From: Histidinibacterium aquaticum
GTDB taxonomy: Bacteria; Pseudomonadota; Alphaproteobacteria; Rhodobacterales; Rhodobacteraceae
Assembly (NCBI RefSeq): GCF_008710275.1
Contig: NZ_VYQE01000001.1
Location: 868,001-932,000, forward strand
Direction: 5' to 3'
DNA: 64,000 bases
The notes under the pieces are model-generated. The model had not been told where the DNA came from. It saw only the letters and a program-made list of their open reading frames with translations, and searched no databases. Made by a program: the position numbers and the translations under genes. This document shows, piece after piece, positions 1 through 64,000 of this stretch (the first letter of the stretch is position 1; every line of letters begins with the position of its first letter).

Positions 1-891
1 GGTGAGGGTCTCGCCCTGCCCCGCGGCGGTGGCGGCCGTGATGAACTCCATCTTCTGGTGCAGGATCGCCGCGCCGTCGATGCCGCGGGCCCGGACGATG
101 GGCTCCACGAGGCCGTTGCGTTCAAGGAAGCCCGCGATGGCGTTCCGGTCGGAGAGGTCCAGCACCGTATCGACGGGCATGGGGCCGAGCGCCGCCTTGT
201 CGCCGGCGGCGATGACACCGGGCTCGGGGACGCCCCGGAAGAGGTAGAGCCCGCCGAAGAGCGCGGTCCAGGAATTCTGCTGGTCGAAGGTCATCCGCTC
301 CAGCCGCACGGGGTTGCGGACGACGTCGCCGGTCTCGCGGGCGAGCCCGATCATCTCGGCGATGAGCACGTCGTCGTACCAGGCATCCTCCTCGGTTCGG
401 AAGCGGTCGATGAGGGTGCCCAGCCGCTCGGCCGTGCGGACGGTGCCCTCGGTCGTATCGGCCTCGACGGTGATCTTGCGGATCGTGAAGAGGTCGGCCG
501 GCGTCTCGGCCACGAAGACCGAGTTCACCAGCTCGCCCGCCACCGCGTCCTTGGCGGTGAGGGCGAAGAGCTGGGCCTCGTTGGTCTCGATGAACTGCCG
601 CAGGATGCCGCGCGAAGTGGAGAAGGTCGCGTCGAGCAGCGGCGCGGTCTTCTGCGCCGTCGTCAGAAGGATGAACTGCCGGTTCACGCCCTTGGGGTTG
701 AGGTAGAGCGGATCGCCCAGCTCCTGCCCCACCTCGGGCGAATAGCCGGAAATGTCGATATGAAAGTCGGTCAGAGCGGTGGTGCGCCCTGTCAGATGCT
801 CCAGCGCCCGGTTGTAGCGCTCCACGAGGACCGGGGAGGCCACGTGGACGAGGTTGCCGAACATCAGGCCGCGCTCGATCAGGCGTTTCAT
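1..891 (-). CDS. Conserved hypothetical protein (DUF6638-like), 3' end cut by window edge
   Basis: The reverse-strand frame is open from an ATG at 891 to base 1 (297 codons, no stop), so the C-terminus is missing. The protein starts MKRLIERGLMFGNLVHVASP and looks soluble and mixed alpha/beta, with no signal peptide, no membrane segment and no motif that I can tie to an enzyme. It resembles proteins I remember as DUF6638 in Rhodobacterales; that assignment is from memory. It is the last visible member of a minus-strand cluster, 13 bp after the small membrane protein and downstream of the AAA+ ATPase, so a role in the same complex or process is a fair inference. Its function is unknown. Confidence 0.75.
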   Translation of the reverse strand, partial: MKRLIERGLMFGNLVHVASPVLVERYNRALEHLTGRTTALTDFHIDISGYSPEVGQELGDPLYLNPKGVNRQFILLTTAQKTAPLLDATFSTSRGILRQFIETNEAQLFALTAKDAVAGELVNSVFVAETPADLFTIRKITVEADTTEGTVRTAERLGTLIDRFRTEEDAWYDDVLIAEMIGLARETGDVVRNPVRLERMTFDQQNSWTALFGGLYLFRGVPEPGVIAAGDKAALGPMPVDTVLDLSDRNAIAGFLERNGLVEPIVRARGIDGAAILHQKMEFITAATAAGQGETLT

Positions 892-904
892 GGGCGTGCC
901 CTTC

Positions 905-1249
905 TCACCAGGTTTCCTCCACCCATTGCTTCGGCAGTCCCGCCACGCTGAGCACCAGAACGGGCGCCCAGATCAGCGCGGAGGCGGCGCCGAGGCGGGC
1001 GAGGTGCAGCAGGCCGTCGACCAGGCCGAGGCGGAAGAGCTGGCCGAGGGTCATGCCGTGGGCGAGGTAGAGCCCGAGGAAGATGGCCATGGCGGTGAAG
1101 GTCATGACGGCGGCGGCGCAGAAGGCGAGCGCGAAGAGGGGTTTGACGCCCTCGGGGAAGATGCGGGCCATGAGCCGCGGCACGACCCAGCCGAGGGCGC
1201 CGAGGAGGATGGCGGGGAGGATCAGGCTCTGCGCGAAGGTCTCGATCAT
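905..1249 (-). CDS. Small integral membrane protein, unknown function
   Basis: This 114-aa protein is mostly hydrophobic, with about three or four predicted membrane segments (roughly residues 7-25, 38-65 and 78-105). A short charged tail ends in VEETW. I recognise no family. It lies 13 bp upstream of the DUF6638-like gene on the same strand and downstream of the AAA+ ATPase gene, so it probably belongs to the same transcription unit and could be its membrane anchor or partner. The codon bias (G/C third positions) matches the real genes nearby. Its function is not known. Confidence 0.75.
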   Translation of the reverse strand: MIETFAQSLILPAILLGALGWVVPRLMARIFPEGVKPLFALAFCAAAVMTFTAMAIFLGLYLAHGMTLGQLFRLGLVDGLLHLARLGAASALIWAPVLVLSVAGLPKQWVEETW

Positions 1250-1439
1250 CGGGCCCCTCCGGTCGCGTGGCGCCCGGTTAGGGGTATCTTAGGGTCCGGG
1301 GGATAGACCGGCGTTGGCAGAGGGTCGGGACCCGGATGAGCGGCCGCTTCCCCAGTGGGGGCGCCGGAGGAGGCGAGATGAAACGAGACAGGTGACGGTC
1401 CGCGACCCGAGTCGGCAGGGACAAGGCAGGGGCGACGCA

Positions 1440-3371
1440 TCAGGCCCTCCTCGCGAAGCGGCGGCGAGCCTCCTCGGTGCGGGTCATGTCGCGGACCATG
1501 GCCTCGACCGCGGCCTCGTCGGAGCTTCCGGCGTAGCGGAATTCGCTGTCGGCGTAGCGGTTGATCTCCTGCAGGACCATCTCCGCCGTGATGGGACGTC
1601 TGAGCTCTTCGATCATGGCGGTCTTCTCCTCGTAGGGCCGGAAGAGGAAGAGATCGGGCCGCTCCATCCACTCGTCGGGCAGCTCGAAGTCCATGGCCCG
1701 GACCTTGACCGCGTCGGTGATGTTTTTGATCGCGCGGCCGGTGAAGCGCTCGTCCGCCTCCTGGATGGCCTTCAGGTAGGTCCCGAGCCGCGCGAGTGTG
1801 TCAAGCTCACCCACCCGTGACCGCACCTCGTCGAAGACGACGCGCAGGCCGTCCTCCTGCGGCTGGGCATGCGCCTCGTAGGACCGGGCCACGGCGCGGC
1901 GGATCTCCTGCGCGGCGTAGAGGTCGTGCTGGCCGAGTGGGATATCGTGGTGCTGACCCAACAGCAGGTGGAGAATGTCGATGTAGTCCTCGCGGCTCTG
2001 CGGGCCGTCTACGAGGAACCGCGCCCCGGCCCTCTGGCGGAGGGCGTCGTCGACGTTCTCGGGGTAGTTCGAGAACATGCCGAAGGTGCAGTTGCCCCGC
2101 ACGACGGTATTGGCACCGGCGAAGCTCTCCATCAGCACGGCGGTGATCTCGAGCTGGCCGGCGGAGGACTGGCGGTCGCCGCGCTTGCCGGCCAGCTGGT
2201 CGATGTCGTCGATGGTGCCGAAGCCGATCGCGGCGGGGTCGAGGACGTAGTCGATGAAGGCCTTGGCGTTCTGGCCGGACTTGCCCTGGTAGCTGTCGAT
2301 GTTCTCGGTCGAGAGGTTGCGGTAGCGGAAGGGGTAGCCCGCATTGCGGCAGTACTCGTCGAGCAGGCCTGCCATCATCTGGATCAGCGTGGTCTTGCCG
2401 GTGCCGGGCTTGCCGTCGCCCATGAAGGTGAAGATGAAGCCGCCGAGCTCGGCGAAGGGATTGAGCCGCCGGTCGAAGTCGTAGGCCATCAGCATCTTGG
2501 CCAGGCGGAGCGCCTGGTACTTGGCGATGTGGTTGCCGACGACCTCGTGGGGCGCCTTGAACGTCATGGTGAGCGTGGTGGAGCGCGCGGTGCTGGCCGG
2601 GGCGAAGCCGCGGACGGCGAAGCCGCTCTCCTCCACCCGCCAGGCGGCGGCGGTGAAGGGCTCCAGCCGCGGGGCGGAGGCGGCGCGGGCGGCGATCTTG
2701 CCCATGGCCCCCTCGGCCACCGCGATGACGGCGGCCACGGCCTGCGACTCGGTCGCGGCATGGGCGGCGAGAGCGCGGTCGATCTCCCAGAGCAGCCCGT
2801 GCAGGGCGAGATGGCCGTTCTCGGTGAGGATCTCCTCGACCTCGCCCACCTCGACCCGCGCCTCGCCCGCATGGTCGGCGAGGTGGAAGGCCGCGGCGGA
2901 AGAGAAGGTGAAGCCGGTGACGAGCGCCTCGGCAGCCAGCAATTCGGTGAAGTCGGCGCGACGGGTCGCGGGCAGCGTCCCTTCGAGGTTGGCGCGTTTC
3001 AGCTCGGCGAGGTCGGTGCGCTCCGCGTAGTGTTCGGCCACTGCGAGGGCGATGGCGAGGCTGCGGCGCAGGGCACCGAGGAGCGTGGCCTGGAGCGGCG
3101 AGATCAGCGCGTCTTCGTCCGTCCCCTCGATCCGTTCGATGAGGCGGACGCCCTGTGTCGCGGTCGGCCGGCGGGTGGCGAGCCCCGGCGTCGTGCTGCG
3201 GAAGGCACGGCGGGTCCCGAGGCCGGGGGAGCGCTCCTCCGCCCTGTCGGGCGAGGTCGCGCGGGCGACGCGGGGGCTGTGGTCGATGCCCTCCAGCAGT
3301 GTCAGCGCGGCGGGGTAATGCTTGCGGATCTCCTCCTCGCGGAGCTCCATCTGGTCGGAGGTCAGGCTCAT
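1440..3371 (-). CDS. AAA+ family ATPase, uncharacterised
   Basis: This 643-aa cytoplasmic protein has an N-terminal helical region (about residues 1-290) of unknown type followed by a single AAA+ module. Walker A is GDGKPGTGKTTL (about 318-329), Walker B is TIDDID (about 386-391), a sensor-1 Asn sits in MFSNYP (about 435), and arginine-finger candidates lie in DDALRQRAGARF (about 441-452). The C-terminal 190 residues are helical and charged. The layout is that of a remodelling ATPase rather than a MoxR or Clp protein. It sits mid-cluster, 57 bp after the 371-aa protein gene. The start at 3371 is chosen because MSLTSDQMEL begins a typical charged N-terminus. The substrate is unknown. Confidence 0.88.
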   Translation of the reverse strand: MSLTSDQMELREEEIRKHYPAALTLLEGIDHSPRVARATSPDRAEERSPGLGTRRAFRSTTPGLATRRPTATQGVRLIERIEGTDEDALISPLQATLLGALRRSLAIALAVAEHYAERTDLAELKRANLEGTLPATRRADFTELLAAEALVTGFTFSSAAAFHLADHAGEARVEVGEVEEILTENGHLALHGLLWEIDRALAAHAATESQAVAAVIAVAEGAMGKIAARAASAPRLEPFTAAAWRVEESGFAVRGFAPASTARSTTLTMTFKAPHEVVGNHIAKYQALRLAKMLMAYDFDRRLNPFAELGGFIFTFMGDGKPGTGKTTLIQMMAGLLDEYCRNAGYPFRYRNLSTENIDSYQGKSGQNAKAFIDYVLDPAAIGFGTIDDIDQLAGKRGDRQSSAGQLEITAVLMESFAGANTVVRGNCTFGMFSNYPENVDDALRQRAGARFLVDGPQSREDYIDILHLLLGQHHDIPLGQHDLYAAQEIRRAVARSYEAHAQPQEDGLRVVFDEVRSRVGELDTLARLGTYLKAIQEADERFTGRAIKNITDAVKVRAMDFELPDEWMERPDLFLFRPYEEKTAMIEELRRPITAEMVLQEINRYADSEFRYAGSSDEAAVEAMVRDMTRTEEARRRFARRA

Positions 3372-3428
3372 GGGCGAGTTCCTCCACCCTGTCGGGCGAC
3401 GTCGCGGGTCATGGGTGAACTCCCTTCT

Positions 3429-4544
3429 TCATCGGTAGCTCAGCACCCGGCCGCCGGCGCCCACGACGAACTTGCGCACCTCCCGGAACCCCGGCGGGTC
3501 GAGTTCGGCCAGCGCCTGGTAGGGGCGCTGGGGCAGGATGATGGCGCGCTGCGTCTCGGTGGCGCCGGTCTCTGCGCCGCGCGCGGAGAAGGGATCGAGC
3601 GCGAAGACCTGCCGCTCGACCCGGTCGAACCAGCCGCTCGGGACTTGCTCGACCGAGGCGCTGCGCAGGTCCTCCTCGGTCCAGGCGAGCGCCCAGTCGT
3701 CTCCCTCGGGCGCGCGGGCGGCCTCGAGCACCTGGGCGACGGGACCGCTCTGGCGTGTGAAGGCGGCGGAATACATCGGCCCGAGATGGAAGCGGCGCAG
3801 GCGCTTGGGGTGGATGTCGTCGAAGTCCTCGTCGACGCCGCGGGCGATGGTCAGCAGCTTCAGCCCGCCCAGCGCCTGGGCCATGAGGTGACTCTGCAGC
3901 TCGGGCCAGCGACGCTCGTCCCTGGGCAGGCCGGTGCGGCCCGTCTCCTCGACCTCCATGAGGTAGACCTGCGGCAGGTTCACCTGGCTGTCGTAGACCG
4001 CCCAGTGCAGCAGGAAGCGGCGGCGTGCGCCCTCGGTGCCGAGCCAGACGGCTTGCGGGTCGTTGCGCGCCCAGAACAGCCCGCCGCGGCGGAGCTCCTC
4101 GTAGTAGAGCCGCTGGGAGAGGGCGAACTGCAGCTTCGTGGGGATCTCCAGCTCGCCGACGATGGTCTGCACCATCTCGTCCTTGAGGCGACCCGCGTCC
4201 GGCAGGCCCGAAAGGTGCCGCTCGGCCTGGGACGCGTCGCTCGCCATGGTGAGCAGCTCGTGGAAGACGGGGAAACCGGACTCGACGCGGTCGAGGGTGA
4301 GCCGCCCGGCATGGGCCCAGCGGCCGGAGAAGAGGTACTTGTGAGAGAGCGCCCGGAAGGTGAACGAGAGCGCCACGAGGTAGCGGGCGAGCACCTCGGT
4401 CTCGGGGCGGGCGAGCCGGCCTTCGGCCTCCATGGCCCCCGCGACGCGGCCCATGTGGCCGGTGATCGCGCGGAACTTGGCGAAGTAGCGGCGGGTGACG
4501 CGCGTGTCCTCCAGCCGGAAGTGATCGAGGGTCCCGTCGGTCAT
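3429..4544 (-). CDS. Conserved hypothetical protein, cluster partner of the AAA+ ATPase
   Basis: This 371-aa predicted soluble protein has no signal peptide and no recognised domain. Residues 20-110 look helical (KFRAITGHMGRV, then ALSHKYLFSGRW), and the C-terminal half is mixed, with a HPKRLRRFHLGPMY stretch. It lies between the coiled-coil gene (59 bp upstream) and the AAA+ ATPase gene (57 bp downstream), all on the minus strand. That order suggests an operon in which it could be an adaptor or substrate-binding component. This is inference from position only; I do not recognise the family. Confidence 0.8.
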   Translation of the reverse strand: MTDGTLDHFRLEDTRVTRRYFAKFRAITGHMGRVAGAMEAEGRLARPETEVLARYLVALSFTFRALSHKYLFSGRWAHAGRLTLDRVESGFPVFHELLTMASDASQAERHLSGLPDAGRLKDEMVQTIVGELEIPTKLQFALSQRLYYEELRRGGLFWARNDPQAVWLGTEGARRRFLLHWAVYDSQVNLPQVYLMEVEETGRTGLPRDERRWPELQSHLMAQALGGLKLLTIARGVDEDFDDIHPKRLRRFHLGPMYSAAFTRQSGPVAQVLEAARAPEGDDWALAWTEEDLRSASVEQVPSGWFDRVERQVFALDPFSARGAETGATETQRAIILPQRPYQALAELDPPGFREVRKFVVGAGGRVLSYR

Positions 4545-4603
4545 GGCCCCCCGCCGCCGTCTCGGGGATCGGACGCCGGGCGCGACACGGGCGCGGGCAT
4601 CGC

Positions 4604-5680
4604 TCAGGCCCCGTAGCGGTTGCTGTCGTGGGCCTCGACGATCTTCTGGAAGCGCCGGACGAAGCGCTCGTCGGCGCGGGCCTTCTGCTCCAGCACCTCG
4701 CGGGCGAAGACCATGTGATCCCCGTGGGCTTCGAGCATGTCGGCCATGCGCGAGTTGGTGGCCGAGCCGATGGCGGCCATGGCCGTCTGCGCCTCCTGGT
4801 CGGTCTTCACGCCGATCTCGTTGATCCGGTGGGCCACGTCCTGCTGCTGGGCGGTCTTCAGCGACTTCGACAGCGCGTCGTAGAGCACCACCCGCTGTCG
4901 GGTGTCGGTCTGCAGCTTGTTGATCAGCACCATCTGCGTGGCGGCCTGGTTCTGCAGGCTGTCGATCCAGGTCTTGCCCTTCTCGATGTAGCGCTCGAGC
5001 GTCTGGGAGCGGGCGATCTTGACCTGCTCGTCCCGCACCAGCGCGTTGTAGCGGGTGTTCATCTCGGCCAGCTCCGTCTCCAGCCGCGTGCGCTCTCCCG
5101 CATCCTGCTCGACCGAGATCCGGTTCTCGAGGTCGATGATCTTCGGATCCATGTCCTGGATCCCGGTGCGGACCTCTTCGAGATCGGCCACGACCTGCTC
5201 ACGCTCCTGCAGCGTCTCCTGCAGGTTCGTCTCCACCTTGTCCTTCTGCTCGGTCAGCATCGCGAGCTGGCCTTCGAGCAGGTGGGTGATGGTGTCGGAC
5301 TTGGCGATGAGGTCCTGCAGCTTGTCGTCGATGGAGGCGGTGCGCATCCGCTCCTGCCGCATGGAGTCGGACTTGGCCTTGGAAAAGACCCCGACAAAGC
5401 TCTCCCATCCGGTCTTCGATCGCATCTCCTCGAAGTCGCGGGAGAAGCCCGCGGTCACGTCGTCGAGGCCCATGATGAGCTCGGCGATGTTGGCGTTCAT
5501 CGCTTCGGTATGGGCATGGACCTCGTCGAGCGTCGCGGTCTCGATGTCGATGGCGACCTCGTTCTCCTGCGCCATCTTCTGGCGAGCGGCCTCGATGCGG
5601 CTGGTGAGCTCGGAAATCTTGCTCTGCGCCTCGGCGACCTGGGACTGGCTCTGCTGGATCTGGGTATCGAAATCGGCCAT
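4604..5680 (-). CDS. Coiled-coil protein, TelA-like (toxic anion resistance-like)
   Basis: This 358-aa protein is almost entirely helical and has long Gln/Glu/Lys-rich heptad stretches from residue 5 to 50 and from about 140 to 330. The C-terminal half (FSKAKSDSMRQ, then VLINKLQTDTRQRVVLYDALSKSLK) recalls TelA/KlaA proteins (PF05816) in style, but I cannot confirm membership. There is no signal peptide or membrane segment. It is the first gene of the minus-strand cluster with the AAA+ ATPase. A terminator hairpin at 5761-5792 separates it from the phytase-like gene, so the cluster should have its own promoter in 5681-5760. Its role is unknown; a scaffold for the ATPase is one possibility. Confidence 0.8.
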   Translation of the reverse strand: MADFDTQIQQSQSQVAEAQSKISELTSRIEAARQKMAQENEVAIDIETATLDEVHAHTEAMNANIAELIMGLDDVTAGFSRDFEEMRSKTGWESFVGVFSKAKSDSMRQERMRTASIDDKLQDLIAKSDTITHLLEGQLAMLTEQKDKVETNLQETLQEREQVVADLEEVRTGIQDMDPKIIDLENRISVEQDAGERTRLETELAEMNTRYNALVRDEQVKIARSQTLERYIEKGKTWIDSLQNQAATQMVLINKLQTDTRQRVVLYDALSKSLKTAQQQDVAHRINEIGVKTDQEAQTAMAAIGSATNSRMADMLEAHGDHMVFAREVLEQKARADERFVRRFQKIVEAHDSNRYGA

Positions 5681-5760
5681 CTCGGGGCTCTCCGGGCAAA
5701 TGCTGGCGCGGCCGGAACAGGCGACGCGGCGTCAGTCTAGAAGCGGTCCCCGCGCAAGGA

Positions 5761-5792
5761 AAGAGCCGCGCGAGGGGACCCGCGCGGCTCTT
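5761..5792 (-). terminator. Rho-independent terminator of the phytase-like gene
   Basis: Read on the minus strand, AAGAGCCGCGCG pairs with CGCGCGGCTCTT across an 8-nt loop. The 12-bp GC-rich stem is followed by TCCTTG. It begins about 20 bp after the stop codon of the gene ending at 5812 and precedes the coiled-coil gene. Confidence 0.7.
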
Positions 5793-5811
5793 GTTCCGTC
5801 TGGGGCCGGGC

Positions 5812-7971
5812 TCAGTCGAGCTGGAAGGACCAGAACATCGTCTCGCCGGAGTGGTCGTCCACGCCGTCGTTGTCGGTGGAGACCCAGACCGTGCCGTCTT
5901 CGGCGATGGCAAGGCCCTCGACCTTGTCGAGGACGTAGCCGCCGGTGGAGGTCAGGTCCTCCATCAGGTCGCGGACCATGGTCTTCTCGACCACCGGATA
6001 GTCGCCGCCGAGCGCGACGGGCTCCACGCCTGCCATGTCGACGCGCGTCACGGTCTTGAGCGCCGCGGTCTGGCCAAGGTGGTTGTCCCGCTCGATCAGG
6101 TAGAGCGCACCATCATGCCAGGTGATTTCGCTGAGGCCGACCCAGCCGCCGGAGGTGGGCTCTTCCGTCGGATAGTGGACGGCGGACCACTCTCCGGTCT
6201 CGGGATCGAGGGCCAGGAGCTTGACGTGCTGCGCGGGGTCGTCGGCCCACTCGCGCTGGACGGCGGCCCAGATCGTGCCGTCGCCATCGACGGTCACGCC
6301 CTCGAGGCCGGAGTTGGTGGCGCCGGAGGTCAGTTCCTCGGGGACAACGAACTCGTCCTGCACCACGCCCTCGGCATCGACATGCCAGATCGCGTTGGCG
6401 CGGCTGCCGTCGGCGCGGCCCTCGTTGGCGAGATAGAAGCCGCCCTTCCCGTCGAGCGCGATGCCTTCGAGGTCCATCGCCTCGGCAGGTGCGCCGTCAC
6501 GGGTCACGATGATGCGCGAGGTGATCCGGGCGGGGGTCTGCGCGGGATCGATGGTCAGGATCGAGGGCTGGCCTGCGTAGAAGCTGTCGGTCACGGCGCG
6601 GATCATGCCGTCGTCGCCCATCACCATGCCGGAGAGCGCGCCCCATCCGATCATCTCATCCGCCCCGGCGGAGGTGATCATCGGGTAGACGGGCTCCGCG
6701 TCCTGGTACTCGAAGAGCATGACATGGGCGCGCGCGCCGCCGTCCTCGACGAGGTCTTCCTCGTTGGCCGAGACCAGCAGGTCGCGCGAGGGGATGGTGA
6801 CGTAGCCCTCGGGGCCGATGCCGGAGGGCAGGAGCTGGGAAAGCACCGGATTCGCCGGGTCGGTCACATCGTAGATGCCGACGACCGAGCCGCGCTCGGA
6901 GCCGACGAAGACCATGGGCGTGCCGCGGTATTCGCCGAAGGTCACGCTCTCGGGCTCGACGCCCTTGTTCTCGGAGCGGCCCTCCGGGTAGTGGCCGATC
7001 TCGATCAGCGCGTGCTCGAAGGAGGCGCCGCTTTCGTAGACGACCTCTCCGTCCTGGCTCCAGATCGTCCAGCCGCGCGATCCGCCCTCGTAGTCGCCCT
7101 CGTTCGCGGTGGCGAAATGGGTGTCGTCGATCCAGGCGGCGGCGTCGGGCTCCCGCTTCACCGGGGACAGGCTCTCGGTGAAGTCGAGCGCGTCGTCCTC
7201 GGTGGCGTCGATGTTCTCGAGGTCCACGGCGCCGGCGGAGAAGTGGCTGAGGATCTCGCCCTGGCTCGAGACCACGACGAGGTGGTTGTTCTCCTGCAGG
7301 GTGACGGCAATCTCGCCCTCGGCGTTGACGGTCACGTACTCCGGCTCGGGGTCGGAGGGCGCCACCTCGGCGAGGCCGGTGAGGTCGACGGTGTTGATCG
7401 TGTCGCAGGCGAGGTCGCCCTCGGCGACGTTCACGATGACCAGCGCACCGGCGGGCATCTGCGGCAGCGCGCCGTCGTTGAGGTCCTCGTCGCGCTCGTT
7501 CTCGATGGCGATGGCGAGGAACGAGCCGTCGGGCGCCTTCGCGACCGCGTCGGGCTGGCCGCCGAGGTCACAACTGGCGGTTTCTTCACCGCTCTCGATG
7601 TCGATCTGCGCGATGCGGCCGGAGGGGTCGGTGAAGCTCTCGGAGGTATTGACGCCCACGAAGGCGGTCTGGCCGATCACGGCGACGCTCGTGGGCTCTC
7701 CATCCAGTTCGACGTTGCCGAGCGGCTGCGGATTGGCGGGCTCGGTGATGTCGATGCGGCCCAGAACGCCCAGCGGGCTGTCGGTGTAGACCAGTGTCAT
7801 GCCGTCCTCGGTGGCGGCGATGATCTCGGAGGAGGTGGCCTGCGTGGCGTCCACGCCCTCGGCCATGTTCGAGGCGACCGGGAAGGACGCGATGCGGTTG
7901 AAGGCCTGCGCGAAGGCCGGCTGCGCGGCGGCCAAGGCGAGAAGACTGACCGCGGTGATGCGGAACGACAT
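5812..7971 (-). CDS. Secreted esterase-like phytase family / beta-propeller protein
   Basis: This 719-aa exported protein has a clear signal peptide (MSFRITAVSLLALAAAQPAFAQ). The N-terminal half repeats propeller-like blades with acidic loops, and the C-terminal half carries phytase-like esterase features (EAMDLEGIALDGKGGFYLANEG, about 440-460; DKVEGLAIAEDGTVW near the end), as in PF13449. Such proteins are thought to be periplasmic phosphatases or esterases, but few are tested. The frame continues open upstream to 8421; the ATG at 7971 is chosen because the signal peptide follows it and AGGGGGAT lies 6-7 nt before it. It is transcribed divergently from the P1 peptidase gene. Confidence 0.85.
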   Translation of the reverse strand: MSFRITAVSLLALAAAQPAFAQAFNRIASFPVASNMAEGVDATQATSSEIIAATEDGMTLVYTDSPLGVLGRIDITEPANPQPLGNVELDGEPTSVAVIGQTAFVGVNTSESFTDPSGRIAQIDIESGEETASCDLGGQPDAVAKAPDGSFLAIAIENERDEDLNDGALPQMPAGALVIVNVAEGDLACDTINTVDLTGLAEVAPSDPEPEYVTVNAEGEIAVTLQENNHLVVVSSQGEILSHFSAGAVDLENIDATEDDALDFTESLSPVKREPDAAAWIDDTHFATANEGDYEGGSRGWTIWSQDGEVVYESGASFEHALIEIGHYPEGRSENKGVEPESVTFGEYRGTPMVFVGSERGSVVGIYDVTDPANPVLSQLLPSGIGPEGYVTIPSRDLLVSANEEDLVEDGGARAHVMLFEYQDAEPVYPMITSAGADEMIGWGALSGMVMGDDGMIRAVTDSFYAGQPSILTIDPAQTPARITSRIIVTRDGAPAEAMDLEGIALDGKGGFYLANEGRADGSRANAIWHVDAEGVVQDEFVVPEELTSGATNSGLEGVTVDGDGTIWAAVQREWADDPAQHVKLLALDPETGEWSAVHYPTEEPTSGGWVGLSEITWHDGALYLIERDNHLGQTAALKTVTRVDMAGVEPVALGGDYPVVEKTMVRDLMEDLTSTGGYVLDKVEGLAIAEDGTVWVSTDNDGVDDHSGETMFWSFQLD

Positions 7972-8062
7972 GTGATATCCCCCTGTTCGGTGACTGTCTG
8001 CGCGCACCTTCTGGCGCGCGGACGTGACAGCTGCGTGACGGAAGGTCAGGACGGGAGGCGCC

Positions 8063-9031
8063 ATGGAAACAGGACCTGGGAATTGTCTGACGGACGTGCC
8101 GGGGATCCTCGTGGGCCATGCCTCGGACCCGGCGCTGAAATCCGGCGTGACGGTGGTGACCTCGGAGCGCCCCTTCAGCGCCGGGGTGCAGGTCATGGGC
8201 GGCGCGCCCGGAACGCGGGAGACCGACCTCCTGGCCCCCGACAAGACGGTGGGCGAAGTGCATGCGCTGGTTCTCTCGGGCGGCTCGGCCTTCGGGCTGG
8301 CCGCGGCGGACGGAGTCGCGGAGGGGCTGCGCGCGCTGGGGCGCGGGTTCGAGGTGGCGGGCCAGCGGGTCCCGATCGTTCCGGCGGCGATTCTCTTCGA
8401 TCTGGCCAATGGCGGCGACAAGAATTGGGACCGCTCGCCCTACCCTGCCCTCGGCCGCGCGGCGCTGGAGGCGGCCTCGGAGGAGGTTGCGGTCGGCAGC
8501 GTCGGCGCGGGCACCGGCGCGTTGACCGCCGATCTGAAGGGCGGGCTGGGAACCGCCTCGTTGAAGGTCGGGGACGCAACGGTCTCGGCGCTCGTCGCGG
8601 TCAACGCGTTGGGATCGGCCGTCGTGGACGGCGGGCCGCACTTCTGGGCGGCGCCCTTCGAAATCGGCGGAGAGTTCGGCGGGCGCGGATTGGCCCGGAC
8701 AGTCCCCTCGGACTGGCCCCGGACCAAGCTTGACGCCACCGCGACGACCATCGCCGTGGTCGCCACCGACGCGCCTCTCGACAAGGCGGGATGCACCCGG
8801 CTCGCAACGGCGGCGCATGACGGGATCGCCCGGGCACTGGTACCCGCCCATACGCCGATGGATGGCGACCTGGTCTTCGCGCTCTCGACCGGCACGGGAC
8901 CGGAGGCGGACCCGGTCAGGCTGGGCCACGGCGCGGCGCTTTGCCTGTCGCGGGCCATCGCGCGGGGCGTCTTCGCGGCGAGCGCGGCGGAGGGCGACCT
9001 GCTGCCCAACTGGGCCGAGCGGTTCGGCTAG
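8063..9031 (+). CDS. P1 family peptidase (S58, DmpA/NylC-like)
   Basis: This 322-aa cytoplasmic N-terminal-nucleophile hydrolase has the glycine-rich LSGGSAFGLAAADGV (about 71-85) and GSVGAGTGAL (about 145-154) typical of the P1/DmpA family. The segment ATTIAVVATDA (about 227-237) matches the autocleavage region of NylC, where Thr is the nucleophile; Thr228 is the likely equivalent here (inference). Family members are aminopeptidases or amide hydrolases. The length is normal. Its 3' end overlaps the convergent hydrolase gene by 4 bp. The physiological substrate is unknown. Confidence 0.88.
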   Translation: METGPGNCLTDVPGILVGHASDPALKSGVTVVTSERPFSAGVQVMGGAPGTRETDLLAPDKTVGEVHALVLSGGSAFGLAAADGVAEGLRALGRGFEVAGQRVPIVPAAILFDLANGGDKNWDRSPYPALGRAALEAASEEVAVGSVGAGTGALTADLKGGLGTASLKVGDATVSALVAVNALGSAVVDGGPHFWAAPFEIGGEFGGRGLARTVPSDWPRTKLDATATTIAVVATDAPLDKAGCTRLATAAHDGIARALVPAHTPMDGDLVFALSTGTGPEADPVRLGHGAALCLSRAIARGVFAASAAEGDLLPNWAERFG

Positions 9032-9828
9032 GAGAGCAGCGCGCGGGCGAGCGGGCTCGCCGCGTCCGCGAGGCCGTCGATGACATCGAAGTGGTGTCGC
9101 CCCGGCTCCACGGTCAACGGCATGTCCCACGAGGCGGACAGCCAGCGCGCCTGGTCGATGAAGGCGGGACGCTCGTCGCCGCCGACCCAGACGTGCACCG
9201 GGCAGTCCGGCGCGGGGTGATGCACCGGGCTTTCCTGCTCGGCTTCCCGGGAGTCGATGCGAAGCGTGTCGTTCATCGAGGTCTCACGGAGCGGTTCGAG
9301 ATCGGAGACCGGCGAGATCGGCAGGATGCGCTCGATCCGACCGCGCTCGGTGAGCGAGACGTCGGAGCAGCACATCCGGGCCACGAGATGCCCGCCCGCC
9401 GAGTGACCGGCGAGCCTCAGCGGGCCGGAGACCCGTTCGGAGGCGACCGTCACGGCGCGGGCGACCTGACGGGTGATGTCGCGGATGTGGACGTCGGGAC
9501 AGAGATCGTATCCCGGCATCGCCACCGCCCAGCCCTCGGAAAGCGGCCCGGCGGCAAGGTGCGACCAGTCCCCGCGACCGAAGCGCATCCAGTAGCCGCC
9601 GTGTACGAAGACCACGAGGCCGCGGGGCTCCTGTTCGGGCAGGAACAGGTCGAAGGCCTGGCGCGTGGTTTCGCCGTAAGGCACGACGTCCGGCGGATGG
9701 CGGTTGCGGAAGGCGGCAGCCTCCGCAGCCCAACGGGCGGGATAGCTCTCGCCGTCGGGAATGTAGGGGGCGTTGGCGTAGGCGTCGTCCGGACCCAAGG
9801 GGCACCTCCGGTGTTTCTCAGGCACCAT
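9028..9828 (-). CDS. Alpha/beta hydrolase, kynurenine formamidase-like
   Basis: This 266-aa cytoplasmic enzyme has an oxyanion-hole motif HGGYW (about residues 81-85), the nucleophile elbow GHSAGGHL, and a C-terminal His in GRHHFDVIDGL. This is the arrangement of esterase/lipase and kynurenine formamidase-like alpha/beta hydrolases. The open frame extends far upstream to 11541, antisense to gabD; I place the start at the ATG at 9828, giving MVPEKHRRC before the conserved DDAYANAPYI region. It is divergent from gabD and convergent with the P1 peptidase. No kynurenine pathway genes are adjacent, so the substrate is open. Confidence 0.85.
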   Translation of the reverse strand: MVPEKHRRCPLGPDDAYANAPYIPDGESYPARWAAEAAAFRNRHPPDVVPYGETTRQAFDLFLPEQEPRGLVVFVHGGYWMRFGRGDWSHLAAGPLSEGWAVAMPGYDLCPDVHIRDITRQVARAVTVASERVSGPLRLAGHSAGGHLVARMCCSDVSLTERGRIERILPISPVSDLEPLRETSMNDTLRIDSREAEQESPVHHPAPDCPVHVWVGGDERPAFIDQARWLSASWDMPLTVEPGRHHFDVIDGLADAASPLARALLS

Positions 9829-9873
9829 CCTGATCCGCGCCGCGCCCGGGCGCAAACCTCGAGGAGCTGCCCC

Positions 9874-11352
9874 ATGCTCGATGATGCCACAGATTTCAAA
9901 TCCCTGCTCTCCGATCCGTCTCTCGTCTGCGAGGCCGCCTACGTCGACGGCGAGTGGGTTCAGGCCGAGAGCGGCAAGAGCTTCGACGTCGTGAACCCCG
10001 CCCGCGGCGACGTGATCGCGAAGGTGCCGGATCTCTCTCGCGCCGAGGTGGCCCGCGCCATCGACGCCGCAGAGCGGTCGCGCCACGATTGGGCGAAGCG
10101 TCCGGCCAAGGAACGCGCCGCGGTGCTGCGCAAGTGGTACGACCTGATGATGGCCAACCAGGAGGACCTGGCGCGCATCATGACCGCCGAGCAGGGCAAG
10201 CCGCTGACCGAGAGCCGCGGCGAAATCGCCTATGCCGGCGGCTTCATCGAGTGGTTCGGCGAGGAGGCCAAGCGGGTCTACGGCGAGACCATCCCTGCCC
10301 CGCAGGCCGACAAGCGGATCAGCGTGATCCGCCAGCCGGTGGGCGTCGTGGGCTCGATCACGCCCTGGAACTTCCCCGCCGCGATGATCGCGCGGAAGGT
10401 CGCGCCTGCCCTGGCGGTGGGCTGCTCCTTCGTCGCCCGCCCCGCACAGCTGACGCCGCTCTCGGCGCTCGCCATGGCCAAGCTCGCCGAGGAGGCGGGG
10501 GTGCCCGCCGGGGTCTTCTCGGTGGTGACCTCGACCTCCTCGTCGGAGGTGGGCAAGGAATTCTGCGAGAATCCTAAGGTGCGGAAACTGACCTTTACGG
10601 GCTCCACCGAGGTGGGGCGCATCCTGCTCTCGCAGGCGGCGGACCAGGTGAAGAAGTGCTCGATGGAGCTGGGCGGCAACGCGCCCTTCATCGTCTTCGA
10701 CGACGCCGACGTCGACGCAGCGGTCGACGGGGCCATCGCCTGCAAGTTCCGCAACAACGGCCAGACCTGCGTCTGTGCGAACCGGATTTACGTGCAGGAC
10801 GCCGTCTACGACGAGTTCGCGAAGAAGCTGAAGGCGAAGGTCGAACAGCTCTCGGTCGGCGACGGTCTGGAGGACGGCACGGAGCTCGGGCCGCTGATCG
10901 AGCCCGACGCGGTGAAGAAGGTGCGCGAGCACCTGCAGGACGCGCTCGACAAGGGGGCAAAGGTCCTGACGGGCGGCGAGGATCACCCGCTGGGCGGGCA
11001 GTTCTTCAAGCCGACCATCGTCACCGAGGCCACGCAGGACATGAAGGTCTCGACCGAGGAGACCTTCGGGCCCTTCGCGCCGCTCTTCCGGTTCACCGAC
11101 GTGGACGACGTGATCGAGAAGGCCAACGACACGATCTTCGGGCTGGCCTCCTACTTCTTCGCCAGGGACCTCAGCCGGGTCACGAAGGTGCAGGAGGCGC
11201 TGGAATACGGGATCGTGGGGGTCAACACCGGCCTCATTTCGACCGAGGTGGCGCCCTTCGGCGGGGTCAAGCAGTCCGGCCTCGGGCGCGAGGGCTCGCG
11301 CCACGGGATCGATGACTACCTCGAGATGAAATACATCTGCACGGTGGTCTGA
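9874..11352 (+). CDS. gabD: NAD(P)-dependent succinate-semialdehyde dehydrogenase
   Basis: This 492-aa protein of the aldehyde dehydrogenase superfamily should oxidise succinate semialdehyde to succinate. The signatures are TPWNFPAAMIARK (NAD site), ELGGNAPF with the general base Glu265, and GQTCVCANR with the catalytic Cys299. A second Cys lies at 301, as in SSADH enzymes known to form a redox-sensitive disulfide. The C-terminus KQSGLGREGSRHG is typical of GabD. The ATG at 9874 has GAGGAG 10-13 nt upstream. No gabT is adjacent. The composite palindromic element at 11371-11442 follows the stop. Confidence 0.92.
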   Translation: MLDDATDFKSLLSDPSLVCEAAYVDGEWVQAESGKSFDVVNPARGDVIAKVPDLSRAEVARAIDAAERSRHDWAKRPAKERAAVLRKWYDLMMANQEDLARIMTAEQGKPLTESRGEIAYAGGFIEWFGEEAKRVYGETIPAPQADKRISVIRQPVGVVGSITPWNFPAAMIARKVAPALAVGCSFVARPAQLTPLSALAMAKLAEEAGVPAGVFSVVTSTSSSEVGKEFCENPKVRKLTFTGSTEVGRILLSQAADQVKKCSMELGGNAPFIVFDDADVDAAVDGAIACKFRNNGQTCVCANRIYVQDAVYDEFAKKLKAKVEQLSVGDGLEDGTELGPLIEPDAVKKVREHLQDALDKGAKVLTGGEDHPLGGQFFKPTIVTEATQDMKVSTEETFGPFAPLFRFTDVDDVIEKANDTIFGLASYFFARDLSRVTKVQEALEYGIVGVNTGLISTEVAPFGGVKQSGLGREGSRHGIDDYLEMKYICTVV

Positions 11353-11370
11353 GCGGCCCCCCCGGCGGGG

Positions 11371-11442
11371 TGTCCAAGCTTGGACACCCCGGCAAGCCTT
11401 TGATCCGCATATATTTCTATGGTTAACGGCTGAGCTGTTAAC
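11371..11442 (+). repeat. Composite palindromic element, copy 1
   Basis: The core TGTCCAAGCTTGGACA (11371-11386) is the centre of a 24-bp perfect palindrome that starts at 11367. Exactly 34 bp follow, AT-rich towards the end, then GGTTAACGGC-TGA-GCTGTTAAC (11421-11442). The right GTTAAC arm carries the stop codon of the convergent GFA gene. The element sits between the convergent gabD and GFA genes. The same 16 + 34 + 22 bp layout recurs on the minus strand at 49520-49591. It may act as a bidirectional terminator or a protein-binding site, or be a member of an intergenic repeat family. Confidence 0.75.
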
Positions 11443-11935
11443 TATTGCCGCCCAGCGCCACGGGGTGCGGGTGATCGAAGATGGTCGCCTCCTCCGGCAC
11501 GCCGTCGTTGGTCGTCGCGTGCCGGATGTATGTCGGGACACCCGAGGGAAGCACGGTGCCCGCCAGGGCGGTCTGCAGGAAGATGTGCTTGGCGTTTTCG
11601 CCGTCCCACTTGATCCAGTCAGGATCGTCGAAGGTCCCGCCGAAGATGCCCAGCAGACCCGGGAAACGCTCGAAGGTGTAGACGAGCTTGGTCCCGCAGG
11701 TCTCGCAGAAGTGGGCGAGGATCATCTTGCCGCTGCCCTCGGACCGGTGCTCGTAGAGCCGCGGCGTTCCGGCGGTGAAGGTGAAGGCCTCTTCCTCGAA
11801 GATCGGCTCCATGAAATAGGGCGCGCCGGTCGCGCGCTGGCAGAAGCGGCAGTGGCAGAAGGTGACGCGCACCGGCGGAGCGGTGACCTCGTATCGGAGC
11901 GCGCCGCAGAGGCAGCCGCCGGGCTGGGGGGTCAT
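11438..11935 (-). CDS. GFA family protein (CENP-V/GFA zinc-binding fold)
   Basis: This 165-aa protein has the zinc-binding cysteines of the glutathione-dependent formaldehyde-activating family: GGCLCGALRY at the N-terminus, FCHCRFCQR (about 26-34) and FCETCGTKL (about 77-85). Most family members have no proven reaction. The ATG at 11935 is preferred over an upstream in-frame ATG because GGAGGAGAGA lies just before it. It is convergent with gabD; its stop codon lies inside the palindromic element copy 1. Confidence 0.88.
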   Translation of the reverse strand: MTPQPGGCLCGALRYEVTAPPVRVTFCHCRFCQRATGAPYFMEPIFEEEAFTFTAGTPRLYEHRSEGSGKMILAHFCETCGTKLVYTFERFPGLLGIFGGTFDDPDWIKWDGENAKHIFLQTALAGTVLPSGVPTYIRHATTNDGVPEEATIFDHPHPVALGGNS

Positions 11936-12044
11936 GGGTCTCTCCTCCGGTTGCCGGAGTTGAGGGTAGCAATTCAATGACGCTGGGTCACCCTATTCCG
12001 TTTTCCCGCGTGACGGATGCCCGGGCCGCGCCTATCGTCGGAGG

Positions 12045-12443
12045 ATGGCCGAGCGCATCCAGCCTTTTCTCATGTTCCAGGGCGGCCGCGCCGGAGAGGC
12101 GATGGAGTTCTATACCTCGCTCTTCGACGAGGACGCCGTGCTGGTGAAACAGACCTTCGGGCCGGAGGGACCGGGCCCCGAGGGGACCGTCATGCTCGGC
12201 TCGATCCGCATCGCCGGGCAGACCGTGCTGCTCAGCGACAGCCCGATCGAGCACGGCTTCGACTTCACGCCATCCAGCTCGCTCTTCGTCACCTGCACCG
12301 ACGCTCCCGAGCTCGACCGGCTCGCCGCGGCCCTCGAGGACGGCGGCGTATTCCTGATGGAGCCGGGCGACCACGGCTTCAGCAGGCGGTTCGCCTGGGT
12401 TCAGGACCGGTTCGGCGTGTCCTGGCAACTCAACCTGGAATAA
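12045..12443 (+). CDS. VOC family protein (PhnB/YjdN-like)
   Basis: This 132-aa protein has the glyoxalase/bleomycin-resistance fold of the PhnB-like (3-dmu-9_3-mt) branch: an N-terminal QPFLMFQGGRAGEAMEFYTS, the central GFDFTPSSSLFV and a C-terminal DRFGVSWQLN. Family proteins bind a metal or small molecule, but this branch has no single known reaction. It is a single gene between the divergent GFA gene and the K+ uptake pair. The function is not predictable from context. Confidence 0.85.
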   Translation: MAERIQPFLMFQGGRAGEAMEFYTSLFDEDAVLVKQTFGPEGPGPEGTVMLGSIRIAGQTVLLSDSPIEHGFDFTPSSSLFVTCTDAPELDRLAAALEDGGVFLMEPGDHGFSRRFAWVQDRFGVSWQLNLE

Positions 12444-12521
12444 CGCCGGGCCGCCGGCGCCCTGCCCTTGCATGCGCCCCGGAATGTCCCAGATTGGCGC
12501 TCTGTTTTCGGGAGAGCCGTC

Positions 12522-13184
12522 ATGGCGCGAAAGAACCGGAGTATCGCGGTACTGGGTCTCGGCAATTTCGGGGCGATGATCGCCACCGAGCTGGCCCGCT
12601 TCGGCAACGATGTCGTGGGCATCGACATCGACCGCAAGATCGTCTCGGACCACGCGGAGAAACTCAGCCAGGCGCTGATCCTCGACGTCCGGGACGAGGC
12701 CGCGCTGCGCGAGGCCGGGGTCGGAGACTGCGAGGTGGCCGTCGTTGCGATGGCCTCGGATATCGAGGCCTCGATCCTCTCGGTGATGAACCTGCGGCTG
12801 CTTGGCGTGAAGCAGATCTGGGCCAAGGCGGTCAGCCGCACGCACCACCGGATCCTGTCGAAACTGGGCGTCGACCGGGTGGTGCACCCCGAGGAGGAGA
12901 TCGGCCGGTCGCTGGCCCAGATGATCCACAACCCGCTGATCCGCGACCTCGCCTCGCTCGGCAACGGCAACTACGTGGTCAACTTCATCGTGCCCGAGTC
13001 GCTCGCCGGGCAGCGCCTCGACGAGCTCGACCTGCCCGCCAAGCACGACGTCAGGGCCATCGGCGTGATGCGCGGATCGGACTGGCTGGGAGGCGAGACC
13101 TGCGCCACGCCGCTCGATGCCGACGACAAGCTGATCCTGCTCGGCACGCGCCCCAAGCTGCGCACCTTCGCCGAAGGTCTCTGA
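12522..13184 (+). CDS. ktrA: TrkA/KtrA family potassium uptake regulatory subunit
   Basis: This 220-aa RCK protein is the cytoplasmic gating subunit of a K+ transporter. An N-terminal Rossmann nucleotide-binding domain (VLGLGNFGAMIATELARFG, then GIDID; about 9-40) is followed by a TrkA_C domain from about residue 135 (LAGQRLDELDLP). It has one RCK unit, so it is of KtrA type rather than the duplicated TrkA of E. coli. The ATG at 12522 follows CGGGAGAG. The partner channel gene starts 1 bp after its stop, which strongly supports co-translation. Confidence 0.9.
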   Translation: MARKNRSIAVLGLGNFGAMIATELARFGNDVVGIDIDRKIVSDHAEKLSQALILDVRDEAALREAGVGDCEVAVVAMASDIEASILSVMNLRLLGVKQIWAKAVSRTHHRILSKLGVDRVVHPEEEIGRSLAQMIHNPLIRDLASLGNGNYVVNFIVPESLAGQRLDELDLPAKHDVRAIGVMRGSDWLGGETCATPLDADDKLILLGTRPKLRTFAEGL

Positions 13185-13185
13185 C

Positions 13186-14520
13186 ATGCGGGTGAGCTTC
13201 CGGGGGCGGGTTCTCTGGCTCCCGCCGCCCGCCCTCCTGGCGCTGCTCTACTTCGTCCTGATCCTGGCGGGGACGGCGCTGCTGATGCTGCCCGCCGCGC
13301 AGGCGCAGCCGGTCGGGCTGGGTGACGCGCTCTTCATGTCAGCCTCCGCAGTGACGGTGACCGGGCTCGTGGTCGTCGACCCGGGCACCTCGTTCACTCT
13401 CTTCGGCCAGGCGGTGCTGATGGGGCTGATCCAGCTCGGCGGGCTGGGCCTCATGGTCTTCGCGGCGCTGCTCCTGCTATCCCTGGGCATCGGCATCGGC
13501 CTGCCGCAGCGAGTGGTCCTGAGCGAGGAGCTGGGACAGGGCTCGATGCGGACGCTGAGGCGACTGGCCAAGCTGATCGTCACCGTGGCGGTCGTGGCCG
13601 AGCTTCTGGGCGCGTCGATCCTCGCCGTGGCCTTCGTACCGGTCTACGGCTGGGGCGAAGGCCTTTGGCAGGCGCTGTTTCACGCGGTCTCGGCTTTCAA
13701 CAACGCGGGCTTCAGCCTGTTTCCCGACAGCCTGATGAGCTGGGCCGGCCGCCCCCTCGTCTGCCTGACCATCGCGGCGCTCTTCATCGCGGGCGGGCTC
13801 GGCTTCGTGGTGCTCAACGACCTCTGGCAGAAGCGCCGGTGGCGGACGCTCTCGCTGCATTCGAAGCTCATGCTCGCGGGAACGGCGGCGCTGCTGCTTC
13901 TCTCCTGGGGGCTGGTGGCGGCGCTGGAGTGGCGCAACCCGGGGACGCTGGGCGCGATCGACGGGACGGGCGCGCGGCTGCTCGCGGCCTTCTTCGAGGG
14001 GGCGACGCCACGGACGGCGGGCTTCAACAGCCTCGACACCGCGGCGATGGAGGATGCGACGACGGTGCTGGTCATGGGGCTGATGTTCGTGGGCGGCGGG
14101 CCGACCTCGACCGCGGGGGGCATCAAGGTCACCACGGCGATCGTGCTGGTGCTGGCGACCTACGCCTTCTTCCGGCGGCGCGAGTCGATGCATGCCTTCG
14201 GGCGGTCGCTGGGGATCGAGGAAGTGCTGAAGGTCATGGCCCTGACGACGATCAGCGTGGCGACGGTCTTTGTCGGGCTGTTCGTGCTGGCGGCGGTGCA
14301 CGAGGGGCCGCTTTTCGACCTGTTCTTCGAGGTCGTCTCGGCCTTCGGCACCGTGGGGCTGAGCCGCGGGGCGACGGGGGATCTCGATCTCTTCGGGCAG
14401 ATCGTGATCGGGGGGATCATGTTCCTGGGACGGGTGGGACCGCTGACACTGGGGTTCTTCCTCGCGACCCGCAGCCACCCCCGGGTCGGCTACCCGAGGG
14501 GCGAGGTCTACCTGGGCTGA
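13186..14520 (+). CDS. ktrB: TrkH/KtrB family potassium channel subunit
   Basis: This 444-aa inner-membrane protein has the four pore repeats of the Trk/Ktr superfamily. The four selectivity-filter loops are visible as TVTGLVV (about 60), NNAGFSLF (about 170), RTAGFNSL (about 280) and GTVGLSRG (about 390). Ktr-type length and the adjacent KtrA-like gene suggest Na+-dependent K+ uptake gated by nucleotide binding to the RCK ring. It ends 3 bp before the stop codon of the convergent gene ending at 14524. No obvious terminator separates them. Confidence 0.92.
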   Translation: MRVSFRGRVLWLPPPALLALLYFVLILAGTALLMLPAAQAQPVGLGDALFMSASAVTVTGLVVVDPGTSFTLFGQAVLMGLIQLGGLGLMVFAALLLLSLGIGIGLPQRVVLSEELGQGSMRTLRRLAKLIVTVAVVAELLGASILAVAFVPVYGWGEGLWQALFHAVSAFNNAGFSLFPDSLMSWAGRPLVCLTIAALFIAGGLGFVVLNDLWQKRRWRTLSLHSKLMLAGTAALLLLSWGLVAALEWRNPGTLGAIDGTGARLLAAFFEGATPRTAGFNSLDTAAMEDATTVLVMGLMFVGGGPTSTAGGIKVTTAIVLVLATYAFFRRRESMHAFGRSLGIEEVLKVMALTTISVATVFVGLFVLAAVHEGPLFDLFFEVVSAFGTVGLSRGATGDLDLFGQIVIGGIMFLGRVGPLTLGFFLATRSHPRVGYPRGEVYLG

Positions 14521-14523
14521 GGC

Positions 14524-15072
14524 TCAGGCGATCTCCGCCGTGTCGGGGGCCTCTTCAGGCTCGACCGCGGGACCGAAGGCGAGTTCCTCGGCTTCCTCGA
14601 AGAGCCGGCCGTAGGTCTCGGCGGCGGTACCGGCGCGGGCCATCAGCGCGTCGCGCAGCATGGCGGTGCCGGGGGCGCGCAGACCGGTCGGCAGCACATC
14701 GTGCGAACGGGCCTCATCGGCGAGCAGCAGCGCGAGACGCTGGCGTTCGTCCAGGACCTCGGAGGCGGGCATCGTGTCGGCTTCGCCGGGGCGCAGCGCG
14801 TAGGCGGCGATCATCCGGTCGATGGCGCGTTGCACGCCTTCGGGCGCCTTGGCGGCGCGGGACAGGGCGCGGGCCAGGGTGAGCTGGGCATCGACGCGCG
14901 AGGCGCTGCCGCGGCAGGCGATGATGAGCATGATCTGCTGGACGATCCAGCGCAGGAGCATCAGTCCGGCGGTCATCAGCGAGACGGCCATGAGGACACC
15001 CGGTGCGGCCGGACTCACCTCCACTGCCCAGATGGAAAGAACGACTGTGATGGCGAGGTATTCCGGATGCAT
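14524..15072 (-). CDS. Membrane-anchored hypothetical protein
   Basis: This 182-aa protein has two N-terminal membrane segments (about residues 5-20 and 25-52) and a soluble, Ala/Glu-rich helical C-terminus ending EEAPDTAEIA. I recognise no family. It is convergent with the KtrB gene and divergent from the sigma factor gene, so it is probably a single-gene unit. A role in K+ transport cannot be claimed from position alone because it lies on the opposite strand. Confidence 0.7.
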   Translation of the reverse strand: MHPEYLAITVVLSIWAVEVSPAAPGVLMAVSLMTAGLMLLRWIVQQIMLIIACRGSASRVDAQLTLARALSRAAKAPEGVQRAIDRMIAAYALRPGEADTMPASEVLDERQRLALLLADEARSHDVLPTGLRAPGTAMLRDALMARAGTAAETYGRLFEEAEELAFGPAVEPEEAPDTAEIA

Positions 15073-15197
15073 GTACGTCTCCCTGTCAGGCGTCGATGCA
15101 ACCTTCGGGATACAATCGGGCAGTTTCCGGGCGGCAGTGGGTCGGTATCGTGCCTTGAAGGCCCCGATCAGGAAATTCTTTACCTAACGTGCGCCGG

Positions 15198-15217
15198 ATT
15201 GACGCCGCGGCGTCAAT
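15198..15217. promoter_or_regulatory. 20-bp perfect palindrome upstream of the sigma factor gene
   Basis: ATTGACGCCGCGGCGTCAAT is its own reverse complement. It lies in the 251-bp divergent gap between the membrane protein gene (start 15072) and the ECF sigma factor gene (start 15324). Its size and position suit an operator for a dimeric regulator. The rest of the gap shows no gene. Confidence 0.5.
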
Positions 15218-15323
15218 ATCGCCGCGATCTTCGCGCCCGGAATGAGTGCTCGTCCCGGCGCGGGAATCGCTTTTTTCCGCGAGCGGCCAAGGATTGACCG
15301 GCGGGTGGCGTCGAAGGACCGTG

Positions 15324-15866
15324 ATGCGCATGGACACGAGCGACGAGGACCTGGCGAGGGCGGCCGCCGACGGCGACGGCCAGGCCTTCGGGCTGCTCGT
15401 CGAACGGGTCTACGACCGGCTCTTCGCGCTCGCCTTCCGGCTGACCGGGAGCCGGGCGGAGGCGGAGGACCTGACGCAGGACATCTGTGCCGCGCTCCCG
15501 TCAAAGCTCTCGGGCTTTCGCGGTCAGGCGCGGGTCACCACCTGGCTCTACCGCGTCGCGGTGAACGCGGCACACGACCGGCGGCGGCGGCAGGCGAGCT
15601 ACGCCCGCGCCACCGAGGGCTGGGGCGACTGGGAGATCGGGCGTACGGAGGCCGGGGCGGAAGAGCGGGAGCGGCGGGACTGGCTGACGCGGGCCATGCG
15701 GTCGCTGCCCGACGACCTGCGCGACACCGTGGCGCTGGTGCTCGACGACATGAGCCACGCGGAGGCGGGCGAGATTCTCGGGGTGTCGGAGGGTACCATC
15801 AGCTGGCGGATGTCCGAAGCCCGGAAACGGCTGCGCGCGCTCAAGCAGAAGGAGGAGGCGGAATGA
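15324..15866 (+). CDS. ECF-type RNA polymerase sigma factor
   Basis: This 180-aa sigma-70 family protein has only regions 2 and 4. Region 2 covers about residues 10-75 (GLLVERVYDRLFALAFRLTG, then AEDLTQD, then TTWLYRVAVNAAHD), and region 4 covers about 120-172 (LPDDLRDTVALVL, then EAGEILGVSEGTISWRMSEA). The start at 15324 has AAGGA 5 nt upstream; the ATG at 15330 is an alternative. Its stop overlaps the ATG of the VWA gene (ATGA), so the two are translationally coupled and the VWA protein is the likely regulator of this sigma factor (inference). Confidence 0.9.
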   Translation: MRMDTSDEDLARAAADGDGQAFGLLVERVYDRLFALAFRLTGSRAEAEDLTQDICAALPSKLSGFRGQARVTTWLYRVAVNAAHDRRRRQASYARATEGWGDWEIGRTEAGAEERERRDWLTRAMRSLPDDLRDTVALVLDDMSHAEAGEILGVSEGTISWRMSEARKRLRALKQKEEAE

Positions 15867-17830
15867 TCCGCCCGGACGAGATCGACGAGCTGAAGGCGGC
15901 GATGGAGGCAGAGACCCCCTCGCCCGATCCCGCGCGCCGTGCCGAGGACCTCGCCCGGGCGCGGGAGGCCTTCTGGGCGCTCCACAGGGAGGAGCCCCAA
16001 GGATCGGGCCGTCCGCGTCGTCACATCCTCGCAACGGCCCTCGCGGGCCTTCGGAGAGGAGTGACGACCATGACGACGACCCTGACCTCGCGCGGCGGCC
16101 TCACGGCGACCACGGCCATCGTGGCCGGCTGCCTGCTCGTTCTGACACCCGGCGGGCGAGAGCTGATCCGGCCGGGCCTGCCGGTCCTTACCGAGGACGC
16201 TGCGGAGCCCGTGGCGGAAATCGAGGAGGCCGACACCGCCGTGGCGACCGAGAGCGCCCCTGCCCCGGAGGCCGCCGGCCTTTCGCAGGCGGAGGCGGAG
16301 GCGCCGCCCGCTCCGCCCCCGATGCCCGCACCGCAGTCGCTCATGCGGACGGCCCCCGCGGAAGAGGCGCCCCCCGCCATGCAGGGATTCGGATCGCCGC
16401 TGGGCGACGACGCCTTCTCCGCGCCGATGCCGGAGCTGGACACCGAGACCTTCGCCGAGGCCAAGTCCTCTGGCGTGAAGGTGACGGTGGAGGAGCCCGT
16501 CTCGACCTTCTCGATCGACGTGGACACCGCCTCGTGGTCGGTCATCCGATCCTCGCTCACATCCGGCCGGTTGCCGCCGCCGGAGGCCGTGCGGATCGAG
16601 GAGATGGTGAACTACTTCGACTACGGCTACCCCGGGCCCGGGGAGGCGGAGGCGCCCTTTGCCGTCGACCTCGCAGCGATGGAGACGCCCTGGAACGACG
16701 GGACCCAGCTCGTGCGGATCGGGATCCAGGGACGGATGCCTGCCGTCGCTGACCGGCCGCCACTCAACCTCGTCTTTCTCGTCGATACCTCGGGCTCGAT
16801 GAACGATCCCGACAAGCTGCCCCTTCTGGTGCAGTCCCTGCGGCTGATGCTGTCGGAGCTGCGTCCGGAGGACGAGGTGGCCGTCGTCACCTACGCCGGA
16901 TCGGCCGGAACCGTGCTGGAGCCGACCCCGGCGCGCGAGCGCGAGACCATCCTCCAGGCGCTGGAGACACTGCAGGCGGGCGGGTCGACCAACGGAGCGG
17001 GCGGCCTCTCCGCCGCCTACGACCTGGCGGAGGAGATGAGCGCGGAGGGCGAGGTCTCCCGCGTGATCCTCGCCACCGACGGGGATTTCAACGTCGGGCT
17101 CTCCGATCCCTCGGCGCTCGAGGACTTCATCGCGAGGGAGCGGGAGAGCGGCACCTACCTCTCGGTGCTGGGTTTCGGACGCGGGAACCTCGATGACGCG
17201 ACGATGCAGGCGCTGGCGCAGACCGGGAACGGGACGGCGGCCTACATCGACACGCTGAACGAGGCGCAGAAGGTACTCGTGGACCAGCTCTCTGGCGCGC
17301 TCTTTCCCATCGCGGATGACGTGAAGATCAAGGTGGAGTGGAACCCGGCGGAGGTCGCCGAGTACCGGCTCATCGGCTACGAGACCCGCGCCCTGCGGCG
17401 CGAGGATTTCAACAACGACGCGGTGGACGCGGGCGAACTGGGGGCCGGTCACTCGGTCACCGCGCTCTACGAGGTGACGCCCGTGGGATCGCCCGCCCGG
17501 CTCACCGATCCGCTGCGCTACGGAGCGCCGGAGGCCGCGAGCGACGGCGGGGAGCTGGGGTTCCTGCGGCTGCGCTACAAGGCGCCGGGGGAGGACGGGT
17601 CGCAGCTGATCGAGACGCCGGTGAGGGCCGGTATGGAAGCCGACGAGGACGCCCGCTTCGCGGCAGCGGTGGCCGGGTTCGGCGAATTGCTTCGCGGCTC
17701 GGACTACCTGGGCGACTGGGGCTACGAAGAGGCCATCGAGTTGGCGAGTGGGGCGCGGGGCGAAGATGCCTTCGGCTATCGCACCGAGGCCGTCCGGCTC
17801 ATGCGCCTGGCGCAGTCTCTCTCTGAATGA
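15863..17830 (+). CDS. Membrane-anchored VWA domain protein (YfbK-like), possible anti-sigma fusion
   Basis: This 655-aa protein has a cytoplasmic helical N-terminus (1-75), one membrane segment (about 79-96), an acidic Pro/Ala/Glu-rich linker (100-200), a YfbK-type N-terminal domain (FSIDVDTASWSVIRSSL, about 216-232), a von Willebrand A domain with an intact MIDAS DTSGSM (308-313), and a DUF3520-like C-terminus. The topology (short cytoplasmic segment, one membrane span, extracytoplasmic sensor) is that of membrane anti-sigma factors. It is coupled to the sigma gene by an ATGA overlap. Its last 32 bp overlap the convergent WYL regulator gene. Confidence 0.88.
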   Translation: MIRPDEIDELKAAMEAETPSPDPARRAEDLARAREAFWALHREEPQGSGRPRRHILATALAGLRRGVTTMTTTLTSRGGLTATTAIVAGCLLVLTPGGRELIRPGLPVLTEDAAEPVAEIEEADTAVATESAPAPEAAGLSQAEAEAPPAPPPMPAPQSLMRTAPAEEAPPAMQGFGSPLGDDAFSAPMPELDTETFAEAKSSGVKVTVEEPVSTFSIDVDTASWSVIRSSLTSGRLPPPEAVRIEEMVNYFDYGYPGPGEAEAPFAVDLAAMETPWNDGTQLVRIGIQGRMPAVADRPPLNLVFLVDTSGSMNDPDKLPLLVQSLRLMLSELRPEDEVAVVTYAGSAGTVLEPTPARERETILQALETLQAGGSTNGAGGLSAAYDLAEEMSAEGEVSRVILATDGDFNVGLSDPSALEDFIARERESGTYLSVLGFGRGNLDDATMQALAQTGNGTAAYIDTLNEAQKVLVDQLSGALFPIADDVKIKVEWNPAEVAEYRLIGYETRALRREDFNNDAVDAGELGAGHSVTALYEVTPVGSPARLTDPLRYGAPEAASDGGELGFLRLRYKAPGEDGSQLIETPVRAGMEADEDARFAAAVAGFGELLRGSDYLGDWGYEEAIELASGARGEDAFGYRTEAVRLMRLAQSLSE

Positions 17831-18524
17831 GCGGCGCGGGGGCCTCGCGCCAGGCCTCCAGGGCATAGAAGTCCCGCAAGGTCCGGCCGCGCTCGTCCCT
17901 GAAGCGTCCGCGGTCCTCGCACCCGCGAATGCGGTCGAGGCGGAACATCCGGAAGTCCTCGCGCAGCTCGCACCAGGCGACGACGGTCCAGACCTTGCCC
18001 CAGAACCAGAGACCGAGCGGGCGGACGACCCGCTCGGTCGTCCGCCCCGATGCGTCGGCGTAGTCGAGCGCGAGGCGCACGCGATCGGCGGACGCGGCCT
18101 CGATCCGGTCTATGAGGGCCCGGGTCTCGGGCGAGAACTCCGGGGTGGCGAAGGCGTGGACCGGCACCGAGGCCGCGCGGGCACGAGCGGCCTCGGGCAG
18201 GACGGCCTCGATCTTGACCAGGGCCTCCTCCGCCGCGGCTGCCATGCCCGCCCCGCCCCAGGCGCGGATGAGCCGGGCGCCCGCGACGAGGGCCGTGATC
18301 TCCGCCGCGGTGAACATCAGCGGCGGAAGGTCGTAGCCCGCGCGCATGACGTAGCCCACGCCCGCCTCGCCCTCGATGGGCACGCCCGAGCCCTGGAGGT
18401 CGGCCACGTCGCGGTAGATCGTCCGCGTCGTGACCTCGAGCTTTTCCGCCAGAGCCCGCGCCGTCAGCAGCCGTCCGCCCCGGAGGGCCTGGACGATCTG
18501 GAAGAGGCGGTCGGCGCGGCGCAT
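17799..18524 (-). CDS. YafY-type transcriptional regulator with HTH and WYL domains
   Basis: This 241-aa DNA-binding protein has an N-terminal winged HTH (MRRADRLFQIVQAL, then LAEKLEVTTRTIYRDVADL) and a C-terminal ligand-sensing WYL domain from about residue 140 (RVVRPLGLWFWGKVWTVVAWC). WYL regulators usually control an adjacent gene in response to a small ligand. Its gene follows the VOC gene after 1 bp, so the pair is one operon; the operator-like site at 18937-18966 is probably its target. The 3' end overlaps the VWA gene by 32 bp. Confidence 0.9.
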   Translation of the reverse strand: MRRADRLFQIVQALRGGRLLTARALAEKLEVTTRTIYRDVADLQGSGVPIEGEAGVGYVMRAGYDLPPLMFTAAEITALVAGARLIRAWGGAGMAAAAEEALVKIEAVLPEAARARAASVPVHAFATPEFSPETRALIDRIEAASADRVRLALDYADASGRTTERVVRPLGLWFWGKVWTVVAWCELREDFRMFRLDRIRGCEDRGRFRDERGRTLRDFYALEAWREAPAPLIQRETAPGA

Positions 18525-18525
18525 G

Positions 18526-18891
18526 TCAGGCGGAGCCGGGCTGGAACAGGCCGATGGAGTTGCCGTCGAGATCGAGGGCGTACTGGAACCGGCCGACCGG
18601 GATCGGGATGATCGGTCCCTCGACCTTGCCGCCGGCCTCGGCGACCCGATCGGCGGCGGCCTCCACGGTATCGGGCACGGCGAAGTGGATCGTCGGCCCC
18701 TGCCCCGGCGTGCCGGGATAGAGATGTCCGCCGGTGGTGTCGTTGGCGCCGTCGAAGACGGCCATCGGGTTCGGGCCGCTTTCGTCGATGGTCATGGTCC
18801 AGCCGAAGACGGTGGAATAGAAGTCGCAGGCGGCCTTGAGGTCCGTGACCGGTATCTCGGTCCAGACGACGATGGGTCGTGACACGGGCAT
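18526..18891 (-). CDS. VOC family protein
   Basis: This 121-aa protein of the glyoxalase/dioxygenase fold has the features IPVTDLKAACDFYSTVFGW at the N-terminus and FQYALDLDGNSIGLFQP at the C-terminus. Such proteins bind a metal and a small ligand; the substrate is not known. It is the first gene of an operon with the WYL regulator, a pairing that suggests the VOC protein handles or senses the regulator's ligand. The promoter region upstream carries a three-half-site operator-like motif. Confidence 0.88.
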   Translation of the reverse strand: MPVSRPIVVWTEIPVTDLKAACDFYSTVFGWTMTIDESGPNPMAVFDGANDTTGGHLYPGTPGQGPTIHFAVPDTVEAAADRVAEAGGKVEGPIIPIPVGRFQYALDLDGNSIGLFQPGSA

Positions 18892-18936
18892 CTTGCATCT
18901 CCTCTGTTTGGCGATGCCTCGAGTATCTCATACCCC

Positions 18937-18966
18937 CGCTGACAGCGTTCTGTCAGCAGGCTGTCA
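18937..18966 (-). promoter_or_regulatory. Operator/promoter of the VOC-WYL regulator operon
   Basis: Read on the minus strand there are three 7-bp half-sites with 4-bp spacings: CTGACAG-cctg-CTGACAG-aacg-CTGTCAG. The last two form a perfect 20-bp dyad with its flanks (18937-18956). CTGACA can serve as a -35 box, with TATGAG 18 bp further on as a weak -10. It lies 46 bp upstream of the VOC start, and its outer half-site overlaps the hyi stop codon. The likely binder is the WYL regulator encoded in the operon. Confidence 0.55.
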
Positions 18967-19731
18967 GGGGGAGAGCGCCGCCATCCAGCCAAGACCCTCC
19001 CCGGTGTCCGCCCGCGGACGGTACTCGGCGGAGACCCAGCCCTCGTAACCGTCGGTGTCGAGCCGGGCGAGGAAGGCGGCGTAGTCGATCTCGCCGCTGC
19101 CCGGCTCGTGACGGCCGGGATGGTCTGCGATCTGGACGTGGCCGACGTGCTCGCGCACCGCGTCCCAGGTCCCCAGGACGTCGCCGGTGAGCTTGTGGAC
19201 GTGGTAGGCGTCGAACTGCAGCGAGAGGTTCGGCGCGCCGACCTCCTCTATGACAGCCAGGGCCAGCGAGAGATCGTCGAGGAAGTAGCCCGGCATGTCG
19301 TCGGGATTGAGGGGCTCGACGGTCAGTTGCAGCCCCGGCACCTCGTTCGCCGCCCAGGCGAGATTGGTGGCGAAGGAGTCTCCGGCCTCGGGCCCCTCGG
19401 CGACGCCGGCCATGACGTGGACGCGTTCGGCGCCCAGCGCGCTCGCGTAACGGCAGGAGCGGCGGAAATCGTGGCGGAAGCGCTCCTCGCCGCCGGGAAC
19501 GGCGGCGAAACCCCGGGGTCCGCCTTCCGAGGCATAGTTCGGCGGCGGGCAGTTGATGAGCGCGACGGGCAGGCCCGCGCCCGCGATGGCCTGACGCAGG
19601 GCGGCCGCGTCCTCGTCGTAGGGGAAGAGGATCTCGACCGCTTCGAATCCGGCCGCCCGGGCAGCGGCGGGGCGTTCGGTCATGGGCATCTCGGTGAAGA
19701 GCGTAGAAAGATTGGCGCAGAAACGCGGCAT
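18964..19731 (-). CDS. hyi: Hydroxypyruvate isomerase family TIM-barrel protein
   Basis: This 255-aa protein of the xylose-isomerase-like TIM-barrel superfamily is close to bacterial hydroxypyruvate isomerase (hydroxypyruvate to tartronate semialdehyde). The landmarks are MPRFCANLSTLFTEMP at the N-terminus, the metal-site Glu in TVEPLNP (about 138), QFDAYH (about 170) and the terminal Glu in SAEYRP. It does not neighbour gcl or glxR, so the exact substrate is inferred from family only. The gene is expected to be read from upstream at 19732-19755 or with the DUF1285 gene. Confidence 0.8.
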   Translation of the reverse strand: MPRFCANLSTLFTEMPMTERPAAARAAGFEAVEILFPYDEDAAALRQAIAGAGLPVALINCPPPNYASEGGPRGFAAVPGGEERFRHDFRRSCRYASALGAERVHVMAGVAEGPEAGDSFATNLAWAANEVPGLQLTVEPLNPDDMPGYFLDDLSLALAVIEEVGAPNLSLQFDAYHVHKLTGDVLGTWDAVREHVGHVQIADHPGRHEPGSGEIDYAAFLARLDTDGYEGWVSAEYRPRADTGEGLGWMAALSP

Positions 19732-19755
19732 GGGCGACTTTCTGAAGGCTGGGCG

Positions 19756-20319
19756 TCAGGGAAGTTCGGCGGCCGGGATGACGGGAAAGAAGACGCCCGC
19801 CGACCAGAGACCGAACCAGTCCGCGCCCTCGTGCTCGTTCGTCTCGCCGATGTCCACCAGCCGGTAGAAACTCTTGCGGTCGATCAGCGCCTCGAGGTTT
19901 CGGCGGATCAGGATGTAGGGCGAAGGCTCGCCCGTCTCTGGGTCGCGCTCCACGCGAATCGGGTGGTCGGGGCCCGCGAGCGCCGTGTCGCCGACATTCG
20001 TGGTGAAGACGAGACCCTCGTCCGTCTCGTCGAAATCCACGGCCACGAAGGGCGCGTCATCGACGGTGATGCCGACCTTTTCGACAGGCGTGACAAGGAA
20101 GTAGTCCTCGCCGTCCTTGCGCAGGATGGTCGAGAAGAGCCGCACGAGCGCGGGCCGGCCGATGGGCGTGCCGAGGTAGAACCAGGTGCCGTCCCGGGCG
20201 ATCCGCATGTCGAGATCGCCGCAGAAGGGCGGATCCCACTTGTCCACCGGCGGAAGGCCCTTTTTCCCGGCAGCGCGCGCGGATTTCGCCAGATCGTCGG
20301 CCGATACTGTCACGTCCAT
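19756..20319 (-). CDS. DUF1285 domain protein
   Basis: This 187-aa soluble protein matches the DUF1285 pattern: PPVDKWDPPFCGDLDMRI near residue 25, then DGTWFYLGTPIGRPALVRLF, and a C-terminal FYRLVDIGE. Members are small beta-rich proteins of unknown function, commonly next to MoxR operons in alphaproteobacteria. Here it is divergent from the MoxR gene across an 87-bp gap and is 24 bp ahead of the hyi-like gene on the same strand, so it may be co-transcribed with it. Confidence 0.85.
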   Translation of the reverse strand: MDVTVSADDLAKSARAAGKKGLPPVDKWDPPFCGDLDMRIARDGTWFYLGTPIGRPALVRLFSTILRKDGEDYFLVTPVEKVGITVDDAPFVAVDFDETDEGLVFTTNVGDTALAGPDHPIRVERDPETGEPSPYILIRRNLEALIDRKSFYRLVDIGETNEHEGADWFGLWSAGVFFPVIPAAELP

Positions 20320-20405
20320 GTGTCGACCTCCCTTTTGCCATTGGGGTCGTTCAGCATATCTGCTTCGATGGCCTTCAAAGCTAGTCCGCCCGAGGGGAGA
20401 TTGCC

Positions 20406-21409
<1,004 letters not shown>

Positions 21410-21413
<4 letters not shown>

Positions 21414-22282
21414 GCGATCCGAACCTCCTCCGCCACGGGGCGGAAGAGCTCTCCGCCCCGTTCCCTCCGCTTCTCGTCGAGGCCGAGCACCTGGCGACGA
21501 CCGTCCTGCTGGGAAACCACGGGCGGCGGCGCGCCGGGCTGGGCGACGATTTCTGGCAGTATCGTCCGGCGATGCCTTTCGACGAGGCGCGGATGATCGA
21601 CTGGCGCCGCTCGGGGCGCGCCGACACTGCCTTCGTGCGCGAGCGCGAGTGGCAGATCGCCCAGTCGGTGATGCTCTGGGTCGACCAGGCGGCCTCCATG
21701 TCCTTCGGCTCGCTGAAGGACGGCACCACCAAGGGCTGGCGCGCCAAGGTTCTGGGCATGGCGGCTTCGCTGCTGATGATCCGGGCCGGCGAGCGCGTGG
21801 GCCTCACCGGCATCAGCCTGCCGCCTCGCGGCGGCGAGCCGCAGTTGCAGCGCATCGCGGCGATGCTTTCCGAGGGCGACGAAGCCGATTACGGGCGGCC
21901 CGAGACGACCGGGATGCTGCCGCAGTCGCGCGCGCTCTTCATCTCGGATTTCCTCGGCGACATCGACCCGGTGGAAGAGACACTGACCGAGGCCGCCGAC
22001 CGCGGCGTTCGCGGCGCCCTGCTGCAAGTCCTCGACCCGCAGGAAGAGGCTTTCCCCTTCGACGGGCGGACGATCTTCGAAAGCATGACCGGCGCGCTCA
22101 GACACGAGACCTTGAAGGCCGGTGATCTGAAGACCGCCTATCTCGACCGCCTCGCGGAGCGTAAGGACAGGCTCGAGACGCTCGCCCGCCGCACCGGCTG
22201 GCAGTTCATGACCCACCATACCGGTGAGAGCGCGGCCACCGCGCTCCTCTGGCTCCATGGCGCACTGGAGAGACGCGTCTGA
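21410..22282 (+). CDS. DUF58 domain protein
   Basis: This 290-aa soluble protein has the DUF58 signature (FDEARMIDWRRSGRADTAFV, about 57-76) followed by a degenerate VWA-like fold (LWVDQAASMSFGS). The proteins accompany MoxR ATPases and are thought to be their clients or adaptors. A GTG start at 21410 overlaps the MoxR stop by 4 bp, and its own stop overlaps the next start by 1 bp (TGATG), so the operon is tightly coupled. The MIDAS-like motif is incomplete (DQAAS instead of DxSxS), so metal binding is doubtful. Confidence 0.9.
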
Positions 22283-25053
22283 TGTGGACGATCGGCCCCC
22301 TGGGATTCGCCGCGCCCTGGCTTTTGCTGGGGCTTGTCGCGTTGCCCGTCCTCTGGATCCTGCTGCGGGCCGTGCCGCCCGCGCCGATCCGGCGGCGGTT
22401 CCCCGGCGTGGCGCTGCTTCTGGGGCTGTCGGACCAGGAGACGCAGGCGGACCGCACGCCCTGGTGGCTCTTGCTGCTGCGGATGCTGGCGGTGGCGGCA
22501 GTCATCATCGGCTTCGCCGGGCCGGTTCTGAATCCCCAGGACGAGACACCGGGCTCCGGGCCGCTCCTGGTGCTGGTCGACGGGACCTGGGCCGATGCCC
22601 GCGACTGGGACCGGCGCAGCGACCGGATCGACGCCGCGCTCGCCGAAGCCTCGCGGCAGGGGCGGACGGCGGCGCTCGTGTCGTTGACAGAGCTTCCGGC
22701 CGACGGCCTGTCCTTCCAGGCCGCCGACGCGGTGGCGCAGCGCCTGCCGTCGCTCGAACCCCGCGCCTGGGAGCCTGATGACACCGCCGTGGTCGACTGG
22801 GCCGAGGGTCTCGAAGGCAGCTTCGACACCTTCTGGGTTTCCGACGGCCTCGACCGCGAGAGCCGCGACCCCGTGCTGGAGGCGCTCGAGAGCCGCGGCG
22901 ACGTCACCGTCTTCGAGAGCCCGCGCCCGATCATCGCCCTGCGGCCCGCGCGCTTCGAGGATGGCACGGTTTCCGTCACCGCGATCCGTCCCGAGCCCGG
23001 CACCCCGGCCGAGCGCACTGTCGCCGCGATGGGCCTGGACCCGGGCGGCGTGGAGCGGCGGCTCGCGGCGGCGGATGTCACCTTCGAGGCCGATGCGACC
23101 GAGGCCGAGCTGCAGCTGTCGCTGCCGCCCGAGCTGCGCAACCGCGTGACCCGCTTCGAGATCGAGGGCACCCGAACCGCCGGGGCCGTGACCCTGACGG
23201 ACGATGCCCTGCAACGGCGCGAGGTCGCCCTGATCGCCGGTCGCGAGGACCGGGAGGAGCTCGAACTGCTCGCCCCGCTCCACTACCTGCGCGAGGCTCT
23301 GGAACCGACGGCCGATCTCGTCGACGGCGACTTGACGGACGTCCTGCTCGCCAATCCCGACGTGATCGTCTTCGCCGACGTGGCGCAGCTGGCTCCCGGA
23401 GAGGCCGAGGACGTGCGCGCCTGGGTCGAGGACGGCGGCATGCTCCTGCGCTTCGCGGGCCCGCGCCTCGCCGCGTCCGACGTGAGCCGCACGGAGGAAG
23501 ACCCGCTGATGCCGGTGCGCCTGCGGGCCGGCGGCCGCACCGTGGGCGGCGCGATGAGCTGGGGCGAACCCAAGACGCTCGCGCCCTTCCCCGACGACAG
23601 CCCCTTCGCCGGCCTCCCGGTGCCCGACGACGTGACGGTCAACGCGCAGGTCATGGCGCAGCCCGACCCCACGCTGGCCGACCGGGTGATCGCGCAGCTT
23701 GCCGACGGCACGCCGCTTGTCACGGCGAAGGACGTCGAGCAGGGCCAGGTCGTGCTCGTGCACGTCACGGCGAACGCCGAGTGGTCGACGCTGCCGCTCT
23801 CGGGGCTCTTCGTGCAGATACTGGAGCGGCTCGCAGTCTCGACCCGCCCCGCCGTGCCCGAGGCGGAGGACCTCGAGGGGACCACATGGTCGCCCGAGGA
23901 AGTGCTGACGGCCTTCGGACGGATCGAGGACGCGGGCACCCTGCCGGGCGTCGCGGGCCCGAGGCTCGCCGAAGAAGAGCCGGGCCCCGGCCTGCCGCCC
24001 GGGCTCTACGCGGGCGAGGACCGGCGGATCGCGCTCAACGTCATTGACGAGGAACGGACGCTTGCCACCACCTCCTGGCCCGCGCGCATCGCAGTCGAGG
24101 GCCTCGACGTGACGCGCGAGACCATCCTCAAGGGCTGGGTGCTGGGCGCGGCGCTGGCGCTGCTGCTCATCGATATCCTGGCCTCGCTGGCCCTCTCGGG
24201 CCGCCTGCGCGGACCGCGCGCCGCAGCGGCGGGTGTCGCGCTGCTGGCGATGCTGGGCGGGATGCCCCAAGGCGCGCAGGCGCAGGACGGCGAAGGCGAC
24301 CAGCTGGCGGTCCGCGCGACCTCCGAGGTCGTGCTGGCGCATGTGCTGACCGGCGACCCGGAGATCGACCGGACGGCGGAGGCCGGCCTGCGCGGGCTGT
24401 CGAACACGCTCTTCCGTCGCACCTCGATCGAGCCGGCCGCGCCGCTGGGCGTGGACATCGAAGAAGACGAGCTCGCGTTCTTCCCGATCCTCTACTGGCC
24501 GATCACCGCAGACCAGCCGCTGCCCTCGGCCGATGCCTACGACAAGCTCAACCGCTACCTGCGCTCGGGCGGGATGATCGTCTTCGACACGCGCGACGCG
24601 GACATCGCGGGCTTCGGCGCCTCCTCCCCCGAGGGCCGCCGGCTCCAGGCCATTGCCCAGCCGCTGGACATTCCGCCGCTCGAGCCGCTTCCGCAGGACC
24701 ATGTCCTGACGCGCACCTTCTACCTGCTGCAGGACTTCCCCGGCCGCCATGCCGGGCGCGAGGTCTGGGTCGAGGCCGCGCCGCCGGACGCGCAGCAGGT
24801 GGAGGGGATGCCTTTCCGCGATCTCAACGACGGGGTGACGCCGGTGGTCATCGGCGGGAATGACTGGGCCGCCGCCTGGGCCGTCGACGAGCAGGGCAGC
24901 TACCTCTATCCCGTGGGCCGCGGCATGGCCGGCGAGCGGCAGAGGGAGCTCGCCTACCGCTTCGGCGTGAACCTCGTGATGCACGTGCTCACGGGCAACT
25001 ACAAATCCGACCAGGTCCATGTGCCCGCCCTCCTCGACCGTCTCGGTCAGTGA
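22282..25053 (+). CDS. DUF4159 protein with N-terminal BatA-like membrane domain
   Basis: This 923-aa inner-membrane protein has two N-terminal membrane segments with the BatA-type RRRFPGVALLLGL motif between them (about residues 8-26 and 58-80). A long periplasmic region with a GATase-like sub-domain follows, then a further membrane segment (about 620-640) and a C-terminal DUF4159 (FFPILYWPITADQPLPSADA, then LNRYLRSGGMIVFDTRDAD; from about 690). It is the largest component of the MoxR operon. A structural or scaffold role in the envelope is inferred; no substrate is known. Confidence 0.9.
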   Translation: MWTIGPLGFAAPWLLLGLVALPVLWILLRAVPPAPIRRRFPGVALLLGLSDQETQADRTPWWLLLLRMLAVAAVIIGFAGPVLNPQDETPGSGPLLVLVDGTWADARDWDRRSDRIDAALAEASRQGRTAALVSLTELPADGLSFQAADAVAQRLPSLEPRAWEPDDTAVVDWAEGLEGSFDTFWVSDGLDRESRDPVLEALESRGDVTVFESPRPIIALRPARFEDGTVSVTAIRPEPGTPAERTVAAMGLDPGGVERRLAAADVTFEADATEAELQLSLPPELRNRVTRFEIEGTRTAGAVTLTDDALQRREVALIAGREDREELELLAPLHYLREALEPTADLVDGDLTDVLLANPDVIVFADVAQLAPGEAEDVRAWVEDGGMLLRFAGPRLAASDVSRTEEDPLMPVRLRAGGRTVGGAMSWGEPKTLAPFPDDSPFAGLPVPDDVTVNAQVMAQPDPTLADRVIAQLADGTPLVTAKDVEQGQVVLVHVTANAEWSTLPLSGLFVQILERLAVSTRPAVPEAEDLEGTTWSPEEVLTAFGRIEDAGTLPGVAGPRLAEEEPGPGLPPGLYAGEDRRIALNVIDEERTLATTSWPARIAVEGLDVTRETILKGWVLGAALALLLIDILASLALSGRLRGPRAAAAGVALLAMLGGMPQGAQAQDGEGDQLAVRATSEVVLAHVLTGDPEIDRTAEAGLRGLSNTLFRRTSIEPAAPLGVDIEEDELAFFPILYWPITADQPLPSADAYDKLNRYLRSGGMIVFDTRDADIAGFGASSPEGRRLQAIAQPLDIPPLEPLPQDHVLTRTFYLLQDFPGRHAGREVWVEAAPPDAQQVEGMPFRDLNDGVTPVVIGGNDWAAAWAVDEQGSYLYPVGRGMAGERQRELAYRFGVNLVMHVLTGNYKSDQVHVPALLDRLGQ

Positions 25054-25095
25054 CGGGCGGCGGATGGGGCCTGGCCGAATGAAGGGACACGCGTC

Positions 25096-27162
25096 TTGAC
25101 CGGAACCGTCGTTCTCGACCCTCTGGTGCCGGACTGGCTGCTCTGGGCCGCCGTTGCGGTGGCGGTACTTTTCGTCGCGCTGGCGATCTGGCGGCGGCTC
25201 GCCGGCTGGTGGCTGCGGGCACTGGCGGCGGCGGTGCTGCTGGCCGCGGTCGCCAACCCCTCGCTGCAGCGCGAGGAGCGGGACTCCCTCTCGGACATCG
25301 TGGTCGCGATCGTGGACCGCAGCGCGAGCCAGCGCATCGCCGAGCGAGAGGCGCAGACCGAGGCCGCTCTGGAGCGGCTGGAGTCGGAAGTCGCCGCGCT
25401 CGACAACACCGAGTTGCGGGTGGTCGAGGTCGGCGATGCCGAAGGCGACGAGGGCACGCTGCTGATGACCGCGCTGTCCGAGGCGCTGGCCGAGGAGCCG
25501 CAGGCGCGGGTGGCGGGCCTCTTCCTGCTCACCGACGGTCGGCTGCACGACGCGGAACAGGCGCCGGAGGCCTTCCCCGCCCCGCTGCACGCGATACTCT
25601 CGGGTGAGGAAGACGACTGGGACCGTCGGCTGGTGGTGCAGAACGCTCCCTCCTTCGCCATCCTCGGCGAGCCGGTGACGCTGACGCTCCGGATCGAGGA
25701 CCAGGGCGCGGCGCCGGAGACCGGGACCGTGCCGCTGACCATCGCCATCGACGGCGGCGAGCCGATGGAATTCGACGTGCCGGTCAATGAGGACCTGGAG
25801 CTGCCGGTCACCCTGCCCCACGGCGGCATGAACGTCCTGCAGTTCCAGACGCCGACGCTGGAGTCCGAGCTCACGGGGCGCAACAACGCCGCCGTCGTCC
25901 AGATCAACGGCGTCCGCGACCGGCTCCGGGTGCTGCTCGTCTCGGGCGAGCCGCATCCGGGCGAGCGGACCTGGCGCAACCTGCTGAAGTCCGACAGCTC
26001 GGTCGACCTCGTGCATTTCACCATCCTGCGCCCGCCGGAGAAGCAGGACGGCGTTCCCGTGGACGAGCTCTCGCTGATCGCTTTCCCGACGCGGGAGCTG
26101 TTTCTCGAGAAGATCGACGAGTTCGACCTGATCATCTTTGACCGATACAAGCGGCGGGGGATCCTGCCCTCGATCTACCTCGACAACATCCGCAGCTACG
26201 TCGAGAGCGGCGGCGCCGTGCTGGTGGCCGCGGGCCCGGACTACGCCTCGGCGGATTCGCTCTATCGGTCGCCCATGGGAGACATGCTGCCGGCCGCGCC
26301 CACGGCGCGGGTCTACGAGGAGGGGTTCACGCCGCAGCTTTCCGACCTCGGCCAGCGGCACCCCGTCACCGAGGGGCTCGAGCAGTCCGCTCCGGAAGGC
26401 GAGGACGGCCCCGGCTGGGGGCGCTGGTTTCGTCAGATCGAGGTCGATGCCCTGCCAGACACGCAGATCCTGATGGAGGGCATCGACGACCGTCCGCTGC
26501 TCGCGCTCGACCGCTACGGCGAAGGGCGCGTGGCACTCATGGCCTCCGATCACATCTGGCTCTGGAATCGCGGCTACGAGGGCGGCGGCCCGCAACTCGA
26601 GCTGCTGCGGCGGCTGGCGCACTGGATGATGAAGGAGCCCGAGCTCGAGGAAGAGGCGCTGACCGCCGAGGCCACGGGGCAGACCATGCGGATCACGCGC
26701 CGCACGCTGGACGAGGAGACGGGCGACGTCACCGTCACCCACCCCGACGGCACCAAGACCGTGCTGACGCTGGACGAGGTCTCTCCCGGCCGGTTCGAGA
26801 CGGTCTGGGACGCGCCGGAAATGGGCCTCTACCGGCTCACCGACGGAGAGGAGGAGAGCGTCATCGCCCTCGGCCCCGCCGCGCCGCGCGAGTTCGAGGA
26901 GACCATCGCGAGCGCCGAGCAGCTCGATCCCTTCATCGACGGCACGCGCGGCGGGACGCTCGCCATGGCGGACGGGAATTTCGACCTGCGCGAGGTGCGC
27001 GAGGGACGTCCCGCCGCCGGTCGCGGCTGGCTCGGCGTGACGCCGCGCGGCGCCTACGTGACGGCGGACGTCACAATCACGCCGCTGCTGCCGGCCTGGG
27101 CCTTCCTGCTAATCGCAGCATCGCTCGTGGTCGGCGCCTGGCTGCGCGAGGGCCGGCGCTAG
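25096..27162 (+). CDS. Membrane protein with glutamine-amidotransferase-like region, MoxR operon
   Basis: This 688-aa protein has two N-terminal membrane segments (about 12-30 and 35-52), a VWA-like stretch with VAIVDRSASQR in place of a full MIDAS (about 70-80), a class I GATase-like fold (LVSGEPHPGERTW, about 294-306; GGAVLVAAGPDYAS, about 374-387), and a C-terminal membrane segment ending LREGRR. The start is a TTG at 25096 with GAAGGGA 8 nt upstream; the nearby ATG at 25079 is out of frame. It ends directly against the stop of the convergent gene at 27163. Confidence 0.85.
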   Translation: MTGTVVLDPLVPDWLLWAAVAVAVLFVALAIWRRLAGWWLRALAAAVLLAAVANPSLQREERDSLSDIVVAIVDRSASQRIAEREAQTEAALERLESEVAALDNTELRVVEVGDAEGDEGTLLMTALSEALAEEPQARVAGLFLLTDGRLHDAEQAPEAFPAPLHAILSGEEDDWDRRLVVQNAPSFAILGEPVTLTLRIEDQGAAPETGTVPLTIAIDGGEPMEFDVPVNEDLELPVTLPHGGMNVLQFQTPTLESELTGRNNAAVVQINGVRDRLRVLLVSGEPHPGERTWRNLLKSDSSVDLVHFTILRPPEKQDGVPVDELSLIAFPTRELFLEKIDEFDLIIFDRYKRRGILPSIYLDNIRSYVESGGAVLVAAGPDYASADSLYRSPMGDMLPAAPTARVYEEGFTPQLSDLGQRHPVTEGLEQSAPEGEDGPGWGRWFRQIEVDALPDTQILMEGIDDRPLLALDRYGEGRVALMASDHIWLWNRGYEGGGPQLELLRRLAHWMMKEPELEEEALTAEATGQTMRITRRTLDEETGDVTVTHPDGTKTVLTLDEVSPGRFETVWDAPEMGLYRLTDGEEESVIALGPAAPREFEETIASAEQLDPFIDGTRGGTLAMADGNFDLREVREGRPAAGRGWLGVTPRGAYVTADVTITPLLPAWAFLLIAASLVVGAWLREGRR

Positions 27163-27513
27163 TCAGTCGAGGCTGACCGTCGTGCCCTGCGCGGTCCAGC
27201 CGTCGGTGTTGCAACGGGCCCGGATGACGACCTCTTCGAGCCCCTCTGGAATGGCGACACTGGAGAGCGACCGGGTGAAGGGCTGCTCCTCGACGTGCGG
27301 ATGCAGGAGTTCGCGGGTGCCCAGCACCTCTCCGTCGGGCGACTCCACCCGCCAGCCGTCGGCGTAGTGGTTCCAGCCGGTGTCAGGGTGCGAGAGGGTG
27401 ACATCGAAGCGCCAACCGCCCTCGACCCGGGCAGTCTCCACCGCCTCGATGACGGGCGGATCGGCGAGGGCGGGTCCGGCGCAGAGCGCGAGGAGGAAAA
27501 GGGAAAGGCGCAT
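27163..27513 (-). CDS. Small secreted protein, unknown
   Basis: This 116-aa protein has a signal peptide (MRLSLFLLALCAGPALA) and a small beta-rich mature domain with SHPDTGWNHYADGWRV near its middle and a single Cys in RARCNTDGW. The pattern resembles small periplasmic beta-sandwich proteins, but I do not recognise the family. It is convergent with, and directly abuts, the last gene of the MoxR operon; being on the opposite strand, it is not part of that unit. Confidence 0.75.
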   Translation of the reverse strand: MRLSLFLLALCAGPALADPPVIEAVETARVEGGWRFDVTLSHPDTGWNHYADGWRVESPDGEVLGTRELLHPHVEEQPFTRSLSSVAIPEGLEEVVIRARCNTDGWTAQGTTVSLD

Positions 27514-27559
27514 GGGGCGAGCTTAGCAGAGCCCGCCGTCCCCCGCGATCACGGCCGCG

Positions 27560-28249
27560 TCAGCGCAGCATGATGTCCCGTGGAATCGAGGCGAACTCGC
27601 GGCTCCAGACCACCCATCCGACGACGACCGTGGCGATCACGAGCGCGATCGGTCCCAGGAGCCAGGCCGCGGCGCCGAGGGCGAAGTAGACTGCCCGCAG
27701 GCCCCGGTTGAAGTTGACCGCGGCACGGATGTTCAGCTCCGCCGCCCGCCCGGCGCGCTCTTGAATCTCGGGGTTCTCCGGATCGTTCGAGACCGAGCCC
27801 ATGAGGACGGCGCAATAGCCGAAGACCCGGTTCGACCAGACGAACCGCAGGAAGCCGGCCGCGAGGAAGAGCGCGACGACGAGCAGCTTGATCTCCCAGA
27901 GCACGTCGGGGACCTGCTCGGCGGTGAGGTCCTCCGCCAGCCCCTCCAGCGGCTCCGTATTGCCCACGAGCGCCAGGACGCCGCCGATGGCGAGCAGGCA
28001 GGTGGAGGCGAAGAAGCTCGTCCCCTGCCGGAGCGAGGCGAGGATCTGGCTGTCGAAGATGCGCACGTCCCGCTCCGCGAAGGCGCGCATCCAGTCGCGG
28101 CGGTAGTCCGACATCAGCACGGTGACCGAGGGCCGCCGCGCCGGCGGATGCTCGATGATCCAGCCCAGCGCCGCGGCGGTGATCACCAAGAAGGCGAGGG
28201 CCGCGATGTCCCAGGGCCAGAGCAGCGCGATGATCTCGGCGACGGGCAT
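27560..28249 (-). CDS. DUF599 membrane protein
   Basis: This 229-aa integral membrane protein has about four membrane segments (residues 8-30, about 75-95, 118-138 and 190-222). DYRRDWMRAFAERDVRIFDSQ (47-67) and the later NFNRGLRAVYFALG are typical of DUF599. The function is unknown. The ATG at 28249 overlaps the stop of the upstream CopD/HemJ-like gene (TGATG), so the two are coupled. An in-frame extension to 28663 exists but runs through the upstream gene and is rejected. Confidence 0.85.
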   Translation of the reverse strand: MPVAEIIALLWPWDIAALAFLVITAAALGWIIEHPPARRPSVTVLMSDYRRDWMRAFAERDVRIFDSQILASLRQGTSFFASTCLLAIGGVLALVGNTEPLEGLAEDLTAEQVPDVLWEIKLLVVALFLAAGFLRFVWSNRVFGYCAVLMGSVSNDPENPEIQERAGRAAELNIRAAVNFNRGLRAVYFALGAAAWLLGPIALVIATVVVGWVVWSREFASIPRDIMLR

Positions 28250-28659
28250 CAGCCGGGCTTGTAGACGACGAGGACCAGGATTGCGATCACCACCAGCACG
28301 CTCAGCTCGTTGTAGATGCGCAGGTAGCGGTCGCTCTCGCCGAAGCGGCCCAGGTAGGCGCGCCGCACGAGCATGCCTGTCCAGACGTAGTGGCCCAGCA
28401 GCAGCGCCACGAGTCCGGCCTTCCAGAGGCTCCAGGCCGGCCAGCCCCAGCTCCAGGCGAGCCAGAGGCCGGAGAGGATGGCGATGACGCCGAGACCGGC
28501 GGAGAAGCGGAACAGGCGAATGGTCAGGTCGCCCGTCGGGCCGAAGCCGCCGGTCGCGACATGCTCGCGCTTCCAGAAGATCAGCGCGCGCGGCACCGCG
28601 AAGATGCCGGTCATCCAGCCGAGCACGCAGAGCAGATGAAGAACCTTGACCCAGAGCAT
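28249..28659 (-). CDS. CopD/HemJ-like small membrane protein
   Basis: This 136-aa protein has four membrane segments. The N-terminus MLWVKVLHLLCVLGWMTGIF with a His at position 8, followed by PRALIFWKRE, is the pattern shared by CopD-family proteins and the HemJ protoporphyrinogen oxidase. I cannot separate the two by eye; HemJ usually has a short N-terminal extension and extra conserved residues. The ATG at 28659 is chosen over 28692 because the conserved segment starts there. It is translationally coupled to the DUF599 gene. Confidence 0.7.
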   Translation of the reverse strand: MLWVKVLHLLCVLGWMTGIFAVPRALIFWKREHVATGGFGPTGDLTIRLFRFSAGLGVIAILSGLWLAWSWGWPAWSLWKAGLVALLLGHYVWTGMLVRRAYLGRFGESDRYLRIYNELSVLVVIAILVLVVYKPG

Positions 28660-28783
28660 GCACGATCTCTGCCCCCGCACCGCGCCGCGCACAAGCCCTG
28701 CGACGATCGCTCCGTGCCCTTCCCGTTGCGTGGGACCGCCATTCTTTCTATCCCGAAGGGACCGTCACGGGAGGACACCGGAC

Positions 28784-30220
28784 ATGGACATGCCCCGCCC
28801 CGATGCCCGGGTGCTCGACCGCCGCGCGGAAATCGTGGCGCGGCTCACCGAGGTTCTGCCCGCGGACGCCGTGATCTCCGATCCCGCCGAGACCCGCGCC
28901 TACGAGTGCGACGCGCTGACGGCCTACAGGTGCGCTCCGCTGGCCGTGGTGCTGCCCGCCTCGACGGAAGAGGTCTCGGCCGCCCTGCGCGTCTGTCACG
29001 AGATGGGCGTCCCCGTGGTGCCCCGCGGTGCGGGCACCTCGCTCGCGGGCGGGGCGCTGCCGACGGAGGACAGCGTGATCCTCGGCGTCGCGCGGATGAC
29101 CGAGGTGCTGGAGACGGACTACGCCGACCGCATCATCCGGGTCCAGACCGGGCGGACCAACCTGAGCGTCACCGGCGCGGTGGAGGAAGAGGGCTTTTTC
29201 TATGCGCCCGACCCCTCGTCGCAGCTGGCTTGCGCCATCGCCGGCAACATCGCGATGAACTCCGGCGGGGCGCATTGCCTGAAGTACGGCGTGACCACCA
29301 ACAACCTGCTCGGCGTGCGGATGGTGCTGATGGACGGCACCGTCGTGGACCTCGGCGGGGCGCATCTGGACGCGGAGGGGCTCGATCTGCTGGGCCTCGT
29401 CTGTGGGTCCGAGGGCCAGCTCGGCGTGGTCACCGAGGCGACGCTCCGCATCCTGCGCAAGCCCGAGGGCGCGACGCCGGTGCTGATCGGCTTTTCCTCC
29501 AACGAGGTCGCGGGCGCCTGCGTCTCGGACATCATCAAGGCGGGCGTCCTGCCTGTGGCCATCGAGTTCATGGACCGACCCTGCATCCGCGCCTGCGAAG
29601 CCTTCGCCGGCGCCGGCTACCCCGACTGCGAGGCGCTGCTGATCGTCGAGGTCGAGGGATCGCCGCAAGAGATCGCCGAGCAGCTGGCGCTGATCACGGA
29701 GATCGCCCGCCGCCACGACCCGGTGGAGCTGCGCGAGGCGGCCAATGCCGAGGAGGCCGCGCGGATCTGGCTGGGGCGCAAGTCCGCCTTCGGCGCCATG
29801 GGCCAGATCAACGACTACATCTGCCTCGACGGCACGATCCCTGTCAGCAAGCTGCCCGAGGTGCTGGCCGGCATCCGGTCGCTGTCCGAGAAGTACGGGC
29901 TGGAGGTCGCCAACGTCTTCCACGCGGGCGACGGCAACATGCACCCGCTCATCCTGTTCGACGCCAACGGCGGCGAGCTGGAGAAGGCCGAAGCGATGGG
30001 CGCGGACATCCTCACGCTCTGCGTCGAGGCGGGCGGCTGCCTGACCGGCGAGCACGGCGTGGGCATCGAGAAGCGCGACCTGATGGCGGTGCAATACGCC
30101 CCGGCCGATCTCGAGGCGCAGATGCGGGTGAAGGATGTCTTCGACCCGGGCTGGCTGCTGAACCCGGCGAAGGTCTTCCCGCTCGCCGCGAGCGCCGCGC
30201 GCCGGACGGCGGCGGAATGA
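28784..30220 (+). CDS. glcD: Glycolate oxidase FAD-linked subunit
   Basis: This 478-aa catalytic subunit oxidises glycolate to glyoxylate. The FAD-binding type 4 domain shows VPRGAGTSLAGGALP (about 79-93) and a SSQLACAIAGNIAMNSGG segment. The C-terminal FAD-oxidase domain carries HAGDGNMHPL (about 378-387) and CLTGEHGVGIEKRD. The ATG at 28784 has GGGAGGA about 9 nt upstream. It is the first gene of glcDEF and is followed, before glcE, by a GC-rich double-hairpin repeat. It is divergent from the CopD/HemJ-like gene. Confidence 0.93.
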   Translation: MDMPRPDARVLDRRAEIVARLTEVLPADAVISDPAETRAYECDALTAYRCAPLAVVLPASTEEVSAALRVCHEMGVPVVPRGAGTSLAGGALPTEDSVILGVARMTEVLETDYADRIIRVQTGRTNLSVTGAVEEEGFFYAPDPSSQLACAIAGNIAMNSGGAHCLKYGVTTNNLLGVRMVLMDGTVVDLGGAHLDAEGLDLLGLVCGSEGQLGVVTEATLRILRKPEGATPVLIGFSSNEVAGACVSDIIKAGVLPVAIEFMDRPCIRACEAFAGAGYPDCEALLIVEVEGSPQEIAEQLALITEIARRHDPVELREAANAEEAARIWLGRKSAFGAMGQINDYICLDGTIPVSKLPEVLAGIRSLSEKYGLEVANVFHAGDGNMHPLILFDANGGELEKAEAMGADILTLCVEAGGCLTGEHGVGIEKRDLMAVQYAPADLEAQMRVKDVFDPGWLLNPAKVFPLAASAARRTAAE

Positions 30221-30237
30221 GCCTCTCGCGCCGGAAA

Positions 30238-30296
30238 GGGGGGCGCTGCCCCCCGTCCGCTGCGCGGACTCCCCCCGGGATATTTGGACCCAGAAG
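30238..30296 (+). repeat. GC-rich double-hairpin intergenic repeat, copy A (glcD-glcE gap)
   Basis: Hairpin 1 is GGGGGGC-gct-GCCCCCC (30238-30254). Hairpin 2 is GTCCGC-tgc-GCGGAC (30255-30269). CTCCCCCC, GGGATATTT and CCCAGAAG follow and end directly at the glcE ATG. A second copy with the same order and a differing but complementary hairpin 2 lies on the minus strand at 62390-62454. It may modulate glcE expression relative to glcD. Confidence 0.75.
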
Positions 30297-31430
30297 ATGA
30301 GACCAGAGACCGAAGACGATCTGGCCCGCCTGGTGGCCGGGGCGGACGGCCCCCTGCGCATCCGCGGCGGCGGCACCCGCGACATCGGCCGCCCCGTGCC
30401 GGGCGAGGTACTGGAGACCGGGGGGCTCTCCGGCGTGACGCTCTACGAGCCGGGCGCGCTGACGCTCGTCGTGGGCGCGGGGACGCCGCTGGCGGAGGTC
30501 GAGGCAGTGCTGGCGGCCGAGGGCCAGCGCCTGCCCTTCGAGCCGATTGATCACCGGGCGCTTCTCGGCACCGGGGGAGCTCCGACCATCGGCGGCGTGG
30601 TGGCCGCGAATGTCTCCGGCCCGCGCCGGATCTCGGTGGGCGCGGCGCGGGACTTCTGCCTCGGCGTGCGCTTCGTCGACGGCACCGGCACCGTGGTGAA
30701 GGCGGGCGGGCGCGTGATGAAGAACGTCACAGGCTATGATCTCGTGCGCCTCATGGCCGGGTCCTGGGGAACGCTGGGCGTGCTGACCGAGGTCTCGCTC
30801 AAGGTCCTCGCGCGGCCGGTCACGGAGGCGACGCTGGTCCGGCGGGGGCTCTCGGCAGCGGAGGGGGTCGGGGCGCTCTCCACCGCGCTGACCTCGCCCT
30901 ACGACGTGACGGGGGCCGCGCACCTGGGCCCCGGGCAGGAGACGCGGGTCCGGATCGAGGGGCTCTCGGGCTCGGTCGACTACCGGACCGGTCGGCTGGC
31001 GGACTTGCTGGGGGGGGGTTGGGAGGTGGTCCGTGACGCCGAGAGCGCCGCGCTCTGGGAGGAGGTGCGCGACCTCCGGCCCTTCGCCGCGCGCGCGGGC
31101 GCCGTCTGGCGGGTCTCGGTCCGGCCCTCCAAGGGGCCCGGGCTGACGGCGGCGCTGGAGGCGGCGGGGCTCTCGCACGAGGCGATTTACGACTGGGGCG
31201 GCGGGCTGGTCTGGCTGCTGACCGAGGACACCGGGGACGCCGGCGCGGCGACGATCCGGGCCGAAGTCGCCCGGCGCGGCGGGCACGCGACCCTGGTCCG
31301 CGCTTCCGAGGAGACCCGCGCCGCGGTGCCGGTCTTCCAGCCGCAGGCCGAGGGGGTCGCCGCGCTCTCCCGGGCGTTGCGGCAGAGGTTCGACCCGCGC
31401 GGCATCCTGAACCCCGGATTGATGAGCTGA
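30297..31430 (+). CDS. glcE: Glycolate oxidase subunit GlcE (FAD-binding)
   Basis: This 377-aa protein with one FAD-binding type 4 domain is the second flavin subunit of glycolate oxidase. Landmarks are RIRGGGTRDIGRPV (about 21-34), LLGTGGAPTIGGVVAANVSG (about 85-104) and GGRVMKNVTGYDLVRLMAGS (about 138-157). Its ATG lies at the very end of repeat copy A, with no good Shine-Dalgarno beyond AGAAG. A run of nine G at 31010-31018 lies within the frame. glcF follows after 6 bp. The length is normal. Confidence 0.92.
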   Translation: MRPETEDDLARLVAGADGPLRIRGGGTRDIGRPVPGEVLETGGLSGVTLYEPGALTLVVGAGTPLAEVEAVLAAEGQRLPFEPIDHRALLGTGGAPTIGGVVAANVSGPRRISVGAARDFCLGVRFVDGTGTVVKAGGRVMKNVTGYDLVRLMAGSWGTLGVLTEVSLKVLARPVTEATLVRRGLSAAEGVGALSTALTSPYDVTGAAHLGPGQETRVRIEGLSGSVDYRTGRLADLLGGGWEVVRDAESAALWEEVRDLRPFAARAGAVWRVSVRPSKGPGLTAALEAAGLSHEAIYDWGGGLVWLLTEDTGDAGAATIRAEVARRGGHATLVRASEETRAAVPVFQPQAEGVAALSRALRQRFDPRGILNPGLMS

Positions 31431-31436
31431 GGACGC

Positions 31437-32795
31437 ATGCAGACCCATTTCACCCCAGAGCAGCTCGAGGATCCCGGCACGGCCCGGGCCAACGAGATCC
31501 TGCGCGCCTGCGTCCACTGCGGCTTCTGCACCGCGACCTGCCCCACCTACGTGACCCTGGGCGACGAGCTCGATTCCCCGCGGGGGCGAATCTACCTGAT
31601 GAAGGACATGCTGGAGAACGAGCGGGTCCCGGACCCCAAGACGGTCAAGCACATCGACCGCTGCCTCTCCTGCCTCGCCTGCATGACGACCTGCCCCTCC
31701 GGCGTGCACTACATGCACCTCGTCGACCATGCCCGCGCCTATATCGAGGAGCACTACGACCGCCCCTGGCACGACCGCGCGCTGCGCTGGATGCTGGCGC
31801 GGATCCTGCCCTACCCCGGCCGGTTCCGCCTGGCGTTGCTCGCGGCACGGATCGTGCGACCTTTCCGCGGGCTGATGCCGGATGCCCGACTGAAGGCGAT
31901 GCTCGACATGGCGCCGCGCCGCCTGCCGCCGGTGAGCCGCAACGACGATCCCGGGACCCATGCGCCCGAGGGCCCGCGCCGCAAGCGGGTGGCACTGATG
32001 ACCGGCTGCGCGCAGCGGGCGCTCAACACCGACATCAACGACGCCACGCTGCGGCTGCTCACCCGCCTCGGCTGCGAAGTGGTGGTGGCCGAGGGCGCGG
32101 GCTGCTGCGGGGCGCTGACGCACCACATGGGCAAGACCTCCGAGAGCCACGCCACCGCCGCGAAAAACGTCCGCGCCTGGGCGCGGGAGATCGAGGGCGA
32201 GGGGCTCGACGCCATCGTCATCAACACCAGCGGCTGCGGCACGACGGTGAAGGACTACGGCCACATGTTCCGCGGCACCGAGCTCGAGGCGGAGGCAGCG
32301 CAGGTGGCCCAGCGCGCGCGGGACGTCTCGGAGCTGCTCGAGGAACTGATGCCCGAGGCCGAGGTCGCCGCGCCCCAGCCTGCCAGGGAGGGGATCGCTG
32401 GGACCGATGCCGTGACGCGGGGCGGAGCGCGGGCCCCCGAGGCGCTGACCGTGGCCTACCACGCCGCCTGCTCGCTGCAGCACGGGCAGAAGGTGAAGAT
32501 GGCGCCCAAGGCGCTGTTGAAGGCGGCAGGCTACGCCGTCGTCGAACCCGCCGACAGCCACCTCTGCTGCGGCTCGGCAGGGACCTACAACCTGATGCAG
32601 CCCGAAATCTCGGCGAAGCTGAAGGCGCGGAAGGTGAAAACGCTGGAGGCCAAGTCGCCCGACGTCATCGCGACCGGCAACATCGGCTGCATGATGCAGA
32701 TCGGCGGCGCGACCGGGATCCCGGTCGTCCACACGGTGGAACTGCTCGACTGGGCCACGGGCGGACCGCGCCCCCGGGCTCTCACCACCGAGTGA
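31437..32795 (+). CDS. glcF: Glycolate oxidase iron-sulfur subunit
   Basis: This 452-aa electron-transfer subunit has two N-terminal 4Fe-4S motifs (CVHCGFCTATCPTY, about 22-35; CLSCLACMTTCPSG, about 77-90) and two CCG-type domains (EGAGCCGALTHH, about 218-229; SHLCCGSAGTYN, about 376-387). This is the standard GlcF layout. It passes electrons from GlcDE to the membrane. It is the last gene of glcDEF. The region 32796-32860 has no clear terminator. Confidence 0.94.
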   Translation: MQTHFTPEQLEDPGTARANEILRACVHCGFCTATCPTYVTLGDELDSPRGRIYLMKDMLENERVPDPKTVKHIDRCLSCLACMTTCPSGVHYMHLVDHARAYIEEHYDRPWHDRALRWMLARILPYPGRFRLALLAARIVRPFRGLMPDARLKAMLDMAPRRLPPVSRNDDPGTHAPEGPRRKRVALMTGCAQRALNTDINDATLRLLTRLGCEVVVAEGAGCCGALTHHMGKTSESHATAAKNVRAWAREIEGEGLDAIVINTSGCGTTVKDYGHMFRGTELEAEAAQVAQRARDVSELLEELMPEAEVAAPQPAREGIAGTDAVTRGGARAPEALTVAYHAACSLQHGQKVKMAPKALLKAAGYAVVEPADSHLCCGSAGTYNLMQPEISAKLKARKVKTLEAKSPDVIATGNIGCMMQIGGATGIPVVHTVELLDWATGGPRPRALTTE

Positions 32796-32860
32796 CCTGC
32801 CCCATTTACGCCGCAATTGGACTTTAGCGCGAAACCCGACGTCGATCCGGATCAGACCAC

Positions 32861-33694
32861 ATGCTTCGCAAAGCCGTCCTTCTTCTCGGCCTCTGGGCCG
32901 CCTGTGCCATGCCCGCCGTCGCGCAGCAGCGGGCGGACAGCGGGCTGACCGCGCTCCAGACCGGGGACGCCGTGCGCGGCTGGGAGGCCGTCGGGCGCCT
33001 CGACATCGACGGCAAGGGCTTCTGCACCGCCTCGCTCATCGCCGAGGACCTGGTGCTCACCGCAGCGCACTGCCTCTACGAGAGCGGAACGGGCGAGCGC
33101 ATCGATCCCGCGCGCATGGAGTTCCTCGCGGGCCTGCGCGACGGGCGGGCCCTGGCCTACCGCGACGTGCGCCGGGCGGTGGCGCATCCCGACTACCTCT
33201 TCGAGGGCGGCGCGGCGATGGAGAACGTCCTGCGGGACGTGGCGCTGCTGGAACTCGTGCGGCCGATCCGGACCACCAACATCATTCCCTTCGAGCTCGG
33301 CCGCGCCGTGCAGACCGGCGAGTCCGTGGGCATCGTCTCCTACGCGATGGAACGGGCCGAACTGCCCTCGCTGCAGGAGATGTGCTCGGTCCTGGGCGAG
33401 CAGGCGGGCGTCTGGGTGATGTCTTGCGACGTGAACTTCGGGTCTTCAGGGGCGCCGGTCTTCTCGATGGCCGGCGGACAGGCGCGGATCGTCTCGCTCG
33501 TCTCGGCCAAGGCCGAGGTGGAGAACGGCCGCGTCGCGCTCGGCATGGCGCTCGACGAGCCGCTGGCGCGGCTGCGCGAGATCATCGCGGCGGGCGGCGG
33601 ACAGATCGCGGGGACCCCGCCCTCGACCATCGAGGTCCAGCGGCCGGGCGAAAGCGGCATCCGCGCGGGCGGGGCGAAATTCGTCCGGCCCTGA
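32861..33694 (+). CDS. Secreted trypsin-like serine protease (S1)
   Basis: This 277-aa exported protein has a signal peptide (MLRKAVLLLGLWAACAMPAVAQ). The catalytic triad is intact: His70 in LTAAHCLY, Asp126 in RDVALLEL and Ser196 in NFGSSGAPVF. Cys55/Cys71 and Cys175/Cys189 are candidate disulfides. It is close to the trypsin-like peptidases found in many Rhodobacterales rather than to DegP, since it has no PDZ domain. It lies between glcF and hsp20 as a single gene; the substrate is unknown. Confidence 0.88.
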   Translation: MLRKAVLLLGLWAACAMPAVAQQRADSGLTALQTGDAVRGWEAVGRLDIDGKGFCTASLIAEDLVLTAAHCLYESGTGERIDPARMEFLAGLRDGRALAYRDVRRAVAHPDYLFEGGAAMENVLRDVALLELVRPIRTTNIIPFELGRAVQTGESVGIVSYAMERAELPSLQEMCSVLGEQAGVWVMSCDVNFGSSGAPVFSMAGGQARIVSLVSAKAEVENGRVALGMALDEPLARLREIIAAGGGQIAGTPPSTIEVQRPGESGIRAGGAKFVRP

Positions 33695-33705
33695 CCCCGC
33701 GGGGT

Positions 33706-33734
33706 CTTGAAACGCGGGCGGCCAAATCTCAAAT
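33706..33734 (+). promoter_or_regulatory. Possible heat-shock (RpoH-type) promoter of hsp20
   Basis: CTTGAA (33706-33711), a 16-bp spacer and CTCAAAT (33728-33734) fit loosely to the alphaproteobacterial sigma-32 pattern CTTGAA / CYTATNT. It lies about 95 bp before the hsp20 start. The -35 match is good and the -10 match is weak. Confidence 0.35.
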
Positions 33735-33829
33735 TTCCTCCGCGGAACGCCGGCTTCGGGTTCCGTCTCCGGGTTCGTCCCTCGCGGGAGGGCCCACCAT
33801 CACGTTATCGCTCAATGGAGGATGACCCC

Positions 33830-34306
33830 ATGCGTACCTTCGATCTCGCACCGCTCTACCGTGCGACCGTCGGCTTCGACCAGATCGCCGACCTCATGGA
33901 CCGGGTCCTGACCAACGATCCCGGCACCCAGACCTACCCGCCCTACAACATCGAGAAGACCGCCGACGACGCCTGGCGCATCTCGATCGCCGTCGCCGGC
34001 TTCTCCGACGCCGATCTCAACGTCGAGGTCCGCGAGAACGCGCTCCTGGTGACCGGCCGCAAGTCCGAGGACGAGGGCGAGCGTCACTACCTGCACCGCG
34101 GCATCGCGACCCGCGCCTTCGAGCGCCGGTTCCACCTGGCCGACCACGTCCGCGTCGAGGGGGCGAGCCACCGCGACGGCATGCTGCACATCGAGCTGAA
34201 GCGCGAGGTGCCCGAGGCGCTGAAACCCCGTCGCATCGCGATCGCGAAGGCCGAGCCGGCCGCGACCGAGACCCGCCAGGTCGAGGACGCCGAGACCGTG
34301 AACTGA
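33830..34306 (+). CDS. hsp20: Hsp20 family small heat-shock protein
   Basis: This 158-aa small heat-shock chaperone has an N-terminal MRTFDLAPLYRATVGFDQI (the roseobacter/rhizobial Hsp20 type), an alpha-crystallin domain at about residues 38-130 (WRISIAVAGFSDADLNVEV, then LLVTGRK) and a polar tail. A C-terminal IxI-like RRIAIAK is present (about 132-138). It binds unfolding proteins in the cytoplasm. The ATG at 33830 follows GGAGG; an upstream ATG at 33815 is in frame but less likely. A strong terminator follows, and a possible RpoH promoter precedes it. Confidence 0.92.
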   Translation: MRTFDLAPLYRATVGFDQIADLMDRVLTNDPGTQTYPPYNIEKTADDAWRISIAVAGFSDADLNVEVRENALLVTGRKSEDEGERHYLHRGIATRAFERRFHLADHVRVEGASHRDGMLHIELKREVPEALKPRRIAIAKAEPAATETRQVEDAETVN

Positions 34307-34330
34307 GGCGCGCGCCATCGCGTTGATCGA

Positions 34331-34355
34331 GGGCCGGGATTTCCCGGCCCTTTTT
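34331..34355 (+). terminator. Rho-independent terminator of hsp20
   Basis: GGGCCGGG-ATTT-CCCGGCCC followed by TTTTT forms an 8-bp GC stem with a T-tract, 24 bp after the hsp20 stop codon. Confidence 0.85.
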
Positions 34356-34369
34356 CGTTGGAGTTTGCG

Positions 34370-34627
34370 ATGACCGAGATCGAGTTTCCGTCGAGCCACC
34401 TCTACCCCGGCGCGGTGGGCCGCCTGGCCTCGGGCGCCGAAGCGATCGCAGCCTCGGGCCAGAAGGTCGCCCTGAGCTTCGCCGACGGCAGCCGGGCCGC
34501 GGGCCGGCTTTCGGGCGACAGGCTGAAGGTGGAGGGCTACCAGACCGTGGCCGGGACGGAGATCGAGGCGAAGGCCTGGCGCGTGACCCTCGAAGACGGC
34601 GCGCTCCGTATCACCGACAGGCTGTAA
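34370..34627 (+). CDS. Small hypothetical protein
   Basis: This 85-aa soluble protein starts at the ATG at 34370, with GGAG 6 nt before it, only 14 bp after the hsp20 terminator. The sequence is beta-strand-like with repeating KVALSFADG, RLKVEGYQ and RVTLEDGALRI elements. I recognise no family. Codon bias (G/C third positions) supports it as real. The gap after it (34628-34919) holds inverted repeats but no gene. Confidence 0.6.
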   Translation: MTEIEFPSSHLYPGAVGRLASGAEAIAASGQKVALSFADGSRAAGRLSGDRLKVEGYQTVAGTEIEAKAWRVTLEDGALRITDRL

Positions 34628-34700
34628 GGTAACGGGGCCGCCCTGCGGGCGGCGCTCGACGAGCCCGCCCCGGCGCGTCGCGGCGGACCGGGCGGGTTCA

Positions 34701-34739
34701 GGGGGACGCTGTCCCCCTCCCGGCCGCTGGCGCGGCCGG
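34701..34739. repeat. GC-rich double-hairpin repeat, diverged copy C
   Basis: GGGGGACGCTGTCCCCC (34701-34717) is followed by CCGGCCGC-tggc-GCGGCCGG (34720-34739) and then CACCCCCTGCGATA. The two-hairpin plus C-run order matches the copies at 30238-30296 and 62390-62454, with little sequence identity in the second stem. It lies in the gap between the small hypothetical gene and polA. Confidence 0.45.
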
Positions 34740-34864
34740 TTCACCCCCTGCGATACGACAGACGGTGAAGGGGATATTCACCTCTTCTTAGGCTTGCGGT
34801 GCTTGGGTGGTCGCGCGGTACAGCTGCGAAGCGATGACCGCAGACGGTGAAGGACAGCGTCCCC
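34702..34864. repeat. Segment with 13-bp inverted ends and an internal direct repeat, upstream gap of the polA 3' end
   Basis: GGGGACGCTGTCC (34702-34714) is the exact reverse complement of GGACAGCGTCCCC (34852-34864). Within the segment, CAGACGGTGAAGG occurs twice as a direct repeat (34759-34771 and 34841-34853). No open frame of note is inside. It could be a small non-autonomous mobile element or a decayed repeat cluster. An IR of GCGTCACGG/CCGTGACGC (34882-34914) nearer the polA stop may form its mRNA end. Confidence 0.45.
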
Positions 34865-34919
34865 TCCTGCCGTCCTGTCCTGCGTCACGGTTGGCAGGGG
34901 ACGGGCCGTGACGCCGCGC

Positions 34920-37727
34920 TCAGTGCGCGGCGGCCCAGCTTTCGCCCGATCCGGCCTCGACCACCATCGGCACGGAGAAGTCCACGGCGGGCAGGGCTGC
35001 CCCTTCCATGATCTCCTTCGCCCGCTTGATCAGGGCGTCGGCCGCGTTGGCTTCCACCTCGAAGAGCAACTCGTCGTGGACCTGCAGCAGCATCTGCGCC
35101 GGCATGTCCGCGATGGCGGCGGGCATGCGGATCATCGCCCGGCGGATCACGTCGGCCGCCGTCCCCTGAATCGGCGCGTTGATCGCCGCACGGCGGGCGA
35201 AGCCGGCCCCCGGCCCCTTGGCGTTGATCTCGGGGGTGTGGATCTTGCGGCCGAAGAGCGTCTGGACGTGGCCCATCTTCTTGGCGAAGGCCGTCGTCTC
35301 GGTCATGTAGTCCTTGATGCCCGGGAAGCGCTCGAAGTAGCGGTCGATGAATCCCTGAGCCTCTTCCTGCGGGATGCGCAGGTTGCGGGCGAGGCCGAAG
35401 CCCGAGATGCCGTAGATCACCCCGAAGTTGATGGCCTTGGCCTGGCGGCGGATCTCGGGCGTCATCTCCTCCATGGGCACGCCGAACATTTCCGACGCGG
35501 TGGCGGCGTGGATGTCCTGCCCCTCGCGGAAGGCGGCCTTGAGCGCCTCGATATCGGCGACATGGGCGAGGATGCGCAACTCGATCTGCGAGTAGTCGAG
35601 GCTGACCAGCACCTTGCCCGGTTCGGCCACGAAGGCCTCGCGGATCCGGCGGCCCTCTTCCGTCCGGACGGGGATGTTCTGCAGATTCGGCTCGGTCGAG
35701 GCGAGCCGCCCGGTGTTGGCGCCGGCCTGCGAGTAGGAGGTGTGCACCCGGCCGGTGTCGGCGTTGATGTGCTCCTGCAGGGCGTCGGTGTAGGTCGACT
35801 TGAGCTTCGACAGCTGCCGCCAGTCGAGGATCCGGCGGGGCAGGTCGTGCAGGGTCGCGAGATCCTCCAGTACGTCGGCGCCGGTTCCGTAGGCCCCGGT
35901 CTTGCCCTTCTTGGGCGCCTTGCCGTCGGGCATGGTCAGCGAGAGCTCGTCGAAGAGAATCTCGCCAAGCTGCTTGGGCGAGCCCACGTTGAAGGGGCGG
36001 CCGGCGAGGCCGTGGATCTCCTCCTCCAGCGCGGCCATCTTCTGGGCGAAGGCGCCGGACATGCGGCTCAGCGTATCGCGGTCGACCTTGATGCCGGTCT
36101 CTTCCATCCGCGCGAGGACGGGGATCAGCGGGCGCTCCAGCGTCTCGTAGACTGTGGTGACCTTCTTGACGTGGAGCTGGGGCTTGAAGACCTGCCAGAG
36201 CCGCAGGGTGACGTCGGCATCCTCGGCGGCGTATTTCACCGCCTCCGCCACCGGCACGCGGTCGAAGGTGATCTGGCTCTTGCCGGTGCCGATCAGCGAC
36301 TTGATCTCGATGGGCCGGTGGCCGAGGTAGCGCTCCGAGAGCGCGTCCATGCCGTGATTGTGCAGCCCGGCGTTGAGCGCGTAGCTCAGCAGCATCGTGT
36401 CGTCGATCGGCGCCATGGCGACGCCGTAGCGGCCGAGAACCTTGAGGTCGTATTTCAGGTTCTGACCGATCTTCAGGATCGCCGGATCCTCCAGCACGGG
36501 CCGCAGCAGGGCGAGCGCCTCGTCGAGCGGCATCTGCCCCTCTGAATAGCCGGGCCCGGAGAACAGCCCCTCCTCGCCGTCCCGGTGGCAGAGCGGGACG
36601 TAGCAGGCGACGCCCGGTTCGACGGCGAGCGAGATGCCCACCAGGTCGCAGGTCATCTCGTCGAGGCCGGTGGTCTCGGTGTCGATGGCGACGTAGCCGC
36701 GCTCGCGTATCGCCTCGACCCACTTCGCCAGCTGGCCGGGCTCCTGGACCCACTCGTAGGCCTCGGGGTCGATGGGGGCGGCGGGCGGCTCGTCCTGGGC
36801 GGCGGGGGCGGCGGGCGAGGTCTCCTCGATGATGGGCGCCTCGACGCCCAGCTTCTCGGCGATCCGCTTGGTGATCGTCCGGAACTCCATCTCGGCGAGA
36901 AAGCCCAGCAGCCGCTCGGGATCGGGGTCGCGGACCTCCAGGTCGTCGAGCGTGAAGTCGAGCGGGGTGTCGCAGTCCAGCTGCACGAGGCGCTTGGAGA
37001 GCTCGATCTGCTCGCGGTGCTCGATCAGGGTCTGGCGCCTCTTGGGCTGCTTGATCTCCTCGGCACGGTTCAGCAGTTCTTCGAGCGAGCCGAACTCGTT
37101 GATCAGGAGCGCGGCCGTCTTGATGCCGATGCCCGGCGCGCCGGGCACGTTGTCGACGGAGTCCCCGGCGAGCGCCTGCACGTCGACCACCCGGTCGGGG
37201 CTCACGCCGAACTTCTCCTCCACGCCCTCCACGTCGATCACGCGGTTCTTCATGGCGTCGAGCATGACCACGCCGTCACCCACGAGCTGCATGAGGTCCT
37301 TGTCGGACGAGATGATCGTCACCCGGCCGCCGGCCTCGCGGGCTTGGCAGGCCAGCGTCGCGATCATGTCGTCGGCCTCGTAATGCTCCATCTCCTTGCA
37401 GGCGATGTTGAAGGCCTCTGTCGCGCGGCGGGTCAGCGGGATCTGCGGGCGCAGGTCCTCGGGCATCTCGTCCCGGTTGGCCTTGTACTTGTCGTAGAGG
37501 TCGTTGCGGAAGGTGTGCGAGCCCTTGTCGAAGATCACCGCGACATGGGTGACGTCGCCGCCCTCGTTCCCCTCCACGTAGCGCTGAAGCATGTTGCAGA
37601 AGCCCGAGACGGCACCGATCGGCATGCCGTCGGACTTCCGCGTCAGCGGCGGAAGCGCATGGTAGGCCCGGAAGATGAAGGCCGATCCGTCGATCAGGTG
37701 AAGGTGGCAGCCCTTGCCGAACGCCAT
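34920..37727 (-). CDS. polA: DNA polymerase I
   Basis: This 935-aa repair and Okazaki-fragment polymerase has all three activities visible. The 5' nuclease covers about 1-290 (LIDGSAFIFRAYHALP). The proofreading exonuclease covers about 330-520 with an intact AIDTETTGLDEM. The polymerase domain covers about 550-935 with motif A VSLDYSQIELRI, motif B RRQAKAINFGVIYGI and motif C QVHDELLFEV. The length is normal. The ATG at 37727 gives the usual N-terminus. It is a single gene divergent from the DsrE-like gene. Confidence 0.95.
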   Translation of the reverse strand: MAFGKGCHLHLIDGSAFIFRAYHALPPLTRKSDGMPIGAVSGFCNMLQRYVEGNEGGDVTHVAVIFDKGSHTFRNDLYDKYKANRDEMPEDLRPQIPLTRRATEAFNIACKEMEHYEADDMIATLACQAREAGGRVTIISSDKDLMQLVGDGVVMLDAMKNRVIDVEGVEEKFGVSPDRVVDVQALAGDSVDNVPGAPGIGIKTAALLINEFGSLEELLNRAEEIKQPKRRQTLIEHREQIELSKRLVQLDCDTPLDFTLDDLEVRDPDPERLLGFLAEMEFRTITKRIAEKLGVEAPIIEETSPAAPAAQDEPPAAPIDPEAYEWVQEPGQLAKWVEAIRERGYVAIDTETTGLDEMTCDLVGISLAVEPGVACYVPLCHRDGEEGLFSGPGYSEGQMPLDEALALLRPVLEDPAILKIGQNLKYDLKVLGRYGVAMAPIDDTMLLSYALNAGLHNHGMDALSERYLGHRPIEIKSLIGTGKSQITFDRVPVAEAVKYAAEDADVTLRLWQVFKPQLHVKKVTTVYETLERPLIPVLARMEETGIKVDRDTLSRMSGAFAQKMAALEEEIHGLAGRPFNVGSPKQLGEILFDELSLTMPDGKAPKKGKTGAYGTGADVLEDLATLHDLPRRILDWRQLSKLKSTYTDALQEHINADTGRVHTSYSQAGANTGRLASTEPNLQNIPVRTEEGRRIREAFVAEPGKVLVSLDYSQIELRILAHVADIEALKAAFREGQDIHAATASEMFGVPMEEMTPEIRRQAKAINFGVIYGISGFGLARNLRIPQEEAQGFIDRYFERFPGIKDYMTETTAFAKKMGHVQTLFGRKIHTPEINAKGPGAGFARRAAINAPIQGTAADVIRRAMIRMPAAIADMPAQMLLQVHDELLFEVEANAADALIKRAKEIMEGAALPAVDFSVPMVVEAGSGESWAAAH

Positions 37728-37853
37728 GAGGGACCCCGTTCAATAGTGGCCGGACCGATTTGACACGATGCCGCCCGGTTTGCCAGCCGGGAGGCCCTTC
37801 GCGACGCTCACGCTTATGGTAGGCTGCCCTTGGGTAATGCAGGAGGTTATGCC

Positions 37854-38213
37854 ATGTCGACGTTTCTGGTCCACATCCACACCGGGCCCGCGGATCCGAC
37901 GAAGGCGGCCCTCGGGCTGCTGGTCGCCGCGACGGCGCAGAAGGAGGGGCACTCGGTGAGCCTGTTTCTCGCAGGCGAAGCGGTGCACCTGCTGTCTGAG
38001 GATCATGCCGACGTCACGGGCCAGGGCACCGGCCGGGTCGGCGATCACCTGGAGGCGCTGAGCGCGGGGGCGGCCCGGTTCTACCTGTCGGGGATGTCGG
38101 CCAAGGCGCGCGGCTACGACGAGGCGCTGCTTGCGGGCCGCGAGGCCGAGTTCGCCATGCCGGACCGCCTCGTGGCGCTCGCCGACGCGGCGGACACGGT
38201 GCTCTGCTACTAG
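37854..38213 (+). CDS. DsrE family protein
   Basis: This 119-aa small cytoplasmic protein has a DsrE/F-like fold: FLVHIHTGPADPTKAALGLL at the N-terminus and FYLSGMSAKARGY in the middle (about 80-92). In many relatives the residue before GMSAKARG is a Cys that could take part in sulfur transfer; here it is Ser, so sulfur relay activity is doubtful. The ATG at 37854 has AGGAGG 7 nt upstream. It is a single gene. The role is unknown. Confidence 0.8.
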   Translation: MSTFLVHIHTGPADPTKAALGLLVAATAQKEGHSVSLFLAGEAVHLLSEDHADVTGQGTGRVGDHLEALSAGAARFYLSGMSAKARGYDEALLAGREAEFAMPDRLVALADAADTVLCY

Positions 38214-38220
38214 GGACCGC

Positions 38221-38412
38221 TCAGGTCTTTTCCGAGACCTTGTCCTTGAAGCTCTCGTGGATGAAGCGGGCGTCGCAGTAGCCGCAGTCGATATACCCGT
38301 CGTCCTGCGGGATCGTGTACCAGACGCGGGGATGCCCCAGGGCGCCCTGCCCGCCGTCGCAGGCCACGCGCCAGGTCGACACGATCTTCGTCTCGGGCGC
38401 GGGATAGGACAT
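38221..38412 (-). CDS. Zinc-finger domain protein (NDUFS6-like)
   Basis: This 63-aa protein of the zf-CHCC family has a Cys at 18 (RVACDGG), His27 (ALGHPRVW) and a CGYC pair at 43/46, which gives a complete zinc site. The mitochondrial homologue NDUFS6 is a complex I subunit, and the alphaproteobacterial form is found with complex I in Paracoccus; the same role is inferred here. The gene stands alone, convergent with the DsrE-like gene and away from any nuo genes in this window. Confidence 0.85.
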   Translation of the reverse strand: MSYPAPETKIVSTWRVACDGGQGALGHPRVWYTIPQDDGYIDCGYCDARFIHESFKDKVSEKT

Positions 38413-38503
38413 TGGCTGGGCCTCTCGTCTGGTTGCCGTGCTGCGCCCTTCGGCTTACATCCCGCTCAGGCGCTGTCAAGGCGCAGGGACAAGAGGGGCA
38501 GGC

Positions 38504-39433
38504 ATGACCGGCAAGGCCATCGAAATCCAGGGGCTGCGGAAGACCTACCGCGCAACGGCGAAGACCGAGGCGAAGGAAGCGCTCACCGGCGTCGATCTCG
38601 ACGTGCCCCGCGGCTCGATCTTCGGGCTGCTCGGCCCGAACGGAGCGGGCAAAAGCACGCTCATCAACATCCTGGCGGGGCTCGTCGTCAAAACAGCGGG
38701 CACCGTGAAGATCTGGGGATTCGATCAGGACCGCAATCCGCGCCAGTCCCGGGCCGCGATCGGCGTGATGCCGCAGGAGCTCCATCTCGACCCCTTCTTC
38801 GCCCCGCGCGCCGCGCTGGAGGTGCAGGCCGGGCTCTATGGTGTCCCGAAGTCGCAGCGTAAGACGGACGAGATCCTCGAGCTCATCGGGCTGACCGACA
38901 AGGCCGACGCCTACGCGCGCTCGCTCTCGGGCGGGATGCGGCGGCGGCTGCTGCTCGGCAAGGCGCTGGTCCACAGCCCGCAGATCCTGGTGCTCGACGA
39001 GCCGACCGCGGGCGTCGACATCGAGCTGCGCAACATGCTGTGGCAGAACGTGCGCAAGCTGAACGACCAGGGCATCACGATCATCCTGACGACGCACTAT
39101 CTCGAGGAAGCCGAGCAGATGTGCGACGAGATCGCCATCATCAACCACGGCGCGGTCGTGGCCCGGGACACGACACCGAACCTCCTGTCGCGGCTGGATG
39201 CCAAGACGATGGTGATCGAACCCGATGCGCCGGCTAGGCCGCCGGCGATGCCCGATGGCGTCACCGTGGAAGAGCGCGCGGGGGGCTCTTTCGCCTTCAC
39301 CTATCCGAGCACGCGCATCACGGCCGATTCAGTGCTGGAGGCCGTGCGCACGGCCGGGATCCGCATTCGCGACGTGAAGACGGAGCAGGCCGACCTCGAG
39401 GACGTCTTCCTCGACCTGACCCGCAGCGTCTGA
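38504..39433 (+). CDS. ABC transporter ATP-binding protein (ABC-2 type)
   Basis: This 309-aa ATPase has Walker A GPNGAGKST (about 46-54), signature LSGGMRRRL (about 143-151), Walker B ILVLDEPTAGVD and H-loop TTHYLEEAEQM. A C-terminal regulatory domain (about 225-309) is typical of DrrA/CcmA-like exporters. It should power an ABC-2 export permease, yet none lies beside it: the next gene is on the opposite strand and unrelated. The start at 38504 is preferred over 38438 because MTGKAIEIQGLRKTY is the usual N-terminus. Confidence 0.9.
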   Translation: MTGKAIEIQGLRKTYRATAKTEAKEALTGVDLDVPRGSIFGLLGPNGAGKSTLINILAGLVVKTAGTVKIWGFDQDRNPRQSRAAIGVMPQELHLDPFFAPRAALEVQAGLYGVPKSQRKTDEILELIGLTDKADAYARSLSGGMRRRLLLGKALVHSPQILVLDEPTAGVDIELRNMLWQNVRKLNDQGITIILTTHYLEEAEQMCDEIAIINHGAVVARDTTPNLLSRLDAKTMVIEPDAPARPPAMPDGVTVEERAGGSFAFTYPSTRITADSVLEAVRTAGIRIRDVKTEQADLEDVFLDLTRSV

Positions 39434-39462
39434 TCCCGGCGCCCGGGCGCCGGACCGTCACC

Positions 39463-40887
39463 TTACCGCGTTACGTCGTCCGCCCCCGGTCCCGTGGCCG
39501 GACGCGGAGACGTTCCGCTGCCGAAGACCTCGTTCACAGCGCGGGCCGTCTTCTCGACGATCTCGTCGGCCTCGTCCTGAGTCAGGCAGAAGGGCGGAGC
39601 GAAGCCGATGATCTCGGCCTGCGGCATGGCGCGGGCGATGATCCCGTTCTCGAGCAGATGCCCCACGGCCCGCTGCGTGACCTTGTCGCCAGCGTCGGGC
39701 GCGGCGCGCGTCGACCGGTCGGCGGTGAGCTCCACCGCGCAGAGCATCCCCTCGCCCCGGATCTCGCCGACGTTGGGATGATCGCCCAGCGTCTCGCGCA
39801 TCCGGTCGTTGAGGTAGCGGCCCACGGTGGCCGCGTTCTCGATGAGTCCCAGCTCGTCGATCAGCTTGAGGTTGGCGACGCCAGCCGCCGCACCGATCGG
39901 GTGGGCGGAGTAGGTCCAGCCGTGGCCCAGCGGGCCCAGCTCGTCGGCGCCCTGCTCGAGGACCTTCCAGACCTTGTCGCTGACGATGGAGCCCGAGAGC
40001 GGCGCGTAGGCGGAGGTCAGACCCTTGGCGATGGTGATCAGGTCGGGCTTCAGGCCGTAGTGGTCCGAGCCCATCATCGAGCCGAGACGCCCGAAGCCGG
40101 TCACGACCTCGTCCGCCACCAGCAGGATATCGTACTTCTCCAGGACCGCCTGGATCTTCTCCCAGTAGCCCTTGGGCGGCGGCACGATGCCCCCGGTGCC
40201 CAACACCGGCTCGGCCCAGAAGGCGGCGATCGTCTCGGGGCCCTCGCGCTCGATCATCGCCTCGAGCTCGGAGGCGCACCAAGCCGAGAACTCTTCCTCG
40301 GTCATCTCGCCCTTCGGCCGGCCGTAGTAGTAGGGCGCCTCGGTGTGCAGGACCTGCGCCATCGGCAGATCGAACTTCTTGTGGAAGAGGTGCAGCCCCG
40401 TCAGCGAGCCGGTCATCAAGCCCGAGCCGTGGTAACCGCGCCAGCGCGAGATGATCTTCTTCTTCTCCGGCAGGCCGCGGATGTTGTTGTAGTACCAGAT
40501 CAGCTTGATGTTGGTCTCGTTCGCGTCGGACCCGCCGAGGCCGAAATAGACCTTGGACATGTGATCGGGCGCACGGTCCAGCACCATCTTGGCCAGCGTG
40601 ACCGAGGCCTCGGTCCCGTGGCCGACGTAGGCGTGGTAATAGCTCAGTTCGCGCGCCTGGTCGGCGATGGCTTCGGCGATCTCCTGGCGGCCATAGCCCA
40701 CGTTGACGCAGTAAAGCCCGGCGAAGCCGTCCAGCAGCCGGTTGCCGTTGCGGTCGGTGATGTGGCTGCCCTTGCCGCCTGTCACGATCCTCTGCGGAAC
40801 GTTGCCGCGCGCGAACTCCGCCAGGTGAGTCGACGGATGAAGAAAGATGTCGCGGTCCCATTGCTCGAGCGGGTCGTTCTTCAGCAT
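39463..40887 (-). CDS. Class III PLP-dependent aminotransferase
   Basis: This 474-aa fold-type I aminotransferase has GSDANETNIKL (about 120-130), the Asp of LLVADEVVTGFGR, and the PLP lysine in ITIAKGLTSAYAPLSG (about 285-300). The sequence is of the omega-amino-acid/putrescine:pyruvate group, which transfers an amino group to pyruvate; the donor cannot be named by eye. The ATG at 40887 has GGAGG upstream; a longer frame reaches 41121 but lacks conserved sequence. It is divergent from the small secreted protein gene. Confidence 0.88.
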   Translation of the reverse strand: MLKNDPLEQWDRDIFLHPSTHLAEFARGNVPQRIVTGGKGSHITDRNGNRLLDGFAGLYCVNVGYGRQEIAEAIADQARELSYYHAYVGHGTEASVTLAKMVLDRAPDHMSKVYFGLGGSDANETNIKLIWYYNNIRGLPEKKKIISRWRGYHGSGLMTGSLTGLHLFHKKFDLPMAQVLHTEAPYYYGRPKGEMTEEEFSAWCASELEAMIEREGPETIAAFWAEPVLGTGGIVPPPKGYWEKIQAVLEKYDILLVADEVVTGFGRLGSMMGSDHYGLKPDLITIAKGLTSAYAPLSGSIVSDKVWKVLEQGADELGPLGHGWTYSAHPIGAAAGVANLKLIDELGLIENAATVGRYLNDRMRETLGDHPNVGEIRGEGMLCAVELTADRSTRAAPDAGDKVTQRAVGHLLENGIIARAMPQAEIIGFAPPFCLTQDEADEIVEKTARAVNEVFGSGTSPRPATGPGADDVTR

Positions 40888-41137
40888 TGCGGGCCTCCAA
40901 GGGAACAAGAGTCGCGCTTCCCCTACAGGAAACCTCGGCGCGGTGACAGGCCCTCGCCGGGTCTGTCTTGCCGCATCTTCGGGCAGGTCGTCCGGACCTG
41001 CCCCATTCGGCGCCGGCCTGCCCCACGGGCGCCCCGCTCTCCGTGACTTGAGGGCCCGGATGCCCGTGTTCATGCTATGCTCAAGTCGCGGGTCCCGTCG
41101 CGGCCCTGGGGAGGAATCCACGCGAAAGGAGTTCGCG

Positions 41138-41437
41138 ATGAAGTTCCTCGTCCCGGTCCTGGCCGCCTGTCCCGCCCTCGCAGACGCCTGCGCCGCCCCT
41201 CCGGGCCTCGGCCCTCCGCTTTCGACCTACTACGCCTGCGAGGCGGCCGCGCAGACGGGGCCGCTCGGGGCCGAAACCGCCGACCGCTGCAGCCGGGTCT
41301 TCATCGCGGTGAAACTGGCCTTCGTGCCCGGCGTCGGACCGGCCGACTGGGTCGGGCTCTCCGGGGCGGAACGGGCCGCGGTCAACGCCGCCGGCTACCG
41401 CGCGTTCAAGGACTGGGAGGGCTGCGCCCGGCCCTGA
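41138..41437 (+). CDS. Small secreted protein, unknown
   Basis: This 99-aa protein starts at an ATG with AAAGGA upstream. The N-terminus MKFLVPVLAACPALADACA is a short signal peptide. Three further Cys (in YYACEAA, DRCSRVF and EGCARP) suggest disulfides in the mature part. I recognise no family. It is followed by the shared hairpin at 41442-41464 that terminates rplT from the other side. Confidence 0.65.
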   Translation: MKFLVPVLAACPALADACAAPPGLGPPLSTYYACEAAAQTGPLGAETADRCSRVFIAVKLAFVPGVGPADWVGLSGAERAAVNAAGYRAFKDWEGCARP

Positions 41438-41441
41438 AACG

Positions 41442-41464
41442 AAAAAGGCCGCCCGGAGGCGGCC
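41442..41464 (-). terminator. Rho-independent terminator of rpmI-rplT
   Basis: Read on the minus strand, GGCCGCC-TCCG-GGCGGCC is followed by TTTTT. It begins 23 bp after the rplT stop. It may also stop transcripts arriving from the plus strand. Confidence 0.85.
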
Positions 41465-41487
41465 TCTCGATTGGCTCTATCGACCGA

Positions 41488-41850
41488 TCAGGCGGCCAGC
41501 GCGGCTTTCGCCTTGTCGACGATACCGCCGAAGGCATCGGGCTCGTGCACGGCGAGATCGGCCAGCACCTTGCGGTCCACTTCGATCCCGGCCAGCGAAA
41601 GGCCGTTGATGAAGCGGGAATAGGTCAGGCTCTCGTCATGGGCGCGGACCGCGGCGTTGATCCGCTGGATCCACAGCGCGCGGAAATTGCGCTTCCGATT
41701 GTGACGGTCGCGGGTCGCGTACTGGTTGGCCTTGTCGACGGCCTGCTTGGCGACCTTGAAGGTGTTCTTGCGGCGGCCGTAATAGCCTTTGGCCGCGTCG
41801 GTGACCTTCTTGTGGCGACGATGGGTGACGGTTCCGCTTTTGACTCGCAT
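41488..41850 (-). CDS. rplT: 50S ribosomal protein L20
   Basis: This 120-aa very basic protein needed for early 50S assembly starts [20 protein letters not shown] and carries the conserved [20 protein letters not shown]. The length is normal. It follows rpmI by 12 bp in the usual order. infC is not adjacent here, so the operon begins with rpmI. L20 represses its own operon in other bacteria; whether the leader here carries such a site cannot be seen. Confidence 0.97.
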
Positions 41851-41862
41851 CTTTCGTCCTCC

Positions 41863-42063
41863 TTACCGGCTGTAGGGCATCATCGGCTTGATGATCTGCT
41901 CATCAGCCTTGGACAGAAGCGTGGTCCCGCGGGCATCACGAATGAACTTGTTGGTGCGCTTGATCATGCCGTGGCGCTTGCCCGCCTGGCCGGCCTTGAT
42001 CCGGCCCGAGGCCGTCACCTTGAACCGCTTCTTGCAGCTCGACTTCGTCTTCATCTTGGGCAT
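41863..42063 (-). CDS. rpmI: 50S ribosomal protein L35
   Basis: This 66-aa basic protein starts [20 protein letters not shown] and has the conserved [20 protein letters not shown]. It is the first gene of the rpmI-rplT operon. The ATG at 42063 is fixed by the conserved N-terminus; a longer frame to 42165 is rejected. A good promoter lies at 42137-42165, giving a leader of about 65 nt. Confidence 0.97.
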
Positions 42064-42136
42064 TTCGGTCTCCTTTGCCGTCTTGACGCCGCGACTCGGC
42101 ATGCCACTTCCGGCCGGCCGCGACGGTAGAGCGCGC

Positions 42137-42165
42137 CGTATAGAAGCCGAGGCGCAGGCTGACAA
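42137..42165 (-). promoter_or_regulatory. Sigma-70 promoter of rpmI-rplT
   Basis: Read on the minus strand, TTGTCA (-35, 42165-42160), 17 bp, then TATACG (-10, 42142-42137). Spacing is ideal, and it is well placed 74 bp before the rpmI start. Confidence 0.65.
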
Positions 42166-42180
42166 GCCCCCGGAGCGCGG

Positions 42181-42405
42181 TCAGTCGATATATCGCGCGT
42201 AGACCCGCGCGAAGCTCTCCGGCACGTCGCTCAACTGGTAGCTGCCGGGATGCTGAACGATCCCGACCCCGGTCATGGCCCCGCCCACGACGAGCGCCAG
42301 CAGCGCACCCCGGGGCGGGATGCCGTGCGTGACGGCATTGAGCAAGGCAGGCAGGGAGAGCGCGAACAGGATCACGCCGATCACGACGAGCAGATCATTA
42401 TCCAA
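42181..42405 (-). CDS. Small membrane protein, roseobacter-type hypothetical
   Basis: This 74-aa protein has two hydrophobic segments (about residues 3-22 and 30-50) and a C-terminal SYQLSDVPESFARVYARYID tail. A TTG at 42405 is taken as the start: it gives a DNDLLVVIGVILFALSLP N-terminus, and GAGGGA lies about 6 nt upstream. An ATG further upstream (42447) would add a hydrophilic stretch unlike the relatives I remember. The function is unknown. Confidence 0.65.
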   Translation of the reverse strand: MDNDLLVVIGVILFALSLPALLNAVTHGIPPRGALLALVVGGAMTGVGIVQHPGSYQLSDVPESFARVYARYID

Positions 42406-42500
42406 ACCGTGTCCCTCACACCTGTGTCCCTTGGGGAGTTTACCCAAGGTCGGCTACAGGGCGAGAGACTTCTTTAGGGACAGGCTCCGGCTGTTGCGCG

Positions 42501-43946
42501 TCAGCCCGGCTCCTGCCGGAAGATCAGACGCTCCTCGCAGGGTGCCACGCGCAGGATGTTGGTCGAGCCCGGAGTGTTGAAGGGCACGCCGGCGACGACG
42601 ATGATGTTGTCCTCCGGCTTCGCGCCGAGGATCGTCCGCGCGGCCCGGACGGCATAGACCACCGCCGTCTTGAAGCGGTCGAGGTCGCCGGTCATCACCG
42701 GGTTCACGCCCCAGGTCAGGCAGAGCGCCCGGGCCGTCAGGCGGATCGTGGTCATCGCGATGATCGGCACCTGCGGCCGCTCCCGCGCGGTGAGCAGCGC
42801 CGTCGTCCCGCTTTCGGAGAAGCAGCAGATCGCGAGCACGTCGGTCGCCTCCGCGATCTCGCGCGCGGCGGAGACGACACCGTCCGGCACGCTCTCGCGG
42901 TGGGCGGTGCGGCTCGCCGCCATGATCTCCAGGTAGGTCGGGTCGCTCTCCACCTCGGCGGCGACGTTGTCCATCGTCTGGACCGCCTCCACAGGGAACT
43001 GTCCCGCCGCGCTCTCGGCCGAGAGCATGATGGCATCGGTGCCCTCGTAGATCGCGGCGGCCACGTCCGAGACCTCTGCCCGGGTGGGCATCGGGCTTTC
43101 GATCATGCTCTCCAGCATCTGCGTCGCGACGATCACCGGCTTGGCCGCGGCGCGGCACTTGCGCACCAGCCGCTTCTGGATCGGCGGGACGTTCTGGACG
43201 GGCAGCTCGACGCCAAGGTCGCCCCGGGCGACCATGATGCCGTCGGAGGCCTCGAGGATCTCCTCGAAGCTGCGCACGGCGGCGGGTTTCTCGATCTTCG
43301 ACAGGATGCGCGCCCGGCCCTGGACGATCGCGCGGGCCTCTTCGACGTCCGCGGGGCGCTGCACGAAAGAGAGCGCGACCCAGTCGACGCCGAGCTCCAG
43401 CACGAAGTGCAGGTCCTTGCGGTCCTTCTCCGACAGCGCGGCGAGCGGCAGCACCACGTCGGGGACGTTCACGCCCTTGCGGTTGGAGATCGTACCGCCG
43501 ACGACCACCTCGCAGTCGGCGAAGTCGCGGCCGCAGTCCTTGACCTTGAGGCGGATCTTGCCGTCGTTGACCAGCAGCGCCGCGCCCGGCTCGAGCGCGT
43601 CGAAGATTTCCTTGTGTGGCAGCTTCACCCGCGTCTCGTCGCCTTCGGCGTCGTCGAGGTCGAGCCGGAAGCTCTGCCCGACTTCGAGTTCCGCCGAGCC
43701 GTCCTGGAAGGTGCCGACGCGCAGCTTCGGGCCCTGCAGGTCCGCGAGGATGCCGATCGGGCTGTCCACGTCCTTCTCGACCTGTCGGATGATGTCGTGA
43801 CGCGCACGGATCTCCGAATGGTCGCCGTGGCTCATGTTCAGGCGGAAGACATCGGCCCCCGCAGCATGGAGCGCGCGGATCGTCTCGTAGTCGCTGGACG
43901 AGGGTCCAAGCGTCGCGACGATCTTCACGTTGCGATGGCGTTTCAT
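42501..43946 (-). CDS. pyk: Pyruvate kinase
   Basis: This 481-aa enzyme catalyses the phosphoenolpyruvate + ADP to pyruvate + ATP step. The motifs are RNVKIVATLGPSS at the N-terminus, FRLNMSHGDHSEIR (about 36-49), the metal and substrate residues in SKIEKPAAVRSFEEI (about 217-231) and MVARGDLGVELP (about 240-251), and TQMLESMIESPMPTRAEVSD. The length is normal. The ATG at 43946 is fixed by MKRHRNVKIVATLGP. A LacI-type operator lies 28 bp upstream at 43974-43985, so control by a central-carbon regulator is likely. Confidence 0.95.
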   Translation of the reverse strand: MKRHRNVKIVATLGPSSSDYETIRALHAAGADVFRLNMSHGDHSEIRARHDIIRQVEKDVDSPIGILADLQGPKLRVGTFQDGSAELEVGQSFRLDLDDAEGDETRVKLPHKEIFDALEPGAALLVNDGKIRLKVKDCGRDFADCEVVVGGTISNRKGVNVPDVVLPLAALSEKDRKDLHFVLELGVDWVALSFVQRPADVEEARAIVQGRARILSKIEKPAAVRSFEEILEASDGIMVARGDLGVELPVQNVPPIQKRLVRKCRAAAKPVIVATQMLESMIESPMPTRAEVSDVAAAIYEGTDAIMLSAESAAGQFPVEAVQTMDNVAAEVESDPTYLEIMAASRTAHRESVPDGVVSAAREIAEATDVLAICCFSESGTTALLTARERPQVPIIAMTTIRLTARALCLTWGVNPVMTGDLDRFKTAVVYAVRAARTILGAKPEDNIIVVAGVPFNTPGSTNILRVAPCEERLIFRQEPG

Positions 43947-43973
43947 GACTGCCTCCGTGGCCGTTCTTGGGGC

Positions 43974-43985
43974 GTTAACGCTAAC
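43974..43985 (-). promoter_or_regulatory. LacI-family-type operator upstream of pyk
   Basis: GTTAACGCTAAC is a 12-bp near-palindrome with a central CG, fitting GTTARCGYTAAC. It lies 28-39 bp upstream of the pyk start. This is the style of site reported for the LacI-type regulator CceR of Rhodobacter sphaeroides (as I recall), which controls central carbon genes including pyruvate kinase. Confidence 0.5.
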
Positions 43986-44057
43986 GCGCGCCTTATCGCC
44001 GGATTCCCTTTCGCCGACAACTAGCCTAAGGCCGGGGAGAACGACAACGACATTGCC

Positions 44058-44801
44058 ATGACACAAACCGCCTACGAGATCGTCAACGAAACCGCGAAAA
44101 GCCGGTGGCTCGTGACCTGCGACCACGCGAGCAACCGCGTCCCGCCCGAGATCTGCGGCGGCGATCTCGGGCTGCCCGCGGCCGATATGCAACGCCACAT
44201 CGCCTACGACGTGGGCGCCGCCGGCGTCTCGCGTCACCTTTCCGCCCTGCTCGAGTGCCCCGCGGTGCTGTCAAACTTCTCGCGCCTGGTCATCGACCCG
44301 AACCGCGGCGCCGACGATCCGACCTTGGTGATGAAGCTCTATGACGGGACCATCATCCCCGGGAACCGCCGCGTCGACGCCGCCGAGGTCGACCGCCGCA
44401 AGGGACTGCTCTACACGCCCTACCACGATGCCGTCGCCCGCTGCGCCGCCCGGCAGGAGTCGACTCTCTATCTCGCCATCCACTCGTTCACGCCTCGGCT
44501 GCGCGGTCGCCGTCCCCGCCCCTGGCACCTCGGCATCCTCCACGCCTGGGACGAGCGGCTCTCGCGTCCGCTCATCGACCGGCTCTCGGAGGAGCGGGAT
44601 CTCATCGTTGGCGAGAACGAACCCTACCCTGGCCACCTGCCGGGCGACGCAGTGGACCGCCACGCGCTTCACCACGGTCGGCCCAACGCGCTGATCGAGA
44701 TCCGCCATGACCTGATCGCCGACGAAGCGGGCCAACGCGCCTGGGCCGAACGGCTGGCGCCGCTGCTGCGAGAGGCCGCGGCCCGGATGGACGCCGCCTG
44801 A
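44058..44801 (+). CDS. N-formylglutamate amidohydrolase family protein
   Basis: This 247-aa protein of the FGase family may hydrolyse N-formyl-glutamate or related amides. The motifs are LVTCDHASNRVP (about 18-29), HIAYDVGAAGVSRHL (about 47-61), RLVIDPNRG and the later IHSFTPRLRG. No histidine-utilisation genes adjoin it, so the substrate is uncertain. It is divergent from pyk across a 111-bp gap that holds the pyk operator. The DUF1244 gene follows after 36 bp and may be co-transcribed. Confidence 0.85.
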   Translation: MTQTAYEIVNETAKSRWLVTCDHASNRVPPEICGGDLGLPAADMQRHIAYDVGAAGVSRHLSALLECPAVLSNFSRLVIDPNRGADDPTLVMKLYDGTIIPGNRRVDAAEVDRRKGLLYTPYHDAVARCAARQESTLYLAIHSFTPRLRGRRPRPWHLGILHAWDERLSRPLIDRLSEERDLIVGENEPYPGHLPGDAVDRHALHHGRPNALIEIRHDLIADEAGQRAWAERLAPLLREAAARMDAA

Positions 44802-44837
44802 GGCACTCCCCATATTGCGTGGGAAAGGGAGACAGCC

Positions 44838-45095
44838 ATGACCCAGATCGACGAGTCCACCCGCATCGAGCTCGAGGCCGCCGCCTTTCGCAGGCTTCGC
44901 CAGCACCTGATGGAAGAGCGGACCGACGTGCAGAACATCGACCTGATGGAGCTCGCCGGGTTCTGCCGCAACTGCCTCAGCCGCTGGTACGCCGAGGCCG
45001 CCGAGGAGCGCGGCATAGAGCTTTCGAAAGAGGAGGCGCGGGAGGACTTCTACGGCATGCCATACGAGCGCTGGAAGGCGGAATACCAGCGCTGA
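44838..45095 (+). CDS. DUF1244 protein
   Basis: This 85-aa small soluble protein matches the DUF1244 family: FRRLRQHLMEERTDVQNIDL followed by LAGFCRNCLSRWY with a CxxC pair (about 43-46) and the C-terminal YGMPYERWKAEYQ. Structures of relatives are helical; the function is unknown. The gene follows the amidohydrolase gene by 36 bp and has GGGAGA upstream of its ATG. Confidence 0.9.
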   Translation: MTQIDESTRIELEAAAFRRLRQHLMEERTDVQNIDLMELAGFCRNCLSRWYAEAAEERGIELSKEEAREDFYGMPYERWKAEYQR

Positions 45096-45259
45096 GACCG
45101 TCGCGCCGCAGTTTCGACACAATCCGGGCACATTCCGGCTATGAGTCGCCATCCTGCCTGTCGTTCCGGTTCAATTTTCCTCGGATTGACCGCTTTCAGC
45201 GACTAATCCGAGTCCCGGATACGGATCGGTAACTGTATCGAAACGAGATACGCAAAGCT

Positions 45260-45289
45260 TTGACACGTTCTATACCGCCCGACTATTTC
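45260..45289 (+). promoter_or_regulatory. Possible sigma-70 promoter of the 92-aa gene
   Basis: TTGACA (45260-45265), 18 bp, then TATTTC (45284-45289). The -35 is perfect and the -10 is poor. It is 55 bp before the ATG at 45345. An inverted pair CTCGGATT/AATCCGAG (45180-45212) lies upstream in the same 249-bp gap; I see no gene in the gap. Confidence 0.4.
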
Positions 45290-45344
45290 CGCTGCCAGAC
45301 GAGACGAGGAATGGCCGGGTTGGCCGCGACAGGAAGGAAATGAC

Positions 45345-45623
45345 ATGACGGATACGGCGCTGCGCCCGACACTCTTTGGAGCCATTTCTTCTTTCGTGGG
45401 CCGTGTCTTCGAGTCCGAGCCGCCGATGCTGGTCCAGGGCTTCGACCCGGACCGTCAGACGCTCACTCTCACAGTCGACAATGCCCAGGACGGCGACGAA
45501 GTGATCTTCCGCGACTCCGGTCGCGGCTGCGACGTGGTCATGGGCGGCAAGACCCTCGCCCGCATCGTCGGCGTCCGCCCCGACGAACTCGACGCCGGAA
45601 GCATCCGCCTCATCGCAGGCTGA
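45345..45623 (+). CDS. Small hypothetical protein, beta-rich
   Basis: This 92-aa acidic protein has no signal peptide. The region QTLTLTVDNAQDGDEVIFRD, then MGGKTLARIVGV, looks like beta strands with acidic turns, somewhat like a single calcium-binding haemolysin-type unit, but the GGxGxD signature is absent. The family is not recognised. AGGAAGGAAA precedes the ATG. It is a single gene preceded by its own promoter-like sequence. Confidence 0.6.
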   Translation: MTDTALRPTLFGAISSFVGRVFESEPPMLVQGFDPDRQTLTLTVDNAQDGDEVIFRDSGRGCDVVMGGKTLARIVGVRPDELDAGSIRLIAG

Positions 45624-45824
45624 CCCGAGGGCGGCTCACGGCCCCCTTCCCACCGATGTGATCACGTCTGTCTTGATCGTTTCGGCCCCCCTGTCCATTT
45701 CATTCGACATGAGGCCGGCCCGGCTGTTTCAGCTGGCTCCGGTCGATCATCGGCCTCCGGGAATCCGGCGTCGCGCATGCGTCGGTCCAGCACGGGGGCG
45801 CACTGTCTGACCCGCGGTGCCCGT

Positions 45825-45853
45825 GGGCCGCAACCGGTCTCCGGCTGCGGCCC
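45825..45853 (-). terminator. Stem-loop after the D-amino-acid aminotransferase gene
   Basis: GGGCCGCA pairs with TGCGGCCC, with an inner CCGG/CCGG extension and a TCT loop. It starts 10 bp after the stop at 45864. There is no T-tract, so it may be a 3' stabiliser rather than a full terminator. The remaining gap to 45623 shows no gene. Confidence 0.5.
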
Positions 45854-45863
45854 CTGCCGCCTC

Positions 45864-46721
45864 TCAGATCGCGACCTTCCGGCTTTCTTCCAGGTAGATT
45901 TCCCGCAGCCGCTTCGCGATGGGCCCCGGCGTGCCGTCGCCGAGCGGCGTGCCGTCGATCTCCACCACCGGCATGACGAAGGTCGAGGCCGAGGTCACGA
46001 AGGCCTCGTCGGCCTCCTTCGCCTCCTCGGGGGTGAAGCCGCGCTCTTCCACCTGCATCTGAGCCTCCTGCGCCATGCGCAGCACGGCGGCCCGGGTGAT
46101 CCCGTGGAGGATGTCGGTCGACAACTCCCGCGTGATGATCTTGCCGTCCTTCACGATGTAGGCGTTGTTCGACGTGCCCTCGGTGATCTGCCCCTCCTCG
46201 ACCATCCAGGCGTCGTCGACACCGGCCTTCTTGGCCATCATCTTGCCCATGGAGGCATAGAGCAGCTGGACCGTCTTGATGTCGCGGCGCGCCCACCGGG
46301 CGTCGGGGATGGTCACGACCTTGATGCCCGTCTTCGCGGCCGGACTCTCGGCCAGGCCGGGCTTCGACTGGGTGAAGAGGACGATGGTCGGCTCGGTGTC
46401 TTCCGGCGGATACGCGAAGTCCCGGTCGGCGGGCGCGCCCCGTGTCACCTGCAGGTAGACCAGCCCGTCCTCGATCTCGTTGAGCCGCACCAGCTCGCGG
46501 TGGATCTCCAGCAGCTCGTCCTCCTCGACGGGGCTGCGCATCTCCAGCTCGCCCAGGCTGCGCTGCAGCCGCCGCGCGTGGCCCGCGAAATCGATCAGCT
46601 TGCCGCCCAGGACGCTCGTCACCTCGTAGACGCCATCGGCGAAAAGGAACCCGCGATCGAAGACCGAGACGCTCGCCTCCTGCTCGGGCAGGTACTGGCC
46701 ATTGACGTAGACGGTGCGCAT
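45864..46721 (-). CDS. dat: D-amino-acid aminotransferase (PLP fold type IV)
   Basis: This 285-aa protein of the branched-chain/D-amino-acid transaminase family starts MRTVYVNGQYLPEQEASVSV and has the FDRGFLFADGVYEV motif (about 21-34). The PLP lysine is Lys149 in RRDIKTVQLL, and EGTSNNAYIV is the cofactor loop. DgcA and DgcN, which handle D-glutamate, lie a few kb away, consistent with D-amino-acid metabolism. The ATG at 46721 has AGGAGGC upstream; a longer frame to 46754 is unlikely. Confidence 0.88.
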   Translation of the reverse strand: MRTVYVNGQYLPEQEASVSVFDRGFLFADGVYEVTSVLGGKLIDFAGHARRLQRSLGELEMRSPVEEDELLEIHRELVRLNEIEDGLVYLQVTRGAPADRDFAYPPEDTEPTIVLFTQSKPGLAESPAAKTGIKVVTIPDARWARRDIKTVQLLYASMGKMMAKKAGVDDAWMVEEGQITEGTSNNAYIVKDGKIITRELSTDILHGITRAAVLRMAQEAQMQVEERGFTPEEAKEADEAFVTSASTFVMPVVEIDGTPLGDGTPGPIAKRLREIYLEESRKVAI

Positions 46722-46789
46722 GAGGGGGCCTCCTTTAGGGTCACCCGCCTGCATGGCAAATTATCCGCCCGGGTCAAGGGCCGGGCCCG

Positions 46790-47827
46790 TCAGACCTCGC
46801 CGCTGGCCGAGAGCATGACAGCGATCGGCCGGGTCGCCCGGATCTCGGCCAGCACGATCACCAGGCTCGCCGTCATCGGCACCGCCAGCACCGCCCCGGC
46901 GACGCCCCAGAGCGAACTCCAGACCGCCAGCGCCAGCAACACGGCGAAGGGACTGAGGTTGAAGGCCCGCCCCATCATCCGCGGTTCGAGATAGCCGCCG
47001 ACGAAGATCTGCACCGCCGAGAGCGCGAGGATCACCAGTCCCGACATCCAGAGCGTCCCGAACTGCGCCACGCTGAGCAGTACCGGGAACACCACGCCGA
47101 GCAGCGAGCCGATGTAGGGAATGTAGTTGAGGAAGGCGATGAGCACCGCCCAGAACAGCGCGAACTCGATCCCGAGAAGCAGCATCAGCAGATAGGAGAT
47201 CGCGCCCAGGATCGCGTTGACGATGGTCTTGACCAGCAGGTACCGCCCGATCCGGTCGTTGACCCGCGCCAGGATGCCCAGCGTCCGTTCGCCCTCGGCC
47301 GGACCACCCGCCGCGATCACCACCTTCCGTGCCAGCGCCCCGCGCTCGGCGAGGAAGAAGGCCGCGTAGAGCACGATCAGGAAGAGCGTCGTCCCGAGCC
47401 CCTGAAGCGAGAACAGCGCCGGGGCGGCGAGCGACCGGATGTCGATCTGGTCGAAGGTCGCCTGCCGGACGTTCTCCCAGGTGGGTTCGTCCTCGATCCC
47501 GGCGAGGCTCGCTACCCGGGTGATCAGCGCCTCGATGTTGGTCTCGTAGCGCGGCAGGACCGAGACCACCTGCGCGAGGTTGTTGATGACCAGCACGAAG
47601 AGCCCGACCACCCCCAGCGCGAAGGCACCGAGCGCCAGCGTCCGGCGCACCCAGTCCGGCAGGCGCCCGAGTACCGGCACCTGTGCCATGGCCGCCGCGG
47701 CGGTCGAAAGCACGTAGACCGCGATGAGCGCCGCGATGACCGGTACGACCACGGGTCGCCCGACCCAGAGCAGCCAGCCCAGCATCAGCGTCAGCGCGAC
47801 CCCGTATGTGATGTTGCGCAGCTGCAC
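46790..47827 (-). CDS. AI-2E family transporter (TqsA/PerM-like)
   Basis: This 345-aa inner-membrane protein has about eight membrane segments: two near the N-terminus, a soluble middle (about 85-140), then a cluster from 150 to 330. FLNYIPYIGSLLGVVFPVLL (about 240-259) and EPRMMGRAFNLSPFAVLLALAVW, cut here as shorter pieces (EPRMMGRAFNLSP, about 280-292), are family landmarks. Members export small molecules or Na+/H+; naming AI-2 as the substrate would be unsupported. It is upstream of the aminotransferase on the same strand by 68 bp. Confidence 0.9.
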   Translation of the reverse strand: MQLRNITYGVALTLMLGWLLWVGRPVVVPVIAALIAVYVLSTAAAAMAQVPVLGRLPDWVRRTLALGAFALGVVGLFVLVINNLAQVVSVLPRYETNIEALITRVASLAGIEDEPTWENVRQATFDQIDIRSLAAPALFSLQGLGTTLFLIVLYAAFFLAERGALARKVVIAAGGPAEGERTLGILARVNDRIGRYLLVKTIVNAILGAISYLLMLLLGIEFALFWAVLIAFLNYIPYIGSLLGVVFPVLLSVAQFGTLWMSGLVILALSAVQIFVGGYLEPRMMGRAFNLSPFAVLLALAVWSSLWGVAGAVLAVPMTASLVIVLAEIRATRPIAVMLSASGEV

Positions 47828-47926
47828 GCCCCGTCCCCGCAGGTTCCCCTGCCCTTTTCCGCAGTGCGGCGGGCGAAATCAATCCCATCGGCTGCGACTT
47901 CCGGGACCGGCTGTAACGGGGAGGGG

Positions 47927-48463
47927 TCACTCGGGGTGGATGTCCCTCGGCGTGCATCCGGAATCGAGCACGACGGCGGCCCAGTTCACGTCGAGCGAAT
48001 ACCCCTGCTCCGCGAGCCAGGCGTCCTGCAGCCGGTACGCCGGCAATTCCTGTGCCCCCCGGCAATACCAGTGATGCGGCGCCTGCCTGTGATGGGTGAG
48101 CTCGTGCAGCAGGACCGAGACATCGACCGCATTGCGCGGGTCCCAGGGGAGCACCAGCAGAATCTCGGCCTCCTCCGGGTCATAGAGACCGCGAAGCCTG
48201 CCGCGCTGGAAGCTCGCCGAGCCCCCCTGCCGCGCCGCCGCCTGCCACTCGCTGACGAGTCTGACACGCGGTGAAGTCTCGCGGCGCGGCCACTCCGCCC
48301 GGGCATCGAGCCAGACCTCGAGCGACCCGATGAGCGTGGTCATGTTGTCGGCCTGCTGCCACGCGGCGACCGGCTCGGGCGGTGCGGTCTCTGCGCCCGG
48401 GAGCACCGGGCAAAAGCTTGCCAGGGCCGTGGCGAATGCCACGGCGATACGAGAGCGAAACAT
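47927..48463 (-). CDS. Secreted HExxH protein (metallopeptidase-like, DUF6647-like)
   Basis: This 178-aa exported protein has a signal peptide up to about residue 24 (ALASFCPVLPGAETA). A zinc-site-like HELTH lies at 120-124, followed by EL at 139 in GAQELPAYRLQDAW, which could supply the third ligand as in gluzincins. Cys134 and Cys170 may pair. The pattern recalls DUF6647 (from memory). A catalytic role is inferred from the motif only. It is divergent from the LysR gene. Confidence 0.75.
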   Translation of the reverse strand: MFRSRIAVAFATALASFCPVLPGAETAPPEPVAAWQQADNMTTLIGSLEVWLDARAEWPRRETSPRVRLVSEWQAAARQGGSASFQRGRLRGLYDPEEAEILLVLPWDPRNAVDVSVLLHELTHHRQAPHHWYCRGAQELPAYRLQDAWLAEQGYSLDVNWAAVVLDSGCTPRDIHPE

Positions 48464-48575
48464 CGAAACCTCCGATGCGTGATTTTGAGATTTGGTGTCT
48501 CGATGGTACGCTGCTTACCCAACGGCACCGAACGATCGCTTTTCAGGCTCGCATGAGCTGAGTTCAGGCAGAGAG

Positions 48576-49487
48576 ATGGGACGCAAGCTTCCCCCCTTCG
48601 CCGCCGTCCGGGCCTTCGAGGCCACCGCGCGGCACATGTCGGTCAAGGCTGCAGCGGAGGAGCTGTGCCTGACGCCCTCGGCCGTGAGTCACCAGATCAA
48701 GGCCCTGGAGGGCTTTCTCGACACGCAGCTTTTCGAGAGGTCTGGCAACCGGATCGCGCTCACCCTGACGGGCGCGGGCTATGCCGGGAAGCTGACCCAC
48801 CTCCTGGACGCCTTCACCGAAGAGACCGAGGCCGTCCGTGGCGCGTCGCTCCCCCTGCGCGTTCTCTCGACACCGGGCTTCGCCGCGCGCTGGCTCGTGC
48901 CCCGCTTGCCGAAGCTGCCTTTCGGCCGCGACATCCGGCTGCGGGTCTCGAACGGGGCGCCCTCCCTCGACTTCGCGACGAACGACGCGGACGTCGTGAT
49001 CCAGTGGTCGGACCGCCCGACACCCGGCCTCTTGGTCGAGCCCCTGATGGCCTCGGCAAGGTATCCGGTCATCTCGCCGGACCTGCGGGAACGCGAGAAC
49101 GTGCGCCGCCCGGAGGACCTGCTGCGGCTCACGCTCTTCTACGACGAGACGGACGATGCCTGGGCCGAATGGTTCGCCGCGGCGGGCCTTGCAGGAGCGA
49201 AGCTGCCGCCGGGCCCGACCTATCCCAACTGCGAGCTGGCGACGACCATGGTGGAGCAGCACCAGGGCGTGTCGCTGGCCTACGACTCCGTGGTTCGCGG
49301 CACGATCGCCTCGGGCCGGTTGGAGCGCCTCTTCGACGTGACGACCCTGCCCATGTCGATCTATGCCGTCGCCTGCCCCGAAGCCCGTGCGGACGATGCG
49401 CGGATCAGCGAGTTCCGCCGCTGGCTGCGCGCGGAAGCCGAGGCAGAGGGGGTCGTGCCGCAGCCCCTGTACCAGGCCGCGGAGTGA
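48576..49487 (+). CDS. LysR family transcriptional regulator (GcvA-like)
   Basis: This 303-aa regulator has an N-terminal winged HTH (LPPFAAVRAFEATARH, then KAAAEELCLTPSAVSHQIK; about 5-45) and a periplasmic-binding-like effector domain from about 90 to 295. The GcvA-like subclass is suggested by the YDSVVRGTIASGRL region. It is convergent with dgcA across the palindromic element copy 2, so a link to D-glutamate genes is possible but unproved: LysR genes usually control a divergent neighbour, here the HExxH protein gene. Confidence 0.9.
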   Translation: MGRKLPPFAAVRAFEATARHMSVKAAAEELCLTPSAVSHQIKALEGFLDTQLFERSGNRIALTLTGAGYAGKLTHLLDAFTEETEAVRGASLPLRVLSTPGFAARWLVPRLPKLPFGRDIRLRVSNGAPSLDFATNDADVVIQWSDRPTPGLLVEPLMASARYPVISPDLRERENVRRPEDLLRLTLFYDETDDAWAEWFAAAGLAGAKLPPGPTYPNCELATTMVEQHQGVSLAYDSVVRGTIASGRLERLFDVTTLPMSIYAVACPEARADDARISEFRRWLRAEAEAEGVVPQPLYQAAE

Positions 49488-49519
49488 CTTCGCGAGGAGC
49501 CTACGGGGGCCGACGAATG

Positions 49520-49591
49520 GTTAACGGGATTCCCGTTAACCTAATTTATGTATATATTACAGCCATCTATATGCCTGTCCAAACTTGGACA
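49520..49591 (-). repeat. Composite palindromic element, copy 2
   Basis: Read on the minus strand: TGTCCAAGTTTGGACA (49591-49576), exactly 34 bp of AT-rich spacer, then GGTTAACGGG-AAT-CCCGTTAAC (49541-49520). It has the same order, spacing and 72-bp total as copy 1 at 11371-11442. The second stem differs from copy 1 but stays fully paired (10-bp arms). It lies between the convergent LysR and dgcA genes; the dgcA stop is 2 bp beyond it. Confidence 0.75.
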
Positions 49592-49592
49592 G

Positions 49593-50543
49593 CTACCCCC
49601 AGAGCCGGGCGTCTGGCGGGTGAACCCCGGCTTCGTCGTAGAGCAGCGGCACCGCCCGGTCCTCCGCCAGCAGCAGCGGCGCGTCGAGGTCCACGACCTC
49701 CGCCCCCTGCGCCAGCAGCACCGCCGGCGCCATCGCGAGCGAGGACCCCACCATGCAGCCCACCATGATCCGGTAGCCCTGCGCCAGGGCCGCTTCCTTG
49801 AGCGCCAGGGCCTCGGTCAGGCCCCCGGTCTTGTCGAGCTTGATGTTGACCATGTCGTACTTGCCCTTGAGATCGGGAAGCGAGGCGCGGTCGTGGCAGC
49901 TCTCGTCCGCGCAGACCGGCAGCGGCCGCTCGATCTCGGCCAGCATCCCGTCCTGTCCCGCCGGCAGGGGCTGCTCGACCATTTCCACGCCCAGCCGCAC
50001 CAGGTGCGGTGCGAGCTCGGAATAGACTTCCGCCGTCCAGCCCTCGTTGGCGTCGATCACGATCCGGGTGCGCGGCGCGCCGCGCCGGACGGCCTCGAGC
50101 CGGGCCATGTCCCCCTCGCCGCCGAGCTTGATCTTCAGCAGGGGCCGGTGCGCATGCTTTCTCGCCGAAGCCTCCATCGCGTCCGGCTCGCCGAGCGAGA
50201 GCGTGTAGGCTGTGACCTCGGGCCCGGGCTCGGACATCCCGATGAGCTCCCAGACCCGCACCCCCGCCGCCTTCGCAGCCGCGTCCCAGAAGGCGCAGTC
50301 GACCGCGTTCCGCGCGGCCCCGGGCGGCAGGGCCTCCTGCAGGCTGCCTGAATCGATCGTGTCCGGCAGACCCTCGATCTCGGCCGTGACGCTCTCCAGA
50401 GTCTCGTCGTAGCGGGCGTAGGGCACGCATTCGCCCCAGCCGTTGCCCGCACGGACCGTCAGCACCTTCGCCTCGGTGCGCGAGCCGCGCGAGATGGTGA
50501 AGGCCTCCGCAAGACGAAAGCTCTCGGCCTCGACGCTCAACAT
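49593..50543 (-). CDS. dgcA: Dipeptide epimerase family enzyme DgcA (N-acetyl-D-glutamate racemase)
   Basis: This 316-aa enolase-superfamily protein has the catalytic lysine pair in LLKIKLGG (about 135-142), the metal ligands in IVIDANEGW (about 155-163), VEMVEQPL and VCADESC, and the second catalytic Lys in VNIKLDKTGG. In the DgcN-DgcA pathway, DgcA converts N-acetyl-D-glutamate to N-acetyl-L-glutamate; that assignment rests on its pairing with DgcN here. The ATG at 50543 is chosen since an upstream frame lacks family sequence. dgcN is 31 bp upstream. Confidence 0.85.
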   Translation of the reverse strand: MLSVEAESFRLAEAFTISRGSRTEAKVLTVRAGNGWGECVPYARYDETLESVTAEIEGLPDTIDSGSLQEALPPGAARNAVDCAFWDAAAKAAGVRVWELIGMSEPGPEVTAYTLSLGEPDAMEASARKHAHRPLLKIKLGGEGDMARLEAVRRGAPRTRIVIDANEGWTAEVYSELAPHLVRLGVEMVEQPLPAGQDGMLAEIERPLPVCADESCHDRASLPDLKGKYDMVNIKLDKTGGLTEALALKEAALAQGYRIMVGCMVGSSLAMAPAVLLAQGAEVVDLDAPLLLAEDRAVPLLYDEAGVHPPDARLWG

Positions 50544-50574
50544 GTCGGTTCTCCCTCCGGCGCCCGGCGGGCGC

Positions 50575-51576
50575 TCACAGCGCCTCCAGTGCGTCGACCA
50601 GCCGTCCCGCGCCCTGGCGGAAGGGGTCGGCGGCGGGCAGGCCCATCCGGTCCTCGATCTCGCGCAGGCAGTCGATCGCCGCCGCATCGTCGAGCGCGGC
50701 GGTGTTCACCGAGATGCCCACGACCTGGCAGTTCGGGTTGGCGACCCGGGCGAGCGGCAGGGCCGTGTCGCGGAGCTGCTCCAGCGAGGGGAGCGGGTAG
50801 TCCGGCAATCCGCGCATGTGGGTGCGCGTCGGCTCGTGCGCGAGGATCAGCGCGTCCGGCTGGCCGCCGTGGATGAGCGCCATCGTCACGCCGGAGTAGG
50901 AGACGTGAAAAAGGCTGCCCTGCCCCTCGATGTGGTCCCAGTGGTCGGGCTCGTTGTCCGGCGTGAGCCATTCCACCGATCCGGCCATGAAGTCCGCGAT
51001 CACCGCGTCGAGCGGCACGCCCTCGCCGGTCACCAGGATCCCCGTTTGCCCTGTCGCGCGGAAGGAGGACTTGAGCCCCCGCTTGCGCATCTCGGCGTCC
51101 ATGGCGAGCGCGGTGTACATCTTGCCGGCCGAGCAATCGGTGCCCACGGCGAGGCAGCGCTTCCCGGTCCGCTTCTTCCCGTCGGCGATCGGGTACTTGA
51201 CCGTCGGAATACGCACATCGTGCAGGCTGCGACCCTCGGCCTTGGCGACCTCCACCAGGTCGGGCTGATCACGCAGCAGGGTGTGCAGCCCGGAGGCGAG
51301 ATCGAACCCGGCGCGGAGGGCGTCGATCAGCACTTCCTTCCACGTGTCGGAGATCACGCCGCCCCGGTTGGCGACGCCGATGACCAGCGTCTGGGCCCCT
51401 GCCGCACGCGCCTCTTCCAGGGACATGTCGGGCAGGCGGAGGTCTGCCTTGCAGCCCGGCAGCCGGAATTGGCCGACGGCGTTCTCCGGCCGCCAGTCGC
51501 GGATGCCCTGGGCCACCTTCGCGGCGAGAGCATCGGGGGCGTCGCCCAGAAACAGCAGGTAGGGGGTCTTGATCAT
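50575..51576 (-). CDS. dgcN: DUF1611 family N-acetyltransferase DgcN
   Basis: This 333-aa DUF1611 protein starts MIKTPYLLFLGDAPDALAAK. GTDCSAGKMYTALAMDAEMR (about 146-165) forms a P-loop-like region, followed by FRATGQTGILVTGEGVP. DgcN of marine bacteria acetylates D-glutamate before DgcA racemises it, a route for D-glutamate use. The ATG at 51576 fits the family N-terminus; a frame to 51708 adds unlikely sequence. It forms an operon with dgcA and is divergent from mcl1. Confidence 0.85.
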   Translation of the reverse strand: MIKTPYLLFLGDAPDALAAKVAQGIRDWRPENAVGQFRLPGCKADLRLPDMSLEEARAAGAQTLVIGVANRGGVISDTWKEVLIDALRAGFDLASGLHTLLRDQPDLVEVAKAEGRSLHDVRIPTVKYPIADGKKRTGKRCLAVGTDCSAGKMYTALAMDAEMRKRGLKSSFRATGQTGILVTGEGVPLDAVIADFMAGSVEWLTPDNEPDHWDHIEGQGSLFHVSYSGVTMALIHGGQPDALILAHEPTRTHMRGLPDYPLPSLEQLRDTALPLARVANPNCQVVGISVNTAALDDAAAIDCLREIEDRMGLPAADPFRQGAGRLVDALEAL

Positions 51577-51859
51577 CGTGCGGTCATCCTTCGGCTTGGC
51601 GGGTTCGGCTGGCGACGCAGAAAGCAGGCCATCGGCTCCCCGCGCCAGCACCGGCATTCGGTCGAGCAGCCGCCCCGTCAGTCCGATCCCTTTCGATAAC
51701 CCCATCATAAGACATCCCTCCTCGCAACTGCTTAGAGGGGACGCCCAAGCGGGCTGCCGGGTTCCGCAGGAGGCGACCGGCTCGATGCGGGGTTGCGGGT
51801 GGGTGGGTCACAATATAACCAAGGCAAATACATCAGCGCACGAAAGTTTCTCACTCAAC

Positions 51860-52822
51860 ATGTCCTTCCGCACTCAGCCCGCCCCGCCGGCCCGACCGAA
51901 CCGCTGCCAGCTCTTCGGCCCCGGCTCGCGTCCCGAGCTCTTTCCCAAGATGGCGGCGAGCGCGGCGGACGTGATCAACCTCGACCTCGAGGACAGCGTT
52001 TCGCCGGGCGACAAGGCTGCTGCCCGCGCGGCGGTCATCGAGGCGATCGGCGCGGTGGACTGGGGGAGGAAAACGCTCTCGGTCCGCATCAACGGCCTCG
52101 ACACGCCCTACTGGTACCGTGACGTCGTGGATCTCATGGAGCAGGCGGGCCAGCGGCTCGATCAGATCATGATCCCGAAGGTCGGCAATGCCTCGGACAT
52201 CTACGCCGTCGACGCGCTCGTGACTGCCGCCGAGTTGGCGGCAGGGCGCAGCAAGCCGGTCGGCTTCGAGGTCATCATCGAGAGCGCCGCGGGCCTGAGC
52301 CACGTCGAGGAGATCGCATCCGCTTCGCCTCGGATGCAGGCCATGTCCCTGGGCGCAGCGGATTTCGCGGCCTCGATGGGCATGGCGACCACCGGCATCG
52401 GCGGGACGCAGGAGCTCTACTACATGCTTCACGAGGGTGCCCGCCACTACGCCGATCCCTGGCATTGGGCGCAGGCCGCCATCGTCGCGGCCTGCCGTAC
52501 GCATGGCTTGCTGCCGGTGGACGGCCCATTCGGCGACTTCTCAGACGACGAGGGCTATCGAGCCCAGGCCCGCCGCTCGGCGGTGCTCGGCATGGTCGGC
52601 AAATGGGCGATCCATCCGAAGCAGGTGGCGCTGGCCAACGAGGTCTTCACGCCGTCGGATACAGCGGTCTCCGAGGCCCGCGAGATCCTTGCGGCGATGG
52701 AAGAGGCCCGCGCGCGGGGCGAGGGCGCGACGGTCTACAAGGGCCGGCTGGTGGACATCGCCTCGATCCGGCAGGCGGAGGTCATCGTGCGCCAGGCGGA
52801 GATGATCTCCGGCGACGGCTGA
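51860..52822 (+). CDS. mcl1: L-malyl-CoA / beta-methylmalyl-CoA lyase
   Basis: This 320-aa CitE-like lyase of the ethylmalonyl-CoA pathway splits methylmalyl-CoA to glyoxylate and propionyl-CoA and handles malyl-CoA. The N-terminus RPNRCQLFGPGSRPELFPK and NLDLEDSVSPGDK (metal/CoA loop), then FEVIIESAAGL and GAADFAASMG, match Rhodobacter Mcl1 closely in memory. The ATG at 51860 lacks a strong Shine-Dalgarno. A promoter-like TATAAC lies at 51814-51819. Presence implies acetate or C2 assimilation through this pathway. Confidence 0.92.
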   Translation: MSFRTQPAPPARPNRCQLFGPGSRPELFPKMAASAADVINLDLEDSVSPGDKAAARAAVIEAIGAVDWGRKTLSVRINGLDTPYWYRDVVDLMEQAGQRLDQIMIPKVGNASDIYAVDALVTAAELAAGRSKPVGFEVIIESAAGLSHVEEIASASPRMQAMSLGAADFAASMGMATTGIGGTQELYYMLHEGARHYADPWHWAQAAIVAACRTHGLLPVDGPFGDFSDDEGYRAQARRSAVLGMVGKWAIHPKQVALANEVFTPSDTAVSEAREILAAMEEARARGEGATVYKGRLVDIASIRQAEVIVRQAEMISGDG

Positions 52823-52897
52823 ACCGCGCTCCACGTTGCATCCGGGCCCGCGCCCGGCCATATAGCCGTAAAGGCTCAACGGGCACCGGGACCTCTG

Positions 52898-53860
52898 ATG
52901 ACCAACTATCTCGACTTCGAGAAACCCCTCGCCGAGATCGAGGGGAAGGCGACGGAACTGCGCTCCCTGGCCCGCACGAACGAGGGAATGGACGTCGAGG
53001 ACGAGGCGAAGGCCCTCGACAAGAAGGCGGCGGAGCTTCTCAAGTCGCTCTATTCCGACCTCACGCCCTGGCGGAAGACCCAGGTGGCACGCCACCCGCA
53101 GCGCCCGCATTGCAAGGACTACATCGACGCGCTCTTCACCGAGTGGACACCCCTCGCCGGCGACCGCAACTTCGCGGACGACCAGGCGGTGATGGGCGGC
53201 CTCGCACGGCTCAACGACAAACCGGTCATGGTCATCGGCCACGAGAAGGGCAACGACACCAAGTCCCGGATCGAGCGCAACTTCGGCATGGCCCGGCCCG
53301 AAGGCTACCGCAAGGCGATCCGGCTGATGGAAATGGCCGATCGCTTCGGACTTCCGGTGGTCACCCTGGTGGACACCCCCGGTGCCTATCCCGGCAAGGG
53401 CGCGGAGGAGCGCGGCCAGTCCGAGGCGATCGCCCGCTCGACCGAGGCCTGCCTCTCTATCAAGGTTCCGCTAATCTCCGTGATCGTCGGCGAAGGTGGC
53501 TCCGGCGGGGCGGTGGCCTTCGCGACGGCCAACCGCGTCGCGATGCTCGAGCATTCGGTCTATTCGGTCATTTCGCCGGAGGGCTGCGCCTCGATCCTTT
53601 GGAAGGACGCCGAGAAGATGCGCGAGGCGGCCGAGGCCCTGCGTCTCACGGCCCAGGATCTGCACGAGTTGGGCGTCTGCGACCGCATCATTCCGGAACC
53701 CGTGGGCGGCGCACACCGCGGCCCCGAGACCGCCATTGCCGCCGTCGGCAAGGCGTTGGAGACGATGCTCAAGGACCTCTCCGGACAGGAGGGGACCGCG
53801 CTTCGCGACAACCGCCGCAAGAAATACCTCGGGCTGGGCGCCAAGGGCCTCGCCGCGTGA
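52898..53860 (+). CDS. accA: Acetyl-CoA carboxylase carboxyltransferase subunit alpha
   Basis: This 320-aa subunit transfers CO2 from biotin to acetyl-CoA in fatty-acid synthesis. The features are [20 protein letters not shown] at the N-terminus, [27 protein letters not shown] cut as [18 protein letters not shown] (about 109-126), and [12 protein letters not shown] (about 193-204), the oxyanion site. The length is normal. Its stop overlaps the GTG start of the next gene (GTGA), so a secreted protein is translationally coupled to it. Confidence 0.95.
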
Positions 53861-54366
53861 TACGCGCGGGGCTCGCCCTGCTCCTCCTCGCCGCGCCCGT
53901 CGCGGCGGAGCGGGCGCCGGGCGGGCTCGATGGGCGCGAGGTGACCTTCGGCGCGCTGCTCTACGAGGAGACCGAGGAGGCACCGCTCTTCCTCGGCGCG
54001 CGCCACGCGGCCAAGGTCGGGCCCGGGATCGAATACGGCCTCGGCCCCGAAGGTGCGCAGAACGGCTGGGACATCATTCCGGCGGTGGTCGACATCTCCG
54101 ACGCGCGGGTCGTGATCACCTACCCCGACATGCCCCGCGCGTCCTTCCCGGACATCGAGTTCAACGGCTACGTCCTGGATTTCCTGACCGACTGCGTGCT
54201 CTTCCGTGGCGCTTCGGTCGACACCGCGGTCACGACGGAGCCACTGTCCGACGCGGATGTCTTCGTGAAGGGCGCGCGGCTCTACATCGACGTGGGCGGC
54301 TACCACTACGGGGCGGGAACGACCTATGCCGTGGACCTCGACGTCATGGACTGCCCGATCGGCTAG
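53857..54366 (+). CDS. Secreted hypothetical protein coupled to accA
   Basis: This 169-aa protein starts with GTG at 53857, overlapping the accA stop by 4 bp. It has a signal peptide (about 1-17; [16 protein letters not shown]) and a mature acidic domain with Cys at about 114 and 166 that may pair. The strand-rich sequence ([16 protein letters not shown]) suggests a beta-sandwich. I recognise no family. No other gene explains it; the overlap and codon bias make it real. It ends 1 bp before the stop of the convergent FMN-protein gene. Confidence 0.75.
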
Positions 54367-54367
54367 C

Positions 54368-54967
54368 TCACCACATGCGCGGTTCGGCGTAGGCCGGGTA
54401 GGACGCGTCGTAGGCCTCCGCGTCGACGCTCTCGTCGCGTTCCTTCAGGAAATCGCCCGCCGTGGGCACGGCATCGCTCTCGTCTTCCGAGGTCCAGAGC
54501 CGGGAGCGCATGAGAGCCTTGGCGCACTGGAAGTAGACCTCCCCCACGGCAATCTCGATCACGCTGCGCGGATGCTTGCCCGCCTGCTCGAAGCGCTCCG
54601 TCAATTCCGGTGCCGCGCCGAGCCGGGCGGTGCCGTTCACTCGGACCACGTTGTTCGAACCCGGCACCATGAACATGAGGGAGACCCGTCCGTCCCGCAC
54701 GATGTTGCGCAGCGAGTCCATCCGGTTGTTGCCCCGCCAGTCGGGGATCAGGAGCGTCCGGTCGTCCGCGACTCGAACCACCGGCCCGTCGTCGCCGCGC
54801 GGGCTCGCGTCCGTGCCCTCCGGCCCGACGGTCGAGAGCACGCAGAAGCGGGAGGCTTCGATCCAGCGGCGGTAGGCGGGCGTGATCCGGGTCACGACCT
54901 TTTCCAGAGATCTCGGCGAGGGCGCCCCGTAGAGCGCCTCGATCTCGGCGACGTCCTCAATCCACAT
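54368..54967 (-). CDS. Pyridoxamine-phosphate-oxidase-like FMN-binding protein
   Basis: This 199-aa split-barrel flavoprotein has the N-terminal MWIEDVAEIEALYG and core motifs FCVLSTVGPEGTDASPRGD (about 42-60), DWRGNNRMDSLRNI and GTARL. The length and motif order suit the MSMEG_1061-type branch. PdxH function is unlikely because the substrate motif differs. The gene overlaps plsC by 11 bp and is the last of the ftsE-ftsX-plsC series. Confidence 0.85.
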   Translation of the reverse strand: MWIEDVAEIEALYGAPSPRSLEKVVTRITPAYRRWIEASRFCVLSTVGPEGTDASPRGDDGPVVRVADDRTLLIPDWRGNNRMDSLRNIVRDGRVSLMFMVPGSNNVVRVNGTARLGAAPELTERFEQAGKHPRSVIEIAVGEVYFQCAKALMRSRLWTSEDESDAVPTAGDFLKERDESVDAEAYDASYPAYAEPRMW

Positions 54968-55709
54968 CGTCCTGTCCTTCCCGGATCGGCGCGAAGCCCG
55001 CTTCGGCCATAAGCATGTTGGAGCGCTGTTCGACCTCCCGCTCGAGCTCCTGCATCATCTCCGGCACCGGACGGCCCGGCGCGATGGGCGGCAGGAATTC
55101 CACAACCGCGAGGCCCGGCGTCCGCCGGATGCCACGCCGGGGCCAGAAGAGGCCGACGTTGGTCGCCACCGGCACGCAGGGCTGGCCGAGCTGACCGTAG
55201 ATCACGCCGGTGCCGACCTTGTAGGCCGCCTTCACCCCCGGGGCGATCCGGGTGCCCTGCGGGTAGATGATGAGCTGGCCGCCCTCGACCTTTCCGCGTT
55301 CCACGTCCGCCAGCATCTTGCGGATCGCCTCGGCCCGCTTCCCCCGGTCCACCGGGATGCAGCCCATGCGCAGCGCGTACTGGCCGAGAATCGGAGCCCA
55401 GACGAGCTCCTTCTTCATGATGAACTTCGGCCGGTCGAGCGCGCTGAAGATCAGGATGATGTCGAGGAAGCTCTGGTGCTTGGCCGCGACCATGACCTGG
55501 CCGGTGGGCACCTCGCCGCGGACCTCGGTCCGGATCCCGACCATCCAGCGCGCGGTGAAGCGCACCCACCAGCAGTAGGCGTGGGCGGCGGCGACCGCGC
55601 CGCGGCGGCTGAAGAGCGCCCAGGGCAGGAAGGCGATCGCGAGGGGAAGCATCGCGAAGTACATCTGCCCGATGAAGAGCAGCGAGCGGATCGTGCGGAG
55701 GACGCTCAT
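54957..55709 (-). CDS. plsC: 1-acyl-sn-glycerol-3-phosphate acyltransferase
   Basis: This 250-aa membrane-bound acyltransferase of phospholipid synthesis has an N-terminal membrane segment (about 8-32), the HX4D motif in KHQSFLDII (His at about 80), the second motif VDRGKRAE (about 125) and IIYPQGTR (about 152). The ATG at 55709 overlaps the ftsX stop (ATGA). The 11-bp overlap with the next gene suggests a single transcript with ftsEX. Confidence 0.9.
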   Translation of the reverse strand: MSVLRTIRSLLFIGQMYFAMLPLAIAFLPWALFSRRGAVAAAHAYCWWVRFTARWMVGIRTEVRGEVPTGQVMVAAKHQSFLDIILIFSALDRPKFIMKKELVWAPILGQYALRMGCIPVDRGKRAEAIRKMLADVERGKVEGGQLIIYPQGTRIAPGVKAAYKVGTGVIYGQLGQPCVPVATNVGLFWPRRGIRRTPGLAVVEFLPPIAPGRPVPEMMQELEREVEQRSNMLMAEAGFAPIREGQDDVD

Positions 55710-56617
55710 GACTGGGCCCTCAGCGTGCGGAGCGCGGCGGCCCGGGTCGCGATAAAGGCCACCACGGCCGCGAAGGGCGGCACGACGAGCGGCCAGAGCC
55801 ACCCCGGCCCCCGGAACCCGAGACCGGTGAGAAAGCCGCCGGCGGCTTCTCCGCTCGGAAGTGCCGCGATGCCCAACGCGGCGAGCGCGGCGCCTGCGAC
55901 GGCGCCGCCGAGTGCGCGCAGGGTGAAGCGCCGGACGAAGGCGCGGGCGATGTAGGTGTCTTGTGCACCGACGAGCCTGAGGACGCGGATGACCTGCTCG
56001 TTCGCGGCCAGGGCCGCCTGCGCGGCAAGCGTGATCATGGCCGCGGTGGACGCGAGGATGAGGGCGAGGGCCACCAGGCCCAGCAACCTCAGCCAGGTCG
56101 CCGCATCGACCAGCGGTTCACGCCAACGCGTGTGATCGTCGAGCACGGCTCCCGGCACCTCCGCCTGCAGCCGGGCGCGTAGGCCGGTCGCGTCGTAGCC
56201 GCCGGCCTCCTCCGTGATCGCGATGAGCTGGGGGATCGGCAGGGTCTCGACCGGCAGGTCCGGCCCGAACCAAGGCTCGAGCAGCGCCCGGGTTTCCTCA
56301 GGCGGCAGCGGCCGGGCCTCCGCGATCCCGGGGGTCGTGCGCAGCACCTCCAGAGCGGCACCGATCTGCGCGTCCATCTGGCCGGCGGGGGCCGAGATCC
56401 TCAACGTCGAGCTGCGGGCGAGTTCCTCGGACCAGCGGTCGGCCAGTCGTCCGGTCGCAAGCGACAGGGCGAGGGCAAAGACCGCGAGGAAGGCCATTGC
56501 CGCCGCCGTGAAGGTGGTCAGCCGAGCCGTGAAGCCCGAAGGGGGCACCGCGCGGTCCGCCTGCGGGTCGCCGCCCAGCAGGCTCGCGGCGCGCCAGACC
56601 TCCTGCATCCGGCTCAC
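55706..56617 (-). CDS. ftsX: Cell division protein FtsX
   Basis: This 303-aa permease-like subunit of the FtsEX divisome complex couples cell-wall hydrolase activation to ATP use by FtsE. Membrane segments lie at about 33-53, 170-195, 225-245 and 265-290, with a periplasmic loop in between (about 60-165). The start overlaps the ftsE stop (ATGA), and its stop overlaps plsC. The N-terminal length and segment order are typical of alphaproteobacterial FtsX. Confidence 0.88.
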   Translation of the reverse strand: MSRMQEVWRAASLLGGDPQADRAVPPSGFTARLTTFTAAAMAFLAVFALALSLATGRLADRWSEELARSSTLRISAPAGQMDAQIGAALEVLRTTPGIAEARPLPPEETRALLEPWFGPDLPVETLPIPQLIAITEEAGGYDATGLRARLQAEVPGAVLDDHTRWREPLVDAATWLRLLGLVALALILASTAAMITLAAQAALAANEQVIRVLRLVGAQDTYIARAFVRRFTLRALGGAVAGAALAALGIAALPSGEAAGGFLTGLGFRGPGWLWPLVVPPFAAVVAFIATRAAALRTLRAQS

Positions 56618-57285
56618 AGGTCCGCCCCCGCGGTGACCAGCTGGCGCCCCTTCAACCGGAGCACGCGCGCCTGCACCTGCGCCTTGGCCGCGCGGATCAG
56701 TTGAAGGTCGTGCGTGGCTACGAGGACCGACTTGCCCATCCGGTTGAGCTCGACCAGCAGGGCGAGGAGCCGCTGCGACATGTCCCAGTCGATGTTGCCC
56801 GTCGGCTCGTCCGCCAGCACGATCTCGGGCGAACTGATTACGGCGCGGGCCAGCGCGGCGCGCTGCCGTTCGCCACCCGAGAGTTCCGGGGGCAACTGGT
56901 TCGCTTGCCGCGACAGCCCGACCCAGGCGAGCAGGTCCTCAAGATCGGTTCCGGCGTCGCTCCGTCCCGATACGGTGAGCGGCAGGGCGACGTTCTCGGC
57001 CAGCGGCAGGTGGTCGAGAAACTGGCAATCCTGGTGCACGACGCCGATCCGCCGCCGCGCGAGCGCGACCCGGTCGCGGCTCATGCCGCGCACGTCCTCA
57101 CCGAAGATCTCGACGCGGCCGGCGGTCGGCTTCAGTTCGGCGTAGCAGAGCTTGAGCAACGTCGTTTTTCCGGCACCCGACGGGCCCGTCAGGAAATGGA
57201 ATGAGCCGGGCGGCAGGGACAGCGAGAGGTCCGAGAACAGTTCTCCCCCGCCATAGCTGTAGGCCACGTTCTGAAGCTCGATCAC
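56614..57285 (-). CDS. ftsE: Cell division ATP-binding protein FtsE
   Basis: This 223-aa ABC ATPase of the divisome has Walker A GPSGAGKTTLLKL (about 35-47), signature LSGGERQRAALARA (about 138-151), Walker B IVLADEPTGN (about 159-168) and H-loop VATHDLQLI. The first gene of the ftsE-ftsX-plsC series, it is divergent from the zinc-ribbon gene across about 160 bp. The length is normal. Confidence 0.93.
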   Translation of the reverse strand: MIELQNVAYSYGGGELFSDLSLSLPPGSFHFLTGPSGAGKTTLLKLCYAELKPTAGRVEIFGEDVRGMSRDRVALARRRIGVVHQDCQFLDHLPLAENVALPLTVSGRSDAGTDLEDLLAWVGLSRQANQLPPELSGGERQRAALARAVISSPEIVLADEPTGNIDWDMSQRLLALLVELNRMGKSVLVATHDLQLIRAAKAQVQARVLRLKGRQLVTAGADL

Positions 57286-57444
57286 CGCGGGTCCCTCTCC
57301 ACGGCGTTGTTCTGCCTAAATCACAGGTCAGGTGCAATCGCCGCCCGTGGCTTTGCATTCGTTAACCGGCTGGGGCAAGATTCGCGCATTGGGTAACAAG
57401 GCGGTCCTGTGCGGACCGATCCGGCCAGCGAGGACGAGGGGAAC

Positions 57445-58323
57445 ATGCGGCTCATCTGCCCTAATTGCGGGGCTCAGTACGAGGTGCCGGACGATGCGAT
57501 CCCGCAGGCGGGCCGGGATGTTCAGTGCTCGAATTGCGGCCATACTTGGTTCGAGATGCCCGGTGCCTCGGCCGCCGAGGAAGCCGGCGAGGCCGCGTCC
57601 CCTGCGCCGAAGGCGGCCGATCCCAGTCGGGCCGGACCGGTCCGGGACCCCGGGGCGCCGCACCCCGACGAGGACGACTACGAGGACGAGGGCGACAACG
57701 CGCCGCTTCCCGACCCCGAGCAACCCGCTGCGCGACAGCGCCGGCCGATCGATCCCGCCGTCGCCGACGTGCTCCGGGAAGAGCGCGAGACCTCCACTTC
57801 GCTGCGCCGCAAGGCTTCCGCCGATCCGATGGAGCGCCAGTCGGAGATGGGCCTGGAGGAAAGCCAGCCCCCGCGCAGCCGTCCCGAACCCCGACCGACG
57901 CCGCGGCCCGAGCCGGAGGAGCCGCATGAGCCGGCCTCCAGCTCCGAACCTGAACCCGTGGCCGAGCCGGAGACTGACCGCCGCGATCGGCGTGACCGCC
58001 TGCCGGACGTGGAAGAAATCAATTCGACTCTCCGCGCGAGCGGCGACCGCCCGTCCTCGTCGGCCGACGTGACGCCCGCCGAGGCGGCCGAGCGCGAGCA
58101 CCGCAAGGGCTTTCGCTACGGCTTCGCCGTCGTCCTGCTGCTCGCCTCCGCCGCGACGGCCGTCTATCTTTACGCCGCCGACATCGCCGAGCGCTTCCCC
58201 GAGACGCAGCCCGCCCTCGTGAGCTACACCGAGAGCATCAACACCGGGCGGCTCTGGCTGGATGCCCAGTTGCAGGACCTTGTGACGATGATCGAAGGCG
58301 AGGACGAGGCCACGGCCCAGTAG
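57445..58323 (+). CDS. Zinc-ribbon (MJ0042-type) single-pass membrane protein
   Basis: This 292-aa protein has an N-terminal zinc ribbon with two CxxC pairs (CPNC at about 5-8 and CSNC at about 29-32), a long disordered acidic and Pro-rich region (about 45-210), a single membrane segment (about 228-247) and a short C-terminal tail. This MJ0042 finger plus membrane layout is common in Rhodobacterales next to ftsEX. The ATG at 57445 has GAGGGG upstream. The function is unknown; it is convergent with the TIGR02302 gene. Confidence 0.85.
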   Translation: MRLICPNCGAQYEVPDDAIPQAGRDVQCSNCGHTWFEMPGASAAEEAGEAASPAPKAADPSRAGPVRDPGAPHPDEDDYEDEGDNAPLPDPEQPAARQRRPIDPAVADVLREERETSTSLRRKASADPMERQSEMGLEESQPPRSRPEPRPTPRPEPEEPHEPASSSEPEPVAEPETDRRDRRDRLPDVEEINSTLRASGDRPSSSADVTPAEAAEREHRKGFRYGFAVVLLLASAATAVYLYAADIAERFPETQPALVSYTESINTGRLWLDAQLQDLVTMIEGEDEATAQ

Positions 58324-58347
58324 CCCGGCCCGCCCTCGCGCCGCCCC

Positions 58348-60966
58348 TCAGAAGCGATCGAGAAGCCGCCGCAGGTAGTCGAGTTCTTCCTGCGGCCGGC
58401 CCTGCTCCGACGACCGGCGGCGGAGTTCTTCGAGCAGTTCCTCGGCCCGGCGGTAGACATCCTCGCCCTGCAGCAGGTTTTCCTCGGTGCCGAACTGGCC
58501 GCTCTCGCCGAGCTGGCGGCCCAGCGGGTCGCGCTGGCGCGGCTCGACGCGTCCGTTGGCCTCGCCCTGCGCCTGCCCCTGGCCGGGCTGCTGCTCCTGG
58601 CCGTTCTCCGCCATGGCGCGCCCGAGGTCCCGGATACCCTCGCGCAGGGCGTCCATCGCCTCGGCCTGGCGATCGAGCGCCTCGGCGCTGTCGCCCTCGC
58701 GCAGTGCGTCTTCGGCCCCCTCCATCGCACGCTCGGCCCGCTCGATCGACTCGCGCGCACCGTCTGCCGCGTCGCCGCCCAGGTTGGGAAGGTTCTGCCG
58801 CTGGCGCTCCAGCTCGCGCCGCAGCGCTTCCTGGCGGTCCGCGAGCGACTGCTCGGAGCCCTGCCCCTGGCCCTGTCCGGGCTGAGCCTGCTGCTGTCCG
58901 GGCTGACCCTGTCCGGGCTGGCCCTCCCCGGGTTGTTGCTGACCCGGCTGACCTGGTGAATTCTGCCCGAACTGCTGGCCCTGCTGACCGGGCTGGCCCG
59001 GCTGGTTCTGCTGTCCGGGCTGGCCGCCCTGATCCTGGCCGAACTGCCGCTGCAGTTCGCGGAAGGCCTCGTCGGAAAGGCCCTGCTGGTCGCGCAGCGT
59101 CTCGGAGAGGTCCTGCATGGACTGCTGGCCGGGCGACTGCTGGCCCTGCCCGCCTTCGCCCTGGGTGACCTGCATGTTCTCCATCAGCTGGTTCAGCTGC
59201 TCCATGAGCTGCTGCGCCTCGGCCATGCGGCCCTCTTCCATCAGCTCCTGAATCCGGTCCATCAGCGCCTGAAGCTCGTCCTGGCTGAACTCGAAGCTCT
59301 CGTTCTCGCCCGTCTGCGGCTGGTCCGTCTGGTCGCCCTGCTGCTGGTTCTGCTCGGCAAGCATGCGCGTGTAGTCGTCCACCGCCTCGCGCAGCTCCTG
59401 CATCAGCTCGGCGATTTCCTCGTCGCTCGCGCCGTTCCGCATGGCCTCGGCCAAGCGTTCCTGCGCCCGGCGCAGGCGCTCGCGCGCGTCGGCGAGCGTG
59501 CCTTCCTCGAGTTGAAGAGCCAGTTCCCAGAGCGCCTCGGCGATCTCCGTCTGACCCTCCTCGTCGATCCCGAAGCGCGCCATGTTGTCCAACCGCCGGG
59601 TGATGACACGAAGCCGCAGGTAGGAGGTCTCGGACCGGATGAGCCCGTCTTCGGGCCGGTAGGCGATGGCCTTGAGCAGGTCGGCGACCCGTTGCGCGTT
59701 GTCGCGGGACCACAGCAGGTCGCGCCGCTGTTCGATCACGGCCCGCGCCACCGGCTCGAAGAAGCGGCGGCCGGGCAGAAGCATGCCCTCGGGGGCCGAT
59801 TGCCCGGTCTGTTCCAGGGCGTCGGAGGCCTCAAGCGTCACCGTCACGGGCAGGTTCGCCCAGGGGTGTTGAGAGAAGTCGTCGATCAGCGCCTCCTCGA
59901 AGTCGGCCCGGTCGCCGGCGAAGGGCATCGGCAGGTCGACCAGGATCGGATCGCGCTCGTCCGGCTCGGCCGCGAGGCCGAGGGTTCGGTCGATGGCCTC
60001 CCGGTCGAGCTCGATCGTGGCCCGCCCGGAGACGACCGCGTAGTCGTCGGAGGCCTCGAACGGCAGCGCCATCTCGCCGGAGGCTTCCGTCTCGGGAGGG
60101 CCGACGAGGCTCAAGTGGGGCGCCTGGTCGGGGATGACGGTCACCTCCCACTCGGTGCCGCCCTCGCCCTCGACCGCGATCCGGCCACTGCGGGCCACGT
60201 CGAAGCCTTGCTCGGGAGCCGCCTCTTCGGGGACCGCAGCCTCGGCGCTCTCCTCCGCGGATACGTCCGGGGCGGCGCCGGAGACGCTCTCCGTCACCGT
60301 CAGCTCGCCCACCTCGCCGTAGAGGCGCAGGGTCACCGAGGATCCCTCGGGCACCCTAAGGGGACCGGCGGGAATGTCGTTGAGGTAGAGCGTGGGCTTG
60401 CCCGTGTAGGCTGGCGGCTCGACCCAGCCTTCCCAGACCGGCCCCGTCGCAAGCACGCGGTCACCCGCACCCGGGGTCATCTCTCCCACCGTCCCGATCC
60501 TCAGGAGCGATCCGAAGAGCAGCGCCGCCACGAAGGCGATGAGAGCCATGTAGCGCAATCCGTAGGGGTCGCGCTTGGACACCCGGAGATCCGGCTGCAC
60601 CGCCCGGGCCTGCCGGCTCCGGTCGAGCATCCGTTCCACATGGACCCGCCACAACCCCTGCGAAGCCGCGTCGGCCGCGCCCACCGCCTGCGCATCCGCG
60701 AGCGCGGTCAGCGGCCGGCCCGGCATGGCCTCGTCCACGCGCGCCGCCGCATCGGCCCGAGAGGGCCAGCGGAAGCTGCGGATCCCGCGCCAGAGCGTGT
60801 AGCCCAGCGCGAGCACCGTCACCACGGAAACCGTCCAGAAGAGTTCCAGCGGCACGCGCTCGTGCCAGCCCATCATCAGCGGAACCATCGCCGCGAGCAG
60901 GATGGTCCAGACAGGCCAGAACGAACGCGTCCCGCGCTCGGCCACGAGGCCGATGCGGGTCAGCAT
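58348..60966 (-). CDS. TIGR02302 (DUF4175) membrane protein
   Basis: This 872-aa protein has two N-terminal membrane segments (about 15-50), a third (about 135-155), a periplasmic region to about 480, a Gln/Glu-rich helical stretch (480-620) and a low-complexity Gly/Pro/Gln tract around residues 640-720 (PGQPGQQGQQFGQ and repeats). The C-terminal helical region ends LRRLLDRF. This matches TIGR02302 in Rhodobacterales, often beside lysA. The function is unknown, perhaps envelope-related. Confidence 0.9.
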   Translation of the reverse strand: MLTRIGLVAERGTRSFWPVWTILLAAMVPLMMGWHERVPLELFWTVSVVTVLALGYTLWRGIRSFRWPSRADAAARVDEAMPGRPLTALADAQAVGAADAASQGLWRVHVERMLDRSRQARAVQPDLRVSKRDPYGLRYMALIAFVAALLFGSLLRIGTVGEMTPGAGDRVLATGPVWEGWVEPPAYTGKPTLYLNDIPAGPLRVPEGSSVTLRLYGEVGELTVTESVSGAAPDVSAEESAEAAVPEEAAPEQGFDVARSGRIAVEGEGGTEWEVTVIPDQAPHLSLVGPPETEASGEMALPFEASDDYAVVSGRATIELDREAIDRTLGLAAEPDERDPILVDLPMPFAGDRADFEEALIDDFSQHPWANLPVTVTLEASDALEQTGQSAPEGMLLPGRRFFEPVARAVIEQRRDLLWSRDNAQRVADLLKAIAYRPEDGLIRSETSYLRLRVITRRLDNMARFGIDEEGQTEIAEALWELALQLEEGTLADARERLRRAQERLAEAMRNGASDEEIAELMQELREAVDDYTRMLAEQNQQQGDQTDQPQTGENESFEFSQDELQALMDRIQELMEEGRMAEAQQLMEQLNQLMENMQVTQGEGGQGQQSPGQQSMQDLSETLRDQQGLSDEAFRELQRQFGQDQGGQPGQQNQPGQPGQQGQQFGQNSPGQPGQQQPGEGQPGQGQPGQQQAQPGQGQGQGSEQSLADRQEALRRELERQRQNLPNLGGDAADGARESIERAERAMEGAEDALREGDSAEALDRQAEAMDALREGIRDLGRAMAENGQEQQPGQGQAQGEANGRVEPRQRDPLGRQLGESGQFGTEENLLQGEDVYRRAEELLEELRRRSSEQGRPQEELDYLRRLLDRF

Positions 60967-61063
60967 CAGGGGACGTCTGAGGTGACGGAGGTCGTGGGTC
61001 GGTTCGGTCAGGACAGGGCTCCTCTCGGGGCGGCTCGCGGGCCTGACCCCGAGGGTATTGTCC

Positions 61064-62329
61064 TCAGAGCCACGGCGGAAGGGTATCGCGCGCGATCATC
61101 TCGTCAAAGGTCGGGCGCGGGCGGATAACCGCGAATTGATCGCCGTCGACCAACACCTCGGGCACCAGCGGGCGCGAATTGTACTCGCTCGCCATGACCG
61201 CGCCGTAGGCGCCCGCCGAGCGGAAGGCGACGAGGTCTCCCTCGCCGACCTCGGGCATCTCCCGCTCCCGCGCGAAGGTGTCTCCCGATTCGCAGACCGG
61301 TCCGACGATGTCGAAGGCCCGCGTCGGCGCCCCGGCCGCAGGCTCGGTCACCGGGACGATATCGTGCCAGGCATCGTACATCGCGGGACGGATGAGATCG
61401 TTCATCGCGCCGTCGAGGATCAGGAAATCGCGCCCTTCGCCGCGCTTCACGTAGACCACGCGCGAGAGCAGGATCCCGGCGTTGCCCGCGATGAGCCGGC
61501 CCGGCTCGATCTCGATCTCGCATCCCAGGTGGCCGACGGTCCGCTTGATCAGCGCCCCGTAGTCGAGCGGCAGCGGCGGCACCTCGTTGGAGCGGGTGTA
61601 GGGAATGCCGAGGCCGCCGCCGAGATCGAGTCGCTCGATGGCGTGCCCGTCGGCCCGAAGCACCTCCGTCAGGTCGGCGACCTTCCTGTAGGCCGCCTCG
61701 AAGGGCGCAAGGTCCGTGAGCTGCGATCCGATGTGCACGTCGATGCCCACGACGCGCAGCCCCGGCAGCCGCGCCGCCTCGGCATAGACCTCCCGCGCCC
61801 GGGCGATCGGCACGCCGAACTTGTTCTGCGAGAGGCCGGTCGCGATCTTCGGATGGGTCTTCGCGTCGACGTCAGGGTTCACCCGGACGGTAACGGGGAC
61901 CTCCACGCCCATCGAATGGGCCACCTCCGAGAGCACGCGCATCTCCGGCTCGCTCTCCAGGTTCACCTGCCGCAGACCGCCCTCGAGCGCGAGCCGCATC
62001 TCCTCCCGGGTCTTGCCGACGCCGGAGAAGACGATCCGCTCGCCTGGCACGCCCGCCGCCCGGGCCCGCGCGTACTCGCCGCCCGACACCACGTCCATGC
62101 CCGCCCCCTCGCGGCTCAGCAGCGTGAGGATCGCCTGGTTGGACAGGGACTTCACCGCGAAGCAGACGGTGTGCGGCAGCCCCTCCAGCGCGGCGTCGAA
62201 GAGACGGAAGTGACGTAGCAGGGTCGCCGTGGAATAGACGTAGACCGGAGTGCCGACGGTGGCGGCGATGTCCTCCAGCGCCACGTCCTCGGCCATGAGC
62301 CGCCCGTCGCGGTAGATGAAATGATCCAT
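61064..62329 (-). CDS. lysA: Diaminopimelate decarboxylase
   Basis: This 421-aa PLP enzyme carries out the last step of lysine synthesis, meso-diaminopimelate to L-lysine + CO2. The PLP lysine is Lys60 in CFAVKSLSNQ. HIGSQL (about 196-201), the GGGLGIPYT loop (about 232-240) and the catalytic Cys in GPVCESGDTFA (about 340) are present. The length is normal. The ATG at 62329 is fixed by MDHFIYRDG. It is 97 bp upstream of the TIGR02302 gene on the same strand. Confidence 0.95.
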   Translation of the reverse strand: MDHFIYRDGRLMAEDVALEDIAATVGTPVYVYSTATLLRHFRLFDAALEGLPHTVCFAVKSLSNQAILTLLSREGAGMDVVSGGEYARARAAGVPGERIVFSGVGKTREEMRLALEGGLRQVNLESEPEMRVLSEVAHSMGVEVPVTVRVNPDVDAKTHPKIATGLSQNKFGVPIARAREVYAEAARLPGLRVVGIDVHIGSQLTDLAPFEAAYRKVADLTEVLRADGHAIERLDLGGGLGIPYTRSNEVPPLPLDYGALIKRTVGHLGCEIEIEPGRLIAGNAGILLSRVVYVKRGEGRDFLILDGAMNDLIRPAMYDAWHDIVPVTEPAAGAPTRAFDIVGPVCESGDTFAREREMPEVGEGDLVAFRSAGAYGAVMASEYNSRPLVPEVLVDGDQFAVIRPRPTFDEMIARDTLPPWL

Positions 62330-62389
62330 GTCCGTCCCCTCATCCGGCGGCGCCGCTCATAGCCTTTGCCGGGACCGGACCCAACCCTT

Positions 62390-62454
62390 CTTCTGGGCCG
62401 AAATATCCCGGGGGGAGTCGGCGCCCGCGCCGACGGGGGGCAGCGCCCACCCCC
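62390..62454 (-). repeat. GC-rich double-hairpin intergenic repeat, copy B (upstream of lysA)
   Basis: Read on the minus strand: GGGTGGGCGCTGCCCCCC, then hairpin 2 GTCGGCG-cggg-CGCCGAC, then TCCCCCCGGGATATTT and CCCAGAAGA. Compared with copy A at 30238-30296, the flanks are identical over many bases while hairpin 2 has changed sequence but kept pairing. It lies in the 136-bp gap between the DUF2834 gene and lysA; no gene is seen there. Confidence 0.75.
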
Positions 62455-62465
62455 TGTGCCCCGGT

Positions 62466-62780
62466 TCAGGCCTGGCGGGTCCTCAGCAGAAGGTAGAGCG
62501 GCAGGCCGCAGCTCACCCCGATGCAGAAGGTCGCCGGGATCGCCACCAGCGCCGACCAGTTCCGCCGCACCCAGGTCTCCGCCAGGATCCAGACGGTCAC
62601 CGTCACCGCCGCGATCGTCAGGTCCCAGGTCAGCCCGGTCGTCGAGGCGTTGACGTACCAGGCGTCGATCAGGGCCTGCAGCGACCAGCCCGTCGAGCGC
62701 AGATACGTCACGAACCAGTACATCGGGTGGACGGCGCCCCAGATCGCCAGGGCGAGGTAGGTCCACCGCAGCGGCGACAT
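62466..62780 (-). CDS. DUF2834 membrane protein
   Basis: This 104-aa protein has three membrane segments (about 5-22, 48-68 and 76-100) and the DUF2834 pattern YLALAIWGAVHPMYWFVTYL, then STTGLTWDLTIAAVTVTVWI. The function is unknown. Its ATG at 62780 overlaps the stop of the 36-aa lipoprotein gene by 1 bp (TGATG), and that gene overlaps argH, so all three form a coupled unit. Confidence 0.85.
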   Translation of the reverse strand: MSPLRWTYLALAIWGAVHPMYWFVTYLRSTGWSLQALIDAWYVNASTTGLTWDLTIAAVTVTVWILAETWVRRNWSALVAIPATFCIGVSCGLPLYLLLRTRQA

Positions 62781-62890
62781 CAGAGGCCCCCGATCCGCGC
62801 GGGCTCGGGCGCGCGGCCCCCGGCGGGGCGTTCGGGTTCGCCGTCGGCGCCGCAGGCGGCCAGCGCCAGACAGAGGAGCATCCATCTCAT
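62780..62890 (-). CDS. Tiny lipoprotein between argH and the DUF2834 gene
   Basis: This 36-aa protein is too short for most gene callers: [20 protein letters not shown] and a Pro/Arg-rich tail. The lipobox LAAC gives a lipidated Cys at position 13. Its ATG overlaps the argH stop by 4 bp (ATGA), and its stop overlaps the next start by 1 bp. Position near argH and lysA recalls LptM (YifL), but the GLKGPL motif is absent, so this is only a positional analogue. Confidence 0.65.
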
Positions 62891-64000
62891 CCGAGCACCT
62901 CCCGCCAGCGGGCGATCTGGGCGCGCACCTGCGCGGGCGCGGTCCCGCCATAGCTCTCACGCGAGGCCACCGAGGCCTCGACCGTCAGCACGCCGAAGAC
63001 CTCCTCGGTGATCCCGGCGTGCACCTCCTGCATCTCCTGCAGCGTGAGGTCCGGGAGGTCGCAGCCCTTGGCCTCGGCCTTGGCCACGAGAGACCCTGTG
63101 ACGTGGTGCGCCTCGCGGAAGGGCAGCTCCAGACGCCGCACCAGCCAGTCGGCGAGATCGGTCGCGGTGGAAAAGCCCGAGGCCGCGGCGGCACGCAGCG
63201 CCTCCCGGTTGGCGGACATGTCGGAGACCATTCCGGTCATCGCCCGGAGCGACAGCAGCCAGTTGTCGGCGGCGTCGAAGACCTGTTCCTTGTCCTCCTG
63301 CATGTCCTTGGAATAGGCCAGCGGCAGTCCCTTCATCACCGTCAGCAGCGCGACGTTCGCCCCGAAGATGCGCCCGACCTTGGCGCGCAGCAGCTCGGCC
63401 GCGTCCGGGTTGCGCTTCTGGGGCATGATGCTCGACCCGGTGGACCAACGGTCGGAGAGAGTCACGAAGCGGAACTGCGCGGAGGACCAGATCACCAGTT
63501 CCTCTGCCAGGCGGGAAAGGTGCATGGCGCTGATCGTGGCCACCGAGAGAAACTCCAGCGCGAAGTCCCGGTCGCTCACCGCGTCGAGTGAATTGGCCGA
63601 GGGACGGTCGAAGCCGAGCGCCTCCGCCGTGGCGTGCCGGTCGATCGGGAAGGACGTCCCGGCGAGCGCCGCCGCGCCGAGGGGGCTCTCGTTCATCCGG
63701 TCCCGGGCGTCGCGCAGCCGCGAGAGATCGCGGGAGACCATCTCGACATAGGCCATCATGTGATGGCCCCAGGTCACCGGCTGTGCCGTCTGCAGGTGGG
63801 TGAAGCCTGGCATGACCCAGTCGGCGCCGGCCTCGGCCTGCGCGAGCAGGGCGCGCAGCAGTTCCTCGAGCAGCCCCTCCGCCTCGTCGCATTGAGCCCG
63901 GACCCAGAGGCGGAAGTCCGTCGCCACCTGGTCATTGCGCGACCGGGCCGTGTGCAGGCGCTTGGCAGGCTCGCCGATGAGCTCGGTGAGCCGGGCCTCC
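62887..64000 (-). CDS. argH: Argininosuccinate lyase, 5' part beyond window edge
   Basis: The visible C-terminal 370 residues are in an open frame up to the right edge, so the N-terminus is missing. The enzyme makes arginine and fumarate from argininosuccinate. It shows [20 protein letters not shown] cut as [13 protein letters not shown] (substrate loop) and the catalytic [15 protein letters not shown] loop. The stop at 62887 overlaps the start of the 36-aa lipoprotein gene (ATGA), and the first internal Met at 63927 is not the start. Confidence 0.95.

What the first reader, a model, noticed from the sequence alone, without database searches (positions are those of the whole stretch)
11371..49591. 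Two copies of a 72-bp two-palindrome element with exactly equal spacing, both between convergent genes
Copy 1 (11371-11442, plus) and copy 2 (49591-49520, minus) share a 16-bp palindrome TGTCCAAGYTTGGACA, then exactly 34 bp, then a GGTTAACGG...GTTAAC dyad, 72 bp in all. The spacers are dissimilar except for being AT-rich. The arms of the second stem differ between copies (GGC/GCT against GGG/CCC) but stay paired, and the flanks of the first palindrome also differ yet extend the stem (GGGG/CCCC in copy 1, C/G in copy 2). Conserved geometry with changing but complementary bases points to selection on structure. Both sit at gene 3' ends facing each other, and one provides a stop codon. I know of no named element with this layout.
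Basis: seen in the sequence. Interest (0 to 1): 0.75.

Follow-up and report, generated by a model that had tools for sequence, protein, structure and literature searches.

The report
IHF-site palindrome repeats at gene ends
The two look-alike DNA elements belong to a family with at least 66 copies in this bacterium's genome, mostly at the ends of genes, in which a palindrome whose letters differ from species to species stands beside what looks like a binding site for the DNA-bending protein IHF; it resembles, without being related in sequence, the IHF-binding repeats at gene ends known in E. coli.

Summary
Both copies are real. Their palindrome is one of at least 66 copies in the genome; the congener Histidinibacterium lentulum has at least 35 with a symmetrically changed palindrome and the same tail. 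The 'dissimilar AT-rich spacer' holds, at a fixed place, a bottom-strand match to the IHF consensus WATCAANNNNTTR plus an A/T tract: at most 2 mismatches in 45 of 66 and 25 of 35 copies, against 31 of 24480 background windows. Copy 2 of the window matches poorly (4 mismatches). In several genera a distal half-copy of the palindrome lies 4 or 5 helical turns away. Other genera keep the layout with other palindromes, in G008 mostly one unrelated in sequence; arms change but stay largely complementary. Nine of 35 H. lentulum copies share gene junction and orientation with a copy here. Copies lie mainly at gene 3' ends without preference for transcript strand, so a DNA element is likelier than an RNA one. 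No Y1/RAYT transposase, target duplication, or phage or plasmid carrier was found for the forms tested. Most likely an analogue of enterobacterial RIB/BIME-1 repeats; partner protein and function are not shown.

The parts
11371..11386 (+). copy 1, palindrome TGTCCAAGCTTGGACA
11393..11405 (-). copy 1, IHF-like core GATCAAAGGCTTG (1 mismatch to WATCAANNNNTTR), with an A/T tract at 11409-11416
11421..11442 (+). copy 1, GGTTAAC...GTTAAC dyad; the bases at 11438-11440 are the stop codon of the minus-strand GFA gene
49576..49591 (-). copy 2, palindrome TGTCCAAGTTTGGACA, 1 bp behind the TAG of the MR_MLE gene
49557..49569 (+). copy 2, place of the IHF site: TTACAGCCATCTA, 4 mismatches (degenerate; the spacer is AT-rich)
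49520..49541 (-). copy 2, GGTTAACGGGAATCCCGTTAAC dyad; on the + strand it scores as terminator-like, followed by TAATTTATGT
9874..11352 (+). aldehyde dehydrogenase gene ending before copy 1 (start approximate)
11438..11935 (-). GFA-family gene ending inside copy 1 (start approximate)
49593..50543 (-). MR_MLE (enolase-like) gene ending at copy 2 (start approximate)
48576..49487 (+). LysR-family gene facing copy 2 (start approximate)

Best explanation
It is a dispersed, chromosomal double-stranded-DNA element of about 70 bp: a palindrome of about 14-18 bp, then (bottom strand) an IHF-like site with its upstream A/T tract, then a distal module that is a half-copy of the palindrome and/or a GTTAAC-type dyad. 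Proposed mechanism: IHF binds and sharply bends the middle (inferred from the site), which folds the distal module back onto the palindrome; where a distal half-site is present it lies about a whole number of helical turns from the palindrome (measured), so one second protein could hold both on one face of the DNA (inferred). The result would be a compact nucleoprotein knot at gene ends, a boundary for transcription or supercoiling, as proposed for enterobacterial BIME repeats. The second protein is unknown; its specificity must differ between species, since the palindrome differs. Shown: copies, geometry, IHF-like site, distal half-site in several genera, gene-end placement, absence of strand preference, complementary arm changes, shared junctions. 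Inferred: IHF binding, partner protein, knot, boundary role.
For: 66 oriented copies. IHF-like core on the bottom strand at +22..+34: at most 1 mismatch in 23 of 66 (window genome) and 15 of 35 (H. lentulum) copies, against 4 and 2 hits summed over the 182 other offsets; top strand there 0 in both; A/T 100% and 97% at -11/-10 of the site in the window genome. Both sets were chosen by palindrome alone. In Pseudoruegeria 48 of 49 match fully, but 6 of the 9 defined letters were forced by the search pattern. Distal half-site: H. lentulum +51 (11 of 35), Frigidibacter +50/51 (10 of 13), Pseudoruegeria +61/62 (29 of 49), Seohaeicola +62 (5 of 10), that is 42-43 or 53-54 bp between matching letters. 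Codirectional contexts, three genomes pooled: 41 (+,+) against 37 (-,-), P 0.73, so no transcript-strand preference. Convergent against divergent 27:5, 13:1, 17:3. Same layout with an unrelated palindrome in G008, there also upstream of serS as in three other species. Rhodobacterales possess both IHF subunits (PMC5683647, passages). A BIME impedes supercoil diffusion in E. coli (PMC6907758, passage).
Against: No binding data. The IHF genes of this genome were not searched. Copy 2 of the window has a degenerate IHF core (4 mismatches), and 21 of 66 copies have 3 or more. In the window species the distal half-copy is essentially missing (one TTGGACA at +51 in 66 copies); GTTAAC is there in 27 of 66, so 39 have neither exact form. 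Spotty distribution of the forms searched argues against an essential role. No partner protein found.
Confidence: 0.55

Rival explanations
1. A non-autonomous mobile repeat (REP- or MITE-like) that spreads with IHF help and a so far unidentified enzyme, and survives mostly behind stop codons because insertion there does little harm.
For: Spotty presence: Pseudoruegeria has 62 hits of the CCATGG form (two are second readings of the same palindrome), 30 relatives have 0 of that form; its copies are nearly uniform and end in a terminal half-site, GTCCCCA...TGGGGAC; placement like REPs, most convergent ones lying <20 bp from ORF 3' ends in two species (PMC3733652, one section read); tails of nine shared junctions are no more alike than other pairs; 11 of 38 shared-gene pairs are discordant in side or strand.
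Against: No Y1/RAYT match in G000, G003, G008, G156, G263, G343, G378, G413; no target duplication in 46 Pseudoruegeria copies; three close inverted pairs there flank ordinary host genes; not in phage, plasmid or viral collections for the forms searched; 9 of 35 H. lentulum junctions shared with identical orientation against about 0.6 expected.
Confidence: 0.35
2. A 3'-UTR RNA element or (bidirectional) terminator: two hairpins that end or stabilise transcripts.
For: Both strands of both copies fold better than shuffles (z -2.9 to -5.9; expected of palindromes); the dyad of copy 2 is terminator-like on the + strand; position behind stop codons.
Against: No strand preference relative to codirectional genes (41:37); no terminator-like site at copy 1; GTTAAC presence is unrelated to the strand of the right-hand gene (P 0.42 and 0.72); at least six copies carry a separate GC-rich stem behind the tail (by eye: L032, L033, L037, L044, L045, L060); the A/T tract and IHF-like core fit DNA; no match at gathering level in Rfam in 6 loci (one sub-threshold cspA match overlaps the far end of the L107 copy).
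Confidence: 0.1
3. Operators of a transcription factor regulon.
For: Species-specific palindrome with a strongly conserved core; a few copies lie in divergent regions, e.g. serS/yajC.
Against: Divergent regions are the rarest context (5 of 64, 1 of 35); 36 of the 46 copies that follow a gene lie 1-12 bp behind its stop codon.
Confidence: 0.08

Closest known systems
RIB/RIP elements (BIME-1) of enterobacteria
   Same: Dispersed palindromic repeat with an IHF site at a fixed place, at 3' ends of transcription units (BIME-1 and IHF: PMC2817692, passages; Boccard and Prentki 1993 seen only as a reference title; the rest recalled)
   Different: No GTAG REP units, no RAYT, single palindrome plus distal half-site or GTTAAC-type dyad, palindrome differs between species
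CGTC REPs of alphaproteobacteria (Di Nocera 2013, PMC3733652; abstract, passages and one section seen)
   Same: Alphaproteobacterial, behind genes, no known transposase, CGTC/TGTC at one end
   Different: There CGTC is an unpaired tag before an 8-9 bp stem with, in most, a CCA tail; here it is part of the stem and is absent from the main G008 palindromes; an IHF-like site is added; only one pair of copies closer than 4 kb among 66
Correia elements (CREE/NEMIS) and other IHF-binding MITEs
   Same: Small repeat with inverted ends that can bind IHF (start of the abstract of PMC2649163 in a search listing)
   Different: Terminal half-sites are short, no target duplication found in Pseudoruegeria; no alignment of the sequences was made

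Membership tests
RIB/RIP (BIME-1) | IHF site at fixed position inside the repeat | tested here: met
   by consensus only: 23 of 66 and 15 of 35 with at most 1 mismatch at one offset; not in copy 2 of the window
RIB/RIP (BIME-1) | two inverted GTAG-type REPs | tested here: not met
   by inspection of the listed copies: one palindrome plus half-site or dyad, no GTAG tag in register
RIB/RIP (BIME-1) | location at 3' ends of transcription units | tested here: met
   59 of 64 copies with both neighbours called have at least one gene end facing them (own gene caller)
RIB/RIP (BIME-1) | binding of IHF protein | not testable with these tools
   needs a binding assay
GTAG REP/RAYT | Y1 transposase gene (PF01797) in the genome | tested here: not met
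   none in G000, G003, G008, G156, G263, G343, G378, G413; 4 of 17 genomes matched (G002, G004, G011 and the 3-hit carrier G084); control rings in E. coli
CGTC REP | unpaired CGTC tag, 8-9 bp stem, 4-5 nt loop, CCA tail | tested here: not met
   CGTC pairs with GACG within the palindrome; main G008 forms and G120 lack it (definition from passages of PMC3733652)
MITE | target-site duplication | tested here: not met
   46 Pseudoruegeria copies, lengths 2-9, best excess 1.5 copies
MITE | terminal inverted repeats | tested here: inconclusive
   half-site only, at the distal end in part of the copies
intrinsic terminator | GC stem plus T run | tested here: inconclusive
   copy 1 none, copy 2 one on the + strand
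attC/integron site | RYYYAAC...GTTRRRY boxes and integrase | not tested
   considered from memory only; GTTAAC does not fit GTTRRRY

The most novel reading that the evidence does not exclude
A gene-boundary system of Rhodobacterales in which an unknown palindrome-reading protein works with IHF at tens of chromosomal sites, and in which that protein's specificity has switched repeatedly, so that sites at orthologous gene junctions changed their palindromes in concert (AA/TT against AC/GT between two Histidinibacterium species; GTCC..GGAC against GTTGC..GCAAC upstream of serS) while geometry, IHF-like site and orientation stayed.
Probability: 0.3. Interest if true: 0.82.

Novelty: new variant of a known kind. 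Interest (0 to 1): 0.62.

Why it matters
IHF-binding palindromic repeats at gene ends have been known in enterobacteria since 1993 without, as far as I recall, an agreed function. A second, sequence-unrelated family with the same logic in another class would be an independent case: what is kept between the two is likely to be what matters. Species-specific palindromes at shared gene junctions give a natural experiment for finding the missing protein by co-occurrence and for telling inheritance with concerted change from re-insertion.

Tried and rejected
RAYT/Y1 partner: rejected. Autonomous partner next to copies: clustering genes within 1.5 kb of copies gave shared genes in 3-4 genomes but no family name was looked up for them; I saw no recurrent transposase by eye. 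Three inverted close pairs in Pseudoruegeria flank ordinary host genes (holA, lptE, leuS, argH, rpsD are my reading of the proteins, no family search). Target duplications: none. Phage, plasmid, viral carriage: none, tested with one 80-base Pseudoruegeria copy and one GTCC..GGAC pattern. Rfam: no match at gathering level; of two weak ones a cspA match (37.7 bits, gathering 78, E 1e-6) overlaps the far end of the L107 copy and probably reflects the neighbouring gene (inference). Strand of the hairpin from wobble pairs: top G.T 47, A.C 23 of 1575 cells, uneven between species, inconclusive. Inheritance test by tail similarity of 9 shared junctions: negative (0.386 against 0.416).

Results against: 11 of 38 shared-gene pairs are discordant in side or strand: two are cross-matches of a small paralogous gene (71%), three concern the L073 gene, which has the element at its other end in the window species, the rest are five genes in Frigidibacter, Pseudoruegeria or Ww612, two of them at 40-42% identity. 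A tail-matrix scan of the window at a high threshold found neither a further copy nor the two known ones. In the serS test (300 bp upstream read) 27 of 28 genomes showed no recognisable element, among them five that carry it elsewhere (G084, G263, G343, G378, G413), and in G008 yajC was not seen on the other side; a first version of that script read the wrong side for minus-strand matches and is discarded. The invariance of CAA..TTG in the 21 G008 copies is by selection, since the script and two of the search patterns required it; only the tail-found places count. Absence in other genomes means absence of the palindrome or tail forms searched. Even spacing: CV 0.74 against 0.96, P 0.01 in G000; P 0.09 in Pseudoruegeria scaffold 1, weak. 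DnaA boxes, CtrA sites and attC were considered from memory and dropped.

Dropped rows: one search counted 71 places, 66 were collected; 6 of 111 stretches outside Rhodobacterales were left out as chance hits; of 27 G008 tail hits only the 10 listed were read. Gene calls are from my own codon-usage script, so neighbours and starts are approximate.
Full report
WHAT IS THERE. The two elements are as described. The window is C1:868001-932000 of a 3.9-Mb genome. A congener, G003, is Histidinibacterium lentulum B17 by its contig lengths, so the window most likely comes from another Histidinibacterium (inference).

GENOME-WIDE FAMILY. TGTCCAAGNTTGGACA has 16 places and a reversed control of 0; TGTCCAANNTTGGACA has 20; up to two mismatches give 71, control 2; CGTCCAAATTTGGACG alone has 35, and 0 in four congeners. 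I collected 66 of the 71; letting each choose its orientation for best mutual agreement gives the consensus CGTCCAAATTTGGACg gcggGtcAAg.c.tTGAaat..at.gaaAAtc, followed in part of the copies by GTTAAC. GTTAAC marks mainly the TGTCC subtype, to which both window copies belong (18 of 22 against 9 of 44).

RELATIVES. H. lentulum has a symmetric variant, CGTCCACrygTGGACG: the window-species pattern with up to two mismatches gives 42 places there against 12 control, while G001, G002, G004 and G008 stay at control level. A tail matrix trained only on the window genome picks one strand for each of the 35 fetched copies (winning scores 9.0 or more, losing -3.2 or less). In 394 family genomes the pattern GTCC-N6-GGAC-N6-TCAAG-N3-TTGA (1 mismatch) hits 12, with 27, 18, 14, 14, 11, 3 and 3 hits in seven and single hits in five; the reversed control gives 3 hits in all. 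The named scan found 111 stretches, 105 of them Rhodobacterales: Pseudoruegeria sp. HB172150 49, a Pseudooceanicola MAG 14, Frigidibacter 13, Seohaeicola 10, MAG Ww612 10 and others. The genomes with several copies each have their own main palindrome: centres CCATGG, CAGCTA, TAGCTA, GAGGTT, CACRYGTG or CAAnnTTG.

IHF-LIKE SITE. The conserved tail, read on the bottom strand, fits WATCAANNNNTTR, a consensus in print (15 papers in a search listing). At +22..+34 at most one mismatch occurs in 23 of 66 and 15 of 35 copies; the 182 other offsets together give 4 and 2. At most two mismatches: 45 of 66 and 25 of 35, against 31 of 24480 background windows. An A/T pair stands 10-11 bp 5' of it in 97-100% (window genome) and 91-97% (H. 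lentulum). Copy 1 has 1 mismatch, copy 2 has 4, so copy 2 may be degenerate.

DISTAL MODULE. A half-copy of the palindrome recurs downstream, in H. lentulum and Frigidibacter 42-43 bp and in Pseudoruegeria and Seohaeicola 53-54 bp from the matching letters of the palindrome, close to 4 and 5 turns of 10.5 bp. In the window species GTTAAC stands there instead in 27 of 66 copies; 39 have neither exact form.

PALINDROME SWAP. Upstream of serS, 28 further genomes were read; one, G008, has there, 78 bp from the start codon (window species, H. lentulum and Seohaeicola: 88, 87, 74), an element with GGTTGCAAGGTTGCAACC; yajC, the other neighbour in the window species and Seohaeicola, was not seen in G008. 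A pattern for it finds 9 places in G008, control 0, and 0-3 in 26 other genomes; 8 of the 9 carry the element's tail, the ninth is another repeat. A palindrome-free tail pattern finds 27 in G008, 5 in H. lentulum and single hits in seven others; control 1. Of the 22 listed places the 10 of G008 show an inverted repeat at the right place, inner CAAGnTTG in 10 of 10 with differing outer arms; H. lentulum 2 perfect and 3 imperfect; G303, G120 and G221 have their own palindromes; G361 has none, G231 and G128 are ambiguous, one is the known L042 copy of the window species. This is the least biased evidence for complementary change.

CONTEXT. Window genome: 27 convergent, 18 (+,+), 14 (-,-), 5 divergent of 64 with both neighbours called; H. 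lentulum 13, 10, 11, 1 of 35; Pseudoruegeria 17, 13, 12, 3 of 49, 4 uncalled. The window itself has 13 convergent and 13 divergent adjacent pairs, and 5 and 13 among those at least 40 bp apart. Stop codon to palindrome is 1-12 bp in 36 of 46 and 0-12 in 26 of 33 copies that follow a gene (window genome, Pseudoruegeria). Codirectional copies of the three genomes show no strand preference (41:37, P 0.73).

SHARED JUNCTIONS. 9 of 35 H. lentulum copies lie beside the same gene, on the same side and strand, as a copy of the window species; about 0.6 would be expected with some 3600 junctions, an assumed number. Over all genomes held 27 of 38 shared-gene pairs agree in side and strand and 11 do not. 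Tails of the nine pairs are not more alike than other pairs, so inheritance with concerted change and re-insertion at preferred places both remain open.

WHAT IT WORKS LIKE AND WHAT IT IS. It works most like enterobacterial RIB/BIME-1 repeats (palindrome, IHF, gene ends) but is not a member: no GTAG REPs and no RAYT. It is not a CGTC REP, because the CGTC is paired. In the searches made (open-access papers, listings only, passages of four papers and of one in 71) I saw no description of this family; subscription papers were not searched.

Noticed in passing
L344 near 1500 (-) and L347 near 1812 (+), genome G008: Two copies of another repeat, GGCGTTTTGCAACGCTGCAA ... ACATAAAyCAAGCAA ... CACCACGCCCG, unlike the element described.
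   Followed up: no
L121, H. lentulum copy: CTATCCACAGGTTATCCACAGG, a DnaA-box-like pair (motif recalled), stands shortly behind the IHF-like site of this copy.
   Followed up: no
L107:1168-1494: Sub-threshold Rfam match to the cspA thermoregulator (37.7 bits, gathering 78); it overlaps the far end of the element copy in this locus.
   Followed up: no
L343 near 2559, genome G008: A second element, GCTCAAGGTTGAGC plus tail, about 1 kb from the first in the same locus.
   Followed up: partly
window 43974-43979 and 57361-57366: Two more GTTAAC sites outside the elements; 6 in the window against 0.93 expected.
   Followed up: no
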